From contig JALFTC010000006.1 in the NCBI GenBank assembly GCA_022779485.1, positions 1 to 64,000 of the forward strand: a stretch of 64,000 nucleotides of DNA, given 5' to 3'. This DNA comes from Ruminococcus sp. (GTDB taxonomy: Bacteria; Bacillota; Clostridia; Oscillospirales; Acutalibacteraceae). The translations under genes were made by a program, and so were the position numbers. The notes beneath the pieces are model-generated. The model was not told where the DNA came from, made no database searches, and saw only the letters and a program-made list of their open reading frames with translations. This document shows, piece after piece, positions 1 through 64,000 of this stretch (within the stretch, counting starts at the first letter, position 1; each line of letters starts with the position of its first letter).

Positions 1-884
1 CCTGTTGGCTTTGTTTCAATAGTTTCAGGTTTATCCTCAGGCATAGTTTCAGGCTTAGTAGTTTCAGCAGGAGTACTGCTTGGTTGCTTTGGAACAGTTG
101 TAAAAGGAACCTTACTATTTGTAGTAGGAGGAATAACAGTAGTATTATTTGGTGTAGAGTTGTTACCCTTTGGAGTTTCCTCGCTGTTTGCAGTAATCAA
201 GCCCTTGTCACTCTTGACAGCAGGAGCATTTGTCTGCTGAACTCTAATCTTTGCGTCAATAGAAATTGTGCTGTCGCTTGTGAAAAGCAAAGGAGAAAGG
301 TCATAGCAACAGTATTCAAAGAGGTAGTAGGACTTACCACCGCCAACTGTTACGCCAAGCTTTTGAATGTCGGTTGACTTTGTAAAGCTGGTGCCTGTCT
401 TTTGTATGCCTGATGCTGTATCCGGCTTGAATTTTGCCATATATCCGCTTAACTTATTACCTGACTTAGTAAAGCTTTTAACCGCATTTGATATATCGGT
501 AACTCTTACGAAAAAACTATCGGTTACTTCATTGGTAGTGCCTGTAAAATTAGCACAGTTAAAACCAAGGCTAAGGTAGGAGTTTAGGTTAATTGTACCT
601 GTGTTATCAACCTCAATAAATCTGTATCCTACTGTACCTGCTGACCAGTTTGTATCGCCGGAAATTGCATTGTCAACAGCAACATCATTGCCTTGGGTTG
701 TGCCTGTTGTAAGGAGTGATCCATCTTCGTAATACACATTTACGGTTGCACCAAACTCACCCATTCGGATAACTGTGTTTAGATAGTCTATCTTTGACGT
801 GAGCCATGAAAATGTGAAAGCTGTACACAAGATTAAAGCCATAGCACTAAGTACCACAGTTGAAAGGAAACTTCTCTTATTCAG
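1..884 (-). CDS. SipW-dependent-type surface protein, partial (C-terminus beyond left edge)
   Basis: The reading frame is open to the window edge, giving at least 294 residues. The N-terminus is a short basic stretch and a hydrophobic helix ending in TFSWLTS (about residues 24-30), the aromatic-Trp pattern of the other precursors in this cluster. The middle looks like a beta-rich extracellular domain. From about residue 225 it becomes Thr/Pro/Glu-rich (TTKPETMPEDKPETIETK), like a stalk. No ATG fits. A CTG at 882-884 gives LNKRSFLSTV, which mirrors MNKKSII of the neighbour at 1482-2069, and it overlaps the 3' end of the signal peptidase gene by 8 bp. A GTG 10 codons in is the alternative start. 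Probably a substrate of the adjacent SipW-like peptidase; function unknown. Confidence 0.7.
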   Translation of the reverse strand, partial: MNKRSFLSTVVLSAMALILCTAFTFSWLTSKIDYLNTVIRMGEFGATVNVYYEDGSLLTTGTTQGNDVAVDNAISGDTNWSAGTVGYRFIEVDNTGTINLNSYLSLGFNCANFTGTTNEVTDSFFVRVTDISNAVKSFTKSGNKLSGYMAKFKPDTASGIQKTGTSFTKSTDIQKLGVTVGGGKSYYLFEYCCYDLSPLLFTSDSTISIDAKIRVQQTNAPAVKSDKGLITANSEETPKGNNSTPNNTTVIPPTTNSKVPFTTVPKQPSSTPAETTKPETMPEDKPETIETKPT

Positions 885-1476
885 TTTTGTCTTCAGAGTT
901 TCCGTCTTTCTTGACGGATTCTTCAAATTCTCTTGTAACATTATACTGAACCTTTCTTTTGACTAATCTAAACAGTATTATAAATTCATTACTAAATGCA
1001 AGTAAAATTATTAACAATACTGCAACAAGACCGTATGGTGTGATAAAAAAGCTATATAGAACACCGATAATCGGTACTTCAAATGCCATTTTTCCTAAAA
1101 TCTGCCCCTCATAAACTATAGGGTCAATCTCATGGTTTGCATCACCCTTGGTAGTAAAAAGGAATTGTCCATTAACTTCCTGTATATCTTCTATCCTGTG
1201 GGTAATCACCTTGCCGGCATAACTACCCTCCATACCGTTATATGTGATGATGTCACCGATTTGAAGTGATTTTACATCCACCTTTTTCGTCAATATAACA
1301 TCACCCACAGCCAGCTCAGGTTCCATACTCGGGGAGCTGACACGGTATACCGAATATCCAAAAATTGTGGTATTTCCACCGGTAACTCTCTGCACAAAGA
1401 AAAATATTACCGTAAGCACCATTATAGCCAAAAACACAAAACTAAGGGCGCTGAGTATTTTTCTGACAATCTTCAT
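877..1476 (-). CDS. sipW: SipW-type (ER-type) signal peptidase I
   Basis: A 199-aa membrane protease that would cleave N-terminal signal anchors of exported proteins. Visible features are an N-terminal membrane helix (about 6-28), the nucleophile box SSPSMEP with Ser50, and VITHRI with His93. His replaces the Lys of ordinary bacterial signal peptidase I, the hallmark of SipW/ER-type enzymes. A GDxI/GD core follows, then a C-terminal hydrophobic helix (about 140-170) and a charged tail. I chose the ATG at 1474-1476 because an AGG lies 9 bases upstream; a GTG 8 codons earlier would overlap the preceding gene. It sits between two likely substrates. SipW of Bacillus matures TasA and TapA; the same role here is inferred. 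Confidence 0.9.
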   Translation of the reverse strand: MKIVRKILSALSFVFLAIMVLTVIFFFVQRVTGGNTTIFGYSVYRVSSPSMEPELAVGDVILTKKVDVKSLQIGDIITYNGMEGSYAGKVITHRIEDIQEVNGQFLFTTKGDANHEIDPIVYEGQILGKMAFEVPIIGVLYSFFITPYGLVAVLLIILLAFSNEFIILFRLVKRKVQYNVTREFEESVKKDGNSEDKTE

Positions 1477-1481
1477 ATTTC

Positions 1482-2069
1482 TTATACCTGATAAATACAC
1501 AGATTGCCAAGTGTTATATTAGATAACTCTGTCGCCTGAGATGATAAGGAAATATACCATTCGATAGTAGTACCATTCTTATCATCACTATCAGCTGGGA
1601 CAGATACATTCTCAATTACTGTGACAGTTTGTGTTCCTGCCGAAACACCAGTCTCTGAATTTAAAGGAGATACAGTTCCAATGCGAATGTTATCAGGAAA
1701 TGTACTATTTTCAAGTTTAACAGTAACCTTTGCATCCTTTGGTGACAGATTACTTTTACTGGCTATATTATACACAATGGTTTTAAAATGAATTTTCTTA
1801 CCAGGCTGAAGGGTAGTGTTTATTGTACCTAATGAACCCGATGAACTATTTCTGCTCAATTCAGTATAGGTCAGTCCTTCATCTGAAGAATAAGATGTCT
1901 TAGCATCAATATAATTCATTTTTTCATTCAGACTCATAGTCCTGTTAAAACCCATACTGTTTGCCTCGGCACTACCTGACCTGTCAAACCAAGAGTATGT
2001 CATTACAATCAGTGAAACAATGCACAGTGATGCAACGAGACATCTGTAAATTATTGACTTTTTATTCAT
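1482..2069 (-). CDS. Small SipW-dependent-type exported protein
   Basis: A 195-aa protein with a basic N-terminus, a hydrophobic helix (about 8-23) and the motif MTYSWFDRS (23-31), typical of signal anchors processed by SipW-type peptidases. The rest is Ser/Thr/Asn-rich and predicted beta-rich, ending in TLGNLCIYQV. It is the smallest complete precursor of the operon and lies directly upstream of the second signal peptidase, the arrangement seen for TasA-like proteins with SipW. A TasA/camelysin-like fibre or anchor subunit is the best guess; sequence similarity beyond the N-terminus is not evident by eye. The ATG has AGGTGATGC upstream. Confidence 0.75.
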   Translation of the reverse strand: MNKKSIIYRCLVASLCIVSLIVMTYSWFDRSGSAEANSMGFNRTMSLNEKMNYIDAKTSYSSDEGLTYTELSRNSSSGSLGTINTTLQPGKKIHFKTIVYNIASKSNLSPKDAKVTVKLENSTFPDNIRIGTVSPLNSETGVSAGTQTVTVIENVSVPADSDDKNGTTIEWYISLSSQATELSNITLGNLCIYQV

Positions 2070-2088
2070 ATTGCATCACCTGCTTTCT

Positions 2089-5000
2089 CTAACTATTATC
2101 AAGACTAAGTTGAATTACACCGTCTTTAAAGCCTGTTGATTTATATTTTGTATTATCTCCAATTGTTTCTGAGCCGGAGCTGTTCCAAGTGCTGCCACCA
2201 TCAGGATTCCTTCTGTTTAGAACAAAAGAAGTATATCCTGTTGGTATAGGACACTCATAAATATGATTAGTTGAGTTTATACAAACCATTCTTGCTTCGA
2301 TAGGAGTTCCATCGGTTTTACTAAATTCAACTGTAAAATACGGATTCGCATTATTGCCCCATACATTGTTTACATCAATTTTCAAAACCTTATCACCCCA
2401 GTAGCCTGAGCCGGAATAGGTTGCAGGAACGGGTGTGATTGTTATTGTTCCATCTGAAGCAAGTACTTGACAACTATAATGCTTTGTTGTTACATTATCT
2501 TCATCTTCACCTGCTACACTGTATGAGCCATTAAGACCACTCGGAACAAAGCAACTTGCTTTCAGCTTGTATTCGCTCTCTACATTAATAGTGGTGGTAA
2601 GGGTAAAGGTAGTGCCTTGTGTCAAATACATTTCAAATGGACTTGAGGCATCTTGAAGATTGGTAGTATCTTCGCCAATTTCTAACGAAAGTCCATCAAG
2701 ATTTCCCCAGTTGATTGTAATCATGTATAGTTTGTCAAACTTTGCTAATATCGTAGTATCTGCAGTTACATTTTCATATGTATAACTTGCTGACGGACTT
2801 AATTGAGCACTACTAAGGTAAAAACCCATAAACTTATAGGTATTTTCTGTAGCACTTGCAGTAAGAACTACATTTGAACCGTATTCCACGGAAACACTTG
2901 ACACTGTACTTGATTCAGTACTTGATGCAGGTTTTACTGTAGCGGATACATTGTCACCAGTTATCGCATCTCCGGTTCTGAAATCAACACATTTGACTAC
3001 AACCTTAGGATTATCAGATATATATACCTTTACAGTCTTGTTAGCAACTACAGATGTAATATTATGTGTCCATTCACCAGATTTGGGAGAATATGTATAA
3101 CCTGTTAATTCCACATTGCTGATATAATATCCTGAAGCAGGAGTAACAGAAAGTGACGCTGTGTCATTATATTCAATCAGACTGGAGCTTTGCTCAACTC
3201 CGCCGATTGTAACAGTTGCCTTGTCTGTTGTGATTTCGCCGTTGTAATAAACCTCAACAGACACCTTCGGGTTATCCTTAACTGTAATTACAATGCTGAC
3301 ATCTTCTGTTAAGTTGGTGAACTTGTGAGTCCATTCACCTTTTGCAACATTGTAGGGGTAGCTTCCCCGTGGTTCAATGTTATAGATATAATAACCATCT
3401 GCCGGTTTAACTTTTAATGTTGAACTTCCATTATATTCAATCTGTCCGTCGCCGGTAACAGTTGCCTTGCCGGGATCCTTCACGCCGTTATACATAATTG
3501 TAACGGAAATTGTAGGATTTGCCGCATACTTTGCCTTTAATTTTACATCGCTGGCTGTATCATATACGCTTTCTGAGGTGATTAGCTCTTCATCCAGATA
3601 CCAGCCAATAAATGAGGAATTGTCTTTTTTAGGTGTTGGAAGATCGCCATAAGTACTGTTGTAAGCAACCTTTTTGGAAGTTGGAGTTACACTTCCCCCA
3701 TCAGGGTCAAAGGTAACGGTGTATTCAATGGGTTCATAAGTACCATAGAAAGTCATGTCACCGGTTGAACCGCTTGGAATTGTAGTTGTTAAAGAACCTG
3801 TTGTACTTCCAATGTGCCAACCGCTGAATTTATATCCATCCTTGGGTGCCGGAGAAGGAAGTGTTCTTTCGGCTTCAGTTGACTCAATGGTGTAAGTTTT
3901 TGGATTTAATGTATTATCTACTTTACTATTAATATGATATGTAATATTATATGTTATTGGTTTAAATGTTGCTTTTACTGTAACATTCTGAGCCGGCATA
4001 GTAAAGCTATCTGTAAATGCTGTGTCGTTAAAGGTTAAGGTGTCAAGCTCATAGCCCTCATTAGGAGTAATCTTAAGGTCTGAAACTGAAACAGTAGCGT
4101 TAGCCAATGCTTCTGTTGGACCGGAAACAGTACCTTTATCGTTATGAGTGTATGTGATACTATAATTTGTTGGTGTTGTATATTCATACCACAGTTTGTA
4201 GTTAGAAGAATCGGTTGTATCAAGCCAGATTACTACATCCTTTTTGGTTGTGGCAGTAGTATCTAAAAACTTTAGGAGTCGGGATTCTTCTGTATTTGTA
4301 TCATTTGCTCTGTATGTAAGGGTAAATTTGTTATCCTTTGTATTATTGTGGAAAGTATGACCGGAGTTACTACTACCGCCATACCAGACACCTTCATTGC
4401 CGTTACCGGTATGGATGTAGAAGAATTGATCTTTGTCACCATATGTTTCATTAATTGTTCCTGACAGTTCAGCTACAGTCTTACCAGTTTCATACTTATA
4501 ACGTCCATCACTAACCTTAGTAAAAGGCATATCTAAATATTTATAATCCCATTTATGTTCATTAAATCTACCTGTAATGTAATAGGTGACTACGTCAGAT
4601 ACTACAACATTAACAGTTGTTTCCACCGATTTATATCCATCGCAGGTTGCAACAACCTTAAAGGTGTAGGTACCTGCTACGGTTGGAGTAAATACAACTG
4701 ATGCAGAAGGATCGCTTGTTGTTACCACTGATGTATCACTGCCAAATGAGCCACCAAGTCCGGTTGTTTCTGTGAATGTGTATGTAACATCACCGGCAGA
4801 GCTATGTTTATTCTGAAGTTCTGCTGTCAATGTGAAGGAAGTGTTCTTCTCAACAGCTTCCGGTACTGATGTAAGATTTACGCTGTCGGCAAGGTTAGGT
4901 GTAAGGTTTACAACACTAAAAGTATCAGTATCTGCAAGAACATAGATGTTACCGTCATAGAGAACAGTCAAAAGCTTATATCCTGTACCCACAGGAAGTG

Positions 5001-6135
5001 CTGATGTGTCCACCTTACCGTCAGTAAGAGAAACTTCTGTGTAATTAGTTCCATCATAAAGATAGTATTTGAAACGATTAGTTAAGCCCAAACTGGAAAT
5101 ACCGGGACCGGGCTGTGTTGAAGTGCTTACAGAAAGTTTTCCTCCAACATTAACTGTGTCATGAATAGTGGTGGTTGCAGTCTTGGTTGAGCCTGCGTCA
5201 TAGGAATAAAGATAGTTTTTATCATTAAAATCAAGTTGTGCAAAGGCTGAATCATCTTTTTTATCACGAACAATATATGTACCGCCGGCTTCTATCGACC
5301 CTTTAAGACCGGATGCCCAGTGACCTTGATAATATTGAATATCTGTTGATAAGGTTGCGACACCGAATATATGTTCTACATCAATATTATGTGTTATTGA
5401 AAGGGAAACTGTTGCTTTAGCACTGCCAGTGTTATTATTAGACATAAAATAGTAATTAGTTTGTTTCCATTCAGATTTCTCACCGCCGTAAACCATTACC
5501 TTTTCGCCTTTAAGTACAGACAACAAGTTTTCGTCTGTAACTACAGGGTCGGGGTCAGGGTCAACCGGGTCGCTACCTGAATAGGTTGACCAAGATGTAG
5601 TATCCAAATCATAACAATTCATTCCACTTGTGATTGCTACATCGTTTTGGGTGATTTTATTGTTTTGGTCACTCTTAAATAAAACATAATTAAAATCATA
5701 TGTTTTATCTCCGATAAGAGTATATGAATAATAATACTTTCCATCAATAGAACCCATGCTTGTCATTTGAGGGGAGGAAGTCCAATCGGTATAATTATAG
5801 TTAGTATTATTAGAATCCCTGTACCATATATGAGCATAAACTGTTGAGTATTCGGTGGCACTACGGAAATAAATTGTATCTCCAACTTTTATACCAGTTG
5901 AAAGTAACTCTACACTCGCCCCGCTTGCTATTAAATCTTTTGTCTTTGCAGGGGTGGTGTTTGTGGTGGTGTTTATGTCTTCAAGGAGTGATGTTGTATC
6001 GGTAATGGTTAAATTACTGCCAAGGGTCTTTGCTCCTGCCGAGAAATTGGCACAGCACAGCATAGCTAATGCCAAAACTAAAGCAGTAGCTGTACTGATA
6101 TACCTTGTGCAATTTTCAGCAAATGACTTTTTCAT
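2089..6135 (-). CDS. Giant secreted multi-repeat surface protein with starch-binding-like and InlB-type repeats
   Basis: A 1348-aa protein with a conventional Sec signal peptide (cleavage likely after SAGA, about residue 35), unlike its neighbours. Modules by eye: about 85-185 resembles a CBM26-type starch-binding domain (aromatic-rich, MNCYDLDTTSW end); an Asp-Pro linker (PDPDPDPVV) near 195; Ig-like beta domains near 420-510; a stretch starting YYITGRFNEHKW; a GYELDTLTFN-type bacterial repeat; two Listeria-Bacteroides (Flg_new/InlB B) repeats with GYKFSGWHI and SFIGWYLDEE; two tandem repeats containing GYYI and GEWTH; and a C-terminal aromatic beta domain. No LPXTG, SLH or dockerin is visible, so how it stays on the cell is unknown. 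It is probably an adhesin or ligand-binding partner of the fibre. Carbohydrate binding is inferred. Confidence 0.75.
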   Translation of the reverse strand: MKKSFAENCTRYISTATALVLALAMLCCANFSAGAKTLGSNLTITDTTSLLEDINTTTNTTPAKTKDLIASGASVELLSTGIKVGDTIYFRSATEYSTVYAHIWYRDSNNTNYNYTDWTSSPQMTSMGSIDGKYYYSYTLIGDKTYDFNYVLFKSDQNNKITQNDVAITSGMNCYDLDTTSWSTYSGSDPVDPDPDPVVTDENLLSVLKGEKVMVYGGEKSEWKQTNYYFMSNNNTGSAKATVSLSITHNIDVEHIFGVATLSTDIQYYQGHWASGLKGSIEAGGTYIVRDKKDDSAFAQLDFNDKNYLYSYDAGSTKTATTTIHDTVNVGGKLSVSTSTQPGPGISSLGLTNRFKYYLYDGTNYTEVSLTDGKVDTSALPVGTGYKLLTVLYDGNIYVLADTDTFSVVNLTPNLADSVNLTSVPEAVEKNTSFTLTAELQNKHSSAGDVTYTFTETTGLGGSFGSDTSVVTTSDPSASVVFTPTVAGTYTFKVVATCDGYKSVETTVNVVVSDVVTYYITGRFNEHKWDYKYLDMPFTKVSDGRYKYETGKTVAELSGTINETYGDKDQFFYIHTGNGNEGVWYGGSSNSGHTFHNNTKDNKFTLTYRANDTNTEESRLLKFLDTTATTKKDVVIWLDTTDSSNYKLWYEYTTPTNYSITYTHNDKGTVSGPTEALANATVSVSDLKITPNEGYELDTLTFNDTAFTDSFTMPAQNVTVKATFKPITYNITYHINSKVDNTLNPKTYTIESTEAERTLPSPAPKDGYKFSGWHIGSTTGSLTTTIPSGSTGDMTFYGTYEPIEYTVTFDPDGGSVTPTSKKVAYNSTYGDLPTPKKDNSSFIGWYLDEELITSESVYDTASDVKLKAKYAANPTISVTIMYNGVKDPGKATVTGDGQIEYNGSSTLKVKPADGYYIYNIEPRGSYPYNVAKGEWTHKFTNLTEDVSIVITVKDNPKVSVEVYYNGEITTDKATVTIGGVEQSSSLIEYNDTASLSVTPASGYYISNVELTGYTYSPKSGEWTHNITSVVANKTVKVYISDNPKVVVKCVDFRTGDAITGDNVSATVKPASSTESSTVSSVSVEYGSNVVLTASATENTYKFMGFYLSSAQLSPSASYTYENVTADTTILAKFDKLYMITINWGNLDGLSLEIGEDTTNLQDASSPFEMYLTQGTTFTLTTTINVESEYKLKASCFVPSGLNGSYSVAGEDEDNVTTKHYSCQVLASDGTITITPVPATYSGSGYWGDKVLKIDVNNVWGNNANPYFTVEFSKTDGTPIEARMVCINSTNHIYECPIPTGYTSFVLNRRNPDGGSTWNSSGSETIGDNTKYKSTGFKDGVIQLSLDNS

Positions 6136-6144
6136 AATAACCTC

Positions 6145-7254
6145 TTATTCTGCATCCTTTGTGTAATCTGTAATGGTATAGTAAACTTCTGTTTCACTGG
6201 TTCTGCCATCTGCATACCAGGTGTATGTATGGGTTTCACTCGTTCCCTGCTTTGAAAATTCAAAATCAACACGGGTAACATTTGATATGTCACTAATAAC
6301 AGCAGTTTTCTTAATACAGTTATTGTCGTCATATAAATATAACAACGGTTTATCCTCTGCGCCGATGATTGGATTGTTATTACTATCATAGGCTGTATAT
6401 GTACCGTTATCACAATCTGACATAAACTGCTCAACTGTTCCGTCATAAATGTAGATATACTTATTGGATGTATCATACCAGTTTGTATTTATCTGAAAAT
6501 TAACATTAAGACCGGTATTTGACGCAATAAGTGGATCATCGGAAGTATCTTCGCCTTCAAGCCAGATTGTTATCTCTACTTTAGCAGTTCTATTTCCACC
6601 CAATGTAAAAATCGGGCTTGCTTCACTTACACATTCAGAAAAAGCCTTTGGGTCTACTGTTGTTTTTGTAGTTGTGCTATTTGCAGGGGAATACTCAGCA
6701 CCTGAATTTGAGAAAATTGTTGTTTCTGTAGAACTGCCTATTGTTCTCTTAATTGCCATTCTTAATGAATTTGCAACAGCTGTTTCTTTACCGCCATATA
6801 CAGATTTTATAAATTGCGAATCAAAGAAAAACTTTGTATCTTGGCTACAGGTTGATGTAATATTAATATCAAAAGCAATATAGCTTACGCCTCTGTAATT
6901 TTTGTCAAGTTTAATGTATGAATCACCTTTTTTGTAATAGAAATTTTCACCATCTGCTGAAGAAACCTGAGACAGCTTTATTCCATCTACGAAATCAGCA
7001 TACTCGTTTAATGAAATATACTTACTGCCAATATCCTTACCCACACTTAAATTATGAAGATACTTATCATAATTCTCAGGGTTTCTTTTGATATTCCCTT
7101 CGTTAAGATTGAGATTCATATCTGTACTTTGTTCAATCCAGCTGTAGGTTGTAACTCCGCCGACAACTACCACAAGGATAAGTGCTACAACGGTGAGGAT
7201 AATATTAAATTTTCTGCCCTTTGGTGAAAGTGGCTTTTTCTCTCTCCTATCCAT
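6145..7254 (-). CDS. SipW-dependent-type surface protein with extra C-terminal module
   Basis: A 369-aa protein. Basic cytoplasmic start, membrane helix (about 17-33) ending TTYSWIEQS (35-43). The core (about 44-258) shows the family marks seen across this operon: VSSADGENFYY, SLRMAIKR, and KVEITIWLEGEDTSDD near 225-240. After the core there is an added module (about 260-369), rich in Tyr/Trp/Asp and ending YYTITDYTKDAE; it resembles the aromatic beta modules of the giant protein just downstream. This suggests a decorated subunit such as a tip or adhesive protein. The gap to the downstream gene is only 9 bp. The start has AAAGGAGGTGC. Confidence 0.75.
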   Translation of the reverse strand: MDRREKKPLSPKGRKFNIILTVVALILVVVVGGVTTYSWIEQSTDMNLNLNEGNIKRNPENYDKYLHNLSVGKDIGSKYISLNEYADFVDGIKLSQVSSADGENFYYKKGDSYIKLDKNYRGVSYIAFDINITSTCSQDTKFFFDSQFIKSVYGGKETAVANSLRMAIKRTIGSSTETTIFSNSGAEYSPANSTTTKTTVDPKAFSECVSEASPIFTLGGNRTAKVEITIWLEGEDTSDDPLIASNTGLNVNFQINTNWYDTSNKYIYIYDGTVEQFMSDCDNGTYTAYDSNNNPIIGAEDKPLLYLYDDNNCIKKTAVISDISNVTRVDFEFSKQGTSETHTYTWYADGRTSETEVYYTITDYTKDAE

Positions 7255-7284
7255 TATAGCACCTCCTTTTAGAATAATTTTAAT

Positions 7285-9702
7285 TTACGGAAGATCGGAA
7301 TCTTCACTTGAAATTATATTTATATGTGGCTTATAACTGCTTGAACCGGTTGGGTTGTTTTTCATATTATTCTTAAAATTGTTTCCTTGTACAGTTTTAT
7401 TGCTATCATAATAGAACTGGTCATACTGGTCGTTGTCTACCAAATTAATATTAGGTGTTTTTTTGGAATCATCAATATTAAAAACAATCATTTCGTACTG
7501 ACCGGGAACATCATGGTAGAATATCTCCTGCCCGATATCATCTTTTAACTTATTACCATTTCCGTCATCAGTGGCAGTAACCTCTGTTCCTTGCCACTTT
7601 GCTTCTTGGACAACATTATTACCAGTACCAGTAAAACAATAGGCATACATTTTACCTTTCCATCCCATTGTGCTACTATGACTTGGATATGTAAAGTACA
7701 CTCTTCTCTTATCAAAGGAATCAACAATAGATACCTTTGAAATAGTTGAAATTTCTGCACCTGCCGTATTATTAAGCCTTGTTGCCCAATCGTTGCTCCA
7801 GTCGGTACTTGATGAGTTTGAACCTGCCATACGGCAATAGGAGAGATTATCATAGCCTGTTGGTAAAACATATGCATAATATGTTTTGTTCAAAGATGAC
7901 ATTTCCCACTTTGCAAGGCTAATCCACTTTTTATTATCAGTATCAGGGGTATATAAATATGCTGAATAGCTTACATCTCTGTATTTATCAGCAATATCAT
8001 AAATTTTGCCGTTACCTAAGTAATACAAACCGGTGCCCCAATAGCTGGTTAAGCTGTTATTTGTATTAGCAAAGTAATTAGATGTTGTAACATTAGCCTG
8101 CCAACCGTTGCCGAATGATACCAAATCACCCGGTTGACTATTTGTACCAAGCTGATAAGGAACAATACCGGCATCGGTTACTGTTATATCATCTGTGGTT
8201 TTGAAAACACTTGTATTATACAGCCTTTCATTAGTCTTTTCATTATACATTCTGTATCTAAGATTTGCAGTCAAAGACTTTCCATACTGTTTATATGAAA
8301 GTTTCATATTCAAATATGGAATGTTTTTTGCAGTTGACGCCATATTATTTCTGGTATATGCGTACATACCTACTTGGTCTGTACAGTCATATGAGAACTG
8401 GTCAAACATCTTGATTTCTGCAAAATTATCTGCAGTAAAATTGCCCCAAAGTCCGGCTGAATAATTATTCAAATCAGCTGGGTAGTAATATGTAGTAGTG
8501 CCAACAGTCTTAGTGCCCTCGGCAAAATCGCCAAGAATATTGTACTGTCTGCTAAGACCTTTTTTCCTTTGTTCCGGTGTGCCTGTACTATTCAATTCAG
8601 CAGCACCGGGGATTTCCAACGGTCCCCAGTAGTCCCATTTTGTCGAAGCAGATGTTTTTGAATATCTTCTAATATAAATCCTCGTGTAGCTCTGAGGAAT
8701 TGTTGCTGTCCAAGTCTTTCCGTCAGAATCTAACTTAAGTTGGTAATAATCAAGCTCAGAAAGTGACTTATCCAAGGAATAGTTTTCAGCATTAATTACA
8801 AACAAATTAGCTGTTTCGCTTGGGCTATCGCCGTTCTTAATCCAGTTATCTACTGTTCTGTCAACAACTGTAAGATTATTTGTGTAATCCATTTTTGTTG
8901 TAAGTGTTAATGATATGTTTATATCATTTTTATCTACAATATTATTAGTAAAATCACCGCTTGCTCCTTCAAGCCATACGGAAACTGTGACTTTTTTAGT
9001 TTCTCCGCTTTTGATAACAAAAATTGCATTTCCTTCAGAATAGGTATAGTTGCTCAGCGCATTAACATACTGTGGTGAAACATTTGCTTCACCTGCATCA
9101 TTCTTAATGGAAGAAACTGCGTTAGTGCTGCTATTATCATAGCCTTTTAAAACTGTATTACTGAATATTGTAGGAGTACCGCCATCATGACTGTCTATTG
9201 ATACTCTTACATATTCTGAACCTGTTCCGCTAATTGATGAAAGACCTGAAAGGTAAACATTTGTAGGTTCGCTTACCTCTGTTCTTAAAGAAAAGCTAAG
9301 CTGCAATATTCTCTTATTAGTACCCTTATCGGATTTACCATCATAGATATCGGATGCATTGGCTCTTCTAAACCTGAGTTCACCAGTCTTAACACCGTCA
9401 CCAGCAGTTTGTTCATTAAAACTATCATCAGGAACAAAGAAATCCCTGCCGTTTGCAGACGACACTTCTCTTAGGTCAAATCCTTTGATACCAATGGTGT
9501 TGCTGTCGGAATCCTCCCATTGAGCGTCAAGCCCTGTGTCGAGATTCAGTGACATTTCATTCGTCTGAACTGTGTCAACATTGCTACTATCAACCCATGA
9601 ATATGTTGCAACAACTAAGAGGCACACAATCAAGACAAGGGAAGTAACCGAAAGTATTACACTTGTACTTTTCCTTTCAAGCATACTTTTTCTCTTATCC
9701 AA
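7285..9702 (-). CDS. Large SipW-dependent-type surface protein, modular
   Basis: An 805-aa protein starting at TTG (9700-9702) with GGAGG seven bases upstream. Residues 13-31 form a membrane helix ending in VATYSWVDSS (31-40). The N-terminal core (about 41-275) carries the operon-wide motifs VSSANGRDFFVPDD (near 80-93), EYVRVSID and KVTVSVWLEGASGDF (237-251). The remaining 530 residues contain several Tyr/Trp/Asn-rich modules (TWTATIPQSYTRIYIRR, ITSYWGTGLYYLG-like stretches, a Cys-containing segment) resembling carbohydrate-binding or adhesin repeats. No sortase signal. Likely a surface adhesin built on the same anchor/core as the smaller subunits; its ligand is unknown. Confidence 0.75.
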   Translation of the reverse strand: MDKRKSMLERKSTSVILSVTSLVLIVCLLVVATYSWVDSSNVDTVQTNEMSLNLDTGLDAQWEDSDSNTIGIKGFDLREVSSANGRDFFVPDDSFNEQTAGDGVKTGELRFRRANASDIYDGKSDKGTNKRILQLSFSLRTEVSEPTNVYLSGLSSISGTGSEYVRVSIDSHDGGTPTIFSNTVLKGYDNSSTNAVSSIKNDAGEANVSPQYVNALSNYTYSEGNAIFVIKSGETKKVTVSVWLEGASGDFTNNIVDKNDINISLTLTTKMDYTNNLTVVDRTVDNWIKNGDSPSETANLFVINAENYSLDKSLSELDYYQLKLDSDGKTWTATIPQSYTRIYIRRYSKTSASTKWDYWGPLEIPGAAELNSTGTPEQRKKGLSRQYNILGDFAEGTKTVGTTTYYYPADLNNYSAGLWGNFTADNFAEIKMFDQFSYDCTDQVGMYAYTRNNMASTAKNIPYLNMKLSYKQYGKSLTANLRYRMYNEKTNERLYNTSVFKTTDDITVTDAGIVPYQLGTNSQPGDLVSFGNGWQANVTTSNYFANTNNSLTSYWGTGLYYLGNGKIYDIADKYRDVSYSAYLYTPDTDNKKWISLAKWEMSSLNKTYYAYVLPTGYDNLSYCRMAGSNSSSTDWSNDWATRLNNTAGAEISTISKVSIVDSFDKRRVYFTYPSHSSTMGWKGKMYAYCFTGTGNNVVQEAKWQGTEVTATDDGNGNKLKDDIGQEIFYHDVPGQYEMIVFNIDDSKKTPNINLVDNDQYDQFYYDSNKTVQGNNFKNNMKNNPTGSSSYKPHINIISSEDSDLP

Positions 9703-9730
9703 TTTTGCACCTCCTCTTTATTTCTAATTT

Positions 9731-10876
9731 TTACTTGCCGTTACTAATTCCAACAAACTGGAACTTTGAACTGAATTTGCCACCGACAAATTCTTTTCTT
9801 GCCTCAGCATCACAACCATCAATCCAAATTGTTAAATCAACCTGTGTTGTGTAGTATTTGTCATTGGGATTAGCCTTGGTAGTTGTGCCGATTTTTCCGT
9901 ACTTTGGTGACGCATCATCAATTGATGAAAGTTTATTTGTTCCTACAATATAGTTGCCACCTTCAATCTGATGAGTACTATTAAGTTCATTCTTTACATA
10001 TTTGCCATCTGAACCTTGTGTATAATACCAATGAGTATCAGGTGAAGGAACATATTCTGGATATGCGTGAGTTGATGATAATGGACCTAAGCTCTTATAA
10101 TACGCATCATTCTTTTCTTCGGTAGGTCCTTCGATTGCAACCTTTTTATTCTCAGTATTAATATTACAGAAAATATCAGGTCTTGGAACCCACAGCAACT
10201 TTGTAGTTGGATTATCAGGATTAGTGATTGTATCAATAAAAGCAGCCCTAGCTGCACCAACAACGCAGTCCTTGGAATAATACTTACCGCTAGCATCCGG
10301 CTCCGACACCAATCTGTATTCTTCTTTTTCAGCATCTGATGGGGTCGTTGTCCAAACCAAAGGTTTTGCAGCAGTATCAGAATTTGGTTTAATTTCTGAA
10401 ATACCCTTAAAATAAGAACTATTTGTCAGATAAATATCAACCGGAATAGTTGAACGGAAATATAGAGTTTTATGAATATAGTCTACATTTTCAGCTAAGC
10501 TTTTTTTGGGCCACTCAGCATTAACATCCGGTCTTTTTATCGTGTCATTATCCATGTGTTTCTCAAGTACAGGATACTTGAAGTTAGTTGGCACACCATC
10601 ACCGGTAAGTTCCAATGTAAGGGCTGAGGTAGAATAATCTACTCCTCTTACCATTGTTATGTCATTTTTAAATGTTTGATTGTCAAGACTGACCTCCAAT
10701 GAAAGACCGGCGGAAAACTGAATCTGTTCTGTATCAACATTATCTGCAAGATTTCTGAAAAACCATGCATATGTTGTAATAGCAAGTAACGCAACAATTA
10801 AAATAACATTAACTACTAAAAGGAGGGTTTTCTTTGTGCTTTTAGATATGAAATTTGGTTCTTTAATATCTTTCAT
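9731..10876 (-). CDS. SipW-dependent-type surface protein, fibre-subunit-like
   Basis: A 381-aa protein: hydrophobic helix 17-34 followed by TTYAWFFRN (34-42). The mature part carries the shared marks AARAAFIDT followed by LLWVPRPD (the AR-x-AF...W-x-P pattern), and near the C-terminus QVDLTIWIDGCDAEARKEF, then a final short strand and stop. The family core runs to the C-terminus without an added module, so it looks like a structural subunit. Two Cys in GCD and the VVGA region could matter for cross-linking, but this is speculation. Strong AAAGGAGG upstream of ATG. Confidence 0.75.
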   Translation of the reverse strand: MKDIKEPNFISKSTKKTLLLVVNVILIVALLAITTYAWFFRNLADNVDTEQIQFSAGLSLEVSLDNQTFKNDITMVRGVDYSTSALTLELTGDGVPTNFKYPVLEKHMDNDTIKRPDVNAEWPKKSLAENVDYIHKTLYFRSTIPVDIYLTNSSYFKGISEIKPNSDTAAKPLVWTTTPSDAEKEEYRLVSEPDASGKYYSKDCVVGAARAAFIDTITNPDNPTTKLLWVPRPDIFCNINTENKKVAIEGPTEEKNDAYYKSLGPLSSTHAYPEYVPSPDTHWYYTQGSDGKYVKNELNSTHQIEGGNYIVGTNKLSSIDDASPKYGKIGTTTKANPNDKYYTTQVDLTIWIDGCDAEARKEFVGGKFSSKFQFVGISNGK

Positions 10877-10888
10877 AATTTCCTCCTT

Positions 10889-13237
10889 TTATTCTTGTTC
10901 TACTGCAAAGAAATGCAGGTCAACATTCATCCAACCACCCTGGAGTGGCGTCTGGGCTTCTCTGTCATAGCCTTCGCCCCAGATACGAACAGTTATTTCC
11001 TCACTTACAAAAAACCCTTCACTATCCTTTTTACCGCCAATAGATACTATGAAATTAGGATAATCTTTCATATCAACTGTTGGTTTATATTCCGTTGGAA
11101 TATTTTTCAAATTACTGGACAAAATATAATTATCTAAGGGACTCTTTGCTGTATTCTTTTCATTGGTTGGATCAACCGTTCTGCAATAATACTTTTCAGC
11201 AACAGATTTCGGATCGGTATTTGGTGTACGAATTCCCCATCTACCGGATACTTCATATTCTTCCCCTTTTTGCTTATATATATGATATGTATAGGTAGAA
11301 TCAGGTTCTGAAGCGGTAACAAAATTTGTTCCGTTATAATTTACAAAATAGTTTCCTTCAAGGGTAAATAACATAATACCCTTTAAGTTTTGCGCTACTC
11401 CGTTGATTTTATATTTATTGACAGCATAAAACTGAGTTCCACTTTTACTATCAGTCGTTAAGTTACCAGACGAATCAACCTTTAAATATTGACCATTGGT
11501 TATATCCTGCTTTAAGGTGAATGCTCCGGCAGTATTAACAGAGTCAACGATCCAATAATCCTCGGTGGTTCCCGCGGGGGGGTCGTCAACCGCTACACCT
11601 GTGCTCGGTGAGCTTGAACTAATGGCACTGTTACCTGAACTATTTGAAGCTGAAAACACAAGTTTATCCCCTTCTGTTACATAATACTTGCCGTCATTAT
11701 TGACATCAACATCATATGTTGGGTTTGTACCACTATTTGGTCCACTCACAATCTTTGAGATAGCACTATCTCTGTTGTTATTGGTTCCACCTGATTTTAC
11801 ATTTGTAAAAGAAATCTGGATTGTGCCACCGGGATTATTTTCCCTTGTGTCAAAAAACATCGTTTCAAAGTAACTATATGTGATATTGTCTGTTGCGTGT
11901 GTAAAGTTGTAGTTTGAAGCATAATTACCTGAATTATTATTTGCACAAGTTTGGAATGAAATCATACCTATATCTGTGTTGTATTGTGTATTACCACCAC
12001 TTGAACCATACAGAAGAACTTGATTTCTCGCTACACTCTGTGAAGAATTGTTTTCGTAAGTATCCCAAATCAACGCTGAATTTCTTGTGAAAATCATAGG
12101 AATATTAGAGTTGTAGGAACCCGCCGGAACATTAATGTTTACATAATATGCATAAACATCATTACCATATTGATCTTTTTCAGGCAACTTAACCTGATAA
12201 AGCGGAATACCGCCATTTGGTTTATTTTTATTATCATCTACAATTTTCTTCATATCTAAAGTTGTATCATTTTGTGTAGACAAGGTAACCGTATAACCAC
12301 CGTTTGTCGTATCTTCAACATAATCCGAATGATTTATCCATAAATAATATCCGGAACGAGTACCGCCTTTATATGCTGCTTCGCCACTTGAGCCACCACT
12401 CTTGATTACAGTAGAATCAACATCGCTACTTAATATTTCATCATAACTATATCTGGTTGCCGTAGAATTACCAACATGGTTAAGTTCAATATCGTCATTG
12501 GGAATCCAGAGATTATGCAGATTAAGAGCTGATGTATTTCCGCTTGTAACAGTGTTTAAAAAAGCAATTCTTGCTGTTGCAGAAATGAAATTTCTTGAAA
12601 AATTCGTAGTAGTATTGAGATTCTTTTGACTATCTTCGCTTTGCGTATCAAAGTCATTACTATCAGGAGTCACCTTGCTCTTGTTAGTAAGGAAAACATT
12701 ACATTTTTTATCATTTCTAAAACGGAGCTTATACTCAATGTATTTTTCTTTTTCATGAGTAACAAGATTTTTATCTTCTGTTACATCTTTCCAATGAATA
12801 CTTTTACCATTGCTTGCATATTCTTTTTCAAGTGCATCCATATCAAGCTTGTCGTAATAATTTTCTGCTACCTTTATAAAGTTTGGTTCAAAGAACTGAA
12901 GACCGTTACCGCTGATTAACGGTAAAGGCTCTGAAGAAGTAAAAGCGGAATGATAAGTCTGTTGATATGCATAAGGCGTCCAGCTATTTGAATGGACTGT
13001 ATTTCCATTATCATCAATATCAACACTATGATCGGTAATAGCAACCTGAAGTCCATTATCGGCAGTTGCCTTGATTGTTAAACCGCTTGCATTAGCCTCA
13101 GTCTTTGAAGTAAACCAAGCAAGGACGCATAAAATTAGGATTACAAATATTACCACAGAAAGAGCAATGTACTTGACCATAAGTTTATGGTTAGACTTTT
13201 CCATCTCTTCATTTAAGAACTTCTTTTCTTCTGCCAT
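10889..13237 (-). CDS. Large SipW-dependent-type surface protein with inserted domains
   Basis: A 782-aa protein. I chose the ATG at 13235-13237 (MAEEKKFLNEEMEK) because AGGAGG lies at optimal spacing; an ATG six codons earlier overlaps the preceding stop. Membrane helix 22-39 ends VLAWFTSKTEA. Core motifs: ISGNGLQFFEPNF, TARIAFLNT...LWIPNDD, and EITVRIWGEGYDREAQ close to the C-terminus, so several hundred residues are inserted inside the core. One insert (about 550-670) contains YWIVDS..FTLKQ..NGQYLKVDSSG and LEGNYFVNYNGTNF, reminiscent of beta-trefoil or lectin-like repeats, an uncertain reading. Probably an adhesive fibre component. Confidence 0.72.
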   Translation of the reverse strand: MAEEKKFLNEEMEKSNHKLMVKYIALSVVIFVILILCVLAWFTSKTEANASGLTIKATADNGLQVAITDHSVDIDDNGNTVHSNSWTPYAYQQTYHSAFTSSEPLPLISGNGLQFFEPNFIKVAENYYDKLDMDALEKEYASNGKSIHWKDVTEDKNLVTHEKEKYIEYKLRFRNDKKCNVFLTNKSKVTPDSNDFDTQSEDSQKNLNTTTNFSRNFISATARIAFLNTVTSGNTSALNLHNLWIPNDDIELNHVGNSTATRYSYDEILSSDVDSTVIKSGGSSGEAAYKGGTRSGYYLWINHSDYVEDTTNGGYTVTLSTQNDTTLDMKKIVDDNKNKPNGGIPLYQVKLPEKDQYGNDVYAYYVNINVPAGSYNSNIPMIFTRNSALIWDTYENNSSQSVARNQVLLYGSSGGNTQYNTDIGMISFQTCANNNSGNYASNYNFTHATDNITYSYFETMFFDTRENNPGGTIQISFTNVKSGGTNNNRDSAISKIVSGPNSGTNPTYDVDVNNDGKYYVTEGDKLVFSASNSSGNSAISSSSPSTGVAVDDPPAGTTEDYWIVDSVNTAGAFTLKQDITNGQYLKVDSSGNLTTDSKSGTQFYAVNKYKINGVAQNLKGIMLFTLEGNYFVNYNGTNFVTASEPDSTYTYHIYKQKGEEYEVSGRWGIRTPNTDPKSVAEKYYCRTVDPTNEKNTAKSPLDNYILSSNLKNIPTEYKPTVDMKDYPNFIVSIGGKKDSEGFFVSEEITVRIWGEGYDREAQTPLQGGWMNVDLHFFAVEQE

Positions 13238-13254
13238 TTGTAATCCTCCTTTCA

Positions 13255-15567
13255 TTAATCCTTATCTTCTATTTCTTCAATAGCCTTTGGATTTTGTTTG
13301 ATTTTCTTTTTCATTTTGGCTATGAAATCCTTGGTTTTTTGCTTTTCAGCTTTAACCTTTTGAGCCTCACGCTCTTTGATTTCTTTCACCTTTTGATTAT
13401 ACTCTTTTTCAAGCTTTCTTTCAAGTTCTTTCAGCTTTTGGTTAAACTTCTTTTCCTCTTCGGAATAAGCCTTATCCTTTAGTTTTGTTACCTTGGCAAT
13501 TTCGCTGTCGTGACGCTTTCTCTCCTTTGCAAGTGAATCGGCTGTGTCACGGTGGAGCTTTTCAAGCTCTTTTGCGTGGCTATCGTTAACCTTGCGAAGC
13601 TCTTTCTCCTGGTCATCCTTGAGAACTTCAATCTTTGCGTCAAACAGTCTTTGCTGTTTTTCGTTGACCTTATTAAGGGCTTCTTTATCATTTTCAAAGG
13701 ACTTTTGCTGTTTATCAAGTGCCTTTTGATGTTCATCATCTTTAGCACTCATCTTCCTTTGGAAGTCCTTATTCATAGAATCAATTTTATTTAAATTTTC
13801 AGTATTGATTCTGTCAATTTCTGTCTTGTGAGCACTCTGTAAGCCCTGAACCTCTTGGTCATGCTTGGTGTTGATTATGTTGACCTCTGCGGTGTGCTTA
13901 TCGTTGATGCTCTTGATTTCGTTTTTATGATTGAGAGCCATTGTGTCAATCTCATTTTTGTGATTGGCATTAATGGTTGCAACCTCTTGTGCGTGTTCTT
14001 TGCGTTCGGTTTCAATCTGATTGTTTAACCCTGCAATCTCTGAATTTAAGTTTGCAATCTCCTGCTTTTGGTTTGCGATAATTGCATCTCTTTCGGCAAT
14101 ATCTTCTTTTAACTTTTCGATAACACCATTGAGTCTTGCAATCTCGTCCTTTAGGGAGGCAATCTCTGCACGAAGCTGTTGCTCAAGTTCAAGTAGTCGC
14201 TTGATTTCGGCTCTTGCCTGTTCAAGCTCTTCTGTTAGTCTTGCAACCTCTGCTTTCAGCTCTTCAATTTCTCTCTTCTGCTCCTCAATAATTGCAAGGA
14301 GTCTTTCAATTTCTTCTTGGAGCTCCTTAATCCTATCCTCAAGAGCCATAATTTTCTGCTTGAGGGCTTCAATCTCATCGTAAGCGGCATTCAGCTTATT
14401 GGTAAGCTCAACAATCTGCTGTTCACGGAGCTGAAGGGTCATATTTAGCTGTGCAACTGTTGCTTTCAGTTTGTGAATCTCGGCTTCTCTTTCACGAACC
14501 TCTTTTATTCTAAGGTTCATTTCCTCCTCACGAATGGCTCTGACTTTCTGTTCAAAAGCCTTTCGCATTTCAGCGTCGGGGTCAGCAGCCCTTCGAGTTT
14601 CCTCGGCTACTTCCTCCAGATACTTTTCGTGAAGTGCCTGTTTTAAGCCCGGATTTTGAGAAATATCCATTACAAAACGGTTATAGCTCATCAATCCGTA
14701 GATTTCATCCTTGATTTCCTTGTTCATTTCACCGGTAAATTCATTCTTTTCAACAACGAAACCCGGTTTTTGATATTTTTCAAGGAAAGTCCAAAGCTGA
14801 ACAGCCTCTTTAAAGTTTGGGTTTTTCTTTAGGAGGTTAGTCATTGTGAGAGGAGAACGAACTTCCTCACAACCTTTAAGCTCCTGCATAAGCTGAGAAT
14901 TTAGTATGCCCTGTGTAATCTGACGAATTCTTGCAACTCGGGCGAAGTCGGAAAGATTTTCAATATCGTCATCCACATCAAATTTGTCAACCTCGTGATT
15001 TTCGTCACGAAAGTCAAAGCTGAATTCAATTTTTTGTCCGTGATAGTCAATGTCACGGTGCATATGAGTTTCGTAGATGGAGTCCTCAGGAGTTTCCTTT
15101 AGCTTTGCGAAACGGGAGGAAATAAATCTGGAGATATTGTTAAGCAGGGTGTGGAGCATCCTGTTTTCATATATATTAAAGGTATCTTCTCGTCTGACAT
15201 TCAGGAGTTTGTCAGGTACAACATCACCGTGGTCGTCAATTTTTGCAATATAGTTTGCGTGGGACGCAAGGTGCTTTACTGTGTCGGGACTAACCTTTTT
15301 TATCTTCTGAACATTAACAATTTCTTCTTCTGTCTTAATGGTACGGCGCATTTCGTCAACGGCGTTTTGAATGTATGGCAAAGCATATTCAATGGCTTCA
15401 ACCCAGTCCATATCAATATATCTGGAGTAGGTTTCACCGCTATGTACATCTTCGCCGTTGTCGGCTCTGGACATTCCATCCTTGTAGTAGTTAAAGGTGT
15501 AATCGTCCTTTAGGGTTTCGTGCATTTCGTAATATGCACGGTAAAGTTTATTCAGTTTTTTGCCCAT
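13255..15567 (-). CDS. DUF2357/McrC-like head fused to a long coiled coil
   Basis: A 770-aa cytoplasmic protein without signal or membrane segment. Residues about 1-320 resemble the DUF2357 family that partners McrB-type NTPases: LLNVRREDTFNIYENRMLH and RSPLTMTNLLKKNP are the recognisable stretches (assignment by eye). From about 330 to 765 it is an almost unbroken coiled coil with Glu/Lys/Gln heptads and hendecad-like NHKNEI...NHKNEI repeats, ending Lys-rich. I see no PD-(D/E)xK nuclease motif, which full McrC/DUF2357 proteins normally carry. The ATG at 15565-15567 has GAGGTG upstream; a GTG three codons earlier is the alternative. It follows the McrB-like ATPase gene, so the two probably form a complex at the inner face of the envelope. 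Confidence 0.75.
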   Translation of the reverse strand: MGKKLNKLYRAYYEMHETLKDDYTFNYYKDGMSRADNGEDVHSGETYSRYIDMDWVEAIEYALPYIQNAVDEMRRTIKTEEEIVNVQKIKKVSPDTVKHLASHANYIAKIDDHGDVVPDKLLNVRREDTFNIYENRMLHTLLNNISRFISSRFAKLKETPEDSIYETHMHRDIDYHGQKIEFSFDFRDENHEVDKFDVDDDIENLSDFARVARIRQITQGILNSQLMQELKGCEEVRSPLTMTNLLKKNPNFKEAVQLWTFLEKYQKPGFVVEKNEFTGEMNKEIKDEIYGLMSYNRFVMDISQNPGLKQALHEKYLEEVAEETRRAADPDAEMRKAFEQKVRAIREEEMNLRIKEVREREAEIHKLKATVAQLNMTLQLREQQIVELTNKLNAAYDEIEALKQKIMALEDRIKELQEEIERLLAIIEEQKREIEELKAEVARLTEELEQARAEIKRLLELEQQLRAEIASLKDEIARLNGVIEKLKEDIAERDAIIANQKQEIANLNSEIAGLNNQIETERKEHAQEVATINANHKNEIDTMALNHKNEIKSINDKHTAEVNIINTKHDQEVQGLQSAHKTEIDRINTENLNKIDSMNKDFQRKMSAKDDEHQKALDKQQKSFENDKEALNKVNEKQQRLFDAKIEVLKDDQEKELRKVNDSHAKELEKLHRDTADSLAKERKRHDSEIAKVTKLKDKAYSEEEKKFNQKLKELERKLEKEYNQKVKEIKEREAQKVKAEKQKTKDFIAKMKKKIKQNPKAIEEIEDKD

Positions 15568-15628
15568 GGAATACACCTCATTTTTAAATTAATTATAAAG
15601 AAATATATAAAGATAAACGCAATAACGC

Positions 15629-15650
15629 CACCTCCCCAAAAGGGGAGGTG
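15629..15650 (-). repeat. Perfect GC-rich hairpin between ATPase and coiled-coil genes
   Basis: A 9-bp perfect inverted repeat (CACCTCCCC, loop AAAA, GGGGAGGTG) in the 90-bp space between the two genes. No U-tract follows on the minus strand, so it is not a standard terminator. It may be an mRNA processing or stability element, or a fragment of the GGGGAGGTGG-containing repeat also seen near 40640. Confidence 0.6.
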
Positions 15651-15657
15651 AATATTA

Positions 15658-17190
15658 TTAAACCATTTTTTGCAGTCTTCTCAGATATGCCTTACTTTCG
15701 CCCATATTCTCGGCACCGTAAAGGTGATCCATATAGGCAACAAGACCGTCAATTTCATCCCTGATGTATGAAAGGTTAAGGGATTCAAACTTTCTGAAGA
15801 TTTTTCTTGCAAGTACATAGTCAAGACCGTCAATTTCTTCGCCACCGCAAGCAACATAGCAAGGTGTGAAGGACTGAATCTGACGCATAATACGGTTACC
15901 GAAAGCTATTCTGAAGTGCTCGATAACATAATCGTCAAGGAGGTTAAGCTTGTCAAGCAAATCCTTGGAAACAGGAGACTGTTTCTTAGCATTTTCAAAG
16001 AGCTGTTCAAAGTAACGGTAATTCATTACAACCGGCTCGGTATCAGGAGCTGTAAACGGAGTTCCCTTGCTGTCGATATCAATAGGCATAGCACGGTCGT
16101 AAACCTTATCGGCAATAGCGAATGTGGAGTCGTCGTTGTTGGCTGTGCCCAGGTACCACATATTTGGCGGTAGCTTAAAGTTACCCTGTTCAAAGTGCTT
16201 TGGATCGTCAGGCCATACATTTGGAACCATAGAGATTACCCACTCATCCTTATCAGGCATTTCAAGGATGGAGAGCATTTCAGCGAAGTAATACTCAACA
16301 CGGGCGATGTTCATTTCGTCCAAAACAACTAAGTAGATATTTTCGTTATATGTAGCCTCGTACATAGCACGGAGAAGCTCGGTTTCGTTAAATCTCTTTG
16401 TAAATTCATTGAAGTAACCGAACAACTCTGTTCTATCTCTCCAAGATGGCTGAACAGGTGTGATAACTGAGTCATTGCATACAAACTTACCAAAGGCACG
16501 GGCAAGAGAAGTTTTACCTGTACCGGAGATACCTTGTAGGATGATAAGACGGTTACTACCGAATGACGCTACAAAGTAACGGATAAGCTTGATGTCATAG
16601 TAAAGACCAAGTCTTGAACAAGCAAAGTTGCGGAATCTGTCGCAGAACTGCTCAAGTGTTATTGTCATATCATATACAGGTGGCTGATAGTCTGCCCAAA
16701 CCTCGTCGATATGGCACAGCTTGTAGAAACGCTGTGTTGTTTCTTCCTCTTCGCCATTGTTGAGTGCATCCATCTCTTCACCGGTAAGCTCGGAAATTTC
16801 GTTAGGATTAAGACCGATTTGAGAAACCTTCATAGAAAGGATTTTGTCCTTTTCAAGGTTGAGTCGCATAACCTCTTTTGTAAGGTGGTTAACCTCGGCA
16901 ACCAAATCGCCTGTGTCCTTAACTTTCCTTCTGTAACGGAAAAACTTTTTTAGGGACAGAATAACAAATATTACAATGAATACGAGGACAGCCGCAAGAA
17001 CAAGCATAGCAAAAATTGCAATTACCCACTCAAGACCTCCAAGCTCTGATGTGTAGTCGCTAATGATATTGCCGTATGCAGGGAAATTGAACATACCCGC
17101 AATACCCTTTCCAATTCCTACGAAAATGCTCCACAATGATGCGAAGAATTGTCCAAGGAATTCATATAAAAACTTAAATATTGTATCCAT
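15658..17190 (-). CDS. Membrane-tethered McrB-like AAA+ ATPase
   Basis: A 510-aa protein. Residues 1-35 are amphipathic/hydrophobic and 53-80 form a clear membrane helix, followed by a basic KKFFRYRRK stretch, a short coiled region and an acidic loop. The AAA+ module starts near 175: Walker A GISGTGKTS (220-228), a PSWRDRTELFGYFN stretch (249-261) typical of McrB, Walker B LVVLDEMNIA (287-296) with the McrB/MoxR-type DEMN, a sensor-1-like GTANNDD (348-354) and a DRA arginine (366). McrB proteins normally act in cytoplasmic restriction; a membrane anchor and a position inside a surface-protein operon are unusual. With the DUF2357-like protein downstream it may power assembly, sorting or gating of the surface apparatus (inference). 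Confidence 0.85.
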   Translation of the reverse strand: MDTIFKFLYEFLGQFFASLWSIFVGIGKGIAGMFNFPAYGNIISDYTSELGGLEWVIAIFAMLVLAAVLVFIVIFVILSLKKFFRYRRKVKDTGDLVAEVNHLTKEVMRLNLEKDKILSMKVSQIGLNPNEISELTGEEMDALNNGEEEETTQRFYKLCHIDEVWADYQPPVYDMTITLEQFCDRFRNFACSRLGLYYDIKLIRYFVASFGSNRLIILQGISGTGKTSLARAFGKFVCNDSVITPVQPSWRDRTELFGYFNEFTKRFNETELLRAMYEATYNENIYLVVLDEMNIARVEYYFAEMLSILEMPDKDEWVISMVPNVWPDDPKHFEQGNFKLPPNMWYLGTANNDDSTFAIADKVYDRAMPIDIDSKGTPFTAPDTEPVVMNYRYFEQLFENAKKQSPVSKDLLDKLNLLDDYVIEHFRIAFGNRIMRQIQSFTPCYVACGGEEIDGLDYVLARKIFRKFESLNLSYIRDEIDGLVAYMDHLYGAENMGESKAYLRRLQKMV

Positions 17191-17518
17191 AAGGATCTAC
17201 TCCCTCTTCTGTTCTTAAAAAAGTTTTTGCATTGTTTTCTCTCGTCTTATGAGAGATAGATTAATTATATATGGCATATAACTGTCGGTTTAATTCCTAC
17301 TGCTATCCTTTCAGATTCGACCGTCGCTTTGCTCACTCAGAATAACAAGGGAGGTGTTTTGCTCCCTCAGAATGGCTGTAGGAGAATTGCTTTACAATAA
17401 ATCTTCCTACCGTTGCTGACCCGATAGAAAGATTTATTGAGTTTTCATAAGCATTTGCCTAACCATAATCATTACTTCCTTTGGCTTGGCGTTAGAATAA
17501 TTCTGCTATTGCAGGGAA
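17191..17518 (-). repeat. Intergenic region with dispersed repeat
   Basis: 328 bp without a gene. Positions 17297-17355 match 34021-34080 by eye (CTACTGCT-TCCTTT-AGATTC, then GCTC-CTCAGAAT-ACA), a dispersed repeat. A CTCTC...GAGAG inverted repeat lies at 17242-17258. On the minus strand a TATAAT with a weak -35 (TTAAAC, 18-bp spacer) lies upstream of the ATPase gene, so a secondary promoter is possible but weak. The ATPase start has GGGAGTAG upstream. Confidence 0.5.
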
Positions 17519-18253
17519 TTATTCTTCTTTTTCGTCATTATCCGGCTTGTCGGAATTTTCATTTGCCTTTTGACTTGCCAGATATTCTTCAATAGCTTTT
17601 TGCTTTTGTGCCTCTGTCAGCTCGGCAGACTGAGCAGCCTCAGTTGCGGCGACAAGGGCTTTCTCTTTGGTATAAGCTACGATGTTCATAATTACTCGGA
17701 TAAGCTCATAGATGAAGAACAAAATCATTGGAAGAACAATTACAAAGAAGAATCCCCAGAAAGACTTGAGGAAATCATATACATTACCAACGCCTTCAAG
17801 TCGGGTTCCTTCATAATCATCAGTCTTATAAATACCGACAATCTTATTACCAGCTATCCATCCATCTGATTTGATATCGGAGATTTCATTATTATCACCC
17901 TTGGTAAGATAATAAGTTTTTCCGTACTGTTCTTTAGTCTTGACTATCCTATGGCATTTTACCATCAGATACTCCTGACCATTATCACCTGTGTATGTAC
18001 TCTGGAAAAAAACAATATCTCCCTTTTTATATTCAACCTCTTCATTTATAGTCTTACCAATAACTAAATCACCTTTGTACATTACAGGCTCCATAGACGG
18101 GGACTGTATTGCATTTAAAGTATAACCAAAAACATTAGGAGTCCCCGTGTCCTGAGATGTTAATGATAATGTCAATATTACTGCCGATACAAGTAGTATC
18201 ATAATAATAATTATATCAATAATAATATTCATTATTTTTTTTAAAATCTTCAT
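17519..18253 (-). CDS. sipW: SipW-type (ER-type) signal peptidase I with cytoplasmic tail
   Basis: A 244-aa membrane protease. N-terminal helix about 8-30, catalytic box QSPSMEP with Ser53, and KCHRI with His101 as the general base position, giving the Ser-His ER/SipW type. A second membrane helix lies near 165-190. Unlike the enzyme at 877-1476, it has a charged tail of about 50 residues (AQSAELTEAQKQ..., ending KPDNDEKEE) that could bind a cytoplasmic partner. It sits immediately downstream of the likely major fibre subunit (18311-19195), its most probable substrate. Having two such peptidases in one operon suggests divided substrate sets. Confidence 0.9.
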   Translation of the reverse strand: MKILKKIMNIIIDIIIIMILLVSAVILTLSLTSQDTGTPNVFGYTLNAIQSPSMEPVMYKGDLVIGKTINEEVEYKKGDIVFFQSTYTGDNGQEYLMVKCHRIVKTKEQYGKTYYLTKGDNNEISDIKSDGWIAGNKIVGIYKTDDYEGTRLEGVGNVYDFLKSFWGFFFVIVLPMILFFIYELIRVIMNIVAYTKEKALVAATEAAQSAELTEAQKQKAIEEYLASQKANENSDKPDNDEKEE

Positions 18254-18310
18254 CGCACGGGGGTCTCCATTTCAGTTTAATCTAATCTTACTTATCTTAC
18301 AAATCTAAGA

Positions 18311-19195
18311 TTATGCACCTGCTGGTAATGATTCTACTAAAGCAAAGTCTAATGTCAGGTCTGTAATAAGGTCTTCAGCATTTGCTATTCTTGAATAACA
18401 ATCGCTATCTTCACCATCAAGGTAAACATATACTCTAACAACATTAGTACCAGCTGCATTAGCATTTCCAAGGCTTATATAATCAGCCTTTGTAGCACCA
18501 AGATCAGCAGCTGCTGCGAGCTGTGTGTATGCAGCAGATGATACACCGTAAGTTGTTGTTGTAGAGTTTACATATTTATTACCTACAGCATCAATACCAA
18601 ATGTATGAGGTGCGCCATCAACGCCTACTACAACTACACGAAGAGCGTTCTTAACAGCTGAAGCATTTGATGCATTCCATGTAATATCAACACCTGTGAG
18701 AGCCATTTCAGCAGTTGCAGCACCACCGGTTACTTTACAGTAAATGTTTTCACCGTAAACAGCACCAGTTTTTCTTGTAGTTGTGAGCCAACCGCCCTTT
18801 GAAGCATCTCCAAGATCCTTAGCTGTGTTAGCATCAGGTTTGTCATCAGATTTAGCCTCGATAGTCTTAACATTTGTACCGAAAGTAGCATCTCCATAGT
18901 TGAATGATGCAGGGCTAAGCTGGAATCCATCAGGGTTAGTCTTTATTGCTCTATCTACTATAGTAGCATCAAGAATTGTATCATGGGAGAAGTCACCATT
19001 CTGTGCTTTTTCTGATTCAGAAAGGATAACAAGACCACTACCAGAAACTGTTCTCATTTTAAGACCTGCTGCTGATGCTGTTGGATCTGCAACGAACCAT
19101 GCATATGTTGCTGTTCCGAGGGCGATCATTGCTACCAGCAGCATTGCTACTGAAGAGATGAGAGCTCTCTTTCTTGTGTATAAACGTGTTTTCAT
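18311..19195 (-). CDS. TasA/camelysin-like probable major fibre subunit
   Basis: A 294-aa precursor. I chose the ATG at 19193-19195 because AAGGAGGAATT precedes it; earlier in-frame starts have no such site. A basic N-terminus (MKTRLYTRKR), helix 12-28 and TATYAWFVADPTA (28-40) form a classic SipW-type signal. The mature chain is Ala/Gly/Thr-rich with the core motifs ALRVVVVGVDG and VVRVYVYLDGEDSDCYS, then TDLTLDFALVES at the end. Its even, Ala-rich composition, strong ribosome site and position next to a dedicated signal peptidase point to an abundant structural subunit. Assignment to the TasA/camelysin superfamily is inferred from these features. Confidence 0.8.
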   Translation of the reverse strand: MKTRLYTRKRALISSVAMLLVAMIALGTATYAWFVADPTASAAGLKMRTVSGSGLVILSESEKAQNGDFSHDTILDATIVDRAIKTNPDGFQLSPASFNYGDATFGTNVKTIEAKSDDKPDANTAKDLGDASKGGWLTTTRKTGAVYGENIYCKVTGGAATAEMALTGVDITWNASNASAVKNALRVVVVGVDGAPHTFGIDAVGNKYVNSTTTTYGVSSAAYTQLAAAADLGATKADYISLGNANAAGTNVVRVYVYLDGEDSDCYSRIANAEDLITDLTLDFALVESLPAGA

Positions 19196-19486
19196 AGAGA
19201 AATTCCTCCTTAATAATTTTTTACCCCAAAACACCAAAGGGGTTGTTTTTCTGTATTCCAATGTTCTACCCTACTTCATTCCGCTCAGCAAACAGAACTT
19301 TTCAGAGGAACACTTTGGACTGGATTGGCTCCCTTGCGACAAGGGAGAATGGAAAATTAATTTGTTGGATAGATGTACTAAAGGCAAAGTGCCATATGGA
19401 GAACACTTTTTCACTCCCCATTCGCCTTTGGCGACAGCCACCTAATCCGATGGAGCCTAATTTGGTGAACCCCTTTTCCTATCCAA
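19196..19486 (-). repeat. Intergenic region with palindromic repeats and possible internal promoter
   Basis: 291 bp with no supported gene. It contains a perfect CTCCCTT-GCGAC-AAGGGAG palindrome (19329-19347) and a CATCCGATGGAGCC-like unit near 19440-19460, related to repeats at 29932 and 40813. On the minus strand TTGCTG (19286-19291) and TAGAAC (19263-19268) with a 17-bp spacer could be an internal promoter for the abundant subunit downstream. A short ACCCC...GGGGT stem lies at about 19223-19243 in the leader. Confidence 0.5.
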
Positions 19487-20404
19487 TTAAACCTCTTCGT
19501 CCTCTACGGAGAAGGTCATTGACATTTTCATATGACCGCCCAGGATTTCGTTTACACATTCGGGGTCGTTGCCCTCTACCCACATTAGGATTGTGTATTT
19601 GTCAACATCTCCGGGTTTGAAATCCTCGGACTTTGTTGTCATAATTTCTTTGCCGTTTATCCATGGCTCTGATTTTATAGATTTAGGAATAAACTTGCTG
19701 TCGTCTTCGGGCTCGTTGCTGTTGTGCTGTTTTTTGGCATAAACTGTTGGTTCACCGTTTTTGAAAACTAAAACTCTGACAGCCTCGTCCATACTCTTGG
19801 CAGCACCGTTATTTACCAGGGTTGCGTTGTAGTCAACTGATTCGTTGCCCACATTTTTGCAATAGAAGGTGTATGCAAGATAATTATCTCCGGCTGAGTC
19901 TGTGCCTGCAACAGCCTTTTTGTCATTGTTGCTGTCGCCGTTGTGACTTCCGCCGTCAATTGTTTTATCTTCCTTATTTGTGTAGTTATCAAGATAACTG
20001 ATGTCGCCGTCCATAGACATATTGTCTGTGAGCCAAGCATATGTAATGTTTGTAACACCGTCCACAGAGTCACCGGAAAGGATTGTTTCGGGGTCTTTGA
20101 AATCCGAAGTTTCGCTAAGGATAATACCCTTTTGCTCGGCAAGCCTATCAACATCAATTACAAGGTCACCGGCTCTTGTCCACCAGAACATCAATATCCA
20201 CAATATAAATAGGAATGCTATAAGGAGCATTGTGAGCCAAAACAGAAGTCTTTTTCTTCTTTTTGTTTTGTCAAGGACAGCCGCATCTCTGGCTTGACCA
20301 AAGTCACCGTAGGACGACTCCTTTGCAGTTTCTTTAGCGCCTTTTTCGGTAAGCCTGCTAAGGTCACGAGGAGTAAAATCCTGATTATTATTTTTTTTAG
20401 ACAA
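19487..20404 (-). CDS. Surface-cluster membrane protein, atypical signal anchor
   Basis: A 305-aa protein starting at TTG (20402-20404) with GGAGG 9 bases upstream. It has a 50-residue charged cytoplasmic N-terminus, a Trp-rich membrane helix (52-73, ILWILMFWW) and an extracellular part. It shares core motifs with its neighbours (AVRVLVFKNGEP; TILMWVEGNDPECVNE, then MKMSMTFSVEDEE at the end). The usual T-Y-x-W motif is missing at the end of the helix; ITYAWLTDN appears about 45 residues later instead. It may therefore stay membrane-anchored and act as a fibre base or assembly factor rather than a cleaved subunit (inference). Confidence 0.72.
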   Translation of the reverse strand: MSKKNNNQDFTPRDLSRLTEKGAKETAKESSYGDFGQARDAAVLDKTKRRKRLLFWLTMLLIAFLFILWILMFWWTRAGDLVIDVDRLAEQKGIILSETSDFKDPETILSGDSVDGVTNITYAWLTDNMSMDGDISYLDNYTNKEDKTIDGGSHNGDSNNDKKAVAGTDSAGDNYLAYTFYCKNVGNESVDYNATLVNNGAAKSMDEAVRVLVFKNGEPTVYAKKQHNSNEPEDDSKFIPKSIKSEPWINGKEIMTTKSEDFKPGDVDKYTILMWVEGNDPECVNEILGGHMKMSMTFSVEDEEV

Positions 20405-20469
20405 GGTTTATCTCCTCCCTTAGAGTAACCAAAATTTTAACTATACTATAATGAGTTATATACTGATTA

Positions 20470-21291
20470 TTAACTTATTTGACCGTTACCGCCAAATGTA
20501 AGGGCAGCCTCCATTGTAGCCTCCTGAATGTTGTTGATACATTCAGGGTCTTCACCCTCAAACCAAACTCTTACTGTTACCTTTTGAGGTTCAAGCTGTT
20601 TAAGGTCGCAGATTTTGTTTGCATCACTGTAAACCATTGGCTTTGACAAATCAAATGTGGTTTGGTTTGCAACTGCTGTGCCTTTGTTTGGCTCCCAAAT
20701 TACTGTTTTGCCGGCTTCGTTGGTAAAGCTGAAACGAACAGCCCTGACAACATTTGCCTTGCCGCCTGTTTCCGTAGTGCTTACATTAGTACCGCCGATG
20801 TTACCATCCTCGGAGGTTGTGAGGTGAACAGGCAAGTCCTTTGTGGCTATAAGGTAAAGGTCAAACTCAAGAAATGTGTTCTTGTTTCTTTCCTTTTCTG
20901 TTCCGCCCTGACTGTAAAACCTCTGTCCGTTTGATGTTGTAACAGGGTCAAGCACCTGGTCGTTCATTGTGGTATTGAAACGGTCTGTCAGCTCTTTGTC
21001 AATCATTCTTGATGTAACTGTCTTGACATAGGCGTCAAAGTTACTTCCGTGATTTTCTGTGCTGATACGAAGGTCCGGTGCTGTGCCGATTTTCATCTCC
21101 AGCTTTTCAACATTGGCAAGGGTACTTATTGTAAACCAAGCAAATGTAACAAGTACAAGGCACATAAAAGAAATGAAAAGCAAAACCCAACTTGTTTTTC
21201 TCCTAACTCGAGCATTAACCTGCTCCAAAATCTCCGCTTCCCTTTGAGCCTCTCTAAGCTCCATAGAGATTTTTTCCTCTTCATTGTACAT
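20470..21291 (-). CDS. First gene of cluster: SipW-dependent-type surface protein
   Basis: A 273-aa precursor. Start ATG at 21289-21291, with GGTGAT just upstream; a GTG three codons earlier is possible. The N-terminal 33 residues are charged and helical (EEKISMELREAQREAEILEQ), the helix spans about 34-50, and TFAWFTIS (49-56) marks the likely processing zone. The mature core has TSNGQRFYSQGG, AVRFSFTNEAGKTVIWEPN and KVTVRVWFEGEDPECINN near the C-terminus, the cleanest version of the cluster signature. It is promoter-proximal, 65 bp before the next gene. Probably a fibre or base subunit. Confidence 0.75.
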   Translation of the reverse strand: MYNEEEKISMELREAQREAEILEQVNARVRRKTSWVLLFISFMCLVLVTFAWFTISTLANVEKLEMKIGTAPDLRISTENHGSNFDAYVKTVTSRMIDKELTDRFNTTMNDQVLDPVTTSNGQRFYSQGGTEKERNKNTFLEFDLYLIATKDLPVHLTTSEDGNIGGTNVSTTETGGKANVVRAVRFSFTNEAGKTVIWEPNKGTAVANQTTFDLSKPMVYSDANKICDLKQLEPQKVTVRVWFEGEDPECINNIQEATMEAALTFGGNGQIS

Positions 21292-21355
21292 ATTAATCAC
21301 CGCCTTCAGGCAAACCGCCGTTAATTAAAGGTATAATTTGTCTATTAACAAAAGT

Positions 21356-21384
21356 ATTATAGCTCAACTAAAAAATTTTTTCAA
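21356..21384 (-). promoter_or_regulatory. Sigma-A-type promoter of the surface-protein operon
   Basis: On the minus strand, TTGAAA (21379-21384), a 17-bp spacer and a perfect TATAAT (21356-21361) lie about 65 bp upstream of the first gene. This is a strong vegetative-type promoter and the only good one upstream of the 21-kb gene run. Confidence 0.75.
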
Positions 21385-21665
21385 TAAAATTTAATTTATT
21401 CTACTTTTTCAATAGTCAAAGTTATACAAATTTATGCAATTCCATAAAAAATTAAAAATTTCAATAGTTAATACAACCAAAAATTAACTTATTTTTTAGT
21501 AAATATAACTACCATAATTTAACTGTTTGTGTTTTCTCACAAAAAACTGCGACAGACTTTGTAATGATAAATTAAAATTGTTACCAAAGTATGAACAAAA
21601 TATTATAAAAACAAAAATATAATGAAATTTTGTCGAAAAAACTATTTTAATTTGATATGGGTATA

Positions 21666-21674
21666 TGGTATAAT
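21666..21674 (+). promoter_or_regulatory. Extended -10 promoter for deacetylase gene
   Basis: TGGTATAAT at 21666-21674 is an extended -10 element (TGn before TATAAT); the -35 (TTTAAT at 21646-21651) is weak. It lies about 50 bp upstream of the ATG. Confidence 0.5.
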
Positions 21675-21727
21675 GTAGGTGTTAATTTTCATTTATTTAT
21701 CTATTAATGGGAAATGGTTTGTAAATT

Positions 21728-23269
21728 ATGAAAAAGAAAAGAAAAAAGACAAAGGCGAAAACAATTATTGTGACAGTAATGCTGATGATAGTTACCGTGA
21801 TTTGCGTACTTTGGGCGGGACTTACTGTTTGCGGAATTAATGTAATAGACAAGGCAAAGGATTTGCTGAATTTAAAACCAAGTGCTGAAAGTGTTGAATT
21901 TGACAAAAACAAGGTGACACTGGGGGTTGGTCAAGTGTCGGATTTGGATATTATTTTGCACCCCTCTGACACAAAAAGCACCTACACACTATCATCCTCC
22001 GACAAATCTGTTATAAATATCAATGATAATAAGGCTGAGGCTGTATCAGACGGAGAATGTACTGTGAAGGTTAAAACAGATAATAACCTTACTGATTACT
22101 GTGATGTTAGGGTAATTCCTGCACCTACAAAGATTAGTGTACCTAAAAATTTAAAAGTATCTCTAAATGAGGACTACACATTTACTCCTAATGCTAAGGA
22201 TGAATACCCGGAAAGCTTCTTCTCCTTTAGCAGTAGTGACGAAAATGTTGTAAAGGTTGAAAAAAGCGGTAAACTGACAGCTAACAATACAGGGGATTGT
22301 GTTGTAACCGTTACATCATACAACGGACTCAGCGAAAAATGTAATGTTAGTGTATTTAGGGAGCCAACTTCCCTTTCATTTATAGATAATGACATTATTG
22401 TTCCTCAGGACGGCACTTTCCTGCTTGAACCTCAGTTTAACGAGGGTGAAGGTACATCATCAATTACCTACACAACAACTGACAAGAAAATTGCAAAGGT
22501 CAGCAAAACAGGTGTTGTTACCGGTGTTACCGCAGGACATGCTGTTATCACCTGCACATTGCCTAACAAGGTTTCTGCAAAATGTAATGTTACTGTTGAA
22601 AACAAGTTTGCCCGTATTCGTTCAAACCTTGACCCGTCAAAGCCAATGGTAGCCCTTACATTTGATGACGGTCCAAACGGCAACAGTACATTATCTATAC
22701 TGAAAACCCTAAAGCAATATAACGCAAGGGCAACATTCTTTGTGGTTGGAAGTCAGGTTACCTCTTACCCTGAGGTTTTGAAAACTACATATGATTACGG
22801 AAACGAAATCGGAAATCACTCTTGGGACCACAAATATGCCGATAGTATCGGATATAACGAACAAAAAGAGGAAGTGCTGAAAAACGACAAGGCAATTAAT
22901 GATGTGCTTGGAGTTTATCCAACTGTTTTTCGCTGTCCCGGTGGAATTTCCGGCAAATACTATGAAAAATGCAGAATGCCTTTGATTTACTGGTCCATAG
23001 ACACCTTGGACTGGGAAACAAAAAATGCAAAGTCAACCTTTAATGCTATTAAAAAAGTATTTAAAAAGGGAGAAACACTTGACGGTGATGTTGTGCTTAT
23101 GCACGATATACAGAATTCCACTCCTGATGCAGTAAAAGACATTTGCAAATACCTAAGCAAAAAGGGTTATCAGATGGTTACCATTTCGGAGATGGCATAC
23201 TACAAGGGGTATAAGCTTGAGGGTGGAAAAGCCTACTACGAATTTTACGACAAAAACACAACAGAATAG
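21728..23269 (+). CDS. Polysaccharide deacetylase (CE4) with Ig-like repeats
   Basis: A 513-aa membrane-anchored or secreted protein. A basic N-terminus and a helix (about 12-33) are followed by three bacterial Ig-like (BIG2-type) repeats (about 55-300; each ends in a C-D/N-V-x-V strand) and a NodB/CE4 catalytic domain (about 310-495). Motifs: TFDDGP (metal Asp), HSWDH (two metal His), RCPGG (usually RPPGG; Cys in place of Pro), DTLDW and LMHD. It probably removes acetyl groups from peptidoglycan GlcNAc or another surface glycan, conferring lysozyme resistance. The Ig repeats may span the wall. It is divergent from the surface-fibre operon and ends at its own terminator. Confidence 0.9.
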   Translation: MKKKRKKTKAKTIIVTVMLMIVTVICVLWAGLTVCGINVIDKAKDLLNLKPSAESVEFDKNKVTLGVGQVSDLDIILHPSDTKSTYTLSSSDKSVININDNKAEAVSDGECTVKVKTDNNLTDYCDVRVIPAPTKISVPKNLKVSLNEDYTFTPNAKDEYPESFFSFSSSDENVVKVEKSGKLTANNTGDCVVTVTSYNGLSEKCNVSVFREPTSLSFIDNDIIVPQDGTFLLEPQFNEGEGTSSITYTTTDKKIAKVSKTGVVTGVTAGHAVITCTLPNKVSAKCNVTVENKFARIRSNLDPSKPMVALTFDDGPNGNSTLSILKTLKQYNARATFFVVGSQVTSYPEVLKTTYDYGNEIGNHSWDHKYADSIGYNEQKEEVLKNDKAINDVLGVYPTVFRCPGGISGKYYEKCRMPLIYWSIDTLDWETKNAKSTFNAIKKVFKKGETLDGDVVLMHDIQNSTPDAVKDICKYLSKKGYQMVTISEMAYYKGYKLEGGKAYYEFYDKNTTE

Positions 23270-23279
23270 TATAAAAACA

Positions 23280-23311
23280 GGGAGCCTCAAATGAAGCTCC
23301 CTTAATTTTTT
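23280..23311 (+). terminator. Rho-independent terminator
   Basis: GGGAGC stem (23280-23285), GCTCCC (23296-23301), then TTAATTTTTT. It ends the deacetylase transcript. Confidence 0.8.
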
Positions 23312-23329
23312 GGAATTTTTTTAACATAT

Positions 23330-23836
23330 TTAAAACACAAATTTAGTAACATCAATTTCCTCAATATGAGGTATTTCCCTGTCAATATCTGCCTTCATCA
23401 AATTATCATAAACACGCTTGTTAAGGCTTTTGTAGGTGGCAATTTCTTCGTCTGTAAGGTCGCCGGCCATTTGAAAAATAAGGCTGAAAAGCATTTTCTT
23501 TTCCTTAACTAATATTTCATCAGACTCTTCCCTGTCGATAAAAATACGCAGAACTCTCCTGTCCTTTGAATCAACAGCAGTGGTAACATATCCGTTTTTA
23601 CGCAGGGTTTCAACTTCTCTGGAAACAAGACCCTTGCTAACCTCGATTGACTCGGCAATTTCGCTTACGGTATTGCGGTCGGGATAGTAACGGAGTGAAT
23701 CCAAAATCTGCAAACCGCAAACACTGATATGGTCATCATCGATTGCCGATTTGCTAAACCGCCTGTAAGCATGGAGTGTTGACTTGACTAAACGCATCAT
23801 CTCGACGCCGGCTTCGTGTAAAAACTTATCATCCAT
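23330..23836 (-). CDS. MarR-family transcriptional regulator
   Basis: A 168-aa winged-helix regulator. ATG at 23834-23836 follows AGAGAG; a TTG six codons earlier is less likely. HTH features: SVCGLQILDSLRYYPD, TVSEIAESIEVSKGLVSREVETL (recognition helix) and a DSKDRRVLRIF wing. MarR proteins are dimeric repressors that release DNA on ligand binding. There is no adjacent partner gene in the same direction, so its targets are unknown apart from likely autoregulation at the palindrome in its own promoter. Confidence 0.85.
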   Translation of the reverse strand: MDDKFLHEAGVEMMRLVKSTLHAYRRFSKSAIDDDHISVCGLQILDSLRYYPDRNTVSEIAESIEVSKGLVSREVETLRKNGYVTTAVDSKDRRVLRIFIDREESDEILVKEKKMLFSLIFQMAGDLTDEEIATYKSLNKRVYDNLMKADIDREIPHIEEIDVTKFVF

Positions 23837-23889
23837 AATAATTCTCTCTTTCAAATTAATTTAGAGACATTCGCAAAACAGTGATAGAT

Positions 23890-23918
23890 ATTGTAACATT
23901 TACTTGTTTCAATGTCAA
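23890..23918 (-). promoter_or_regulatory. Promoter and possible autoregulatory operator of the MarR gene
   Basis: Minus strand: TTGACA (23913-23918), 17-bp spacer, TACAAT (23890-23895). The spacer is bounded by an ACATT...AATGT inverted repeat (23896-23915), a position that would block polymerase, as expected for MarR autorepression. Confidence 0.65.
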
Positions 23919-24004
23919 TCATTAAGTAATAAAAATGTGACTTTTTATAACAATTGATGTTCCGATTTGTGGAAAATTTACGAAAGAATTTGAAAATATA
24001 AATT

Positions 24005-24044
24005 ATAAGAAAAAGAGACAAGCAAGAAAAATGCTTGTCTCTTT
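24005..24044 (-). terminator. Terminator of tRNA-Arg
   Basis: On the minus strand, a 13-bp stem AAAGAGACAAGCA / TGCTTGTCTCTTT followed by a T-rich run, directly after the tRNA. Confidence 0.8.
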
Positions 24045-24121
24045 TGGCGCGCTGGAAGGGACTCGAACCCCCGACCTTTTGGTTCGTAGCCAAACACTCT
24101 ATCCAGCTGAGCTACCAGCGC
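24045..24121 (-). tRNA. tRNA-Arg (anticodon ACG)
   Basis: A full cloverleaf on the minus strand: acceptor GCGCTGG / CCAGCGC, D arm with AGCTCAGCTGGATAGAG, anticodon stem TTTGG / CCAAA with loop CTACGAA (ACG at 34-36), T arm GGGGGTTCGAGTCCC, discriminator G and encoded CCA. ACG (with A34 converted to inosine) reads CGU/CGC/CGA arginine codons. Confidence 0.95.
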
Positions 24122-24127
24122 ATATTT

Positions 24128-24147
24128 GGCGGTCTTTTTCGACCGCC
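24128..24147 (-). terminator. Hairpin after aminopeptidase gene (weak terminator)
   Basis: A 7-bp perfect stem GGCGGTC / GACCGCC with a 6-nt loop lies between the M18 aminopeptidase stop and the tRNA. Only AAATAT follows on the minus strand, so it may be a weak terminator or an RNA processing site between messenger and tRNA. Confidence 0.45.
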
Positions 24148-24184
24148 ATAAAATAATAACACATTATTTTGAAAAAATCAACCC

Positions 24185-25579
24185 TTATCCGATAAAGAAA
24201 TGTAAAAAAGCTTGATAAGCCATATAAACATCCAGCTTACTTACAATTTCAAAGGGTGCGTGCATTGAAAGAACAGGTACACCAAGGTCAACTACATCAA
24301 CATTCATATTGGCAACATACTTTGCAATAGTACCGCCACCGCCAAGGTCAACTCTTCCCAGCTCGCCAACCTGCCATATGATTTTGTTGCTTTCAAGCAT
24401 TCTTCTGATTTCACCCATATACTCGGCAGATGCATCACTTGTACTGCTCTTTCCTCTTGCACCTGTATATTTGGAAATTACAACACCCTCGTTAATGTAG
24501 GAGCTGTTCTTTGGCTCAAAACAGCTTTCGTATGTTGGGTCAACTGCTGCGTTGACATCGGCAGAAAGACACTTACTCTTTGAAAGCACTCTGTAACCCT
24601 CAAGTCCCTCTGACTTTGCAAGGTCGTAGATGAAGTATCTGAGGAAATCACTCTGCATACCTGTGTTACCGTCGGAGCCTGTTTCTTCCTTATCCGCAAG
24701 GTATGTGATACAGGTTTTTTCAGGCACACCTGAGTCGATAATCGCCATAAGTGCCGGATATGCACAAACTCTGTCGTCGTGTCCGTAGGAGCCTATCATA
24801 CTTCTGTCAAAGCCCACATCCCTTGCCTTGAACGCAGGAACAAGTGTTAACTCGGCTGACAAAAAGTCATTTTCGGTAAAGCCGTATTTGTCGTAAATCA
24901 GTTTCATTGTGTTCAGCCTTACCTGTTCGCCTTCCTCGTCAGCATACGGACGACTTCCGATTAGGCAATTTAAATCTTCGCCTGTAAATGCCTCGCCCAA
25001 GGTTTTCTTTGCCTGTTCCTGTCCAAGATGTGGGAGAATATCTGTAATGCAGAAACAAGGGTCGTTGTCCTCGTCACCAATGGCTATATCAACATATGTT
25101 CCGTCAGCCTTGCAAACTCTGCCGTGAAGTGCAAGTGGGATTGTTGTCCACTGATATTTTTTGATACCGCCGTAATAGTGGGTTTTAAGCAAAGCCATAC
25201 TGTTCTTCTCGTAAAGTGGGTTTGGCTTTAAATCAATTCTTGGTGAGTCTATGTGGGCGATAGAAAGCATAACGCCTTGGCTTGCACCGAATTTTCCAAT
25301 AACAGCAAGACCAACCGCTTTATCTCTGTTTACGATATAAACTCTGTCGCCGGGGTTATATCTTACATCCGGGTTATACTCCACAAATCCGTTTTCCTTT
25401 GCCATAGCCACAGCCTCGGCAACTGCCTCTCGCTCTGTTCTTGATTTGTTGAGGAAATCCTTGTAAGGCTCGCAGAATTCATCAGCCCTATCCAATTCTT
25501 CCTTGCTTACAAAGTGAATTTTTTTCTTTGGGGACATTAGGATTTTTTCCTGAAGTTCCTTTGAATTTTCATTTGACAT
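24185..25579 (-). CDS. apeA: M18 family aminopeptidase
   Basis: A 464-aa cytoplasmic zinc aminopeptidase of the M18 (aspartyl aminopeptidase) family, which removes N-terminal acidic or neutral residues from peptides. Visible signatures: AHIDSPRIDLKP (metal His/Asp), DKEETGSDGNTGMQS (catalytic Glu pair), GHDDRVCAYPAL (metal Asp) and the C-terminal LSMHAPFE (metal His). Length fits the family. It is the last gene of the DUF951-prfA operon, 46 bp after the lytic transglycosylase gene. Confidence 0.92.
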   Translation of the reverse strand: MSNENSKELQEKILMSPKKKIHFVSKEELDRADEFCEPYKDFLNKSRTEREAVAEAVAMAKENGFVEYNPDVRYNPGDRVYIVNRDKAVGLAVIGKFGASQGVMLSIAHIDSPRIDLKPNPLYEKNSMALLKTHYYGGIKKYQWTTIPLALHGRVCKADGTYVDIAIGDEDNDPCFCITDILPHLGQEQAKKTLGEAFTGEDLNCLIGSRPYADEEGEQVRLNTMKLIYDKYGFTENDFLSAELTLVPAFKARDVGFDRSMIGSYGHDDRVCAYPALMAIIDSGVPEKTCITYLADKEETGSDGNTGMQSDFLRYFIYDLAKSEGLEGYRVLSKSKCLSADVNAAVDPTYESCFEPKNSSYINEGVVISKYTGARGKSSTSDASAEYMGEIRRMLESNKIIWQVGELGRVDLGGGGTIAKYVANMNVDVVDLGVPVLSMHAPFEIVSKLDVYMAYQAFLHFFIG

Positions 25580-25625
25580 AATAATCCGTTCCTTTCTGTT
25601 TCAACTATATTTCTAACTATATTTA

Positions 25626-26345
25626 TTAACCATACAAATCAATATAAGCGTTTTTGGCGTCCTCAACCTTTTTCACATAATTTTCCGTTTCGGGATATAA
25701 AATCACATCAAGGTTTTTTCCGTCTTTACTGCAAGCGGGGTCGCTGAGCCAATTATCTACCGTACCAAAGCCTGCATTGTATGCCGCCAAAGCGGTTTTC
25801 TCTATATTGTCATATTTATCAAGTAGATAGCTTAAAAAATATGTTCCAAACTTTATATTCACCTCGGGATTGTAGAGGGCAGAATCATCATATTCTGTGG
25901 AATCATCGGGGATATTGTTTTGGAGAAAATCAAAACATTCCGAGGTTATCTGCATAAGACCCATTGCACCTGCACCCGACACATCATCAGCGTTAAAGTG
26001 GCTTTCTGTCCTAATTACTGCATACACCAAATTTTCATCCACACCATAGTTTTCGCTGTACTTTTCCACATACTCCGAATATTTTTTTGGATATTGGATT
26101 TTTCTGATATCGTCCACCCTGTCGTGGATAAAGCCCTTGGAAAACAGCTGAACAGCACCGAAAATTACACCTCCCACAATAGCCACAACAAGGATAAAAG
26201 CAATAATTCTGCCTAAACAGCCTTTGCTTTTTTTCTGTTGCTGATTTACCTTTTGTTGGGAATGTACGGCTTTTTCTCGGTTTTTTACTCTATTATACTT
26301 TTTAATTTTACCGGAATCAAATTTGTGTCCTCTGTTAACTGACAT
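25626..26345 (-). CDS. Lytic transglycosylase (SLT domain)
   Basis: A 239-aa protein with a basic N-terminal tail, one membrane helix (about 45-68) and an extracellular SLT/goose-lysozyme fold. Motifs: VIRTESHFNADDVSGAGAMG (catalytic Glu in ESHF), GLMQI and the AAYNAGFG signature. It cleaves the glycan strand of peptidoglycan to 1,6-anhydro-MurNAc, probably in wall growth or remodelling. The start codon overlaps the stop of the Sua5-CoaE gene by one base (TAATG), so the two are translationally coupled. Confidence 0.92.
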   Translation of the reverse strand: MSVNRGHKFDSGKIKKYNRVKNREKAVHSQQKVNQQQKKSKGCLGRIIAFILVVAIVGGVIFGAVQLFSKGFIHDRVDDIRKIQYPKKYSEYVEKYSENYGVDENLVYAVIRTESHFNADDVSGAGAMGLMQITSECFDFLQNNIPDDSTEYDDSALYNPEVNIKFGTYFLSYLLDKYDNIEKTALAAYNAGFGTVDNWLSDPACSKDGKNLDVILYPETENYVKKVEDAKNAYIDLYG

Positions 26346-27955
26346 TACAACTCCCCGTTAATTAAGCGTATAATCTCGTTTTCAAGCTCTCTTTGTTCGC
26401 CGTTGTTGTACAAGACAAGGTCTGCCCTGTCTGTATAGTAATCATCACTATGCTGTGCGTTAATTCTCCTCATAGCCTCTTTATGGGTGAGGTTATCCCT
26501 TTTGATAATTCTCTCAATCCTTTTTTCAAGGCTTGAAATAACTGCAACTGTTTTTTTGCAGTATTTTTCGCCACCGCTTTCAAACAGCACCGGTGCGTCT
26601 AATATAAATTTATCGCAACCCTTGTTTGAATATTCCTCAATTTCAAGAAGTGCCTTTTCATATATATAGGGGTGGGTAATTGAATTTAGGATTTCTGTCT
26701 TTCCCCTTGTTTCAAACGCCCTTTTTGCAAGTAGCTTTCTGTTGAGAGTACCGTCATCATTGATTACATCTTCACCAAAGGCTTTTGCAATTCTCTTTAG
26801 CAGAGGACTGCCCTTTTCAACAGCTTTCCTTGCGATTTTGTCGGTGTCAACTATGTGATAGCCGTTTTTCTCAAACACCCTTGCAACTGTGGATTTCCCT
26901 GCTCCTGTGGGTCCGGTAAGACCTACAACATATGCATCTGCGTTGATTATCCTAAAGGCTGACGCACGAATAAGCCTGTTGTAAACTGCAAGTGAAACAC
27001 CCTCAACCCTTGGCAATGGGGCAAATACCTTTTTAATGTTTTCATTCTTGTCAATCTGCCTTAGCACATCAAAAATTTTATGCGCGTGGGAAAAGTAGTC
27101 ATTCCTTGAGCCTATTGGATAGGTTACGCTGTTTATCCTTGATTTATCCTCGTCAAAGCACACTACCGCAGTTGTGCTGTCACTAACTCTGTTTACAAAC
27201 TTCACAAACTCCCTGCCCTTAACAAGGTAAACCTGTGCCGAGGGGGCATAGTGCTTGTACTTCATTCCGGGGGATGAGGCAACCTCATTCTCCTTTAACT
27301 TATCCAAAACAGCGTCGTCTATCTCAACCTTACCCAAAACACTTTCAAGCTGTTCAACAGTCACTCCGCCGGGACGGAGAAGTCTTGGGGGATTTGTCGC
27401 CAGTGTGACAACTGTGCTTTCAACTCCTACTGCACATTCGCCACCGTCAATTATGGCGTCGGCCCTACCCATAAGGTCATTTACGCAGTGCTGAAATTTT
27501 GTAGGACTTGGCTTTCCCGAAATATTTGCAGAGGGTGCGGCAAGGGGTTTTCCCGAAAGTTCTATAAGCTTTTGTGCCACCTTGTGGGAGGGACATCTCA
27601 CCGCAACAGTGGAAAGTCCTGCAGAAACCTCATCAGGGATACAGTCACCCTTTGGGAGAATGATTGTGAGAGGGCCGGGCCAAAACTTTTCCGCCAAAGC
27701 CTTTGCATCCTTAGTAAATTCCTTGTAAAGGTGTAAATCCTCTGCCATTTTTACTGAAGAAACATGGACAATAAGTGGGTTATCCATAGGTCTGCCCTTA
27801 GCCTTAAAGATTTTCCTTACCGCATTGCCGTCAAGGGCATTTGCCGCCAAGCCATAGACTGTTTCTGTTGGCATAGCAACAATACCGCCGTCCCTGATAA
27901 TTTGAGATGCAGTGGTAATATCTTCTGTTGTATCCCTCAAGAGTTTTGTTTCCAT
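26345..27955 (-). CDS. Fusion: threonylcarbamoyl-AMP synthase (Sua5/YwlC) + dephospho-CoA kinase (CoaE)
   Basis: A 536-aa two-enzyme fusion. Residues 1-205 are the YrdC-like domain (MPTETVYGL, KGRPMDNPLIVH, PSANISGKPSPT), which makes threonylcarbamoyl-AMP from Thr, bicarbonate and ATP for tRNA t6A. Residues about 225-335 are the Sua5 C-terminal domain with SPGMKYKHYAP. Residues 341-536 are CoaE, with P-loop GLTGPTGAGKST (345-356), DTDKIAR, HPYIYEK and a lid with RRINAQ; it phosphorylates dephospho-CoA in the last step of CoA synthesis. The frame is uninterrupted across the joint, and each half is usually a separate gene. It starts directly at the stop of prfA (TAAATG). Confidence 0.93.
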   Translation of the reverse strand: METKLLRDTTEDITTASQIIRDGGIVAMPTETVYGLAANALDGNAVRKIFKAKGRPMDNPLIVHVSSVKMAEDLHLYKEFTKDAKALAEKFWPGPLTIILPKGDCIPDEVSAGLSTVAVRCPSHKVAQKLIELSGKPLAAPSANISGKPSPTKFQHCVNDLMGRADAIIDGGECAVGVESTVVTLATNPPRLLRPGGVTVEQLESVLGKVEIDDAVLDKLKENEVASSPGMKYKHYAPSAQVYLVKGREFVKFVNRVSDSTTAVVCFDEDKSRINSVTYPIGSRNDYFSHAHKIFDVLRQIDKNENIKKVFAPLPRVEGVSLAVYNRLIRASAFRIINADAYVVGLTGPTGAGKSTVARVFEKNGYHIVDTDKIARKAVEKGSPLLKRIAKAFGEDVINDDGTLNRKLLAKRAFETRGKTEILNSITHPYIYEKALLEIEEYSNKGCDKFILDAPVLFESGGEKYCKKTVAVISSLEKRIERIIKRDNLTHKEAMRRINAQHSDDYYTDRADLVLYNNGEQRELENEIIRLINGEL

Positions 27956-29032
27956 TTACTTTTTATCCATACTTTCCTTTAGTTTTTCTGCCCTGTCATA
28001 TGCAATCAGAGCGTCAATCACTTCGTCAAGGTTTCCGTTTAAAATATCGTCCAGCTTATACAGTGTAAGACCGATTCTGTGGTCGGTAACTCTGGACTGT
28101 GGGAAATTATAGGTTCTGATTTTTTCACTTCTGTCACCTGAGCCTACCTGACTTTTTCTGTTTTCGGAGATTTCCGCATTCTGCTTATCCTGTTCAATCT
28201 TCAGAAGTCTTGACTTCAGCACCTTCATAGCCTTGTCTTTATTTTTGTACTGACTTCTTTCGTCCTGACATTCAACCACCATACCTGTGGGAATATGGGT
28301 AATTCTTATGGCGGAGGAGGTTTTGTTGATGTGCTGACCGCCTGCACCTGATGAACGGAAGGTGTCTATCTGCAAATCGTTGGGGTTAATGTCAACCTCA
28401 ACATCGTCAGCCTCGGGAAGAACAGCCACAGTTACAGCGGAGGTATGCACTCTGCCTGATGACTCAGTTTCGGGAACACGCTGAACACGGTGAGTTCCGC
28501 TTTCGTATTTCAGCTTGCTGTATGCACCGTCACCGTTAACCATAAAGGAAATTTCCTTGTATCCCCCAAGACCGGTTTCATTTGCGGATAAAACCTCGGT
28601 TTTAAACCCCTTTTTATCGGCATACATAGAGTACATTCTGAACAAATCCCCTGCAAAAAGTGAGCTTTCCTCCCCTCCTGTACCGCCACGGATTTCAACA
28701 ATAACATTTCTTTCGTCATTTGGGTCCTTTGGCAAAAGGAGAATTTTCAGTTCTTCCTCAATCTTTGGCAAGGTTTCCTTTGCCTCGTCCATTTCCAATT
28801 GAGCAAGCTCACGAAGTTCATCGTCATTTTCACTTTTAAGGATTTCAAGGCTGTCCTCTACGGTCTGTTGTGCCTGCTTATACTCACGGTACTTTAGCAC
28901 AATAGGCTCAATGGACTTAATCTCCTTCATAGTTTCGTTAAATTTTGTAGCGTCACCTGCAACAGACGGGTCATACAGTCTGTTGTTCAGTTCGTCGTAT
29001 CTTTTGCTGAAAATTTCAATCTTATCAAACAT
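27956..29032 (-). CDS. prfA: Peptide chain release factor 1
   Basis: A 358-aa class I release factor that reads UAA and UAG. The GGQ loop [14 protein letters not shown] contacts the peptidyl-transferase centre. The codon-recognition tripeptide is PET in [18 protein letters not shown], the RF1 position (PxT) rather than the RF2 SPF, and [12 protein letters not shown] is RF1-typical. It is second in its operon, one base after the DUF951 gene. In many Firmicutes prfA neighbours sua5/ywlC, which fits. Confidence 0.96.
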
Positions 29033-29033
29033 A

Positions 29034-29213
29034 TTATTCCCTGATTATCTTCTTAATATTTTTTTCGGCTTTACTGCGAGGAATCATTACCTCTCTGCCA
29101 CATTTGTCACACTTAATTTTAAAATCCATACCAATTCTTGTAACGGTAAAGATTTTGTTTCCGCAAGGATGAGTTTTTTTCATCTCAATTTTGTCATTGA
29201 CTCTTACATCCAT
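29034..29213 (-). CDS. DUF951 family zinc-ribbon-like protein
   Basis: A 59-aa protein matching the DUF951 pattern: [18 protein letters not shown], then [19 protein letters not shown]. The HPCG and CxxC pairs could bind a metal. I chose the ATG at 29211-29213 (AAGGAG upstream) over an earlier frame start. It is the first gene of the prfA operon. The family is widespread in Firmicutes with no firm function; an RNA or translation role is only suggested by this context. Confidence 0.88.
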
Positions 29214-29243
29214 AACACTGCTCCTTACACATATTTTCATATG

Positions 29244-29272
29244 ATTATAACACACTGCAAGATATATATCAA
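29244..29272 (-). promoter_or_regulatory. Promoter of DUF951-prfA-sua5/coaE-SLT-apeA operon
   Basis: Minus strand: TTGATA (29267-29272), 17-bp spacer, perfect TATAAT (29244-29249), about 30 bp upstream of the first ATG. Confidence 0.75.
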
Positions 29273-29280
29273 GAAAACCA

Positions 29281-29309
29281 TTGCGTCTTTTGACATTTTG
29301 TGATAGAAT
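29281..29309 (+). promoter_or_regulatory. Promoter of YcxB-like gene
   Basis: TTGCGT (29281-29286), 17-bp spacer, TAGAAT (29304-29309), just upstream of the gene; divergent from the operon promoter next to it. Confidence 0.55.
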
Positions 29310-29326
29310 GACTTAAGGTGAATAAT

Positions 29327-29839
29327 ATGGAACATAAAATTACTACAAATTATAACAAAGAAACACTTGTTGACTTTAAGAGATTTACCCTCACAAAAAA
29401 GTCATTTATTAAGCCATGGCTACTGTATATTATGTGCATCGGAGTAGTTGTTTTGGCATTTGTATATAACAGACGGTTTGAGCTGAATTTTACCACTGTT
29501 ATCTACCCCTCCATTGCAATAATCGGTGTGCTTGTTATCACATTCCTTTACTACATCCGCCCGCAGAGGGAGGCTGAGGACGCAGAGGAATTTTCGGCTG
29601 AATATATCTTCGGTGACAGATTTATTACTGTTGGCGAGGACGAAATTCCTTACAGCGACCTTTACTGCATTTATGAGGACAAGTCTTACTTTTACTTTTA
29701 TGTAAACGAATGCGATGGTTTCTTAATTGACAAGGATGACATTGACTTTGATATGGGTGAATTTTTAAAGGGCAAGGATATAAAACCAAAGCAGTTAAAG
29801 CTGATGAAAAACAAGTCTAAAGAAGAAAAAGCAGAATAA
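29327..29839 (+). CDS. YcxB-like membrane protein
   Basis: A 170-aa protein with two membrane helices (about 32-50 and 60-78) and a C-terminal soluble domain with GDRFITVGEDEIPYSDLYCIYED..YFYFYVN, the pattern of the YcxB-like C-terminal domain. The ATG at 29327 has AAGGTG upstream; a GTG three codons earlier is possible. Single-gene transcript between a promoter and a terminator. Function unknown. Confidence 0.75.
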   Translation: MEHKITTNYNKETLVDFKRFTLTKKSFIKPWLLYIMCIGVVVLAFVYNRRFELNFTTVIYPSIAIIGVLVITFLYYIRPQREAEDAEEFSAEYIFGDRFITVGEDEIPYSDLYCIYEDKSYFYFYVNECDGFLIDKDDIDFDMGEFLKGKDIKPKQLKLMKNKSKEEKAE

Positions 29840-29845
29840 AATTTC

Positions 29846-29875
29846 AGTCCGTAAGCAATTACGGACTTTGTTTTT
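29846..29875 (+). terminator. Rho-independent terminator
   Basis: A 9-bp perfect stem AGTCCGTAA / TTACGGACT followed by TTGTTTTT. Confidence 0.85.
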
Positions 29876-29931
29876 ATGAAAGCAGTAGTGCATATAGTGA
29901 CATTAACAGGTGTTATGATATTTTGGCATCA

Positions 29932-29990
29932 CAAAGGCTCCCTCGGATGAGGTATTCCCTTGCTAAGGGAATACCCGTCTGGTGGAGGCT
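29932..29990. repeat. Palindromic intergenic repeat (REP-like)
   Basis: Core 11-bp perfect palindrome GGTATTCCCTT / AAGGGAATACC (29951-29975) flanked by GGCTCCCTCGGATGA and GTCTGGTGGAGGCT. The right flank, reverse-complemented (AGCCTCCACCAGACGG), occurs again at 40625-40640; the left flank resembles 40813-40835. Confidence 0.7.
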
Positions 29991-30016
29991 ATGTGTTTTA
30001 TTGAGAAAGGATAAAA

Positions 30017-30631
30017 ATGAAGATAAAGGTATGCGGACTTACGACAAAAAAAGAAGCAGAATTTTTAAACGAAAACAAGGTTGACCTTGCAGGAATGGTG
30101 ATGTTTTTCCCAAAGAGCAAAAGGAATATTACCCCTGACAAAGCAAAGGAAATCATATCGGCACTGGACAAAAGGATAAAAAAGGTTGCAGTTGTGGTTT
30201 CTCCAAGTTATGAAGAAATCAAAATTATCGAAAGCCTTGACTTTGACTATGTTCAAATTCACGGAGAATTAAGCGAGGAACTGGAAAGTAAAATAAATCT
30301 GCCTATCCTAAAGGCATTTAACATAAAGGATATGAGCCTTTACAAAAGGTACAGAACATCACAAAAGGTTGTCGGCTATGTATTTGACGCACAGGAGCCG
30401 GGCAGCGGAAAGGTCTTTGATTGGAGTCTTGTGAAAACTCTGCCAAAGGACGACAAAATCCTTATCCTTGCCGGAGGACTAAATCCGGAAAATGTGGCTA
30501 AGGCAATAGAATACATACAACCTGACGGAGTGGATGTGTCCTCTGGTGTGGAGTACAGCGACATACCCGGCAAAGACCCTGAAAAGATTAAAAGATTTGT
30601 GGAAAATGCAAGGAAATGTTATACAAAATAA
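30017..30631 (+). CDS. trpF: Phosphoribosylanthranilate isomerase
   Basis: A 204-aa (beta/alpha)8-barrel enzyme of tryptophan synthesis that converts N-(5-phosphoribosyl)anthranilate to CdRP. Motifs: MKIKVCGLT (catalytic Cys), YVQIHGE, GSGKVFDWS, LAGGLNPENV and DVSSGVEYSDIPGKDPEKI. No other trp gene lies in the window, so it is an orphan copy here. Confidence 0.93.
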   Translation: MKIKVCGLTTKKEAEFLNENKVDLAGMVMFFPKSKRNITPDKAKEIISALDKRIKKVAVVVSPSYEEIKIIESLDFDYVQIHGELSEELESKINLPILKAFNIKDMSLYKRYRTSQKVVGYVFDAQEPGSGKVFDWSLVKTLPKDDKILILAGGLNPENVAKAIEYIQPDGVDVSSGVEYSDIPGKDPEKIKRFVENARKCYTK

Positions 30632-30740
30632 TCATAAAATTGTTGGCAAATGCGACAAATAATTAGCATATACTTTGTTAAAAATGCAAATTGAAAAAAT
30701 TTCTCTTAATAATTACAATAAAAGAAGAAGGAGTGATTTT

Positions 30741-32543
30741 ATTAAAAAACTTATTTCAACACTACTTATATTCTGTATGCTGTTAACGGCAATACCTTTT
30801 ACTTGCTATGCAGAAGAAACCAATAATACAGAGGAAACCTATACATTTGAGTATACAAAACTGACATTAGACCATAAAACTGATACCTTATATGTTGGAG
30901 TTACAGCCGGAAGTAAAAGCATTAGCGGAAGATACTTCTACCACGATCACGATGATTATCATGTTTACGACGAGGAAACCAAAGAATGGATTCACGATTA
31001 CGATAAATATAAAAAAATGGATGAGATGATGTCACAGGCGAAAAAAGTTGTAATTGATGAAGGTATAACTTGTATTTCAAGGGACTTTTTTCATGACTTG
31101 CCTAATTTGAAAGAGGTTGTTCTTCCCAGCAGTCTTAAAGAAATAGGGAAATTTGCCTTTTGGAACTGTCCTAAGCTAATGAGCGTATATGGAAAAAATG
31201 TAAATAAAATCGGTGCAGGAGCTTTTGCAAAATGCACATCCATTGAATATGTTGAATTTCCTGTGTTAGAAAGTCTTTACTATGAGAAATTGGAGAATAT
31301 TTATGATGACCAAACAGTCGATGAGTGCTATTGGGCATACCCAACCCGAGATGAATATGTTGGTATTTTTCAGGAATGTTCTTCACTTATGGATGTAAAT
31401 ATCCCCAATCTAAGGAAAATCGGTGCAAAAACCTTTTACAAATGCACCAATCTTATTTCAGTAAATGATAACCGTTTGGATAATGTAAGCACCGTGGGTC
31501 GCTCAGCCTTTTATGGATGTAAGGATTTAGAAACAATTTCATTATCTTCAATTACTTCATTATCCAGCGGATATGACTTTTTGGCTGACACCAAATGCGA
31601 AGGTGTTTTAGGAAATTGCACCTCCCTTAAAAGCGTAAACATTCCTAATATCAGCTACATTGGTAACGGTTGCTTTTACGGTTGCACCAATCTTAAAAAA
31701 ATAAACAGCAATAACAACCTTGGCTATCTTTACGAGCTTGGTGCTTATGCCTTTGCCGGTTGTAAAAGTCTTGAAACAATCACCATTAAAACAGGTAAGC
31801 TGAAAAGCGGAAAATGGTACACATTTAAAAAGGATGCCAAGTGGAAAGAGTATAGTAATGCCACAGCGGGACAAGGATTGGAGTTGATGTCTTTTGATCA
31901 TTGGTTGTTAGTAGACAGATACAAAACAGCCAAAACAAATTACTGCGGTGTGTTTGAAAACTGCACAAATCTTAAAACTGTAAATCTTTATAATACAACC
32001 GACATTGGCTCAAGGGCATTTTTAAATTGCAAAAATCTGCAAAATGTAAGTATTTCTAAGGCAACAAACATCGGTACAAATAGCTTTTTAAACTGCAAAA
32101 AGCTAAAGAAGATAAACCTTGCTAATACTAAAAAAATCGAATCACAGGCATTTGCAAATTGTAGCAATCTGCAAAGTGTAAATATTCCAAAGGTTAAAGA
32201 TATTGGGGTAAAAAGCTTTATTAGCTGCACAAAACTCTCCACAGTAAAAACAGGAAATAACGGCAAAAGCATTGGTAATTACGCATTTTACAAGTGCAGT
32301 TCTTTAAAAACATTTACTATTCCAAAACAGGTAACACAAATTGGAGTACGGTCTTTTGCAAAGTGCAGTAAGCTGAAAACTATTAATTTCAGGACAACCG
32401 CATTTAATACAATCGGACTTGACGCTTTTAAGCTAATTAACAAAACTCCCACATTTAACTTACCAAAATCCAAGGTAAAAACTTACAAAAAACTAATAAA
32501 ACCAAACGCCCCGTCAAAGGCAAGGTTTGTGGGAAAATATTAA
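30741..32543 (+). CDS. BspA-type leucine-rich repeat surface protein, probable AUU start
   Basis: About 600 aa. From an ATT at 30741-30743 the product begins (M)KKLISTLLIFCMLLTAIPFTCYAEE, a near-perfect signal peptide with a YAEE cleavage site. AAGGAG lies exactly 7 bases upstream. The alternative ATG at 30684 has no ribosome site and would prepend a charged 19-residue extension; a TATACT at 30668-30673 would put that ATG almost at the transcript start. The mature protein is built of LRR_5/BspA-like units (FxNCxxLKxVNIPNxxxIGxxxF). BspA-like proteins are cell-surface binding proteins; no anchor motif is visible here, and the ligand is unknown. Confidence 0.8.
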   Translation: MKKLISTLLIFCMLLTAIPFTCYAEETNNTEETYTFEYTKLTLDHKTDTLYVGVTAGSKSISGRYFYHDHDDYHVYDEETKEWIHDYDKYKKMDEMMSQAKKVVIDEGITCISRDFFHDLPNLKEVVLPSSLKEIGKFAFWNCPKLMSVYGKNVNKIGAGAFAKCTSIEYVEFPVLESLYYEKLENIYDDQTVDECYWAYPTRDEYVGIFQECSSLMDVNIPNLRKIGAKTFYKCTNLISVNDNRLDNVSTVGRSAFYGCKDLETISLSSITSLSSGYDFLADTKCEGVLGNCTSLKSVNIPNISYIGNGCFYGCTNLKKINSNNNLGYLYELGAYAFAGCKSLETITIKTGKLKSGKWYTFKKDAKWKEYSNATAGQGLELMSFDHWLLVDRYKTAKTNYCGVFENCTNLKTVNLYNTTDIGSRAFLNCKNLQNVSISKATNIGTNSFLNCKKLKKINLANTKKIESQAFANCSNLQSVNIPKVKDIGVKSFISCTKLSTVKTGNNGKSIGNYAFYKCSSLKTFTIPKQVTQIGVRSFAKCSKLKTINFRTTAFNTIGLDAFKLINKTPTFNLPKSKVKTYKKLIKPNAPSKARFVGKY

Positions 32544-32556
32544 TAAAATTTAGGCA

Positions 32557-32597
32557 TAAAAACCAGCCTGTCACTACTGTGGCAGGCTGGTTTTTTA
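32557..32597 (+). terminator. Bidirectional terminator
   Basis: CCAGCCTG / CAGGCTGG stem between the convergent LRR gene and hflX, with T-runs on the plus side and A-runs (T on minus) on the other. Confidence 0.85.
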
Positions 32598-32601
32598 TGG
32601 G

Positions 32602-33855
32602 TTATTCTTCAACAATATATTCCCTGATTTTTCGGAAGATTTCTTCGTTTACGAATGCCTCTATCAGAAGTCCGCTTTCAACATATTCTTCACTTAACAG
32701 GGTGCAGTTTTCCCTAATTTCGGCGCATATACCCAATTTGTCAAAGGGCAGAAGTGCCTTTACCTTTTTTACCCTGACAGGGAGATTGTCCTCTATTGCG
32801 TACAGCAGTTCATCAATTCCTATGCCCTTTTTGGCTGATATTCTCACACCGTTGCCAACCTGTGGTATCAACACATCTCCGTCCACAAGGTCGCACTTGT
32901 TCAGCACCGGAATAATAGGTGTGTCCTCACAGCCAAGGCTCTCCAGAAGTTCCCTTGTCACCTTTAGGTGGAGGGACGCCTCCTCACTGCTGACATCGCA
33001 CACATTCAGAATAATATCAGCCTCAGCCGCCTCTTCAAGGGTTGAACGGAAAGCCTCCACAAGGTGGTGAGGAAGTCGCCTTACAAGTCCAACGGTGTCT
33101 ATCAGCATAACGGTAACTCCGTTTGGCAGTTTTAATGCTCTTGAAGTGGGGTCAAGGGTTGCAAACAGCTTGTTTTCAGCCAACACACCTGCGTCTGTAA
33201 GGTAATTCATCAAAGTGCTTTTGCCGGCATTTGTGTAGCCAACAAGGGCAACGGTTATCACATTGTCCTTTTTTCGCCTTTTCCGTAGCTGTGTTCTGTG
33301 ATGTTCCACATTTTTCAGCTGTTCCTTTAATGTTTCCATTCTTCTTCTGATGTGTCGGCGGTCGGTTTCAAGCTTTGTTTCGCCCGGTCCTCTTGTTCCG
33401 ATACCACCACCCAGTCGGCTCAGGGCTGTTCCCATACCTGTCAGCCTTGGCATCATATACTTTAACTGAGCAAGCTCAACCTGTAGCTTACCCTCCTTGC
33501 TCTTTGCCCGCATTGCAAAAATGTCAAGGATAAGCATTGTGCGGTCGATTACCCTAACGCCTGTTCTCTCCTCAATATTTCTAATTTGGGTTGGGGAAAG
33601 CTCGCAGTCAAATATGAGCAAATCAATTTCCTGACTTTCACAAAAATCGCTGATTTCCTTTAGCTTACCCTCCCCTACATATGTGGCGGTTTCGGGACGG
33701 GAAAGATTTTGCATAACAGTAGCAACTGTTTCGGCTCCTGCCGTTTTTGCAAGTTCCACAAGCTCCAAAATTGAGGAATCCGCATCATATTCCCCGGTAT
33801 TTACACTGACAAGGACTGCCCTTGTCACCTTTTCTTCATTACTTTTTAGCTCCAT
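32602..33855 (-). CDS. hflX: GTPase HflX
   Basis: A 417-aa ribosome-associated GTPase that splits stalled or heat-damaged 70S ribosomes. The N-terminal HflX domain (about 1-190) includes TYVGEGKLKEI, DCELSPTQIRN, RVIDRTMLILDIFA and GTRGPGETKLETDRR. The G domain has G1 GYTNAGKST, G3 DTVGLVRRLP and G4 NKCD. Full-length for the family. Single gene with its own promoter and terminator. Confidence 0.95.
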   Translation of the reverse strand: MELKSNEEKVTRAVLVSVNTGEYDADSSILELVELAKTAGAETVATVMQNLSRPETATYVGEGKLKEISDFCESQEIDLLIFDCELSPTQIRNIEERTGVRVIDRTMLILDIFAMRAKSKEGKLQVELAQLKYMMPRLTGMGTALSRLGGGIGTRGPGETKLETDRRHIRRRMETLKEQLKNVEHHRTQLRKRRKKDNVITVALVGYTNAGKSTLMNYLTDAGVLAENKLFATLDPTSRALKLPNGVTVMLIDTVGLVRRLPHHLVEAFRSTLEEAAEADIILNVCDVSSEEASLHLKVTRELLESLGCEDTPIIPVLNKCDLVDGDVLIPQVGNGVRISAKKGIGIDELLYAIEDNLPVRVKKVKALLPFDKLGICAEIRENCTLLSEEYVESGLLIEAFVNEEIFRKIREYIVEE

Positions 33856-33876
33856 AATATCACTCTTTCAATAAAA

Positions 33877-33906
33877 ACTATAATGTGAATTTTCTCTTTC
33901 AGGCAA
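33877..33906 (-). promoter_or_regulatory. Promoter of hflX
   Basis: Minus strand: TTGCCT (33901-33906), 18-bp spacer, TATAGT (33877-33882). Confidence 0.5.
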
Positions 33907-34309
33907 AACTCCAAGCTCCCAATTTATCATGACCAGCTTATCGAGGAATCCCCAGCCTTTACCGCTCGTCTTGTCAGAGAAACCATACTTTCATATAACC
34001 TATTAATATCGCTTTATGCACTACTGCTGTCCTTTTAGATTCTTTGGTTGCTACGCTCCCTCAGAATGACAGGGTGAGGAGAGCGCCCCACAATGATAGG
34101 GTGAGAGGTGTACTCTCCATAATGACTTGGGACGAGTATTGGTGACAATCAAAAAAACGGATTATTTATTAATCGTAATAATTTGTTAATAAATTTGATA
34201 ATACACTTTAAATTATTAGATAATTGTAGTATAATATATATTAAATATTTTGTAAACTGAAAAAAATAGTTGATTTATTGTTTACAGAAGTTTCAAAGAG
34301 GTCATAAAA
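33907..34309. repeat. Intergenic region with dispersed repeat upstream of nadB
   Basis: About 400 bp with no gene. Positions 34021-34080 repeat the sequence at 17297-17355. After it come short GGGTGAG-containing direct repeats (34070-34115: CAGGGTGAGGAGAGCGCC, then ATAGGGTGAGAGG). Positions 34140-34309 are AT-rich and contain the likely nadB promoter (TATAAT at 34230-34235, weak TTTAAA -35). Confidence 0.5.
34251..34286 (+). promoter_or_regulatory. Inverted repeat upstream of nadB, possible operator
   Basis: TGTAAAC (34251-34257) and GTTTACA (34280-34286) form a perfect 7-bp inverted repeat with a 22-bp gap, located between the -10 element and the ribosome site. NAD synthesis genes in Firmicutes are often controlled by NiaR-type repressors; I cannot assign this site to a specific protein. 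Confidence 0.4.
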
Positions 34310-35779
34310 ATGGACAAACAATTTGATGTAATTATTGTTGGAACAGGCGTTGCGGGTCTTTACGGGGCATTAAAATACCCTGAAGATATTTCTGTGCTTT
34401 TGTTAAGCAAAAAGGAGCTTAACCTGAGCAACAGCAGTTTTGCACAGGGCGGTGTTGCCGCTGTGCTGGACAAAAGCAACGATAACTACAAGCTACACAT
34501 CGCCGACACACTTATTGCAGGTAAATATAAAAATAATCTTTCCGCTGTTGAAAAGCTGGTTACCGAGGGACCTGAGGATGTACTTGACCTAAAGGATTTA
34601 GGTGTTGACTTTGACAGGGACAAGTTCGGCAGACTACTTGCCACACTGGAGGGAGGTCACAGCCGAAACAGAATTGTTCACCACAAGGACTCAACAGGCA
34701 AAGAAATGGTTGAAAAGCTACTTGTTGCTGTTTCCAAAAGGCCAAACATCACCCTGATGGACAATGCACTTGTGTATTCATTAGATAAATCCGAACACGG
34801 CTTTTATGTGGGTGTTCTTAAAGGCGGAGAAAACCTTGTCTTTGGCTGTTCCTACTGCGTACTTGCCACAGGCGGTATAGGCAGAGTGTACCAGTACACC
34901 ACAAACTCCGCCATTGCAACAGGCGACGGAATTACCTTTGCTCACCTTTTGGGAGCAAAAATCAAACACCTTTCAAGGGTACAGTTCCACCCAACAGCAT
35001 TTGACAGCAAAAGCGACCGTGAAAGATTTTTGATTTCCGAGGCTGTCCGTGGCGAGGGTGCAGTTCTGCTTAACTGCAACGGAGAAAGGTTTATGTTTAA
35101 TTACGATTCTCGTGGAGAGCTTGCCCCAAGGGATGTGGTTTCCAATGCAATTATGCTGGAGGAAAAGAGAACAGGCAGCAGTAACTTCTATCTTGACATA
35201 ACCCACAAGCCTGCCGATTTTCTTGTTGAAAGATTCCCAATGATTTACAACAAGTGCCTTGAAAAGGGCATTGACATAACTAAGGACAGAATCCCTATTT
35301 ATCCTTGTCAGCACTACCTTATGGGCGGTATTAATGTTGACTTGGACGCAAGAACCTCTGTTGACAGGCTGTATGCCTGTGGCGAATGCTCCCACACAGG
35401 TGTTCACGGTGCAAACCGTCTTGCAAGTAATTCACTCCTTGAGGCACTTGTATTTTCAAGGCGAGCCGCACAGGACATTACCCACCGTATCCAAAATGGT
35501 GGCAGAAAGCCACTTGGCACAGAACCGCCAAAGCAGGAGGTTTCAGGCAAGGAGTTGCCTAAGGGTATCCGCACAAAAATCAGAGAAATTATGCAAAAGA
35601 CATATTTTGTCATTCCCGACCTGGAAAATGTTGACTCTGCATACAAAGAGGTTGACAGAGTTTTGTCGGACTTAATCACCACAAAATATGAAATAAATAT
35701 AGACTATGTTGAGGCTTTAAGCCTTGCAACAGTTGCAGGAATTATTCTTGAAGAAATCAAGGAGGGTATTAACCTATGA
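34310..35779 (+). CDS. nadB: L-aspartate oxidase
   Basis: A 489-aa flavoprotein that oxidises aspartate to iminoaspartate in de novo NAD synthesis. FAD-binding VIIVGTGVAGLYGALKYP; SSFAQGGVAAVLD; EGGHSRNRIVHHKD; HPTAF and GEGAVLLNCNGERFM; GGINVDLDARTSVDRLYACGE; and GANRLASNSLLEALVFS. Slightly shorter than E. coli NadB at the C-terminus. It overlaps nadC by 4 bp (ATGA). The usual partner nadA (quinolinate synthase) is not in the window. Confidence 0.95.
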   Translation: MDKQFDVIIVGTGVAGLYGALKYPEDISVLLLSKKELNLSNSSFAQGGVAAVLDKSNDNYKLHIADTLIAGKYKNNLSAVEKLVTEGPEDVLDLKDLGVDFDRDKFGRLLATLEGGHSRNRIVHHKDSTGKEMVEKLLVAVSKRPNITLMDNALVYSLDKSEHGFYVGVLKGGENLVFGCSYCVLATGGIGRVYQYTTNSAIATGDGITFAHLLGAKIKHLSRVQFHPTAFDSKSDRERFLISEAVRGEGAVLLNCNGERFMFNYDSRGELAPRDVVSNAIMLEEKRTGSSNFYLDITHKPADFLVERFPMIYNKCLEKGIDITKDRIPIYPCQHYLMGGINVDLDARTSVDRLYACGECSHTGVHGANRLASNSLLEALVFSRRAAQDITHRIQNGGRKPLGTEPPKQEVSGKELPKGIRTKIREIMQKTYFVIPDLENVDSAYKEVDRVLSDLITTKYEINIDYVEALSLATVAGIILEEIKEGINL

Positions 35780-36615
35780 TGCTAAACCAGTTTTATGTTG
35801 ACGACCTTATTAAGTCGGCACTTAAAGAGGACATCAACTATATTGACATTACAACAGACAACCTTATTCCACAGGAGCAGGAGGGTGAGGCAAATTTCCT
35901 TGCCAAGGCTGAGGGTGTTCTTTGCGGAATTGATGTTGCAATAAGGGTTTTTACCCTGATTCAGCCGGACTTTCAGTATGAAATCTTTATAAATGACGGT
36001 GAATATGTTAAGAAGGGCGACATAATCGCAACTGTAAAGGGCAAAACAAGGACAATTTTAAAGGGCGAAAGAACAGCCCTTAATCTCCTCCAGCATATGA
36101 GCGGTATAGCAACAATGACTAACAGGATTGTTAAAATTGTTGAGGGTACAAATGCCTCTATTGCCGACACAAGAAAGACTCTTCCGGGACTTAGACCAAT
36201 TCAGAAGTACGCAGTTACAGTTGGGGGCGGAAAAAACCACCGCTACAACCTAAGCGACGCCGCAATGCTGAAGGACAACCATATTGACGCAGGTGGCGGA
36301 ATTACAGGAGCTGTGAAAAAGCTAAGGAGCAAGCTGGGTCATATGGCTAAGGTTGAGCTTGAAGTTAGAAACCTTGATGAGCTGAAAGAGGCACTTTCCG
36401 TTGATGTTGATGTAATTATGCTGGACAATATGGACAACGAAACAATGAAAAAGGCTGTGGAAATCACAAACGGCAAGGCACTCCTTGAGGCATCCGGCGG
36501 AATCACCGAGGAAACAATAAGAGGTGTGGCTGAAACAGGTGTGGACATTATCTCAATCGGCGCCCTCACCCACTCTGTAAAAGCATTTGATATTTCCCTG
36601 AAAATCGTAAAATAA
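35776..36615 (+). CDS. nadC: Nicotinate-nucleotide diphosphorylase (carboxylating)
   Basis: A 279-aa enzyme converting quinolinate and PRPP to nicotinate mononucleotide. Motifs: KEDINYIDITTDNL, GERTALNLLQHMSGIAT, ADTRKTLPGLRPIQKYAV, GGGKNHRYNLSDAAMLKDNH, LEVRNLDE, IMLDNMD, LEASGGI and SIGALTHS. Translationally coupled to nadB. Followed by a terminator at 36646-36690. Confidence 0.95.
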   Translation: MMLNQFYVDDLIKSALKEDINYIDITTDNLIPQEQEGEANFLAKAEGVLCGIDVAIRVFTLIQPDFQYEIFINDGEYVKKGDIIATVKGKTRTILKGERTALNLLQHMSGIATMTNRIVKIVEGTNASIADTRKTLPGLRPIQKYAVTVGGGKNHRYNLSDAAMLKDNHIDAGGGITGAVKKLRSKLGHMAKVELEVRNLDELKEALSVDVDVIMLDNMDNETMKKAVEITNGKALLEASGGITEETIRGVAETGVDIISIGALTHSVKAFDISLKIVK

Positions 36616-36645
36616 TTGTAACAGATGTCACAGATATTATATATG

Positions 36646-36690
36646 AAAGCTAATGACAGGACACCACCTGCATTAGCTTTTCTCTTTTCC
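36646..36690 (+). terminator. Terminator of nadBC
   Basis: A 10-bp stem AAAGCTAATG / CATTAGCTTT followed by TCTCTTTT. Confidence 0.8.
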
Positions 36691-36702
36691 AAAATAAAAA
36701 TG

Positions 36703-36731
36703 TTGAAGATTGTAGAATTTTGTGTTAAATT
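36703..36731 (+). promoter_or_regulatory. Probable promoter
   Basis: TTGAAG (36703-36708), 17-bp spacer, TAAATT (36726-36731), about 30 bp before the ATG at 36762. Confidence 0.45.
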
Positions 36732-36761
36732 AGAGATATAAGGTAAGGACGGAGTGATATT

Positions 36762-37574
36762 ATGGCAAAAAATGAAAATGATATTTTTGACCACAAAAGT
36801 TCAAAGTCATATACCGGCTCTAAGGGTAACGGACAAGCGGATATAGAATCTGAAATTGACAAAATCCTTGCCGAGGCAAGACAGGAAAAGAAAGCACAGA
36901 AGGACTTTTTTACAGAGGAAAAGTTATCCTCAACAGAGAGCGACCTGACTAATTACCGAGAAAGCCAAAAGAATAAAACTCACAGAGAATCCTCTGAAAA
37001 CACAAGAAAAAAAAGACCTCACAAAGAGCCTGTAACCCAAAAGGACAGGAAAAAACACAGTGAGCCTCAAGCAAAAAGAGAGGAAAAGAAAAACAGTAAG
37101 GGTAAAGGGCTGATTATCACCGTTGCCATACTTGCTGTTTTGGCGGCTGTTGCTGTTGGAATTTATACCTACCTAAGCGGAAATACAAACCCATTTTATC
37201 CGCAAAAAGGCAATGAAGAAACCATCACAACTACCATACCAATTCACGAAACCTTGGCGGTTGTAATGGTGTCGGGAAATGAAATTTCCTACAACGGAGA
37301 GGTTTTGACCTCAACAGATGAACTGGAGTCAAGGCTTAACAAGGAAGAAAGCCTTACCCTTTCCCTAATTAACAACAATGCTCAAGCAGAAACCTACAAC
37401 GCTGTTGCAACTGTGCTAAACAAATTCGGGGGAAGTTATGAACTTATGAACAAGGAAAACACCAATCCGTCCATTGACACAGGTACATCGTCAACTATTG
37501 CCTCCTCCCCATCTGCCGAGGATGAAACAGAGGTTTCTTCATCAGCACAGGAAGTAGTTGAAAATCAGCAATAA
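36762..37574 (+). CDS. Single-pass membrane protein with ExbD/TolR-like extracellular domain
   Basis: A 270-aa protein of unknown function. The N-terminal 115 residues are cytoplasmic, highly charged and low-complexity (Lys/Glu/Ser), with a single membrane helix at about 118-138 (LIITVAILAVLAAVAVGIY). Outside the membrane, GNEISYNGEVLTSTDELESRL...LTLSLINNNAQAETYNAVATVLNKFG follows the ExbD/TolR beta-alpha pattern (assignment by eye, moderate). A Ser/Thr/Glu-rich tail ends it. No ExbB/MotA-like partner is adjacent. Its own promoter precedes it; metK follows behind a separate promoter and riboswitch. Confidence 0.65.
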   Translation: MAKNENDIFDHKSSKSYTGSKGNGQADIESEIDKILAEARQEKKAQKDFFTEEKLSSTESDLTNYRESQKNKTHRESSENTRKKRPHKEPVTQKDRKKHSEPQAKREEKKNSKGKGLIITVAILAVLAAVAVGIYTYLSGNTNPFYPQKGNEETITTTIPIHETLAVVMVSGNEISYNGEVLTSTDELESRLNKEESLTLSLINNNAQAETYNAVATVLNKFGGSYELMNKENTNPSIDTGTSSTIASSPSAEDETEVSSSAQEVVENQQ

Positions 37575-37613
37575 AAAGATAAATCGACATAATATTCTGT
37601 GTATAATTACCGG

Positions 37614-37643
37614 TTGACAATATACATCAGTATGTGATATAAT
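37614..37643 (+). promoter_or_regulatory. Promoter of metK
   Basis: Perfect TTGACA (37614-37619), 18-bp spacer, perfect TATAAT (37638-37643); transcription would start just before the riboswitch. Confidence 0.85.
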
Positions 37644-37667
37644 AATCCAGCAAATTAAATAATGCCA

Positions 37668-37790
37668 CTTATCAAGAGCGACTGAGGGACAGGCCCTGTG
37701 AAGTCCGGCAACCTGCATATGCAAGGTGCCAAATCCTGCGGTATAACCGAAAGATGAGTTTTTCACACCGTCTTTCGACGGTGTTTTTTA
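37668..37790 (+). promoter_or_regulatory. SAM-I (S-box) riboswitch with terminator
   Basis: The aptamer (37668-37758) has the conserved blocks CTTATCAAGAG, GAGGGACAGGCCC, TGAAGTCCGGCAACC, AAGGTGCCAAATCCTGC and GAAAGATGAG. The expression platform is a terminator: stem ACACCGTC / GACGGTGT (37765-37784) and a T6 run. With SAM bound, transcription ends before metK, giving feedback control of SAM synthesis. Confidence 0.97.
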
Positions 37791-37833
37791 TTTGGCAAAA
37801 TTTCTTATGATAATTCAGAAAGGGAGAATAATT

Positions 37834-39018
37834 ATGGCTAAGCATTTATTTACATCAGAGTCAGTAACAGAGGGACATCCTGACAAGGTTTGCGACCAAA
37901 TCAGCGACGCTATTCTTGACGCTATTTTTGAAAAGGACAATATGGCTCATGTAGCCTGTGAAACAACAGCTGTTGCAGGCATTGTTAACATTATGGGTGA
38001 AATCAGTACAACTGCAGATGTTGACTACGAGTCAGTTGCAAGAAATGTAATAAACAGCATAGGTTACGACAGAGATGAGCTTTTGTTCAACGGTCACAAC
38101 TGCACAATTAATAATATGATTACCACACAATCTCCCGACATTGCTATGGGGGTTAACGAAAGCTACGAGCTTAAAGACGGCGAAAATGACGAGCTTAACC
38201 AGTTCGGCGCAGGGGATCAGGGTATGATGTTTGGCTATGCCTGTGACGAAACAGAGGAGCTAATGCCACTTACAATTTCACTATCCCACAAGCTGGCAAA
38301 AAAACTTACCGAGGTGCGTAAGAACGGTACACTAAAGTATCTTCGCCCTGACGGAAAAACTCAGGTTACAGCCCTCTATGAGGACGACAAGGTTGTTTCC
38401 ATTGATACGGTTGTAATCAGCACACAGCACGACGAGGATGTTTCCCTTGCTCAAATCAGAAACGACCTTATAGAATATGTAATAAAGCCTGTTATTCCGG
38501 CAGAGCTTATCAGTGACGACACAAGAATTCTTGTTAACCCAACAGGCAGATTTGTTATCGGCGGACCTGCCGGTGACTCAGGACTTACAGGCAGAAAGAT
38601 TATTGTTGACACCTACGGCGGATACGGCCGTCACGGTGGCGGTGCTTTCTCCGGTAAGGACCCAACAAAGGTTGACAGAAGTGCCGCATACTACGCAAGA
38701 TATATTGCAAAGAATGTTGTTGCATCAGGTCTTGCCACAAAGTGCGAGGTACAGCTTGCATATGCAATAGGTGTTGCAAAGCCTGTTTCCGTTATGGTTG
38801 ACACCTTTGGAACAGGAAAATACACAAATGAAGAAATCGCAAAGGCTGTCAAGAAGGTATTTGACTGCCGACCTGCCGCCATTATAAGGGAACTTAACCT
38901 GAGAAACATAAAGTTCCTCCCAACTGCATCCTACGGCCATATGGGAAGAACCGACCTTGAAGTTAAATGGGAAGAAACCGACAAGGTGGACGCACTTTTA
39001 AAGGCTGTTGAAGGTTAA
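37834..39018 (+). CDS. metK: S-adenosylmethionine synthetase
   Basis: A 394-aa enzyme making SAM from methionine and ATP. Signatures: [38 protein letters not shown] and [16 protein letters not shown], plus [13 protein letters not shown]. The ATG at 37834 with GGGAGA upstream was chosen over an in-frame start 14 codons earlier that lies in the riboswitch terminator. Regulated by the SAM-I riboswitch. Confidence 0.97.
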
Positions 39019-39043
39019 TATTCAATTTAAAATTTTTCAAAAC

Positions 39044-39076
39044 AAAGGAGTTGTAAAAACCAACAGCTCCTTTTTG
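39044..39076 (+). terminator. Terminator of metK
   Basis: AAAGGAGTTGT / ACAGCTCCTTT stem followed by TTG and T-rich sequence. Confidence 0.8.
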
Positions 39077-39131
39077 CTTTACTTTATTTGTAATAAAACA
39101 TATATATTTACATACAATATTATTACAATAG

Positions 39132-39146
39132 AACGCTAATTGCGTT
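39132..39146 (+). promoter_or_regulatory. Small palindrome upstream of toxin-antitoxin promoter
   Basis: AACGC-TAATT-GCGTT perfect inverted repeat 9 bp upstream of the -35 box. DinJ-type antitoxins autoregulate by binding palindromes near their promoter, so this is a candidate operator. Confidence 0.4.
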
Positions 39147-39154
39147 TTATTCGC

Positions 39155-39183
39155 TTGACATTAGCCTTTAACAGTTGTATTAT
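39155..39183 (+). promoter_or_regulatory. Promoter of dinJ-yafQ
   Basis: Perfect TTGACA (39155-39160), 17-bp spacer, TATTAT (39178-39183), close to the AAGGAG and ATG. Confidence 0.75.
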
Positions 39184-39204
39184 GTAACTAAAGGAGTGAT
39201 TTAT

Positions 39205-39480
39205 ATGGCTACAAAAGTATCAAATGTAAGTTTTAGAATTGACAGCGATTTAAAGGCACAGGCTGACGCACTGTTTTCCCAGCTTGGAATGAATATGACA
39301 ACTGCTTTTAACATTTTTTTAAGGCAGTCTGTGAGAGAGGGTTGTATTCCCTTTGAAATCACACTTAACACCCCAAATTCCGAAACAGTCGCCGCCCTTA
39401 TTGAGGCACAACAGCTTATGAATAATCCTGATACCAAGAAATATGATATTGAAGATGCCTTAAAGGAGTTAAAAAAATGA
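39205..39480 (+). CDS. dinJ: RelB/DinJ-family antitoxin
   Basis: A 91-aa antitoxin with an N-terminal ribbon-helix-helix (VSNVSFRIDSDLKAQADALFSQLGMNMTTAFNIFLRQ), the DinJ pattern, and a C-terminal toxin-wrapping helix (DTKKYDIEDALKELKK). ATG at 39205 with AAGGAG; earlier in-frame start rejected. It neutralises YafQ and represses the operon as a complex. Stop overlaps the toxin start by 4 bp. Confidence 0.92.
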   Translation: MATKVSNVSFRIDSDLKAQADALFSQLGMNMTTAFNIFLRQSVREGCIPFEITLNTPNSETVAALIEAQQLMNNPDTKKYDIEDALKELKK

Positions 39481-39758
39481 GCCTTCAGGTTATTTGGACA
39501 ACAAAGTTCAAAAAAGATTATAAACTTGCCATTAAGCGTGGTTATCCTATTGAGCTTTTAGACAACGCCATACGACTGCTTGCTAAAAACGGTTCGTTGC
39601 CGGAAAGCTACAACGACCACTCTTTGAGTGGAAACTGGAAAGGCTTTAGGGAATGTCACATAGAGCCGGATTGGCTACTTGTGTATTCCATTCAAAACAA
39701 TGTTCTTACACTCACTCTCGCAAGGACAGGAACTCACAGCGATTTATTTAAAAAGTAA
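39477..39758 (+). CDS. yafQ: YafQ-family toxin (ribosome-dependent mRNA endonuclease)
   Basis: A 93-aa RelE/ParE-superfamily toxin. The YafQ catalytic set is visible: NDHSLSGNWKGFRECHIEPDWLLVY and LARTGTHSDLF, holding the conserved His, His, Asp and His plus the terminal Phe region. Family members cut translated mRNA at the ribosomal A site. Couples to the antitoxin by ATGA overlap. Looks intact and active. Confidence 0.93.
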   Translation: MSLQVIWTTKFKKDYKLAIKRGYPIELLDNAIRLLAKNGSLPESYNDHSLSGNWKGFRECHIEPDWLLVYSIQNNVLTLTLARTGTHSDLFKK

Positions 39759-39762
39759 TTTC

Positions 39763-39797
39763 AAAAAAGGTTGCAGAAAAAACTGCAACCTTTTTCC
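39763..39797 (+). terminator. Terminator after yafQ (bidirectional)
   Basis: GGTTGCAG / CTGCAACC stem flanked by A6 and T5 runs, serving the toxin operon and the convergent TrhA gene. Confidence 0.85.
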
Positions 39798-39805
39798 TTT
39801 ATCTC

Positions 39806-40447
39806 TTAAATTTTAATTACTGCAATTAAAATTGCGAAGTAGTGGAATGTGCTTCCAAGCACTGTGAATATGTGCCATACAGGGTGGAAATATTTTACCT
39901 TTTTAATTGCGTAAAATATTATACCCAAGGTGTAAATCACTCCCCCAAGCAACAGGAATAATGCCGACAGGAATGGCACCTTTGCAATTAGGGGTTTTAT
40001 GGCAAAAATGATAACCCAGCCTGTTGCCACATAGCAGATAAGGGATGGAATTTTTGCCTTTTCCAGATTGATGGAATTCATTGTGATTCCCACTATCGCC
40101 GAAAGCCACACTATGCCAAACAACACCCATCCCGTAACACCACCCAGGATATACAGGGTGATTGGAGTGTATGTTCCTGCTATCAAAAGGAAAATTGTGT
40201 TGTGATCCATTATTTGAAAGAACTTTTTTACCTTTTCATTTGTAAAGGAATGGTAAAGCGTGGACATTGTGTATAGTATAATAAGCGAGCCACCGTAAAT
40301 TGCAGAGCTTACCACCGCCCATGCATTTGCATATATTACAGAACAAACAAGGAGAACTACCGTACCTGCTATTGACAGACAAGCTCCCACACCGTGACTC
40401 ACAGAGGAGAAAATTTCTTCTCCCAAGGTGTATTTTCTTTTTTTCAT
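39806..40447 (-). CDS. trhA: Hemolysin III/TrhA-family seven-helix membrane protein
   Basis: A 213-aa integral membrane protein of the PAQR superfamily. Signatures: GEEIFSSVSHGVGA, TLYHSF, MDHNTIFLLIAGTYTP and YFHPVWHIFTVLGSTFHYFAI; the Ser/His/Asp/His residues form the putative metal site. Start ATG at 40445-40447 with GGAAGAG; an ATG eight codons earlier lacks a good site. Bacterial TrhA members are linked to membrane energetics/lipid homeostasis; haemolysis is not implied. Confidence 0.9.
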   Translation of the reverse strand: MKKRKYTLGEEIFSSVSHGVGACLSIAGTVVLLVCSVIYANAWAVVSSAIYGGSLIILYTMSTLYHSFTNEKVKKFFQIMDHNTIFLLIAGTYTPITLYILGGVTGWVLFGIVWLSAIVGITMNSINLEKAKIPSLICYVATGWVIIFAIKPLIAKVPFLSALFLLLGGVIYTLGIIFYAIKKVKYFHPVWHIFTVLGSTFHYFAILIAVIKI

Positions 40448-40567
40448 AATATTCTCTTCCGTTTTCTCCATTTTCCATTATATTATGAATGAAACACTTG
40501 ATTTTTTCAAGGCATACCACTATGCAAATTTAGCTGTTTTTCCATAGTGATATGCCACTTTTGCATA

Positions 40568-40835
40568 AGAAAAAAGTGTTATCTTTATCTCTTTTTGTCT
40601 TTAGAAAGTATTTTCCTATAAGACAGCCTCCACCAGACGGGGGAGGTGGCACGGCTTTAGCCGTGACGGAAGGAGGGAAAAAGTGTTCTCTTTATCTCTC
40701 TTTGTCTTTAGAAAGAAAGTATGATTATATGTTCTGACTTAAACTTTATCATCTAAAGACAAAGAAAGATATATTGACTACTTTTTCACTCCCTCAGTCA
40801 CGCAAGCGTGACAGCTCCCTCATCCGATGGAGCCT
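40568..40835. repeat. Complex repeat cluster (direct, inverted and REP-like units)
   Basis: This lies in the 444-bp gene-free space 40448-40891. A unit containing AAAAAGTGTT-TCTTTATCTC and TTTGTCTTTAGAAAG occurs at about 40568-40611 and again at 40677-40721, and in inverted, diverged form at about 40751-40790. Between the direct copies is AGCCTCCACCAGACGG (40625-40640) and a perfect CACGGCT-TT-AGCCGTG hairpin (40650-40665). After the inverted copy comes GTCACGC-AA-GCGTGAC (40797-40812) and AGCTCCCTCATCCGATGG (from 40813). This looks like nested or tandem REP/MITE elements. Nothing coding is supported. Confidence 0.7.
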
Positions 40836-40891
40836 TTGTTATATCAGAATAACAGGGTGTGAATACCGCCCTTAGGTTAAGTCATCAGCTT

Positions 40892-42742
40892 TTATCCCAC
40901 CTTGTCAAACTGTGAATTGTACAGTTCTGCGTAGTAACCGCCCTTTGCAAGGAGTTCCTCGTGGTTACCCTGCTCAACAATATCTCCGTCCTTCATAAAC
41001 AGTATCAGGTCGGCGTCCTTAATTGTGGAAAGCCTGTGGGCGATGATAAAGCTGGTGCGTCCCTTCATTAGGTTATCCATAGCCTTTTGAATTCTAATCT
41101 CTGTTCTTGTATCAACCGAGGAGGTTGCCTCGTCAAGTATAAGGATTTTAGGGTCTGCAAGGATTGTTCTTGCAATGGTAAGGAGCTGTTTTTGTCCTTG
41201 GCTCACATTGGACGCTTCCTCGTTAAGCTCCATATTGTAACCGTCTGGGAGGTGCTTTACAAATCCGTGAACATGGGCAGCCTTTGCAGCCTCTTTCACT
41301 TCCTCGTCAGTTGCGTCAAGTCTGCCGTACCTTATGTTCTCCATAATACTTCCTGTAAACAGCCAAGTGTCCTGGAGCACCATACCGTAAAGCTCCCTAA
41401 GCTCTCGCCTGTCAAAGTCCTTAATGTCATATCCGTCAACAAGAATATGACCTCCGTTAAGGTCGTAGAATCTCATAAGGAGCTTTACCATAGTGGTTTT
41501 ACCTGCACCTGTGGGCCCTACAATGGCGATTTTCTGACCCTGCTTAATTTTTGCGGAGAAGTCGTGGATAATGATTTTATCATCGTTGTAACCAAATTTA
41601 ACATGGTCAAAGGTCACATCTCCTGTAATATCCTCAACGGTGATATTCTGTCCGTTTGGCTTTTTGCAGTGATTTTCCGCTTTCTGTGACTCCTCTTCCT
41701 CGTCAAGAAATTCAAAGATTCTTTCGGCAGAGGCTGACATCTGTTGCATCATATTGCTCACCTGTGCAAGCTGTTGAATTGGCTGTGTAAACTGTCTTAC
41801 ATACTGAATAAAGGACTGAATGTCACCAACGGTAATTGTGTTTTGAATTGCGAGGTAACCGCCTAAAATAGCTATTCCTACATAGGCAATATTGCCCACG
41901 CCCTGCATAATGGGTCCCATCAAACCTGATATAAACTGACTTTTCCAAGCTGACTTGTACAGCATATCGTTGGTTTTTTCAAATTCCTCTTTGTTCTTTT
42001 CAACATTGTTGAACACCTGAACAATGTTAACTCCACCAACAGTTTCCTCAACTTGACCGTTGACATGGCCAAGGTAGTCCTGCTGTGCACGGAAGTGCTT
42101 TTGAGAAAACTTGAACACAATGGATATAAAAATCAATGAAATAGGCAGGATAAACAGGGCGATAAGCGTCATCATCCAGTTGATGCTGAACATCATATAA
42201 AGCACACCGATAATGGTGGAGATTGATGTCACCATTTGAGTTGCAACCTGATTAAGGCTTGTGCAAAGTGTGTCAACATCGTTTGAAATGATAGAAAGAG
42301 TTTCACCTGTCTGTCTGCGGTCAAAGTAGTTCATTGGCAACAGATTGATTTTGCTTGAAATATCTTTTCTTAATCTGTAACCAACCTTTTGTGTTACGGT
42401 GCTCATCAAAAAGTTCTGCACAAAACCAAAGATACTACTTGCCACATATATGCACAAAAGTCCCACAAGTATGCCTGCAATTTTGCCAAAGTCAATTCCC
42501 GAGCCACCTGTGTATTTGCTCATAATACCGTTGTAAAGTTCTGTGGTTGCATTACCCAGAATTTTAGGTCCTATAACATTGAATACTGTACTTCCTATTG
42601 CGAAGATTACAACAATAGCAATAGCGATTTTGTATCTGCCGATGTATTTCATCAGCTTTTTAATTGAGCCTTTGAAGTCCTTAGCCTTTTCTCCGGTTGC
42701 CTTCTGTTTCATTGGTCCTCCGGGGCCGTGTCCCATAGCCAT
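40892..42742 (-). CDS. ABC exporter half-transporter, catalytically complete subunit
   Basis: A 616-aa half-transporter with six membrane helices (about 35-335) and a C-terminal ATPase. Walker A GPTGAGKTT, signature VSQGQKQLL, Walker B ILILDEATSSVD with the catalytic Glu, and switch IIAHRLSTI with His. The N-terminus is Gly/Lys-rich (GHGPGGPMKQKATGEK). Start overlaps the stop of the partner gene (TAATG), so the two form a heterodimer of the multidrug/lipid exporter type (LmrCD, TM287/288-like). Substrate unknown. Confidence 0.92.
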   Translation of the reverse strand: MAMGHGPGGPMKQKATGEKAKDFKGSIKKLMKYIGRYKIAIAIVVIFAIGSTVFNVIGPKILGNATTELYNGIMSKYTGGSGIDFGKIAGILVGLLCIYVASSIFGFVQNFLMSTVTQKVGYRLRKDISSKINLLPMNYFDRRQTGETLSIISNDVDTLCTSLNQVATQMVTSISTIIGVLYMMFSINWMMTLIALFILPISLIFISIVFKFSQKHFRAQQDYLGHVNGQVEETVGGVNIVQVFNNVEKNKEEFEKTNDMLYKSAWKSQFISGLMGPIMQGVGNIAYVGIAILGGYLAIQNTITVGDIQSFIQYVRQFTQPIQQLAQVSNMMQQMSASAERIFEFLDEEEESQKAENHCKKPNGQNITVEDITGDVTFDHVKFGYNDDKIIIHDFSAKIKQGQKIAIVGPTGAGKTTMVKLLMRFYDLNGGHILVDGYDIKDFDRRELRELYGMVLQDTWLFTGSIMENIRYGRLDATDEEVKEAAKAAHVHGFVKHLPDGYNMELNEEASNVSQGQKQLLTIARTILADPKILILDEATSSVDTRTEIRIQKAMDNLMKGRTSFIIAHRLSTIKDADLILFMKDGDIVEQGNHEELLAKGGYYAELYNSQFDKVG

Positions 42743-45027
42743 TACTGCAACTCCTCCTTTGAAAGCTGACTCTCTGCAATGTCACGGTAAACATCACAGT
42801 TCTCCATTAATTCTTTGTGGGTACCCTTACCCACCAGCTCACCGCCGTCAAGAACCAGTATCTGGTCTGCATTGATAACGGTGCTGATTCTCTGTGCAAC
42901 AATAATTACTGCACTGTCCTTAGTATTTTCGCTTAGTGCCTTTCTCACTGCAACATCTGTCTTAAAGTCAAGGGCAGAAAAGCTGTCGTCAAAGATAAGG
43001 ATTTCCGGCTCGTTGGCTATTGCCCTTGCAATGGAAAGCCTTTGTCTTTGTCCGCCTGAAACATTTGTACCGCCCTGACTTATTTTTGTGTCGTATTTCT
43101 TGGGCTTTTCCTCAATAAAATCCTTTGCCTGTGCAATTTCGGCGGCTCTTATAACCTTTTCCATAGGCATATTTTCGTCTGCAAAAGCGATGTTACTTTT
43201 AATTGTACCGGAGAACAGCACACCCTTTTGGGGAACATATCCGATTTTACCTCTCAAATCCTCAAGTGTAACCGACTTAATATCCTGTCCGTCAACCTTG
43301 ATACAACCCTCAGTTACATCATAAAACCTTGGGATAAGGTTTACAAGGGTACTTTTACCGCTACCTGTTGAGCCGATTATGGCTGTGGTTTTGCCGGGAC
43401 GGGCTGTAAAGGAAATATCCTTTAAAACAGCCTCATTTGCGCCCGGATATGCAAAAGTTACATTGTCAAACTCAACAACGCCCTTTTCATTTTCATTGAA
43501 CTTCTCCGGGTTTTCCGGATTCTTTATTGATATTTCTGTGTCGTAAATTTCACCTAATCTCTTTGCAGAAACAAAAGCCCTTGGGAGCATAATACTTGCC
43601 ATACAAATCATAAGGAAAGCCATAATAATCTGCATAGTGTACTGTATGAACGCCATAATGTCACCCACCTGCATACCGCCGGCATCTATTTCGTTTGAGC
43701 CTACCCACACAATCAGCACCGACGCACCGTTCATAACGAACATCATAAAGGGCATCATAAATGCCATTACACGGTTTACAAAAAGGTTGGTCTTTGTAAG
43801 GTTTTTGTTTGCTGTGTCAAAGCGGTCAAGCTCGTACTCCTCACGACTGAATGCCCTGATAACAGGAATACCTGAAATAATCTCACGGGAAACAAGGTTT
43901 AGTCTGTCAACAAGCTTTTGAAGAATAGTGAACTTTGGCATTGCAACAGTCATAAGGATGATTACCAGCGCCAAAATAATGCCAACAACAAGGGCGATTA
44001 TCCACACCATACCGGCACCCATCTCCGTTACCTTGAAAAGTGCGCCGATTCCCAAAATTGGTGCGTAGATAATCATTCTCATCATCATAATGAGAACCAT
44101 CTGTATCTGCTGAATGTCGTTTGTACATCTTGTGATAAGGGAGGCATTGCTGAATTTTCCCTGCTCTGTTGCAGAGAACTGAATAATCTGGGAATATGCG
44201 TGACTTCTGATGTCCTTTGAGAACCTTGCGCCTACAATGGATGAAAGGAGAGAAATTATAGCCATACACAATGAAATTGCGCCGGCATATCCAAGCATTG
44301 TAAGTCCGGCATAGAAAAGATAGGACAAAACAATATTGCCTGTATCAACTCCGGCCTCCTCCATCAGGTCTTTGGTATATTGCACCACAACCTGTTTTAC
44401 GGTGTCGTCACCCAGTTTGTCAAAGCCCTCCAGCTGTTTGTTCATAAGGTCTGTAATTTCCGACCTTGTATCCTCCGAGAACAGAGGAAGTATTTGGAAA
44501 AGGTCGGTTTCACTATCCTTATTCCGGGTAAGATACATAAACTTACCTTGATTTTCAGGCGTCATATCCATAACGCCCTGTTCCATAATTTTGTTAAACT
44601 CACCCATATCAATTTCACCGCTGACGGAGTCATCCTCAATTTCTCCATTTTGCGACTTTTCCAACATATAGGTTATGAGCATTGGCTTTTCAAGGGTTTT
44701 GGCAAGGCGGTCGCTGTCCTTTTCACTAAGGTTATCCTTAAGTACAACAATGTCCTTATCCTTGTAGGTATCACTCTTGTAGCAGGAGGAAACAAAATCA
44801 CCCTCCTCCTTGCTCATAAACAGCTTAATTTTCTCCATTTCTTCCTTTGGAGCCTTTTCGGGTGTAACGCAGTCGATACCCGCCTGCTGAATACCCACAT
44901 TTACAATATTGCTCATATAAGCAGGAAGAGATAAATCACAGTAAGCCTGTATTACAAGTAAAATAACCACAAATATCATAGGCAGAATAGCAGGCTTAAA
45001 ATGCTTTAGAAATTTTTTCAAATCCAT
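42742..45027 (-). CDS. ABC exporter half-transporter, degenerate-site subunit with large external insert
   Basis: A 761-aa half-transporter. After the first membrane helix (about 13-33) there is an insert of roughly 190 residues (about 40-230), charged and mostly helical, predicted outside the cell before helix two; it explains the extra length. The ATPase has Walker A GSTGSGKST and signature VSGGQRQR. Walker B is ILIFDDSFSALD (Asp instead of the catalytic Glu) and the switch is VAQRISTV (Gln instead of His), so one ATP site of the pair is non-catalytic. This asymmetry is typical of heterodimeric exporters. Coupled to the next gene; substrate unknown. Confidence 0.92.
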   Translation of the reverse strand: MDLKKFLKHFKPAILPMIFVVILLVIQAYCDLSLPAYMSNIVNVGIQQAGIDCVTPEKAPKEEMEKIKLFMSKEEGDFVSSCYKSDTYKDKDIVVLKDNLSEKDSDRLAKTLEKPMLITYMLEKSQNGEIEDDSVSGEIDMGEFNKIMEQGVMDMTPENQGKFMYLTRNKDSETDLFQILPLFSEDTRSEITDLMNKQLEGFDKLGDDTVKQVVVQYTKDLMEEAGVDTGNIVLSYLFYAGLTMLGYAGAISLCMAIISLLSSIVGARFSKDIRSHAYSQIIQFSATEQGKFSNASLITRCTNDIQQIQMVLIMMMRMIIYAPILGIGALFKVTEMGAGMVWIIALVVGIILALVIILMTVAMPKFTILQKLVDRLNLVSREIISGIPVIRAFSREEYELDRFDTANKNLTKTNLFVNRVMAFMMPFMMFVMNGASVLIVWVGSNEIDAGGMQVGDIMAFIQYTMQIIMAFLMICMASIMLPRAFVSAKRLGEIYDTEISIKNPENPEKFNENEKGVVEFDNVTFAYPGANEAVLKDISFTARPGKTTAIIGSTGSGKSTLVNLIPRFYDVTEGCIKVDGQDIKSVTLEDLRGKIGYVPQKGVLFSGTIKSNIAFADENMPMEKVIRAAEIAQAKDFIEEKPKKYDTKISQGGTNVSGGQRQRLSIARAIANEPEILIFDDSFSALDFKTDVAVRKALSENTKDSAVIIVAQRISTVINADQILVLDGGELVGKGTHKELMENCDVYRDIAESQLSKEELQ

Positions 45028-45056
45028 TTCTCCTCTCTTTATTTACTCTAAATACG

Positions 45057-45085
45057 ATTTTAACATCAATTAAAAATATGAGCAA
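45057..45085 (-). promoter_or_regulatory. Promoter of ABC exporter operon
   Basis: Minus strand: TTGCTC (45080-45085), 17-bp spacer, TAAAAT (45057-45062), about 30 bp upstream of the ATG. Confidence 0.55.
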
Positions 45086-45409
45086 TACACATTTGGGTTT
45101 TATTGTGTAAATACAGATTATTTCAGCACTTTCAATAGTTTTGCAGGAACTATAACCGAAATAATTTGATGAATATTTTTTTGACTTTCACATAGTTTTC
45201 ATATTGTTTTTCCTTTATTTTCAAAATGGATTTTTTGCCTTTCCCCTTACTCCGCCACTCTCACCACCCTTTATAGTTTATTTACAACGAAAACAAAATA
45301 AAATAGAAATTATTATTAATTTTACATATAAAATTCCAATAAAGAACAAAATATATTTCTATTTGTGTTATTCTTCTTGATAGGTATAAATATCACAGGA
45401 GGTACTACT
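45086..45409. other. AT-rich divergent intergenic region
   Basis: About 320 bp between the exporter operon and the flavodiiron gene, with no supported gene. A TTGTGT...TATAAA pair (45363-45390, 16-bp spacer) could be a promoter but would leave an almost absent leader before the CAGGAGG ribosome site. No clear operator seen. Confidence 0.5.
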
Positions 45410-47233
45410 ATGAAACCATTTGTTACAGATACAGTAAAATATATCGGCTGTGATGACAAAACTCTTGATTTGTTTGAAAGCCAGTATATTATCCCTAACG
45501 GAATTGCATACAACTCCTATGTCATTCTTGACGATGAAATTGCAATTATGGACACCGTTGACAAGAGGAAAACCGACGAGTGGCTTGGCAATTTGGAGGA
45601 GGCTCTTGAGGGCAGAAAGCCTACTTACCTTGTTATTCACCATATGGAGCCTGACCACGCCGGTTCAGTTCAGGCTTGTATGGAAAAATACCCCGACATC
45701 ACCCTTGTGGGCAACAAGAAGATTTTTGAATTTTTAAAGCAGTTCACAGGCATTGATGTGATGGACAAGGGATTCATTATGAGCGAGGGAAATATCCTTA
45801 ACCTTGGCAACCACGAGCTAAAATTCTTTATGGCACCTATGGTACATTGGCCTGAGGTTATGGTTTCCTACGACAGCAAGGACAAGATTCTCTTCTCCGC
45901 TGACGGCTTTGGAAAGTTCGGCGCACTTGACTGTGACGAGGACTGGGCTTGTGAAGCAAGAAGATACTACTTTAACATCGTAGGCAAGTACGGCGCACAG
46001 GTACAGGCTCTCCTTAAAAAAGCGTCAACACTTGACATTGAAATCATCTGTCCTACCCACGGACCAATCCTAAAGGAAAACTTAGGCTACTACCTTGACC
46101 TTTACAACACCTGGTCATCCTACAAGCCTGAGTCCGACGGAATTTTCGTTGCATACTGCTCAATTCACGGAAACACAGCAAATGCCATTATGGAATTTGA
46201 GAAAATTTTGAAGAGTAAGACAGACAAAAAGGTTGTTCTCACCGACCTTGCAAGGTGCGACCTTGCTGAGGCTGTGGAGGATGCGTTCCGTTACAGCACA
46301 ATGGTTGTTGCCGCCCCTTCCTATGACGCAGGTGTTTTCCCAATTATGAACGACTTTTTGCACCACCTAAAGGCAAAGGCATACCAAAACCGCAAGGTTG
46401 GTATCATTGAAAACGGTACTTGGGCACCAAGTGCAGGCAAAGTTATGACTGAATACCTCACATCTATGAAGGATATTGAAATCTGCCCAACTATGGTTTC
46501 AATTCGTTCTTCTGCTAATGAGGATACATACAAGGCTATGGATCACCTTGCAGACGAGCTTCTCACAGAGCATATCTTTGAGAAAGAGTCTATGTTCAGC
46601 GTAGGCTACGGTTTGTATGTCCTCACAACAAAGGACGGTACCAAGGACAACGGTTGCATAATCAACACAGTTCAGCAGGTTACCTCCGAGCCTAACAGAA
46701 TTTCGGTAACTGTAAACAAGCAAAACTACTCCACATCTATTATAAGCAAGACAGGTGTGTTCAACATTTCTATCCTTACAGAGGAAACACCTTTCTCACT
46801 TTTCCAGAACTTCGGATTCCAAAGCGGAAAGGATGTTGACAAATTCAAGGACTACACAAATGTTAAGCGTGGAGCAAACGGTGTGAGATACCTTGAGGAA
46901 TACACAAACACATACCTTTCAGGCAAGGTTGTACAGCAGATTGACCTTGGCAGTCACATTATGTTTATTGCCGATGTAACTGACGGCGTAAAGCTTTCTG
47001 ACAAGCCCACAGTTACATACGACTATTACCAGAAGAACATTAAGCCAAAGGCAAAAAAGCCAGCGGAATCCACAGGTGCGGTATGGGTTTGCAAGATTTG
47101 CGGTTGGACATATGACGAGTCAAAGGGAATGCCTGAAAAGGGTATTCCGGCAGGAACAAAATTTGAGGATTTACCTGACGACTTCTTCTGCCCACTGTGC
47201 AAACATCCAAAGTCAGATTTTGAAAAGATGTAA
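45410..47233 (+). CDS. Flavodiiron protein fused to flavin reductase and rubredoxin domains
   Basis: A 607-aa oxygen/NO-scavenging enzyme. Residues 1-240 are a metallo-beta-lactamase-like diiron domain with ligands in HHMEPDHAG (His78, Glu80, Asp82, His83), His146, Asp165 and His217. Residues about 243-390 are a flavodoxin domain (YCSIHGNTANAI). Residues about 400-545 are a flavin-reductase-like domain (INTVQQVTSEPNRISVTVNK). Residues 555-607 are a rubredoxin with WVCKICGWTYDE and CPLCKHPKSDFE. So an FprA-type enzyme carries its own high-molecular-weight-rubredoxin-like electron supply in one chain. It would reduce O2 or NO to water or N2O. ATG at 45410 (CAGGAGG) chosen over an in-frame start 15 codons earlier. 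Confidence 0.93.
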   Translation: MKPFVTDTVKYIGCDDKTLDLFESQYIIPNGIAYNSYVILDDEIAIMDTVDKRKTDEWLGNLEEALEGRKPTYLVIHHMEPDHAGSVQACMEKYPDITLVGNKKIFEFLKQFTGIDVMDKGFIMSEGNILNLGNHELKFFMAPMVHWPEVMVSYDSKDKILFSADGFGKFGALDCDEDWACEARRYYFNIVGKYGAQVQALLKKASTLDIEIICPTHGPILKENLGYYLDLYNTWSSYKPESDGIFVAYCSIHGNTANAIMEFEKILKSKTDKKVVLTDLARCDLAEAVEDAFRYSTMVVAAPSYDAGVFPIMNDFLHHLKAKAYQNRKVGIIENGTWAPSAGKVMTEYLTSMKDIEICPTMVSIRSSANEDTYKAMDHLADELLTEHIFEKESMFSVGYGLYVLTTKDGTKDNGCIINTVQQVTSEPNRISVTVNKQNYSTSIISKTGVFNISILTEETPFSLFQNFGFQSGKDVDKFKDYTNVKRGANGVRYLEEYTNTYLSGKVVQQIDLGSHIMFIADVTDGVKLSDKPTVTYDYYQKNIKPKAKKPAESTGAVWVCKICGWTYDESKGMPEKGIPAGTKFEDLPDDFFCPLCKHPKSDFEKM

Positions 47234-47259
47234 TTTTTGAAATAAATTGAAAAAGCAAC

Positions 47260-47290
47260 TGCCCCAAGGGAATAAACCCTTGGGGCAATG
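47260..47290 (+). terminator. Terminator between convergent genes
   Basis: An 11-bp stem TGCCCCAAGGG / CCCTTGGGGCA, A-rich upstream on the plus strand and ATGTTTC after; it likely serves both directions. Confidence 0.7.
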
Positions 47291-47299
47291 TTTCTATGG

Positions 47300-48676
47300 T
47301 TATATTATCTCCCCAAGTATTTCAAGGGCTTTGGGGAGGTTTGTTTTGTCAAAGCCTGAATAATTCACTATCATATAGTGCTGTGGTGCATCATCATTAC
47401 TCCTGTAATACCGGCTCAAAAACCTTGCGCCTATTCCCCTTTTCCTCAGCTCCTGAATAATTTTCCCGTCTGTTTTATTTGTGTTGATTTTCACAAGGAA
47501 GTGAAGTCCCGAGGTATTTTCAACAAGGCTGATTTTATCCCTGATTTTACTTTGTTCAAAGATTTCCATAACCTCTTTTTTAAGCAGTGAATAGTGCTTT
47601 TTCATCCTTGTAATGTGGCGTTCAAAGTAACCCTCACTTATAAATGATGCAAGGGTATATTGCTCAAAACTGGGCACTGTGCAGGAGAGGAAATTCAGCT
47701 TTTTCTGATACTTTTCCAAAAGATGGGGTGGCAAAATAAGGTAGCTTATTCTCATTGAGGGGGCAATGGTCTTGCTAAAGGTGTTAAGGTACAGCACCCT
47801 TTCGTTTTTGTCAGTTCCAAACAGGGTGTTCATGGCCTTAATACTGCCAAATTCGCTGTCGTAATCGTCCTCAATAATGTAGCCGTCATTTTCGTCTGCC
47901 CAGTTAAGAATTTCGTTTCGCCTGTCAACAGGCATTACAATACCTGTTGGGTAGTGGTGGCTTGGACTGATATGCACAACTGATGCATTGCTGTTAAGAA
48001 GTCCCTCTATGCTAAGACCCTTGCCATCCACATCCACATATTCAGTCTTAACACCGTTCATATCGTATATCTTGGAAATCTTGTTATAGCCCGGGTTTTC
48101 CACAGCATAAACCTTGTTTTTCCCTACAAGCTGAATAATAAGGGAATAAAGATACTCTGTTCCCGCACCGATAATAATCTGCCTTGGGTCAACACTCATA
48201 CCGCTGTGGTGATAAAGGTATTTGCTCACAGCCTCACGCAAAACCTCTGCACCGTTGTAGGGGATTGGTGCAAGTAGCTCACCCTCGTAATCAAGTAGCA
48301 CCTTTCTCATAAGGCGACTCCAAACAGAAAAAGGAAAGGCATTACTGCTTACGCTGTTTCCGCTAAAGTCAAAGTCGGGAGCTTTTTCTCCTGTTGGCAA
48401 GGTGATTTCGCTGTGGAAGGACTGCTTTTGAGTTTTTATCGGCACAACAAAATATCCGCTTTTCGGCTTTGTATAAACATATCCCTCGGACACCAAAAGC
48501 TCATATGCACTCATAACAGTAACTACACTTATGCCAAGGTGATTTGCAAGACTTCGCTTTGAGGGTAGTTTTTCCTTTGGTGAAAGCTCCCCTGACAAAA
48601 TGTCATTCTTAATTCTGCTGTAAATATATCGGTATGCAGGGGTGTTTCCCCTTTTTTCCATATCATATGTAAGCAT
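47300..48676 (-). CDS. pdxR: MocR/PdxR-family regulator (GntR HTH + aminotransferase-like domain)
   Basis: A 458-aa regulator. Residues about 10-75 form a GntR winged helix (LPSKRSLANHLGISVVTVMSAYELLVSEGYV). The rest is a type I aminotransferase-like domain that binds PLP as sensor: GAGTEYLYSLIIQ, PGYNKI, EDDYDSEF and NTFSKTIAPSMRISYLILP with the PLP lysine in TFSK. ATG at 48676 (GGAG upstream) preferred to a TTG four codons earlier. It is divergent from an ECF S-component and a pyridoxamine kinase, so it most likely controls vitamin B6 salvage as PdxR does. Confidence 0.9.
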   Translation of the reverse strand: MLTYDMEKRGNTPAYRYIYSRIKNDILSGELSPKEKLPSKRSLANHLGISVVTVMSAYELLVSEGYVYTKPKSGYFVVPIKTQKQSFHSEITLPTGEKAPDFDFSGNSVSSNAFPFSVWSRLMRKVLLDYEGELLAPIPYNGAEVLREAVSKYLYHHSGMSVDPRQIIIGAGTEYLYSLIIQLVGKNKVYAVENPGYNKISKIYDMNGVKTEYVDVDGKGLSIEGLLNSNASVVHISPSHHYPTGIVMPVDRRNEILNWADENDGYIIEDDYDSEFGSIKAMNTLFGTDKNERVLYLNTFSKTIAPSMRISYLILPPHLLEKYQKKLNFLSCTVPSFEQYTLASFISEGYFERHITRMKKHYSLLKKEVMEIFEQSKIRDKISLVENTSGLHFLVKINTNKTDGKIIQELRKRGIGARFLSRYYRSNDDAPQHYMIVNYSGFDKTNLPKALEILGEII

Positions 48677-48699
48677 ATTATTCTCCAATCATTTTTCAA

Positions 48700-48758
48700 C
48701 TGGTATTATTTTTTGTGATTATTTTGGTTATTTTAATAACACCAATTTTTATTATAAT
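48700..48758 (+). promoter_or_regulatory. Divergent control region of the B6 locus, candidate PdxR sites
   Basis: Two direct TGGT-ATTAT/TT units begin at 48701 and 48725, 24 bp apart; the second also forms an imperfect palindrome with AATAACACCAA. A TATAAT lies at 48753-48758 upstream of the transporter gene without a good -35. MocR regulators commonly bind direct repeats and activate promoters with weak -35 boxes, which fits. Confidence 0.45.
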
Positions 48759-48843
48759 TAAATTCGACAGAAAATCAAGGGAAAAGATTTCCTGTTCACC
48801 GGTGTTAATAATTAATTTTATCATACTGTTTTAGGGGGATAAT

Positions 48844-49347
48844 ATGAAAACCAACAAAAATATATTTAACCTTGTACTTGCCGCATTATTTGCAGCACTC
48901 ATATTTGTACTTACAAAATTTGTAAGCGTTCCAACAGCAATAGGCTATATTCATCCCGGGGACGCAGCAATTTATCTTGCAGCCTCTTTACTGCCAACAC
49001 CTTATGCAATGGCTGCCGCAGGACTGGGCGGTGCTCTTGCAGACCTTGTAGGAGGTTACTTCCCTTTTATACCAATAACATTTGTTGTTAAGGTTTTGCT
49101 TGCACTTTGCTTTACAAGTAAAAAGGAAAATATGATTAATGTAAGAAATATTATTGCAGCAGTAGTTTGCTGTGGAATTACTGTATTCGGCTACTTCTCA
49201 TTCGAGATTTTCTACTACGGCACAGGCGCATTCGGCTCAATGCTTCCAAACCTTTTCCAAGGAGTAATAAGCGGTGTTCTGTTTGTAATAATCGGCTTTG
49301 CTTTTGACAAGGCAAAAATCAAAAACAGACTGGTAGCGTATAACTGA
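48844..49347 (+). CDS. ECF transporter S-component (probable vitamin B6 uptake)
   Basis: A 167-aa membrane protein with about five to six helices. It has the S-component look: an N-terminal ALFAALIFVLTKFV helix, GYIHPGDAAIYLAASLLP and AAAGLGGALADLVGGY. It would capture a vitamin and dock on the shared ECF energising module, which is not in the window. Substrate specificity for pyridoxine or pyridoxamine is inferred from the adjoining kinase gene (5 bp gap) and the divergent PdxR-type regulator. Start has AGGGGGAT upstream. Confidence 0.85.
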   Translation: MKTNKNIFNLVLAALFAALIFVLTKFVSVPTAIGYIHPGDAAIYLAASLLPTPYAMAAAGLGGALADLVGGYFPFIPITFVVKVLLALCFTSKKENMINVRNIIAAVVCCGITVFGYFSFEIFYYGTGAFGSMLPNLFQGVISGVLFVIIGFAFDKAKIKNRLVAYN

Positions 49348-49352
49348 TATTT

Positions 49353-50195
49353 ATGAAACAGAAGAGAATTCTTTGCATTAACGACATATCATCAATGGGC
49401 AAATGCTCCCTTTCCGTGGCGTTGCCAATAATATCAAGCTTGGGAATCGAGGCAGTAGTTTTACCTACTGCCCTTCTGTCTGCTCATACGGTTTTTAGTG
49501 GCTACACCTTTTCTGACCAAACAGAGGAAATGAAGAAGATACTAAACCACTTTGACAGTATGGGTGAAAAGTTTGACTGCATTTACACAGGGTACTTAGG
49601 AAGTGTAAAGCAGGTTGACATTGTGTCTGACTTTATAGACAATCACCCTGAAAGCATAGTAATCACCGACCCTGTTATGGGTGACAACGGAAAGTTGTAC
49701 AGCGGTTTCGGCTGTGACTATCCATCAGCCGTTGAAAAACTTTGCAAAAGGTCGGACATCATTCTGCCAAACCTTACAGAGGCTTGTCTTTTGACAAAAA
49801 CGCCTTATATTGCAAAAAATATAGATAGTGATTACCTTGCAAAAGTTATGGACGGACTTTCCAAAATAAGTAAAAAGTCTGTTGTAACAGGGGTTAAAGA
49901 GGGTAAGGATATTTCTGTGTATATTGGTGAGGGAAAGGGAAAATACTGCCTTTCGTCAAAAAGTCCTTTGATTGACCGTCAGTTCCACGGAACAGGTGAC
50001 ACCTTTGCAAGTGCCTTTGCAGGTTTTTTCACCTTGGGATTAAGCCTTGAACAAAGTGCAAAAAATGCAACAGAGTTCACCCAAATGTGCATTGAACACA
50101 CAAATAATGACAAGGATTCACAGTGGTACGGACTTCGTTTTGAGGAATGTCTGCACCACTTGTACGATATGAAAAGGGATGCGTCAAATAATTGA
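49353..50195 (+). CDS. pdxY: Pyridoxamine/pyridoxine kinase
   Basis: A 280-aa ribokinase-fold enzyme that phosphorylates B6 vitamers after uptake. Motifs: CINDISSMGKCSLSVALP, LPTALLSAHT, YTGYLGS, DPVMGDNGKLY, LPNLTEACLL and HGTGDTFASAFAGF (catalytic Asp in GTGD). Second gene of the uptake operon. The 3' end forms part of the terminator hairpin. Confidence 0.9.
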   Translation: MKQKRILCINDISSMGKCSLSVALPIISSLGIEAVVLPTALLSAHTVFSGYTFSDQTEEMKKILNHFDSMGEKFDCIYTGYLGSVKQVDIVSDFIDNHPESIVITDPVMGDNGKLYSGFGCDYPSAVEKLCKRSDIILPNLTEACLLTKTPYIAKNIDSDYLAKVMDGLSKISKKSVVTGVKEGKDISVYIGEGKGKYCLSSKSPLIDRQFHGTGDTFASAFAGFFTLGLSLEQSAKNATEFTQMCIEHTNNDKDSQWYGLRFEECLHHLYDMKRDASNN

Positions 50196-50209
50196 TGCAT
50201 CCTTTTCTT
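50172..50209 (+). terminator. Terminator overlapping the kinase 3' end
   Basis: AAAAGGGATGCGTCAA pairs with TTGATGCATCCTTTT (one bulge), followed by T-rich sequence. Confidence 0.7.
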
Positions 50210-50238
50210 TATACAAATTATCTTTCTTTTTATAGTCC

Positions 50239-50267
50239 TTGTTAATTAGTATTTCTTGTGTTATAAT
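50239..50267 (+). promoter_or_regulatory. Promoter of proBA
   Basis: TTGTTA (50239-50244), 17-bp spacer, perfect TATAAT (50262-50267). Confidence 0.7.
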
Positions 50268-50304
50268 GATTTTTAAGCTATGTAAAACACAAAAGAGGAA
50301 CATT

Positions 50305-51096
50305 ATGAAGAAAAAACAGAGAATTGTAATTAAGGTGGGTACATCCACCCTGACATACGACAACTGTAAGCTAAACATAAGGCGACTTGAAAAGCTGTGC
50401 AAGGTTATTGCAGATTTGCAAAATCAGGGAAATGAGATGGTGCTTGTTTCCTCAGGTGCACTTGCTGTGGGTATGGGAAAATTAGGCATTAAAAACCGCC
50501 CCGAAATGACCAACAAAAAGCAGGCTTTGTCTGCTGTTGGTCAATGTGAGCTTATGTTTATGTACGACAAATTCTTTGACCAGTACAACAATGTAATGGC
50601 TCAAATACTTCTCACAAAATATGCAGTTGAAACCGAAGAGAAGAAAGAAACAATCCACAACGCCTTTATGTCACTTATCGATATGGGAATAATCCCTGTT
50701 GTAAACGAAAACGACTCCGTTGCCACAGACGAACTTGAAGGCAACAAAATCGGCGATAACGACCAGCTTTCTGCCATTGTTGCAACCCTAATTGACGCCG
50801 ACAAGCTGATTATCCTAACTGACATTGACGGGCTTTACAACAAAAATCCTGCTGAATATGATGATGCAAAGAAGATAAGCACAGTTGAGCTTATCACAGA
50901 CGAAATCAGAGAAATGGCAGGTGGCAGAGGAAGTAACAGAGGCACAGGCGGTATGGCTACAAAGATTTTGGCGGCAGAGATAGCCACAAGTGCCGGAATT
51001 GATGTGCAGATAATTTCCGGTGAAGACCCCGAAACAATATATGACATTTTTGACGGAAAGCCTGTGGGAACTGTGTTTTTAGGAAGCACTGATTAA
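50305..51096 (+). CDS. proB: Glutamate 5-kinase, short form without PUA domain
   Basis: A 263-aa enzyme of proline synthesis that phosphorylates glutamate. Motifs: IVIKVGTSTLT, VLVSSGALAVGMGKLG, KQALSAVGQ, PVVNENDSVAT, FGDND-like IGDNDQLSAIVA, LTDIDGLY and GTGGMATKILAA. The ATG at 50305 follows GAGGAAC; a start 22 codons earlier lies inside the promoter. It ends after the kinase domain (PUA-less form). Its last codons and stop (GSTD, stop) lie inside the left end of the repeat element at 51082-51241. Confidence 0.93.
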   Translation: MKKKQRIVIKVGTSTLTYDNCKLNIRRLEKLCKVIADLQNQGNEMVLVSSGALAVGMGKLGIKNRPEMTNKKQALSAVGQCELMFMYDKFFDQYNNVMAQILLTKYAVETEEKKETIHNAFMSLIDMGIIPVVNENDSVATDELEGNKIGDNDQLSAIVATLIDADKLIILTDIDGLYNKNPAEYDDAKKISTVELITDEIREMAGGRGSNRGTGGMATKILAAEIATSAGIDVQIISGEDPETIYDIFDGKPVGTVFLGSTD

Positions 51097-51241
51097 ATCA
51101 TTTGCACAGATTGTGCAGTCAGATTTTTTGTCAGGTTGTACAAACAAACCGCAGGAATGCTGACGCATTGCGAGGATTTTTTGGACAATATGGCGGAAAA
51201 TATGCAAACAAGATGTGTGAAGTGATTTATTCAGTGATTCC
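51082..51241. mobile_element. MITE-like element with terminal inverted repeats
   Basis: 160 bp between proB and proA. The left end GGAAGCACTGATTAAATCAT (51082-51101) and the reverse complement of the right end, GGAATCACTGAATAAATCAC (51222-51241), match at 17 of 20 bases. Inside are no coding frames but partly repeated blocks (GATTTTTTGTCAGG near 51122; GATTTTTTGGACAA near 51176). No flanking target duplication could be established. The left end overlaps proB and supplies its stop codon. Confidence 0.75.
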
Positions 51242-51260
51242 TTAGGAAAGGAGCAGGACG

Positions 51261-52508
51261 ATGACTGTAATTGAAGAAATGGGCGCAAAGGCAAAAAAGG
51301 CATCAAGGGTGCTGTCCGTTGCAGGAAGTAAAAAGGACAAGGCTCTTATTGCCATTGCAGATGCTTTGGAAGAAAATGCAGAAGAAATTATAAAGGCTAA
51401 TAATATAGATGTTGAAAAGGGCAAGGGAAACGGACTCACCCCAAGCCTTATTGACCGCCTGACCTTAGGCAAGGACAGAATCAAGGGTATGGCTGATGGA
51501 GTTCGCAAGGTTGCCTCTCTCCCCGACCCTGTGGGAAATGTTATAAGCGGTAACAAGCTCCCAAACGGACTTACTGTAACAAGGGTTAAGGTACCTTTGG
51601 GTGTTATCGGAATTATCTTTGAGGCTCGTCCAAATGTAACCGCAGACGCTGCATCACTTTGCCTGAAGTCAGGCAACGCAGTAATTCTCAGAGGTGGCAA
51701 GGAGGCTATTAACTCCAATAAGGCTATTTCAGAGATTATGCGAAACGCTATTGACAAAGCCGGACTGCCTATGGACAGTATTCAGCTTATCACAGACACC
51801 TCAAGGGAGTCTGCAACAGAGCTTATGCAGTTAAGTGATTACCTTGATGTGCTTATCCCAAGGGGCGGTGCAGGACTAATCAGGGCTGTTGTAGAAAACA
51901 GCAAGGTGCCTGTAATTGAAACAGGTGTGGGCAACTGCCATGTGTATGTTGACAAGTACGCAGACATTGAAATGGCAGCTGAAATTATTTACAACGCAAA
52001 AACAAGCAGGCCGTCCGTTTGCAATGCCATAGAAACAATACTTGTTCACAAGGATATTGCAAAGGACGCCCTGCCTTTGATAAAGGAAAAATTAGATAAC
52101 AAAAATGTGCAGATTAGAGGCTGTGCAGAAACCAAAAAAATTCTTGGGGACTCTGTTGTAGATGCCGAAGAAAGCGACTACTACACAGAATTCCTTGACT
52201 ATATTCTCGCCTGCAAGGTGGTATCAAATCTGGACGAGGCTATTAACCACATTGCAAAGTACTCCAGCGGTCACAGTGAATGTATTGTCACAAGTGATTA
52301 TTCAAGGGCAAAACGCTTTACAAATGAGGTGGACAGTGCCGCAGTTTATGTAAATGCATCCACACGCTTTACCGACGGAGGAGAATTCGGACTTGGCGCC
52401 GAGATAGGCATTTCCACCCAAAAGCTCCACGCAAGAGGACCTATGGGTATAAACGAGCTTACTTCCTCAAAGTTTATTATTGAGGGTGACGGGCAGATAC
52501 GCACATAA
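51261..52508 (+). CDS. proA: Glutamate-5-semialdehyde dehydrogenase (gamma-glutamyl phosphate reductase)
   Basis: A 415-aa NADPH enzyme, second step of proline synthesis. Motifs: VPLGVIGIIFEARPNVTADAA, LKSGNAVILRGGKEA, VLIPRGGAGLIRAVVE, ETGVGNCHVYVD, TSRPSVCNAIET (catalytic Cys), NASTRFTDGGEFGLGAEIGIST and GPMGINELTS. Full length. Ribosome site AAAGGAGC just after the MITE-like element. Confidence 0.96.
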   Translation: MTVIEEMGAKAKKASRVLSVAGSKKDKALIAIADALEENAEEIIKANNIDVEKGKGNGLTPSLIDRLTLGKDRIKGMADGVRKVASLPDPVGNVISGNKLPNGLTVTRVKVPLGVIGIIFEARPNVTADAASLCLKSGNAVILRGGKEAINSNKAISEIMRNAIDKAGLPMDSIQLITDTSRESATELMQLSDYLDVLIPRGGAGLIRAVVENSKVPVIETGVGNCHVYVDKYADIEMAAEIIYNAKTSRPSVCNAIETILVHKDIAKDALPLIKEKLDNKNVQIRGCAETKKILGDSVVDAEESDYYTEFLDYILACKVVSNLDEAINHIAKYSSGHSECIVTSDYSRAKRFTNEVDSAAVYVNASTRFTDGGEFGLGAEIGISTQKLHARGPMGINELTSSKFIIEGDGQIRT

Positions 52509-52512
52509 TTAT

Positions 52513-52588
52513 AAGTAAGAGGTAAGAGTGAATAGTGATGAGGTTAATATTTTTTAAGTAAGAGGTAATAGTGGATAGTGATTAGGTT
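52513..52588 (+). repeat. Two-copy direct repeat after proA
   Basis: A 33-bp unit beginning AAGTAAGAGGTAA and ending AGTGAT-AGGTT occurs at 52513-52545 and 52556-52588 (period 43 bp, few mismatches). Non-coding, purpose unknown. Confidence 0.75.
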
Positions 52589-52617
52589 TGTGCTTTTTGT
52601 TACAGACTGCATATCTC

Positions 52618-52995
52618 CTACCCCACAAGCAGATATATAAGTGCCATCATAAGCATTGGGTCGGCGTTTTCGTCGTATAGAAAGAAAATCATTAACAGGA
52701 TAAAGGTTGTTTCCTTATCCTTTAGCAAAAAGTCAAAAATATCCTTGCCACCTTCCTTTTCACCGTTTTCCAAAGGTTCAAAGGGGATTTCCTCTTCCTT
52801 TGGTATATGCTCCGCTTTTGGTGTTTGCTCCTTATTAGGTGTATGCTCCTCTTTTGGAAGATTTCTTTCCTTTGGAGTTGGCTTTTTTGGTGGTGAGGGC
52901 ATTTCTTCTTTTTTCTTATGTACATTTGAGCTTGAGTAGAAAGCACTACGCATTTTTTCTGCTCTGCGGAGTGCTTCCCTTTCCATATCGTCCAA
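52618..52995 (-). CDS. Small hypothetical protein, Pro/Lys/Glu-rich with hydrophobic C-terminus
   Basis: A 125-aa protein not recognised. Helical N-terminus (EREALRRAEKMRSAFY), a low-complexity middle with repeated K-E-E-x-T/I-P units (about 28-75), then DIFDFLLKDKETTFILLMIFFLYDENADPMLMMALIYLLVG, hydrophobic but broken by acidic residues. The frame opens at TTG (MDDMERE), which parallels MDDLTSK of the next gene; ATG at 52984-52986 is the alternative. Third of three small genes apparently in one operon. Confidence 0.65.
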   Translation of the reverse strand: MDDMEREALRRAEKMRSAFYSSSNVHKKKEEMPSPPKKPTPKERNLPKEEHTPNKEQTPKAEHIPKEEEIPFEPLENGEKEGGKDIFDFLLKDKETTFILLMIFFLYDENADPMLMMALIYLLVG

Positions 52996-53007
52996 TTCTC
53001 TCTACTC

Positions 53008-53367
53008 CTAAAATAATCCAAGATTTTTGATATTTGGCAGTAGTCTGATAATCACCAGCATTTTTTTGATTTTCTTAAGCTTCTCCTGTCTTTCTGCCGA
53101 AAGGAAGGGTGCCATAGCGTCCAGAAGTCTGGTAGTGTCGTCCTCACGGTTTACCGAGGTGAATATGGGCGCCAGCTTTCCTATGATGCTTGGGTCAACC
53201 CCCCCAAGTTCGCCAAAGGGGTTACTTTGCTTTGGTGGTTCAGCCTTTTTGGGCGGTGGCGAAGTGTTGTCGGTGTTTAGACCCATCATTTTGCCTAAAT
53301 TTTGAATTTCCCTCATTTTTTCCGGGTCAGACATTATCTCGTTAATTTTAGAAGTTAAATCGTCCAT
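53008..53367 (-). CDS. Small hypothetical protein
   Basis: A 119-aa protein not recognised. N-terminal helix DLTSKINEIMSDPEKMREIQNLGKMMG resembles SPP/STI1-type short helices; then Pro/Lys linker, GELGGVDPSIIGKLAPIFTSV, and a C-terminal basic helix RQEKLKKIKKMLVIIRLLPNIK. Start codon follows the upstream stop with one base between (TAAATG). Same operon as its two neighbours. Confidence 0.7.
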   Translation of the reverse strand: MDDLTSKINEIMSDPEKMREIQNLGKMMGLNTDNTSPPPKKAEPPKQSNPFGELGGVDPSIIGKLAPIFTSVNREDDTTRLLDAMAPFLSAERQEKLKKIKKMLVIIRLLPNIKNLGLF

Positions 53368-53601
53368 TTATCCCATCAGCTTTTTGATGATTGCCTGAGC
53401 CTGAGGTGAATTTAGGATTTTTTCACTTTGCTCCGGATTATCAAGGATTTTTTGGAGTCTTTTTGCCTGACCGCTACTCATTTTACTCACTACGGAATCA
53501 AGATTTCCCTTTTCCAGATTAGCCCTAAGTTGTTCCGGAGTAGTATTCAGCCTTTCACTAAGGCCGTTTAAAAGATTATTAATTTCACTGTTGTTTATCA
53601 T
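53368..53601 (-). CDS. Small hypothetical protein
   Basis: A 77-aa all-helical protein not recognised: NNSEINNLLNGLSERLNTTPEQLRANLEKGNLDSVVSKM, then SSGQAKRLQKILDNPEQSEKILNSPQAQAIIKKLMG. AAAGGAAAT precedes ATG. First of the three-gene set; the DNPEQSEKILNSPQAQ stretch echoes SDPEKMREIQN of its neighbour, suggesting related helical units. Confidence 0.72.
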   Translation of the reverse strand: MINNSEINNLLNGLSERLNTTPEQLRANLEKGNLDSVVSKMSSGQAKRLQKILDNPEQSEKILNSPQAQAIIKKLMG

Positions 53602-53668
53602 TATCTATTTCCTTTCTCTGTGCTATTAATATGTTATGCAGGGAAATCCTATTTATGAAGAGGTAATT

Positions 53669-54133
53669 ATGAAAATACTTGTTTTTTCCGACACCCACGG
53701 TGACTTCACCCGTATGCAAAAGGCAATTATGTCCCATTCTGACGCAGAAGTTGTCATTCATTGCGGTGACGGCGAAAGAGATGTAGAATATATGAGAAGG
53801 AGTTTTCCAAACAAAGCCTTTTTCAATGTTTGCGGAAACTGCGACTGGGGTAGCTCACTTGAACCCACACTTGAAATCATCCTTGAGGGCAAAAGAATTT
53901 TTGCAACCCACGGTCACCTTTACGGTGCAAAAATGGGGCTTAACAGGCTGATTTACGCAGCAAAGGAAAAAAATGCAGACATTTTGCTTTACGGACACAC
54001 TCACATTTCTATGAATGAATATGATGACGGTATGTACATCATTAACCCCGGCTCCTGTCACGGCTACGGTGCAACCTACTGTTTGCTTGATATTACAGAA
54101 AAGGGTGTTCTTGCCAGCATAGTAAAAGCATAA
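53669..54133 (+). CDS. YfcE/MJ0936-family metallophosphoesterase
   Basis: A 154-aa phosphodiesterase. Metal-site motifs: SDTHGD, IHCGDGE, VCGNCDW (GNCD), THGHLYGAK and YGHTHI, with NPGS near the end. Family members hydrolyse phosphodiesters in vitro; the natural substrate is unknown. ATG at 53669 (GAGGTAATT) is chosen over an earlier in-frame start. Divergent from the small-protein operon and 13 bp before holB. Confidence 0.92.
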   Translation: MKILVFSDTHGDFTRMQKAIMSHSDAEVVIHCGDGERDVEYMRRSFPNKAFFNVCGNCDWGSSLEPTLEIILEGKRIFATHGHLYGAKMGLNRLIYAAKEKNADILLYGHTHISMNEYDDGMYIINPGSCHGYGATYCLLDITEKGVLASIVKA

Positions 54134-54146
54134 TAAAGGTGATATT

Positions 54147-55016
54147 GTGAATTTCGGCAATGAAAATTTCAGCGAAAAAATTAAATATCAGCTTTCTTCC
54201 CTTAGCCACAGCAATAGACTTCCCCACGCAATAATTGTTGCAGGGGGAAACAGGGATAGTCGTCAAAATGTTGCAGAGTTTCTGTGTAAATATGCTGTTT
54301 GCTCAGGTGAAAACAAACCCTGTTTTACCTGTAAAAACTGCGTTAAGGCTGAAAGCCACTCACACCCCGACATAACGGTTGTCAAGGGTAGTGACGATAC
54401 AAAAGCAAAAATATATAATAAAAAAATTATTGACAACATTATTCGTGACACCGCAATAATACCCAATGAGGCTGACAGCAAGGTTTTTCTCTTTTATGAT
54501 GTTGACGAGAAATTACCTGTAATTTCTCAAAATGCCCTGCTAAAAACCTTGGAGGAACCGCCGTCAGGTGTGATTTTTGTTATGACCTGCAAGGATGCAA
54601 GTCTAATGCTTGACACTATAATTTCACGAAGTACACTTATTAACATTCCAAATGACGAGGTTTTTTTGGAAAACGGAGTTGCTTTAAGTGAAGAAATCGC
54701 ACTATCCCTTTTGGATGTTAACGAATACACTCTTTTAAAGGCAACCTATAAGCTGAACAAAAGGGATATTTTCCTTGAAACAATGCCACCCCTAAGGATG
54801 ATTATAAGGGATACACTTGTACTTCTATCAGGTGGAAAGCCTGTCACCCAAAGTGAGGCACCAAAAAAATTACAGAGAAAACTTACAAGGGAAAAAACAC
54901 TTTCCCTGTTAGATACAATAGAAAAGGCACAGCGTATGGCAAAGGGAAACGGAAACATAAACCTGCTTTCCACTTGGCTGTGTACTGAACTCAGGAGGAT
55001 AACATGGCAAAAGTAA
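54147..55016 (+). CDS. holB: DNA polymerase III delta-prime-like subunit
   Basis: A 289-aa clamp-loader AAA+ protein starting at GTG with AAAGGTG upstream. It resembles delta-prime: RLPHAIIVAGG with no Walker A lysine (non-ATPase), a zinc module CSGENKPCFTCKNC, HPDITVVKG, IRDTAIIPNEADSKVFLFYDVD, QNALLKTLEEPP and the SRC-like ISRST. It helps load the beta clamp. It overlaps ricT by 13 bp, an arrangement known in Firmicutes (holB-yaaT). Confidence 0.9.
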   Translation: MNFGNENFSEKIKYQLSSLSHSNRLPHAIIVAGGNRDSRQNVAEFLCKYAVCSGENKPCFTCKNCVKAESHSHPDITVVKGSDDTKAKIYNKKIIDNIIRDTAIIPNEADSKVFLFYDVDEKLPVISQNALLKTLEEPPSGVIFVMTCKDASLMLDTIISRSTLINIPNDEVFLENGVALSEEIALSLLDVNEYTLLKATYKLNKRDIFLETMPPLRMIIRDTLVLLSGGKPVTQSEAPKKLQRKLTREKTLSLLDTIEKAQRMAKGNGNINLLSTWLCTELRRITWQK

Positions 55017-55903
55017 TTGGAGTTAGATTTAAAGAGGTTGGAAAGATTTATTATTTTGACCCTGATAATTATGATTTTCATCAAGGCGACAGAGTAATTG
55101 TAGAAACTTCCCGTGGTGTGGAATGCGGAACAGTTGCCCTTGCAAACAAAGAGGTTGACGAGGAAAAAATTGTTCACCCGCTGAAAAAGGTTCTCCGACA
55201 AGCTACAAAAAAGGACCTTGAACACCTTGAAGAGAATAAGGCTCGTGAAAAAGAGGCTATGAAAATTTGTGAGGAAAAAATCCGTAATCACAATTTGGAT
55301 ATGAAGCTGGTTGATGTTGAATACACCTTTGACAACAGCAAAATCCTCTTTTACTTCACCTCAGACGGCAGAGTAGACTTTAGACAGCTTGTAAAGGATT
55401 TGGCAACTGTTTTCAGAACAAGGATTGAGCTTAGACAAATCGGCGTAAGGGACGAGGCAAAGATGCTTGGCGGTCTTGGAATGTGTGGCAGACCATTTTG
55501 CTGTAACGGATTTTTAGGGGAATTTCAGCCTGTGTCCATAAAAATGGCAAAGGAACAGGGACTTTCCCTCTCCCCTGTGAAAATCAGCGGTACCTGTGGC
55601 AGGCTTATGTGCTGTTTAAAATACGAGCAGGAGGCATACAGCGACCTTCTAAAGCATACTCCTAAGGTGGGAACAAATGTCAGAACTCCTGAGGGCAAGG
55701 GTACTGTTGTTGAAACAGCTCTTCTGACAGGCAAGGTAAAGGTAAAGCTGGACTCTGCCCCCGAAGAGGCAATTCCCCAAACCTTTACACTAAAACAAAT
55801 CAGACCTGTTCGTGAACGAATCCCAAACAAGAATCGTCACGATGAAAAACCGGTCCGTGAAAGTCAAAATAAACAGGAAAACGGCGAAAAAACTGAAAAA
55901 TAA
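55004..55903 (+). CDS. ricT: PSP1-domain protein RicT (YaaT)
   Basis: A 299-aa protein with VGVRFKEVGKIYYFDP start and PSP1 domain. Cys cluster MCGRPFCCNGFL and GTCGRLMCCLKYE are the conserved Fe-S ligands. In Bacillus RicT (YaaT), with RicA and RicF, promotes RNase Y-dependent mRNA maturation and affects sporulation. The C-terminus is a charged tail (RERIPNKNRHDEKPVRES). Coupled to holB. Confidence 0.93.
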   Translation: MAKVIGVRFKEVGKIYYFDPDNYDFHQGDRVIVETSRGVECGTVALANKEVDEEKIVHPLKKVLRQATKKDLEHLEENKAREKEAMKICEEKIRNHNLDMKLVDVEYTFDNSKILFYFTSDGRVDFRQLVKDLATVFRTRIELRQIGVRDEAKMLGGLGMCGRPFCCNGFLGEFQPVSIKMAKEQGLSLSPVKISGTCGRLMCCLKYEQEAYSDLLKHTPKVGTNVRTPEGKGTVVETALLTGKVKVKLDSAPEEAIPQTFTLKQIRPVRERIPNKNRHDEKPVRESQNKQENGEKTEK

Positions 55904-55922
55904 TAACAAAAGCAAAAATCCG

Positions 55923-55951
55923 TTGATTTTTTGATACTGTTATGGTAGAAT
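55923..55951 (+). promoter_or_regulatory. Promoter of ferredoxin gene
   Basis: TTGATT (55923-55928), 17-bp spacer, TAGAAT (55946-55951), 29 bp before the ATG. Confidence 0.65.
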
Positions 55952-55980
55952 AAAGTCAGTTTAATAAGGAGGTGTTCTTC

Positions 55981-56151
55981 ATGGCATATGCTATTTCTGA
56001 TGAATGCATCAGCTGTGGTGCTTGTGCTGACGGTTGTCCTGTTGGTGCTATTTCCGAGGGCGACGGCAAGTATGTAATTAACGCTGATGAATGCATTGAC
56101 TGCGGTGCTTGTGCAGACACATGCCCTGTAGGTGCTCCTGCAGAAGCATAA
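55981..56151 (+). CDS. 2[4Fe-4S] ferredoxin
   Basis: A 56-aa clostridial-type ferredoxin. It has two CxxCxxCxxxCP clusters, CISCGACADGCPVGAI and CIDCGACADTCPVGAP, arranged as an internal duplication. It is a low-potential electron carrier for pyruvate:ferredoxin oxidoreductase, hydrogenase and similar enzymes. It has a strong AAGGAGGTG ribosome site, its own promoter and a terminator, consistent with high expression as a single-gene unit. Confidence 0.97.
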   Translation: MAYAISDECISCGACADGCPVGAISEGDGKYVINADECIDCGACADTCPVGAPAEA

Positions 56152-56167
56152 TTTAATTTTTGAGTGA

Positions 56168-56197
56168 AACAGCAAGGTGTTTGCCTTGCTGTTTTTC
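56168..56197 (+). terminator. Terminator of ferredoxin
   Basis: ACAGCAAGG / CCTTGCTGT stem followed by TTTTC. Confidence 0.88.
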
Positions 56198-56248
56198 ATT
56201 TATTGTAGTATAATTGCTCTGGTTTATTTTAATGTTAGGAGGGATAAT

Positions 56249-56989
56249 GTGCTAAAGGAAAACGAACACCTTGAACCATTGGGTAAAAACATAAAAATAA
56301 TTGTAAGTGATATTCACCACTTTTCCACAGATACAATACTTTTAAGTAACTTTGCGTCCCCTAAGAAAAGTCGCAGAGCGATTGACCTTGGCACAGGTTG
56401 TGGCACTATCCCCCTTTTGATGAAAAAGGAAAACAAAAATCTTGAAATAACCGCTGTGGATATTCAAAGCGACGCCTGTTCAATGTTGGAAAGAAGCATC
56501 GAACTGAACAAGCTTGACAACATCAAGGTTATAAACAGCGATTTAAAGGAGCTAAAGGGCAAGGTGAATTTTGGTTACTTTGACCTTGTGGTGTGCAACC
56601 CTCCCTACAAGGAGAACGGAACAGGCATACATAACCCAAACAGTGGGAAAAAAACTGCCCGACACGAGGTTATGTGTACCCTTGAAGATATAATCAGGGT
56701 AAGCTCCTCACTACTGAACTTCGGTGGCAGACTTTGTATGTGTCAGCGTAGTGAAAGGCTTTGTGACCTTATAACCCTGATGAGAAAATACAACCTTGAA
56801 CCAAAAAGGCTCCGACTTGTTCAGCAAAGGCTAAACAAAGCACCAAAGTTAGTGCTTATTGAGGGTCGCAGAGGGGGAAAGCCGGGATTTATGACCACAG
56901 AGCCAACCCTGATGATAGAGGGTGAAAAGGGTGATTTTTCACCGGAAATGCTGGAAATTTACGGAGATTACAAGGGAAATACTGATTAA
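56249..56989 (+). CDS. TrmN6/YfiC-like tRNA (adenine-N6)-methyltransferase
   Basis: A 246-aa SAM-dependent methyltransferase. The start is GTG at 56249-56251 with AGGAGGG five bases upstream; the frame opens earlier but that part overlaps the ferredoxin terminator. Motifs: IHHFSTDTILLSNF, AIDLGTGCGTIPLL (SAM motif I), AVDIQ, and DLVVCNPPY (NPPY catalytic motif for N6-adenine). YfiC/TrmN6 methylates A37 of tRNA1(Val) in E. coli; the same target here is an inference. The stop codon falls inside a palindrome related to the proB repeat. It precedes rsmI. Confidence 0.88.
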   Translation: MLKENEHLEPLGKNIKIIVSDIHHFSTDTILLSNFASPKKSRRAIDLGTGCGTIPLLMKKENKNLEITAVDIQSDACSMLERSIELNKLDNIKVINSDLKELKGKVNFGYFDLVVCNPPYKENGTGIHNPNSGKKTARHEVMCTLEDIIRVSSSLLNFGGRLCMCQRSERLCDLITLMRKYNLEPKRLRLVQQRLNKAPKLVLIEGRRGGKPGFMTTEPTLMIEGEKGDFSPEMLEIYGDYKGNTD

Positions 56990-57002
56990 ATCAGCATTTC
57001 CC
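56974..57002. repeat. 29-bp palindrome at gene end, related to MITE ends
   Basis: GGGAAATACTGATT (56974-56987) and AATCAGCATTTCCC (56989-57002) form a 14-bp inverted repeat with one mismatch. It contains ACTGATTAAATCA, also present in the left end of the element at 51082. It supplies the stop codon of the methyltransferase (ending NTD, stop) and sits just before the rsmI ribosome site. Confidence 0.7.
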
Positions 57003-57015
57003 AAAGGAGTAGAAT

Positions 57016-57837
57016 ATGAGCGTCTTATATGTTGTGGGAACTCCCATAGGAAACCTCAGCGACTTTTCACCCAGGGCGGTGGAAACACTAAAAAGTGTTG
57101 ACTTCATTGCCGCCGAGGACACCAGAGTTACCCTAAAACTTTTAAACCACTTTGGAATAAAAAAAGAAATGATAAGTTACTTTGAGCACAACAAGCTTCA
57201 GCGTGGTGAAATTATCACCCAAAGAATTCTTGACGGTGAAACCTGTGCCATAGTAACTGACGCCGGTATGCCCTGCATAAGCGACCCCGGCGAGCTACTG
57301 ATTATGCAATGTGAGGAAAAGGGCATAAACACCGTTGTTATCCCCGGCCCCACAGCCTTTGCATCTGCCCTTGCAATTTCCGGACTGCCAACAGGCAGAT
57401 TTGCCTTTGAGGGCTTTTTAAGTGTTAACAAGAAAAGCCGAAAGGAACACCTGGAAAGCCTTTTAAATGAAGAAAGGACAATGCTGTTTTACGAAGCACC
57501 TCACAAGCTGAAAAACACCCTAAAGGACTTTGCAGACTACTTTCCAAACAGAAGGCTGTCCATAGTAAGGGAGATTACAAAGGTTCACGAGGAGGTAATT
57601 CGCACCACCACCGACAGGGCATACAGGGACTTCGGAGAAACAGGACTAAAGGGAGAAATTGTCCTTGTACTTGAAGGCAAGACTAAAGAAGAAAATGAAG
57701 AGAGTTACACCCTAAGTCAGGCTGTTGAAATGGCAAAGGAACTAATCAAAAAGGGTAAAAAGGCAACAGAGGCAAGTAAGGAAATAGCAACCCTCACAGG
57801 ATTTAAGAAAAATGAAATTTACAAGGAGCTTTTATGA
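57016..57837 (+). CDS. rsmI: 16S rRNA 2'-O-ribose C1402 methyltransferase
   Basis: A 273-aa SAM-dependent methyltransferase of the tetrapyrrole-methylase fold. Motifs: LYVVGTPIGNLSDFSPRAVE, VDFIAAEDTR, VTDAGMPCISDPGE, VIPGPTAFASAL, FEGFLSVNKKSRKEHL, FYEAPHKLKNTL and REITKVHEEV. It modifies C1402 in the ribosomal P site with RsmH. AAGGAGT upstream of ATG; overlaps folC by 4 bp. Confidence 0.95.
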   Translation: MSVLYVVGTPIGNLSDFSPRAVETLKSVDFIAAEDTRVTLKLLNHFGIKKEMISYFEHNKLQRGEIITQRILDGETCAIVTDAGMPCISDPGELLIMQCEEKGINTVVIPGPTAFASALAISGLPTGRFAFEGFLSVNKKSRKEHLESLLNEERTMLFYEAPHKLKNTLKDFADYFPNRRLSIVREITKVHEEVIRTTTDRAYRDFGETGLKGEIVLVLEGKTKEENEESYTLSQAVEMAKELIKKGKKATEASKEIATLTGFKKNEIYKELL

Positions 57838-59123
57838 CATATCAACAATCATTAGAAAAAATACACAGCCTGCTCCACCTTGGCTCACGCCCGGGCTTGG
57901 ACAGAATGTTAAAACTGCTTGACAAAATAGGCAACCCCCAAAACAAGTGCAAATTCGTTCATATTGCAGGTACAAACGGCAAAGGCTCTGTATCTCAAAT
58001 GATAAGCTCTGTACTGACAGAGGCTAAGCTTAAAACAGGTCTTTTCATCTCCCCCTACATCACAGATTTCAGGGAGAGGATACAGATTAACGGACAGATG
58101 ATACCGAAAGAGAGCCTTGCAGACGCTGTTGAATACCTTTTTCCATTTGTAGAGGAAATGGCTGAAACGGGAGATGTAATCACAGAATTTGAATTTGTAA
58201 ATGCAGTTGCCTTTTACTACTACGCAAAGGAAAACTGCGACATTGTTGTGCTGGAAACAGGTATGGGAGGACTACTGGACTGCACCAACACAATTCCCTC
58301 CCCACTATGCTCCGTAATAACTCCCATAGCACTTGACCACACCGCTGTGTTAGGGGATACTATAGAAAAGATAACTTTTCAAAAGTGCGGAATTATCAAG
58401 GAAAAGTCATTTACTGTAATCGGAAAGCAAACCGACAACGCTATTGAAAGGCAAATTGTAAAGTACTGCGTAGAGCATAAAAACATCTATCATTTTGCAG
58501 AGGACTGCAAATTCAAGGTGATTTCTTCCACCATTGAGGGTACAACGGTGAAATACAAAGGCAGAAAGCTAAACCTTCATCTTGCAGGACTTCATCAAAT
58601 TGAAAACCTGAGAACAGCACTAAAGACCATTGAAGTGCTTACTGACGAATATTTTTACCCTATCACAAAAGATGACATTGAATACGGAATTGCTAAGGCG
58701 AAAAACCCTGCAAGGTTTGAGTTACTAAGCAAATCCCCAAGGGTTATACTTGACGGTGCTCACAACCCAAACGGTATGGAGTCCTTCGGGAAAAGCGTTG
58801 AGGAATACACAAGTGGCAAAAGGGTGCTTATCATGGGTATGCTTAGGGATAAAGACATAAGCCACAGCATTGATTTTATCAAGGGTAAATTCCAAACAGT
58901 AATCACCCTTACCGTTGACAATCCTCGCTCAATCACAGGTGAAGAATTAGCCCATATTTGTCGTGACAAATTCCCAAATGTCATCACCGCCGATTCACCA
59001 ATAGATGCCGTTGATATTGCACTTGACCTTGCCAAAAAAGAGGACTGCACAATTATGATTTGCGGTTCACTTTACCTTGCCGGAGAAATCAGACCAATAC
59101 TTATTGATAGGCTGTGTGAATAA
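57834..59123 (+). CDS. folC: Bifunctional folylpolyglutamate synthase/dihydrofolate synthase
   Basis: A 429-aa Mur-ligase-fold enzyme adding glutamates to folates. Motifs: RPGLDRMLKLLDKIGNPQ, FVHIAGTNGKGSVSQM (P-loop), TGLFISPYITDFRERIQING, VLETGMGGLLDCTN, TPIALDHTAVLGDT, NPARFELL and ILDGAHNPNGM. Last gene of the trmN-rsmI-folC run, followed by a terminator. Confidence 0.95.
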   Translation: MTYQQSLEKIHSLLHLGSRPGLDRMLKLLDKIGNPQNKCKFVHIAGTNGKGSVSQMISSVLTEAKLKTGLFISPYITDFRERIQINGQMIPKESLADAVEYLFPFVEEMAETGDVITEFEFVNAVAFYYYAKENCDIVVLETGMGGLLDCTNTIPSPLCSVITPIALDHTAVLGDTIEKITFQKCGIIKEKSFTVIGKQTDNAIERQIVKYCVEHKNIYHFAEDCKFKVISSTIEGTTVKYKGRKLNLHLAGLHQIENLRTALKTIEVLTDEYFYPITKDDIEYGIAKAKNPARFELLSKSPRVILDGAHNPNGMESFGKSVEEYTSGKRVLIMGMLRDKDISHSIDFIKGKFQTVITLTVDNPRSITGEELAHICRDKFPNVITADSPIDAVDIALDLAKKEDCTIMICGSLYLAGEIRPILIDRLCE

Positions 59124-59191
59124 AAACACTCCACAGCACAAATAAATCAAAAAAAATAATTTCATTACAACAGAATAATACAAAATTTTTG

Positions 59192-59226
59192 ACTCATACT
59201 ATATATGATAATAGTATGAGTTTTTT
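59192..59226 (+). terminator. Terminator after folC
   Basis: An 11-bp stem ACTCATACTAT / ATAGTATGAGT with an 8-nt loop, then T6. Confidence 0.85.
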
Positions 59227-59262
59227 ATTACTTTTTTTATTACATAGAAAAGGAAGTTCAAT

Positions 59263-59565
59263 ATGTTAAACACATCTTACCAGGACAATGTGCTAACCGT
59301 CTTTTTAAGCGGAGAAATTGACCAGCACACCAGCAAAAATTTAAGGCCGGAAATAGACTCCCAAACCGAAGCTCTCCGACCCCACACACTTTGCCTTGAT
59401 TTTTCCAATGTAAAATTTATGGACAGTAGCGGAATAGGGCTGATTATGGGCAGATTTCGCCAAATGTCACTTTTGGGCGGAAGTCTGAAAATTACCAACT
59501 TGCCTATGAACATCAAAAGGGTTGTTCAACTGGCAGGAATACAAACTTTGGGGGTAATCAAATGA
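59263..59565 (+). CDS. spoIIAA: Anti-sigma F factor antagonist
   Basis: A 100-aa STAS-domain protein. The phosphorylation site is in FMDSSGIGLIMGRF. When dephosphorylated by SpoIIE in the forespore it binds SpoIIAB and frees sigma F. AGGAAG upstream of ATG; 4-bp overlap with spoIIAB. Its presence shows the organism belongs to an endospore-forming lineage. Confidence 0.95.
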   Translation: MLNTSYQDNVLTVFLSGEIDQHTSKNLRPEIDSQTEALRPHTLCLDFSNVKFMDSSGIGLIMGRFRQMSLLGGSLKITNLPMNIKRVVQLAGIQTLGVIK

Positions 59566-60005
59566 ACATAGTTAATTCAATGGAGCTGAAAATCCCCTCA
59601 AAAAGTATAAACGAAAGCTTTGCCCGTTCTGTAATTTCCGCTTTTCTTCTCCAGCTTGACCCCACAATAAGCGAGCTTTCCGACATAAAAACTGCTGTGT
59701 CCGAAGCGGTTACAAACTGCATTGTACACGGTTACCGTGACACAGGGGGAATGATTTACATAAAGGGCGAAATTGCAGAGGACAACACAATTATCATAAA
59801 AATTCGTGATAAGGGAAAGGGAATTCCCGACATAAAAAAGGCTATGGAACCTCTGTTTACAACAGGAGGAGAAGAAAGAGCCGGTCTTGGATTTGCTGTT
59901 ATGGAAAGCTTTATGGACAAGGTTAAGGTGAGTTCAAAAGAGGACAAAGGCACCACAGTAACATTGTACAAAAAGTTAATTCGTGCAAAATATGAAAAGC
60001 CGTAA
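59562..60005 (+). CDS. spoIIAB: Anti-sigma F factor / serine kinase
   Basis: A 147-aa GHKL-fold kinase that holds sigma F inactive and phosphorylates SpoIIAA. ATP-binding motifs: SEAVTNCIVHGY (N box), IRDKGKGIPDI (G1) and GGEERAGLGFAVMESFMD (G2). Strong GGGGGTAAT ribosome site. Overlaps sigF by 14 bp. Confidence 0.95.
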   Translation: MNIVNSMELKIPSKSINESFARSVISAFLLQLDPTISELSDIKTAVSEAVTNCIVHGYRDTGGMIYIKGEIAEDNTIIIKIRDKGKGIPDIKKAMEPLFTTGGEERAGLGFAVMESFMDKVKVSSKEDKGTTVTLYKKLIRAKYEKP

Positions 60006-60624
60006 CGAAATCATTGAGGAAAACCTTGGTCTTGTCCACTCCTGCTGTAAAAAATTCAAGGGCAAGGGCATTGATTACGACGACCTTTATATGGCGGGGT
60101 GCGAGGGGCTAATTAAGGCCGTGGACAGGTTTGACAGCAGTCTTGGTTACAAGCTAAGCACCTACGCCGTTCCCGTAATTCTTGGGGAAATTAAGCGACT
60201 TTTCAGGGAGGGCGGTACTGTAAAGGTGAGCCGAAGTCTTAAGGAATTGTACCTGAAAATCACTAACCTGACCGACCTTGAAAAGGATTTAACCATACCC
60301 GAAATTGCAAAAAAGTTAAACACCGAGCCGGAAAAAATAGCCGAGGCACTTTCTGCCGGTCAGATTCCTCTTTCCTTAACAGGTGAAGAAAATGAAAGCA
60401 TCGACCTTACGGTAAACTCCTGTGAGGAGGAATACACAGAAAAAATCTCCTTAAAAAAGGCTTTGGAGGACTTGAGTGAACAGGACAACAAGTTGATTCA
60501 GCTTAGGTACTACAAGCATATGACGCAAACCCAGACAGGAAAAACACTAAATATGACACAGGTACAGGTGAGCCGACAGGAGAAAAAAATCCTGCAAAAA
60601 ATACGGGCAAAAATGCTGTGCTGA
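59992..60624 (+). CDS. sigF: RNA polymerase sporulation sigma factor F
   Basis: A 210-aa sigma-70 family factor that drives early forespore transcription. Region 2 KFKGKGIDYDDLYMAGCEGLIKAVDRFD...LSTYAVPVILGEIKR, region 3 EIAKKLNTEPEKIAEAL, region 4 LIQLRYYKHMTQTQTGKTLNMTQVQVSRQEKKIL. The ATG at 59992 is chosen; a GTG three codons earlier is possible. Translation is likely coupled to spoIIAB. Confidence 0.95.
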   Translation: MKSRNEIIEENLGLVHSCCKKFKGKGIDYDDLYMAGCEGLIKAVDRFDSSLGYKLSTYAVPVILGEIKRLFREGGTVKVSRSLKELYLKITNLTDLEKDLTIPEIAKKLNTEPEKIAEALSAGQIPLSLTGEENESIDLTVNSCEEEYTEKISLKKALEDLSEQDNKLIQLRYYKHMTQTQTGKTLNMTQVQVSRQEKKILQKIRAKMLC

Positions 60625-60629
60625 GTATA

Positions 60630-60665
60630 AAAACACCGTGGAAACTACTCTCCACGGTGTTTTGT
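60630..60665 (+). terminator. Terminator of spoIIA operon
   Basis: A 10-bp perfect stem ACACCGTGGA / TCCACGGTGT flanked by A and T runs; may also serve the convergent small gene. Confidence 0.88.
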
Positions 60666-60682
60666 CGTTTATCAAATTTTCT

Positions 60683-60862
60683 TTACTGTTCCTCTTTCGG
60701 CTCCACAGTTGGGGGCAAAAAGGGGTACAGCTCCTCGTAATTTTCCACCGCATCATCTAAATTTGTTTCGGTGGGGATAAGACCTGTGCAATCGTATGAC
60801 GAACAGGTGCTGAACTCTAAATCCATATCAGGCTCTTCAATTTTATTATTTTTCTTATCCAT
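60683..60862 (-). CDS. 59-aa conserved-looking small acidic protein
   Basis: A short gene with GGAGGGTGTT before ATG. The product begins MDKKNNKIEEPDMDLEF, has a Cys pair CSSYDC near residues 20-25, then TGLIPTETNLDDAVENYEELY and PFLPPTVEPKEEQ. Strongly acidic, no signal or membrane segment. I do not recognise a named family, but the composition (TGLIPT, YEELYPFLP) and clean ribosome site argue it is real. It follows ispF by about 55 bp on the same strand. Confidence 0.75.
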   Translation of the reverse strand: MDKKNNKIEEPDMDLEFSTCSSYDCTGLIPTETNLDDAVENYEELYPFLPPTVEPKEEQ

Positions 60863-60917
60863 AACACCCTCCGCCTATATTATTTGGCAAAGGGTAATAA
60901 TAATACTTAGTAAGTTT

Positions 60918-61385
60918 TTACTCTATAAGGCAGACGCTGTGGGCGGAAATGCCCTCTTTTCGTCCTGTAAAGCCAAGATACTCCTCTGTTGTTGCCTTAA
61001 CGCTAACACAGTCAACATCTATGTTACAGGCAGATGCAATGTTCTCCCTCATTTTCACAATGTAGTCCTTTAGCTTTGGTGACTGGGCAATAACTGTTGA
61101 GTCGATATTCACAATCTTGTAGCCATTTTCATCAAGAACCCTTACAACCTCTTTCAGTAGTGCAAGGCTGTCTGCTCCCTTGTACCTTTCATCAGTATCG
61201 GGAAACAGCTTTCCAATGTCACCAAGGGCAGACGCACCAAGCAGACTGTCCATTATTGCGTGGAGAAGTACATCAGCGTCACTGTGACCTAATAGTCCCA
61301 CAGTGTGGGGTATTTCCACACCGCCTAAAATCAGCTTTCTCCCCTCAACAAGCTTATGCACATCATAACCGTGTCCTACTCGCAA
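60918..61385 (-). CDS. ispF: 2-C-methyl-D-erythritol 2,4-cyclodiphosphate synthase
   Basis: A 155-aa MEP-pathway enzyme forming MEcPP. Motifs: [21 protein letters not shown] (zinc Asp/His), [33 protein letters not shown] and [17 protein letters not shown]. It starts at TTG (61383-61385) after GGGGAG and overlaps ispD by 10 bp. Confidence 0.96.
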
Positions 61386-62167
61386 TTAACTCCCCTACTT
61401 TCCAAAATACTTTTGGCTACCAAAATATCGTCCTGTGTTGTCAGCTTTATGTTGGTGTAAAGTCCGTCTACCACAGTGACCTTTTCTCCGCAGTACTCAA
61501 ACAATTTACAGTCGTCGGTAAAGTCAACTGCATCACTCTCTGCCATTGCAAGGAATTTGAGATACTTTTCCTTGTTAAAAACTTGTGGTGTCTGTATTGC
61601 CCTAAGCGTACTTCTGTCGGGAGTGTCCTTTATGGTGTTGTCGCTGTTTACCACCTTAATTGTGTCCTTAACAGGCACACCAAGGGCAGAGGCACCTGTT
61701 AATATTCCTGACAAAACCACCTTTTCAATCTCTTCTGTGGTTATAAGGCACCTTGCTCCGTCGTGGACTGCAATATGGGTAGCCTTTTGTGAGGTTTGAT
61801 TAATACCGTTTTTCACACTTACGGACCTTGTTTCTCCGCCGTTTGTGATAGCGGTGACCTTTGAAAAATTGTACTGTGCCACAATGCTTTGAAACTCCAT
61901 TTTGTCACACTCTCTGCACACGATTACAACCTCGTTTACAGAAAGAGCATTTTCAAAGGCTGAAAGTGTGTAGAAAATTGCCGGTCTGTTAAGGAGTTCT
62001 ATAAACTGCTTTGACTTTTCCAGTCCCATTCGTGTACTGTTACCTGCACAGACTAAAACGGCAGAAACATAGGTTTCTTTATTTCCTTTTTCCTTTTCAA
62101 GCCTTTCCTTTTCACAGGGATTTAAGTGCTTGTTCAATATCCTGGATAATGTCGTCACTGTTCTCAA
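61376..62167 (-). CDS. ispD: 2-C-methyl-D-erythritol 4-phosphate cytidylyltransferase, start uncertain
   Basis: MEP-pathway enzyme making CDP-ME. Motifs: [55 protein letters not shown] and [10 protein letters not shown]. The family normally begins at the VSAVLV strand, but there is no in-frame ATG, GTG or TTG within 26 codons before it. In-frame starts are TTG at 62167, GTG at 62158 and TTG at 62137, all inside metY and giving a 25-35 residue extension. The coordinates given take the longest frame. The strong AAAAAGGAAATAAAG before the core has no start codon in frame behind it. Confidence 0.9.
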
Positions 62168-63377
62168 TTCCTACTGATAATCTAATCATATTGGGCTCGA
62201 CACCGCAGTCCTTTAGCTGTGTGTCGGTCATCTGGCGGTGGGTTGTGCTTGCAGGGTGGAGAACGCAGGTTCTTGCATCTGCAACATGGGTAACAATCTT
62301 TGCAAGGGAAAGAGCTTCCATAAATTTAGATGCCTCTTCTCTGCCACCCTTAACACCAAAGGAGATAACTCCGCAAGTACCGTTAGGCATCATCTTTTTA
62401 GCCAAGTCATAGTACTTGCTTGACTTTAGTCCGGGGTAGTTTACCCACTCTACCTTTTCGGACTTTTCAAGGAATTCTGCCACCTTTTGTGCATTTGCAC
62501 AGTGTCGCTCCATTCTTAAAGCCAAGGTTTCAAGTCCTAAATTAAGGAGAAAGGCATTCATCGGGGCAGCCTGTGAGCCAAAGTCCCTCATAAGGTGAAC
62601 TCTTGCCTTTGCAATATATGCACACTTGCCAAAGTGGTCGGTATATACAACACCGTGGTATGTTTCGTCAGGCTGTGTCAGCATTGGGAATTTTCCGTTG
62701 TTCCAGTCAAAGTTACCGCTGTCAACAACAACACCACCAAGTGCTACTGCGTGTCCGTCCATATATTTTGATGTGGAGTGAACTACAATGTCAGCACCCC
62801 ATTCAAATGGGCGAAGGTTGATTGGAGTTGCAAAGGTGTTGTCAACAATAAGGGGTACACCGTGTGAATGTGCAACTTTTGCAAAAAGCTCAATGTCGGA
62901 AACATCAAGGCTTGGGTTTGTAACAGCCTCGATAAAACAAGCCTTTGTGTTGTCCTTAAAGGCAACGGAAATTTCCTCTTCTGTGCTGTCAGGTTTGATA
63001 AATGTAAAATCAATTCCCAAGTCCCTTAATGTTTTGTTAAACAGGTTAAATGTACCGCCGTAAACAGCAGATGAGCATACAATATGGTCACCTGCCTTTG
63101 CAATATTTGTAACTGAAAATGTGGATGCAGCCTGACCGGAGGAGGTAAGCATTGCGCCAACACCGCCCTCAAGGTCGGCAATCTTCTTTTCTACCGAATC
63201 AAGGGTTGGGTTTGCAAGTCTTGTGTAGAAGAAACCGTCCTCTTCAAGGTCAAAAAGCTTTCCCATAGTTTCGGCACTGTCGTAGCTGTATGTTGTGCTT
63301 TGTACAATCGGAAGCACCCTTGGCTCACCATTTGAGGGATTATATCCCGACTGAACACATTTTGTATCAATTTTCAT
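62112..63377 (-). CDS. metY: O-acetylhomoserine sulfhydrylase (aminocarboxypropyltransferase)
   Basis: A 421-aa PLP enzyme of the Cys/Met metabolism family that makes homocysteine from O-acetylhomoserine and sulfide. Motifs: RVLPIVQSTTYSYDS, FYTRLANPTLDSVEKKIADLEGG, SSGQAASTFS, VDNTFATPINLRPFEWGADIVVHSTSKYMDGH (PLP Lys in TSKY) and [20 protein letters not shown]. Length around 420-430 separates it from the shorter MetB/MetC. AAAGGAGAATG upstream of ATG; 13 bp after the zinc-ribbon gene. Confidence 0.95.
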   Translation of the reverse strand: MKIDTKCVQSGYNPSNGEPRVLPIVQSTTYSYDSAETMGKLFDLEEDGFFYTRLANPTLDSVEKKIADLEGGVGAMLTSSGQAASTFSVTNIAKAGDHIVCSSAVYGGTFNLFNKTLRDLGIDFTFIKPDSTEEEISVAFKDNTKACFIEAVTNPSLDVSDIELFAKVAHSHGVPLIVDNTFATPINLRPFEWGADIVVHSTSKYMDGHAVALGGVVVDSGNFDWNNGKFPMLTQPDETYHGVVYTDHFGKCAYIAKARVHLMRDFGSQAAPMNAFLLNLGLETLALRMERHCANAQKVAEFLEKSEKVEWVNYPGLKSSKYYDLAKKMMPNGTCGVISFGVKGGREEASKFMEALSLAKIVTHVADARTCVLHPASTTHRQMTDTQLKDCGVEPNMIRLSVGIENSDDIIQDIEQALKSL

Positions 63378-63390
63378 AAATCATTCTCCT

Positions 63391-63930
63391 TTAGTAAAAA
63401 AATCCTTTTATCCATTCCAAACCGTAGTCAACACCCCAGATAACACCGCAGAAAACAAGTATCAGTAGAATTGCGGATACAATTCTGACAAAAGTCCTCT
63501 TACTTTGGGACATCTCCATAAAATCCTCGGCGTCCTTGTCAAAAACTGACTTTTTGCTCTCAATATCATTTAGCTCTTCCTCTGTAAGAGGGGCAACATC
63601 ATTTTCGTCAATAACACCTATTCCCACACATATATCATATGCCTTATCATAGGCTTGATACGGAACAAGGATAACAACATCGGACAAATCTCCACCTGTT
63701 ACAGCCTCGCTTGAAACACTCTTTTTTCTGCGAGCCTCTGTGCAGGGAATTCCTGCGTCCTCCAATGCGCCGTGAACACGCATTCGGTCAACTCCCGAAA
63801 CCTCGCAAACTCCAACTGGAGTATTTTTGTCAACGATTGTTTTCAGAGTTTTTCCGCATATACTGCATCTTTCTTGACTATCGTTGTGAATTTTCTTACA
63901 TTTTTGACAAATTTTCATACTATCATTCAT
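63391..63930 (-). CDS. Zinc-ribbon, single-pass membrane protein
   Basis: A 179-aa protein. N-terminal zinc ribbon CQKCKKIHNDSQERCSICGK (CxxC...CxxC), a DUF2007-like segment (GVCEVSGVDRMRVHGALEDAGIPC, VILVPYQAYDKAYDI) about residues 38-105, an acidic linker (DVAPLTEEELNDIES), and a C-terminal membrane helix (about 150-172) as a tail anchor. First gene of the metY-ispD-ispF operon, downstream of a good promoter. Function unknown. Confidence 0.75.
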   Translation of the reverse strand: MNDSMKICQKCKKIHNDSQERCSICGKTLKTIVDKNTPVGVCEVSGVDRMRVHGALEDAGIPCTEARRKKSVSSEAVTGGDLSDVVILVPYQAYDKAYDICVGIGVIDENDVAPLTEEELNDIESKKSVFDKDAEDFMEMSQSKRTFVRIVSAILLILVFCGVIWGVDYGLEWIKGFFY

Positions 63931-63949
63931 TCCTTAAATTGATAAAAAT

Positions 63950-63978
63950 ATCTTATCATAGGAATGTGTAAAAATCAA
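63950..63978 (-). promoter_or_regulatory. Promoter of zinc-ribbon/metY/ispDF operon
   Basis: Minus strand: TTGATT (63973-63978), 17-bp spacer, TAAGAT (63950-63955). Confidence 0.6.
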
Positions 63979-64000
63979 GTGGTGCAAAATTATGGTATAA

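Follow-up and report, generated by a model that had tools for sequence, protein, structure and literature searches.

A membrane-anchored McrB-type NTPase linked to SipW-type signal peptidases and precursors in a candidate surface-fibre operon of Ruminococcus

At the start of a contig of Ruminococcus sp. (GenBank assembly GCA_022779485.1, JALFTC010000006.1), an apparent operon encodes nine membrane-anchored precursors, two SipW-type signal peptidases, and a membrane-anchored McrB-type NTPase with its DUF2357 partner. Seven of the precursors possess a common core domain, one has lost the cleavage motif that the others carry, and the NTPases linked to such genes across genomes form one clade. With somewhat more confidence than doubt, we read the operon as a dedicated SipW-type adhesive surface-fibre system at a membrane-tethered McrBC-derived NTPase. 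On this reading, cell-surface assembly would have recruited an NTPase pair of restriction type, and a branch of McrBC that has a name but has been little explored would gain a defined set of substrates and a function open to experiment. The reading also directs attention to a so far unstudied adhesive fibre of gut Clostridia, in some of them with starch-binding modules.

The window, that is, the whole stretch of 64,000 nucleotides that was analysed, begins at base 1 of the contig (C6). The operon runs on its minus strand from position 21300 down to 1 and comprises fourteen same-strand genes, as the earlier note had counted, 13 complete and one cut by the contig end, in the order P1, P2, P3, Sip1, NTPase, DUF2357 protein, P7, P8, P9, P10, G11, P12, Sip2 and P14 (P1-P14, Sip1, Sip2 and G11 are names coined in this analysis; all gene coordinates below are window positions on the minus strand). 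From P1 to Sip2, the gaps between genes measure -19 to 81 bases, except for P2-P3 (225) and Sip1-NTPase (328), and P14 overlaps Sip2 by 65 bases if its start is the ATG at 941. The claim of one strong promoter did not hold up: the site at 21384 scores 11/12, but the DUF2357 gene itself contains a site of equal score, and the overall count of 29 promoter-like sites is within 2 sd of shuffled sequences (21.2, sd 4.6). The 328-base gap (17191-17518) contains a terminator-like hairpin. At gathering scores, Rfam yielded two matches in the window and none at the operon; a SAM riboswitch is located at 37666-37760, ahead of a gene that we take, by eye, to encode S-adenosylmethionine synthetase. In a near-identical genome (record L051, an Oscillospiraceae MAG; NTPase 99% identical), the locus extends past the contig break of the window and holds two copies of P14 (689 and 691 aa; L299:6838-12054), between which lies a gene for a 202 aa protein whose N-terminus resembles that of a lipoprotein; this duplication may be the reason why the contig breaks at this point.

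Both signal peptidases, Sip1 (17519-18253) and Sip2 (877-1500), exceed the 51.85-bit cut-off of TIGR02228, the scores of the pair being 77.7 and 103.2 bits, whereas Sip1 attains only 87 of the 190 bits of the narrower Bacillus SipW model NF046067. By TIGR02228, the SipW type of the two peptidases was confirmed, and the census of nine precursors, eight with the motif and one of these with LAWF, was obtained again with the same counts. A [T/L]-x-[AS]-W type motif follows the helix in P1 (20470-21300, 276 aa, TFAWF), P3 (18311-19261, probable start 19195, TYAWF; at a guess, the main subunit), P7 (10889-13255, 788 aa, VLAWF), P8 (9731-10876, 381 aa, TYAWF), P9 (7285-9702, 805 aa, TYSWV), P10 (6145-7254, 369 aa, TYSWI), P12 (1482-2069, 195 aa, TYSWF) and the truncated P14 (1-941, TFSWL), and is missing from P2 (19487-20404, 305 aa). 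None of the 12 other membrane-start ORFs of at least 120 aa at window positions 21401-64000 has it. One set of related loci was the best 80 of at least 565, with goat, cattle, deer or sheep gut named in many of the record titles; several of the gene maps were drawn by a greedy ORF picker, and some antisense ORFs in them are artefacts that mask NTPase genes. Across related loci, the first helix ends in a T-x-[AS]-W type motif in 54/61 P1, 105/107 P3, 11/12 P7, 62/76 P8, 45/55 P9 and 27/37 P10 proteins, compared to 5/97 relatives of P2 (four of the five being IISW) and 54/368 ORFs of these loci that begin with a membrane segment and were left unassigned, with some of them likely to be additional precursors. 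Matches to the SipW-type signal family TIGR04088 were weak (7/56). Given this loss of the cleavage motif, P2 is probably a permanent, uncleaved anchor.

P1 and P3 are homologous along most of their length (hhalign 99.7%), and the C-terminal half of P2 is common to P3 (98.5%) and P1 (97.5%). A core profile, trained with the window, L051 and L052 left out, matched P1, P2, P3, P7 (at its C-terminus), P8, P9 and P10 with E-values from 1.6e-26 to 6.6e-7, bearing out the seven core-bearing precursors of the earlier note. P12 (E 0.39) and P14 (E 0.03 at 2 bits) were not counted as carrying the core, the match to G11 is doubtful (E 0.0054), and the best E-value among 40 control ORFs was 0.76. Searches of Pfam and NCBIfam for the core produced nothing above cut-off. 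Towards their C-terminal ends, ahead of the last strand, P1, P2 and P3 have a near-invariant [WY].[ED]G.D..C stretch that holds one conserved cysteine.

The fold of the precursors was approached through both models and profiles. In PDB profile searches, P2 and P3 had no match at E <= 1. Using Foldseek, the P2 model matched the TasA fibre (E 4.6e-4) and the P3 model gave weak matches (best E 0.04), so that the TasA-like fold proposed for the precursors is favoured for P2, as modelled, and is possible for P3. Profile comparison of the mature sequences with camelysin/TasA (PF12389) revealed no clear relation (hhalign 1.5% for P3, 3.7% for P1 and 1.9% for P2); with the signals retained, the values were 43% over 119 columns for P2 and 79% over 31 C-terminal columns for P1. 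PF12389 matched none of P1-P10, P12 and 56 relatives of P2, and at E 0.001 it matched nothing in the genome from which the window comes, with a positive B. subtilis control. The P3 signal resembles camelysin signals, at 85.6% against a camelysin alignment that contained wrong ORFs and at 95.7% against a redone alignment whose rows, chosen by signal motif, favour a signal match. A cytosolic [FI]TPxDL-type tail of P2 was considered as a contact for the NTPase and rejected, being present in only 27/56, all within the Ruminococcus-like group.

The NTPase (15658-17190) begins with two adjoining hydrophobic segments, interpreted as a single long helix, and a charged stretch, followed by the NTPase domain (Walker A GISGTGKTS). 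A search for an FtsB-like helix returned no FtsB match, and FtsL_2 at E 0.16. At E <= 0.01, the NTPase profile matched McrB alone in the PDB (best E 7e-8), and the sensor is a shortened NxD followed by D (GTANNDDS, continuing as NNDDSTF), with N351, N352 and D353 invariant in 15 sequences. The DUF2357 protein (13255-15576) consists of a DUF2357 N-terminus and a long, SMC-like coiled coil; the scan with the full protein found no DUF2357 match, and the isolated N-terminus matched PF09823 at E 2.6e-10, with 13 of 14 members matching it as well. The membrane McrB-type ATPase and the DUF2357-type coiled coil of the earlier note are both sustained, the latter once the coiled coil is removed. The C-terminus of the DUF2357 protein reads as coiled coil, and no nuclease domain was detected in it by a family scan that missed DUF2357 too. 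Against the PDB, the N-terminal profile produced one chance match and did not find McrC, and the full-length profile was swamped by coiled-coil matches. In L038, L039, L041 and L048, the DUF2357 proteins have about 150 extra C-terminal residues that are missing from the window copy.

Linkage was assessed in 154 unique NTPases (the protein database search gave at least 8000 candidates), sorted by membrane helix and tandem state, with 3 kb of flank required on both sides. In the 87 of 115 non-tandem membrane NTPases that have such flanks, a SipW-type peptidase is encoded at most three genes away in 85, DUF2357 at most two genes away in all 87, at least two precursors in 82 and P2 in 81; the exceptions for SipW are L038, with a peptidase four genes upstream, and L273. 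Among the soluble relatives (17/21 flanked), SipW was found in 0/17, and DUF2357, by the same profile, in 7/17. Twelve of the 13 flanked tandem membrane NTPases (15 in total) are without SipW; the sole SipW-bearing one probably represents the split gene of L046, as, probably, does the only flanked member of the three tandem NTPases without a helix. The co-occurrence raised by the earlier note is therefore far above chance, and the association of this NTPase clade with fibre genes is well supported.

Within 295 genomes of the order (NTPase at E 1e-10, P2 at E 1e-8), the NTPase was found in 31, P2 in 23 and both in 22, the one P2 without an NTPase being a fragment (G326). SipW-type peptidases occur in 113 of these genomes, including 27/31 with the NTPase and 23/23 with P2; since 86 have the peptidase without the NTPase, the NTPase pair marks a subset. 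NTPase matches were also obtained in 29 of 59 relatives at E 0.001 (one weak), in 21/391 genomes of a class sample at E 1e-40, and in 54/398 of a phylum sample at E 1e-10, where the 53 besides the own genome peak at 62-132 bits and the 20 loci checked had no membrane helix and no SipW; the order, class, phylum and relative samples were not drawn independently of each other. These distributions bear on an alternative that we consider unlikely, although it is the strongest of those weighed, namely, that the NTPase pair controls export, by positioning the export machinery, Sip1 and the precursors or by gating cleavage, and that the fibres form by themselves. In 98 locus rows (duplicates included), the gene immediately preceding that of the NTPase codes for a SipW-type peptidase, and accounts of known SipW fibres do without an NTPase: the word 'ATPase' is found 0 times in the papers searched on TapA, B. 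cereus and C. perfringens (PMC7395162), and 'ATP' 0 times in a further TasA/TapA fibre paper. Against a role confined to export, the distribution of P2, which is predicted to be a surface-exposed core protein, follows that of the NTPase more closely than the distribution of SipW does.

In a FastTree phylogeny of 140 NTPase domains, all 108 SipW-linked NTPases belong to one clade (0.96), which also takes in the L046 split gene and three contig-edge copies (L059, L066, L096) but excludes L208 and L273; nine tandem NTPases form a clade of their own, and soluble NxD NTPases were found as the outgroup. Tandem NTPase-DUF2357-NTPase cassettes with membrane helices and without SipW are present in L264, L269-L272, L274 and L275, with, in most cases, genes for one smaller and one large (about 900-1480 aa) protein behind them; the cassette of L270 is directly behind genes that, judged by eye, are presumably secY, adk, map, rpoA and rplQ. 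Soluble NxD NTPases, the kind found as the outgroup, are treated as restriction systems by Bell et al. (PMC11090510), and the NTPase scores E 6e-41 against the PADLOC candidate PDC-M26A; both points favour a phage-defence system, in which a McrBC relative would sense infection at the membrane, with the surface proteins as effectors or decoys. We regard such a role in phage defence as improbable, because a nuclease was not seen in the DUF2357 partner, SipW was found in 0/17 of the flanked soluble relatives, and the conserved operon is rich in structural genes. Co-inheritance of the pair and the fibre genes as an operon, with no shared function, is very improbable: many loci come from one genus and are thus not independent, but the linkage is found under 17 family labels, the co-occurrence is reciprocal, and the linked NTPases are a single clade.

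If the operon is, as we favour, an adhesive surface-fibre system, we infer a sequence of export, cleavage, polymerisation, anchoring, motor action and adhesion along the following lines. The precursors would be exported, presumably by Sec, and retained by their helix until Sip1 and Sip2 cut P1, P3, P7-P10, P12 and P14 at the T-x-[AS]-W motif. The released subunits would polymerise onto P2, probably through donated strands, as TasA subunits do, and P2, its helix uncut, would root the fibre. The NTPase would be tethered there and stimulated by its DUF2357 partner, by analogy with the stimulation of McrB by McrC, and may spend NTP on collecting, ordering or passing on subunits, with the long coiled coil of the partner as a putative cytosolic spacer. 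A bolder version, which we put forward tentatively and hold to be more doubtful than the fibre system as such, is a third energised Gram-positive fibre route besides sortase and type IV pili, in which a restriction-derived, membrane-tethered GTPase hexamer would act across the membrane via the uncleaved anchor and start or extend donor-strand fibres with swappable gut adhesins.

The display of adhesive modules would fall to the long proteins downstream, P9 and G11 among them. In the window, CBM26 is sub-threshold both in P9, behind the core (20.4 of 28.1 bits), and in G11 (2089-6135), a 1348 aa secreted InlB-repeat protein (18.4 bits). Among six long proteins of related operons that were scanned, CBM26 is above the Pfam cut-off in two (100 and 41.5 bits), InlB-type repeats are present in three (one also with CBM26), BspA-type LRR in one, and one had nothing. 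The two above-cut-off modules sit on precursors of two relatives, so that the starch adhesion envisaged by the earlier note is plausible in those relatives.

In the literature searched, McrBC and SipW are counted once each for PMC3682982 (2013, functional metagenomics), and the other matches listed beside it for McrBC, SipW, TasA and DUF2357 have 0 occurrences of McrBC and DUF2357. Among the matches listed for DUF2357 with McrB, for SipW with TasA in Clostridia, and for SipW in Ruminococcus or Ruminococcaceae, no title or displayed abstract connects SipW with the NTPase pair. The protrusions of P. massiliensis are type IV pili according to its authors, with 0 occurrences of 'SipW' in the text available for that paper.

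Compared to known systems, the operon resembles TasA/TapA/SipW of B. subtilis and TasA/CalY of B. cereus in its SipW-type peptidases, the camelysin-like signal of P3 and the TasA-like fold favoured for P2; for TasA, donor-strand polymerisation is described, and TapA has been put forward as its starter. The Bacillus systems differ in having few genes, with an ATPase unmentioned in the papers searched, and their mature domains show no clear profile relation to those described here. SipW-BsaA of Clostridium perfringens is likewise a SipW-dependent extracellular polymer with accessory secreted proteins, but its sipW-bsaABCRSD locus includes a two-component regulator, and 'ATPase' has a count of 0 in its text (PMC7395162). 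McrBC and CoCoNuT restriction systems have the NTPase fold and a DUF2357 partner in common with the operon, in which a nuclease was not seen and the pair is membrane-anchored and SipW-linked. CoCoPALM, a branch of McrBC named by Bell et al. in 2024 (eLife, PMC11090510) in a few lines that include a guess at pilus assembly, appears by name in further papers, but by title only that paper and its preprint are relevant; as such a branch already had a name, the word "undescribed" in the earlier note was too strong. Those lines give it an NxD McrB-type GTPase fused to an FtsB-like membrane helix and coiled coil, a coiled-coil McrC homologue and a signal-peptidase neighbour. The window NTPase has the NxD sensor, its partner combines the PF09823 match with the SMC-like coiled coil, and the peptidase neighbour is found in the window and in the 85/87 flanked loci; the likeness is drawn from these described features. 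SipW precursors, anchor, fold and adhesins, unnamed in the lines on CoCoPALM ('SipW' has 0 occurrences in the main text), are here seen or inferred.
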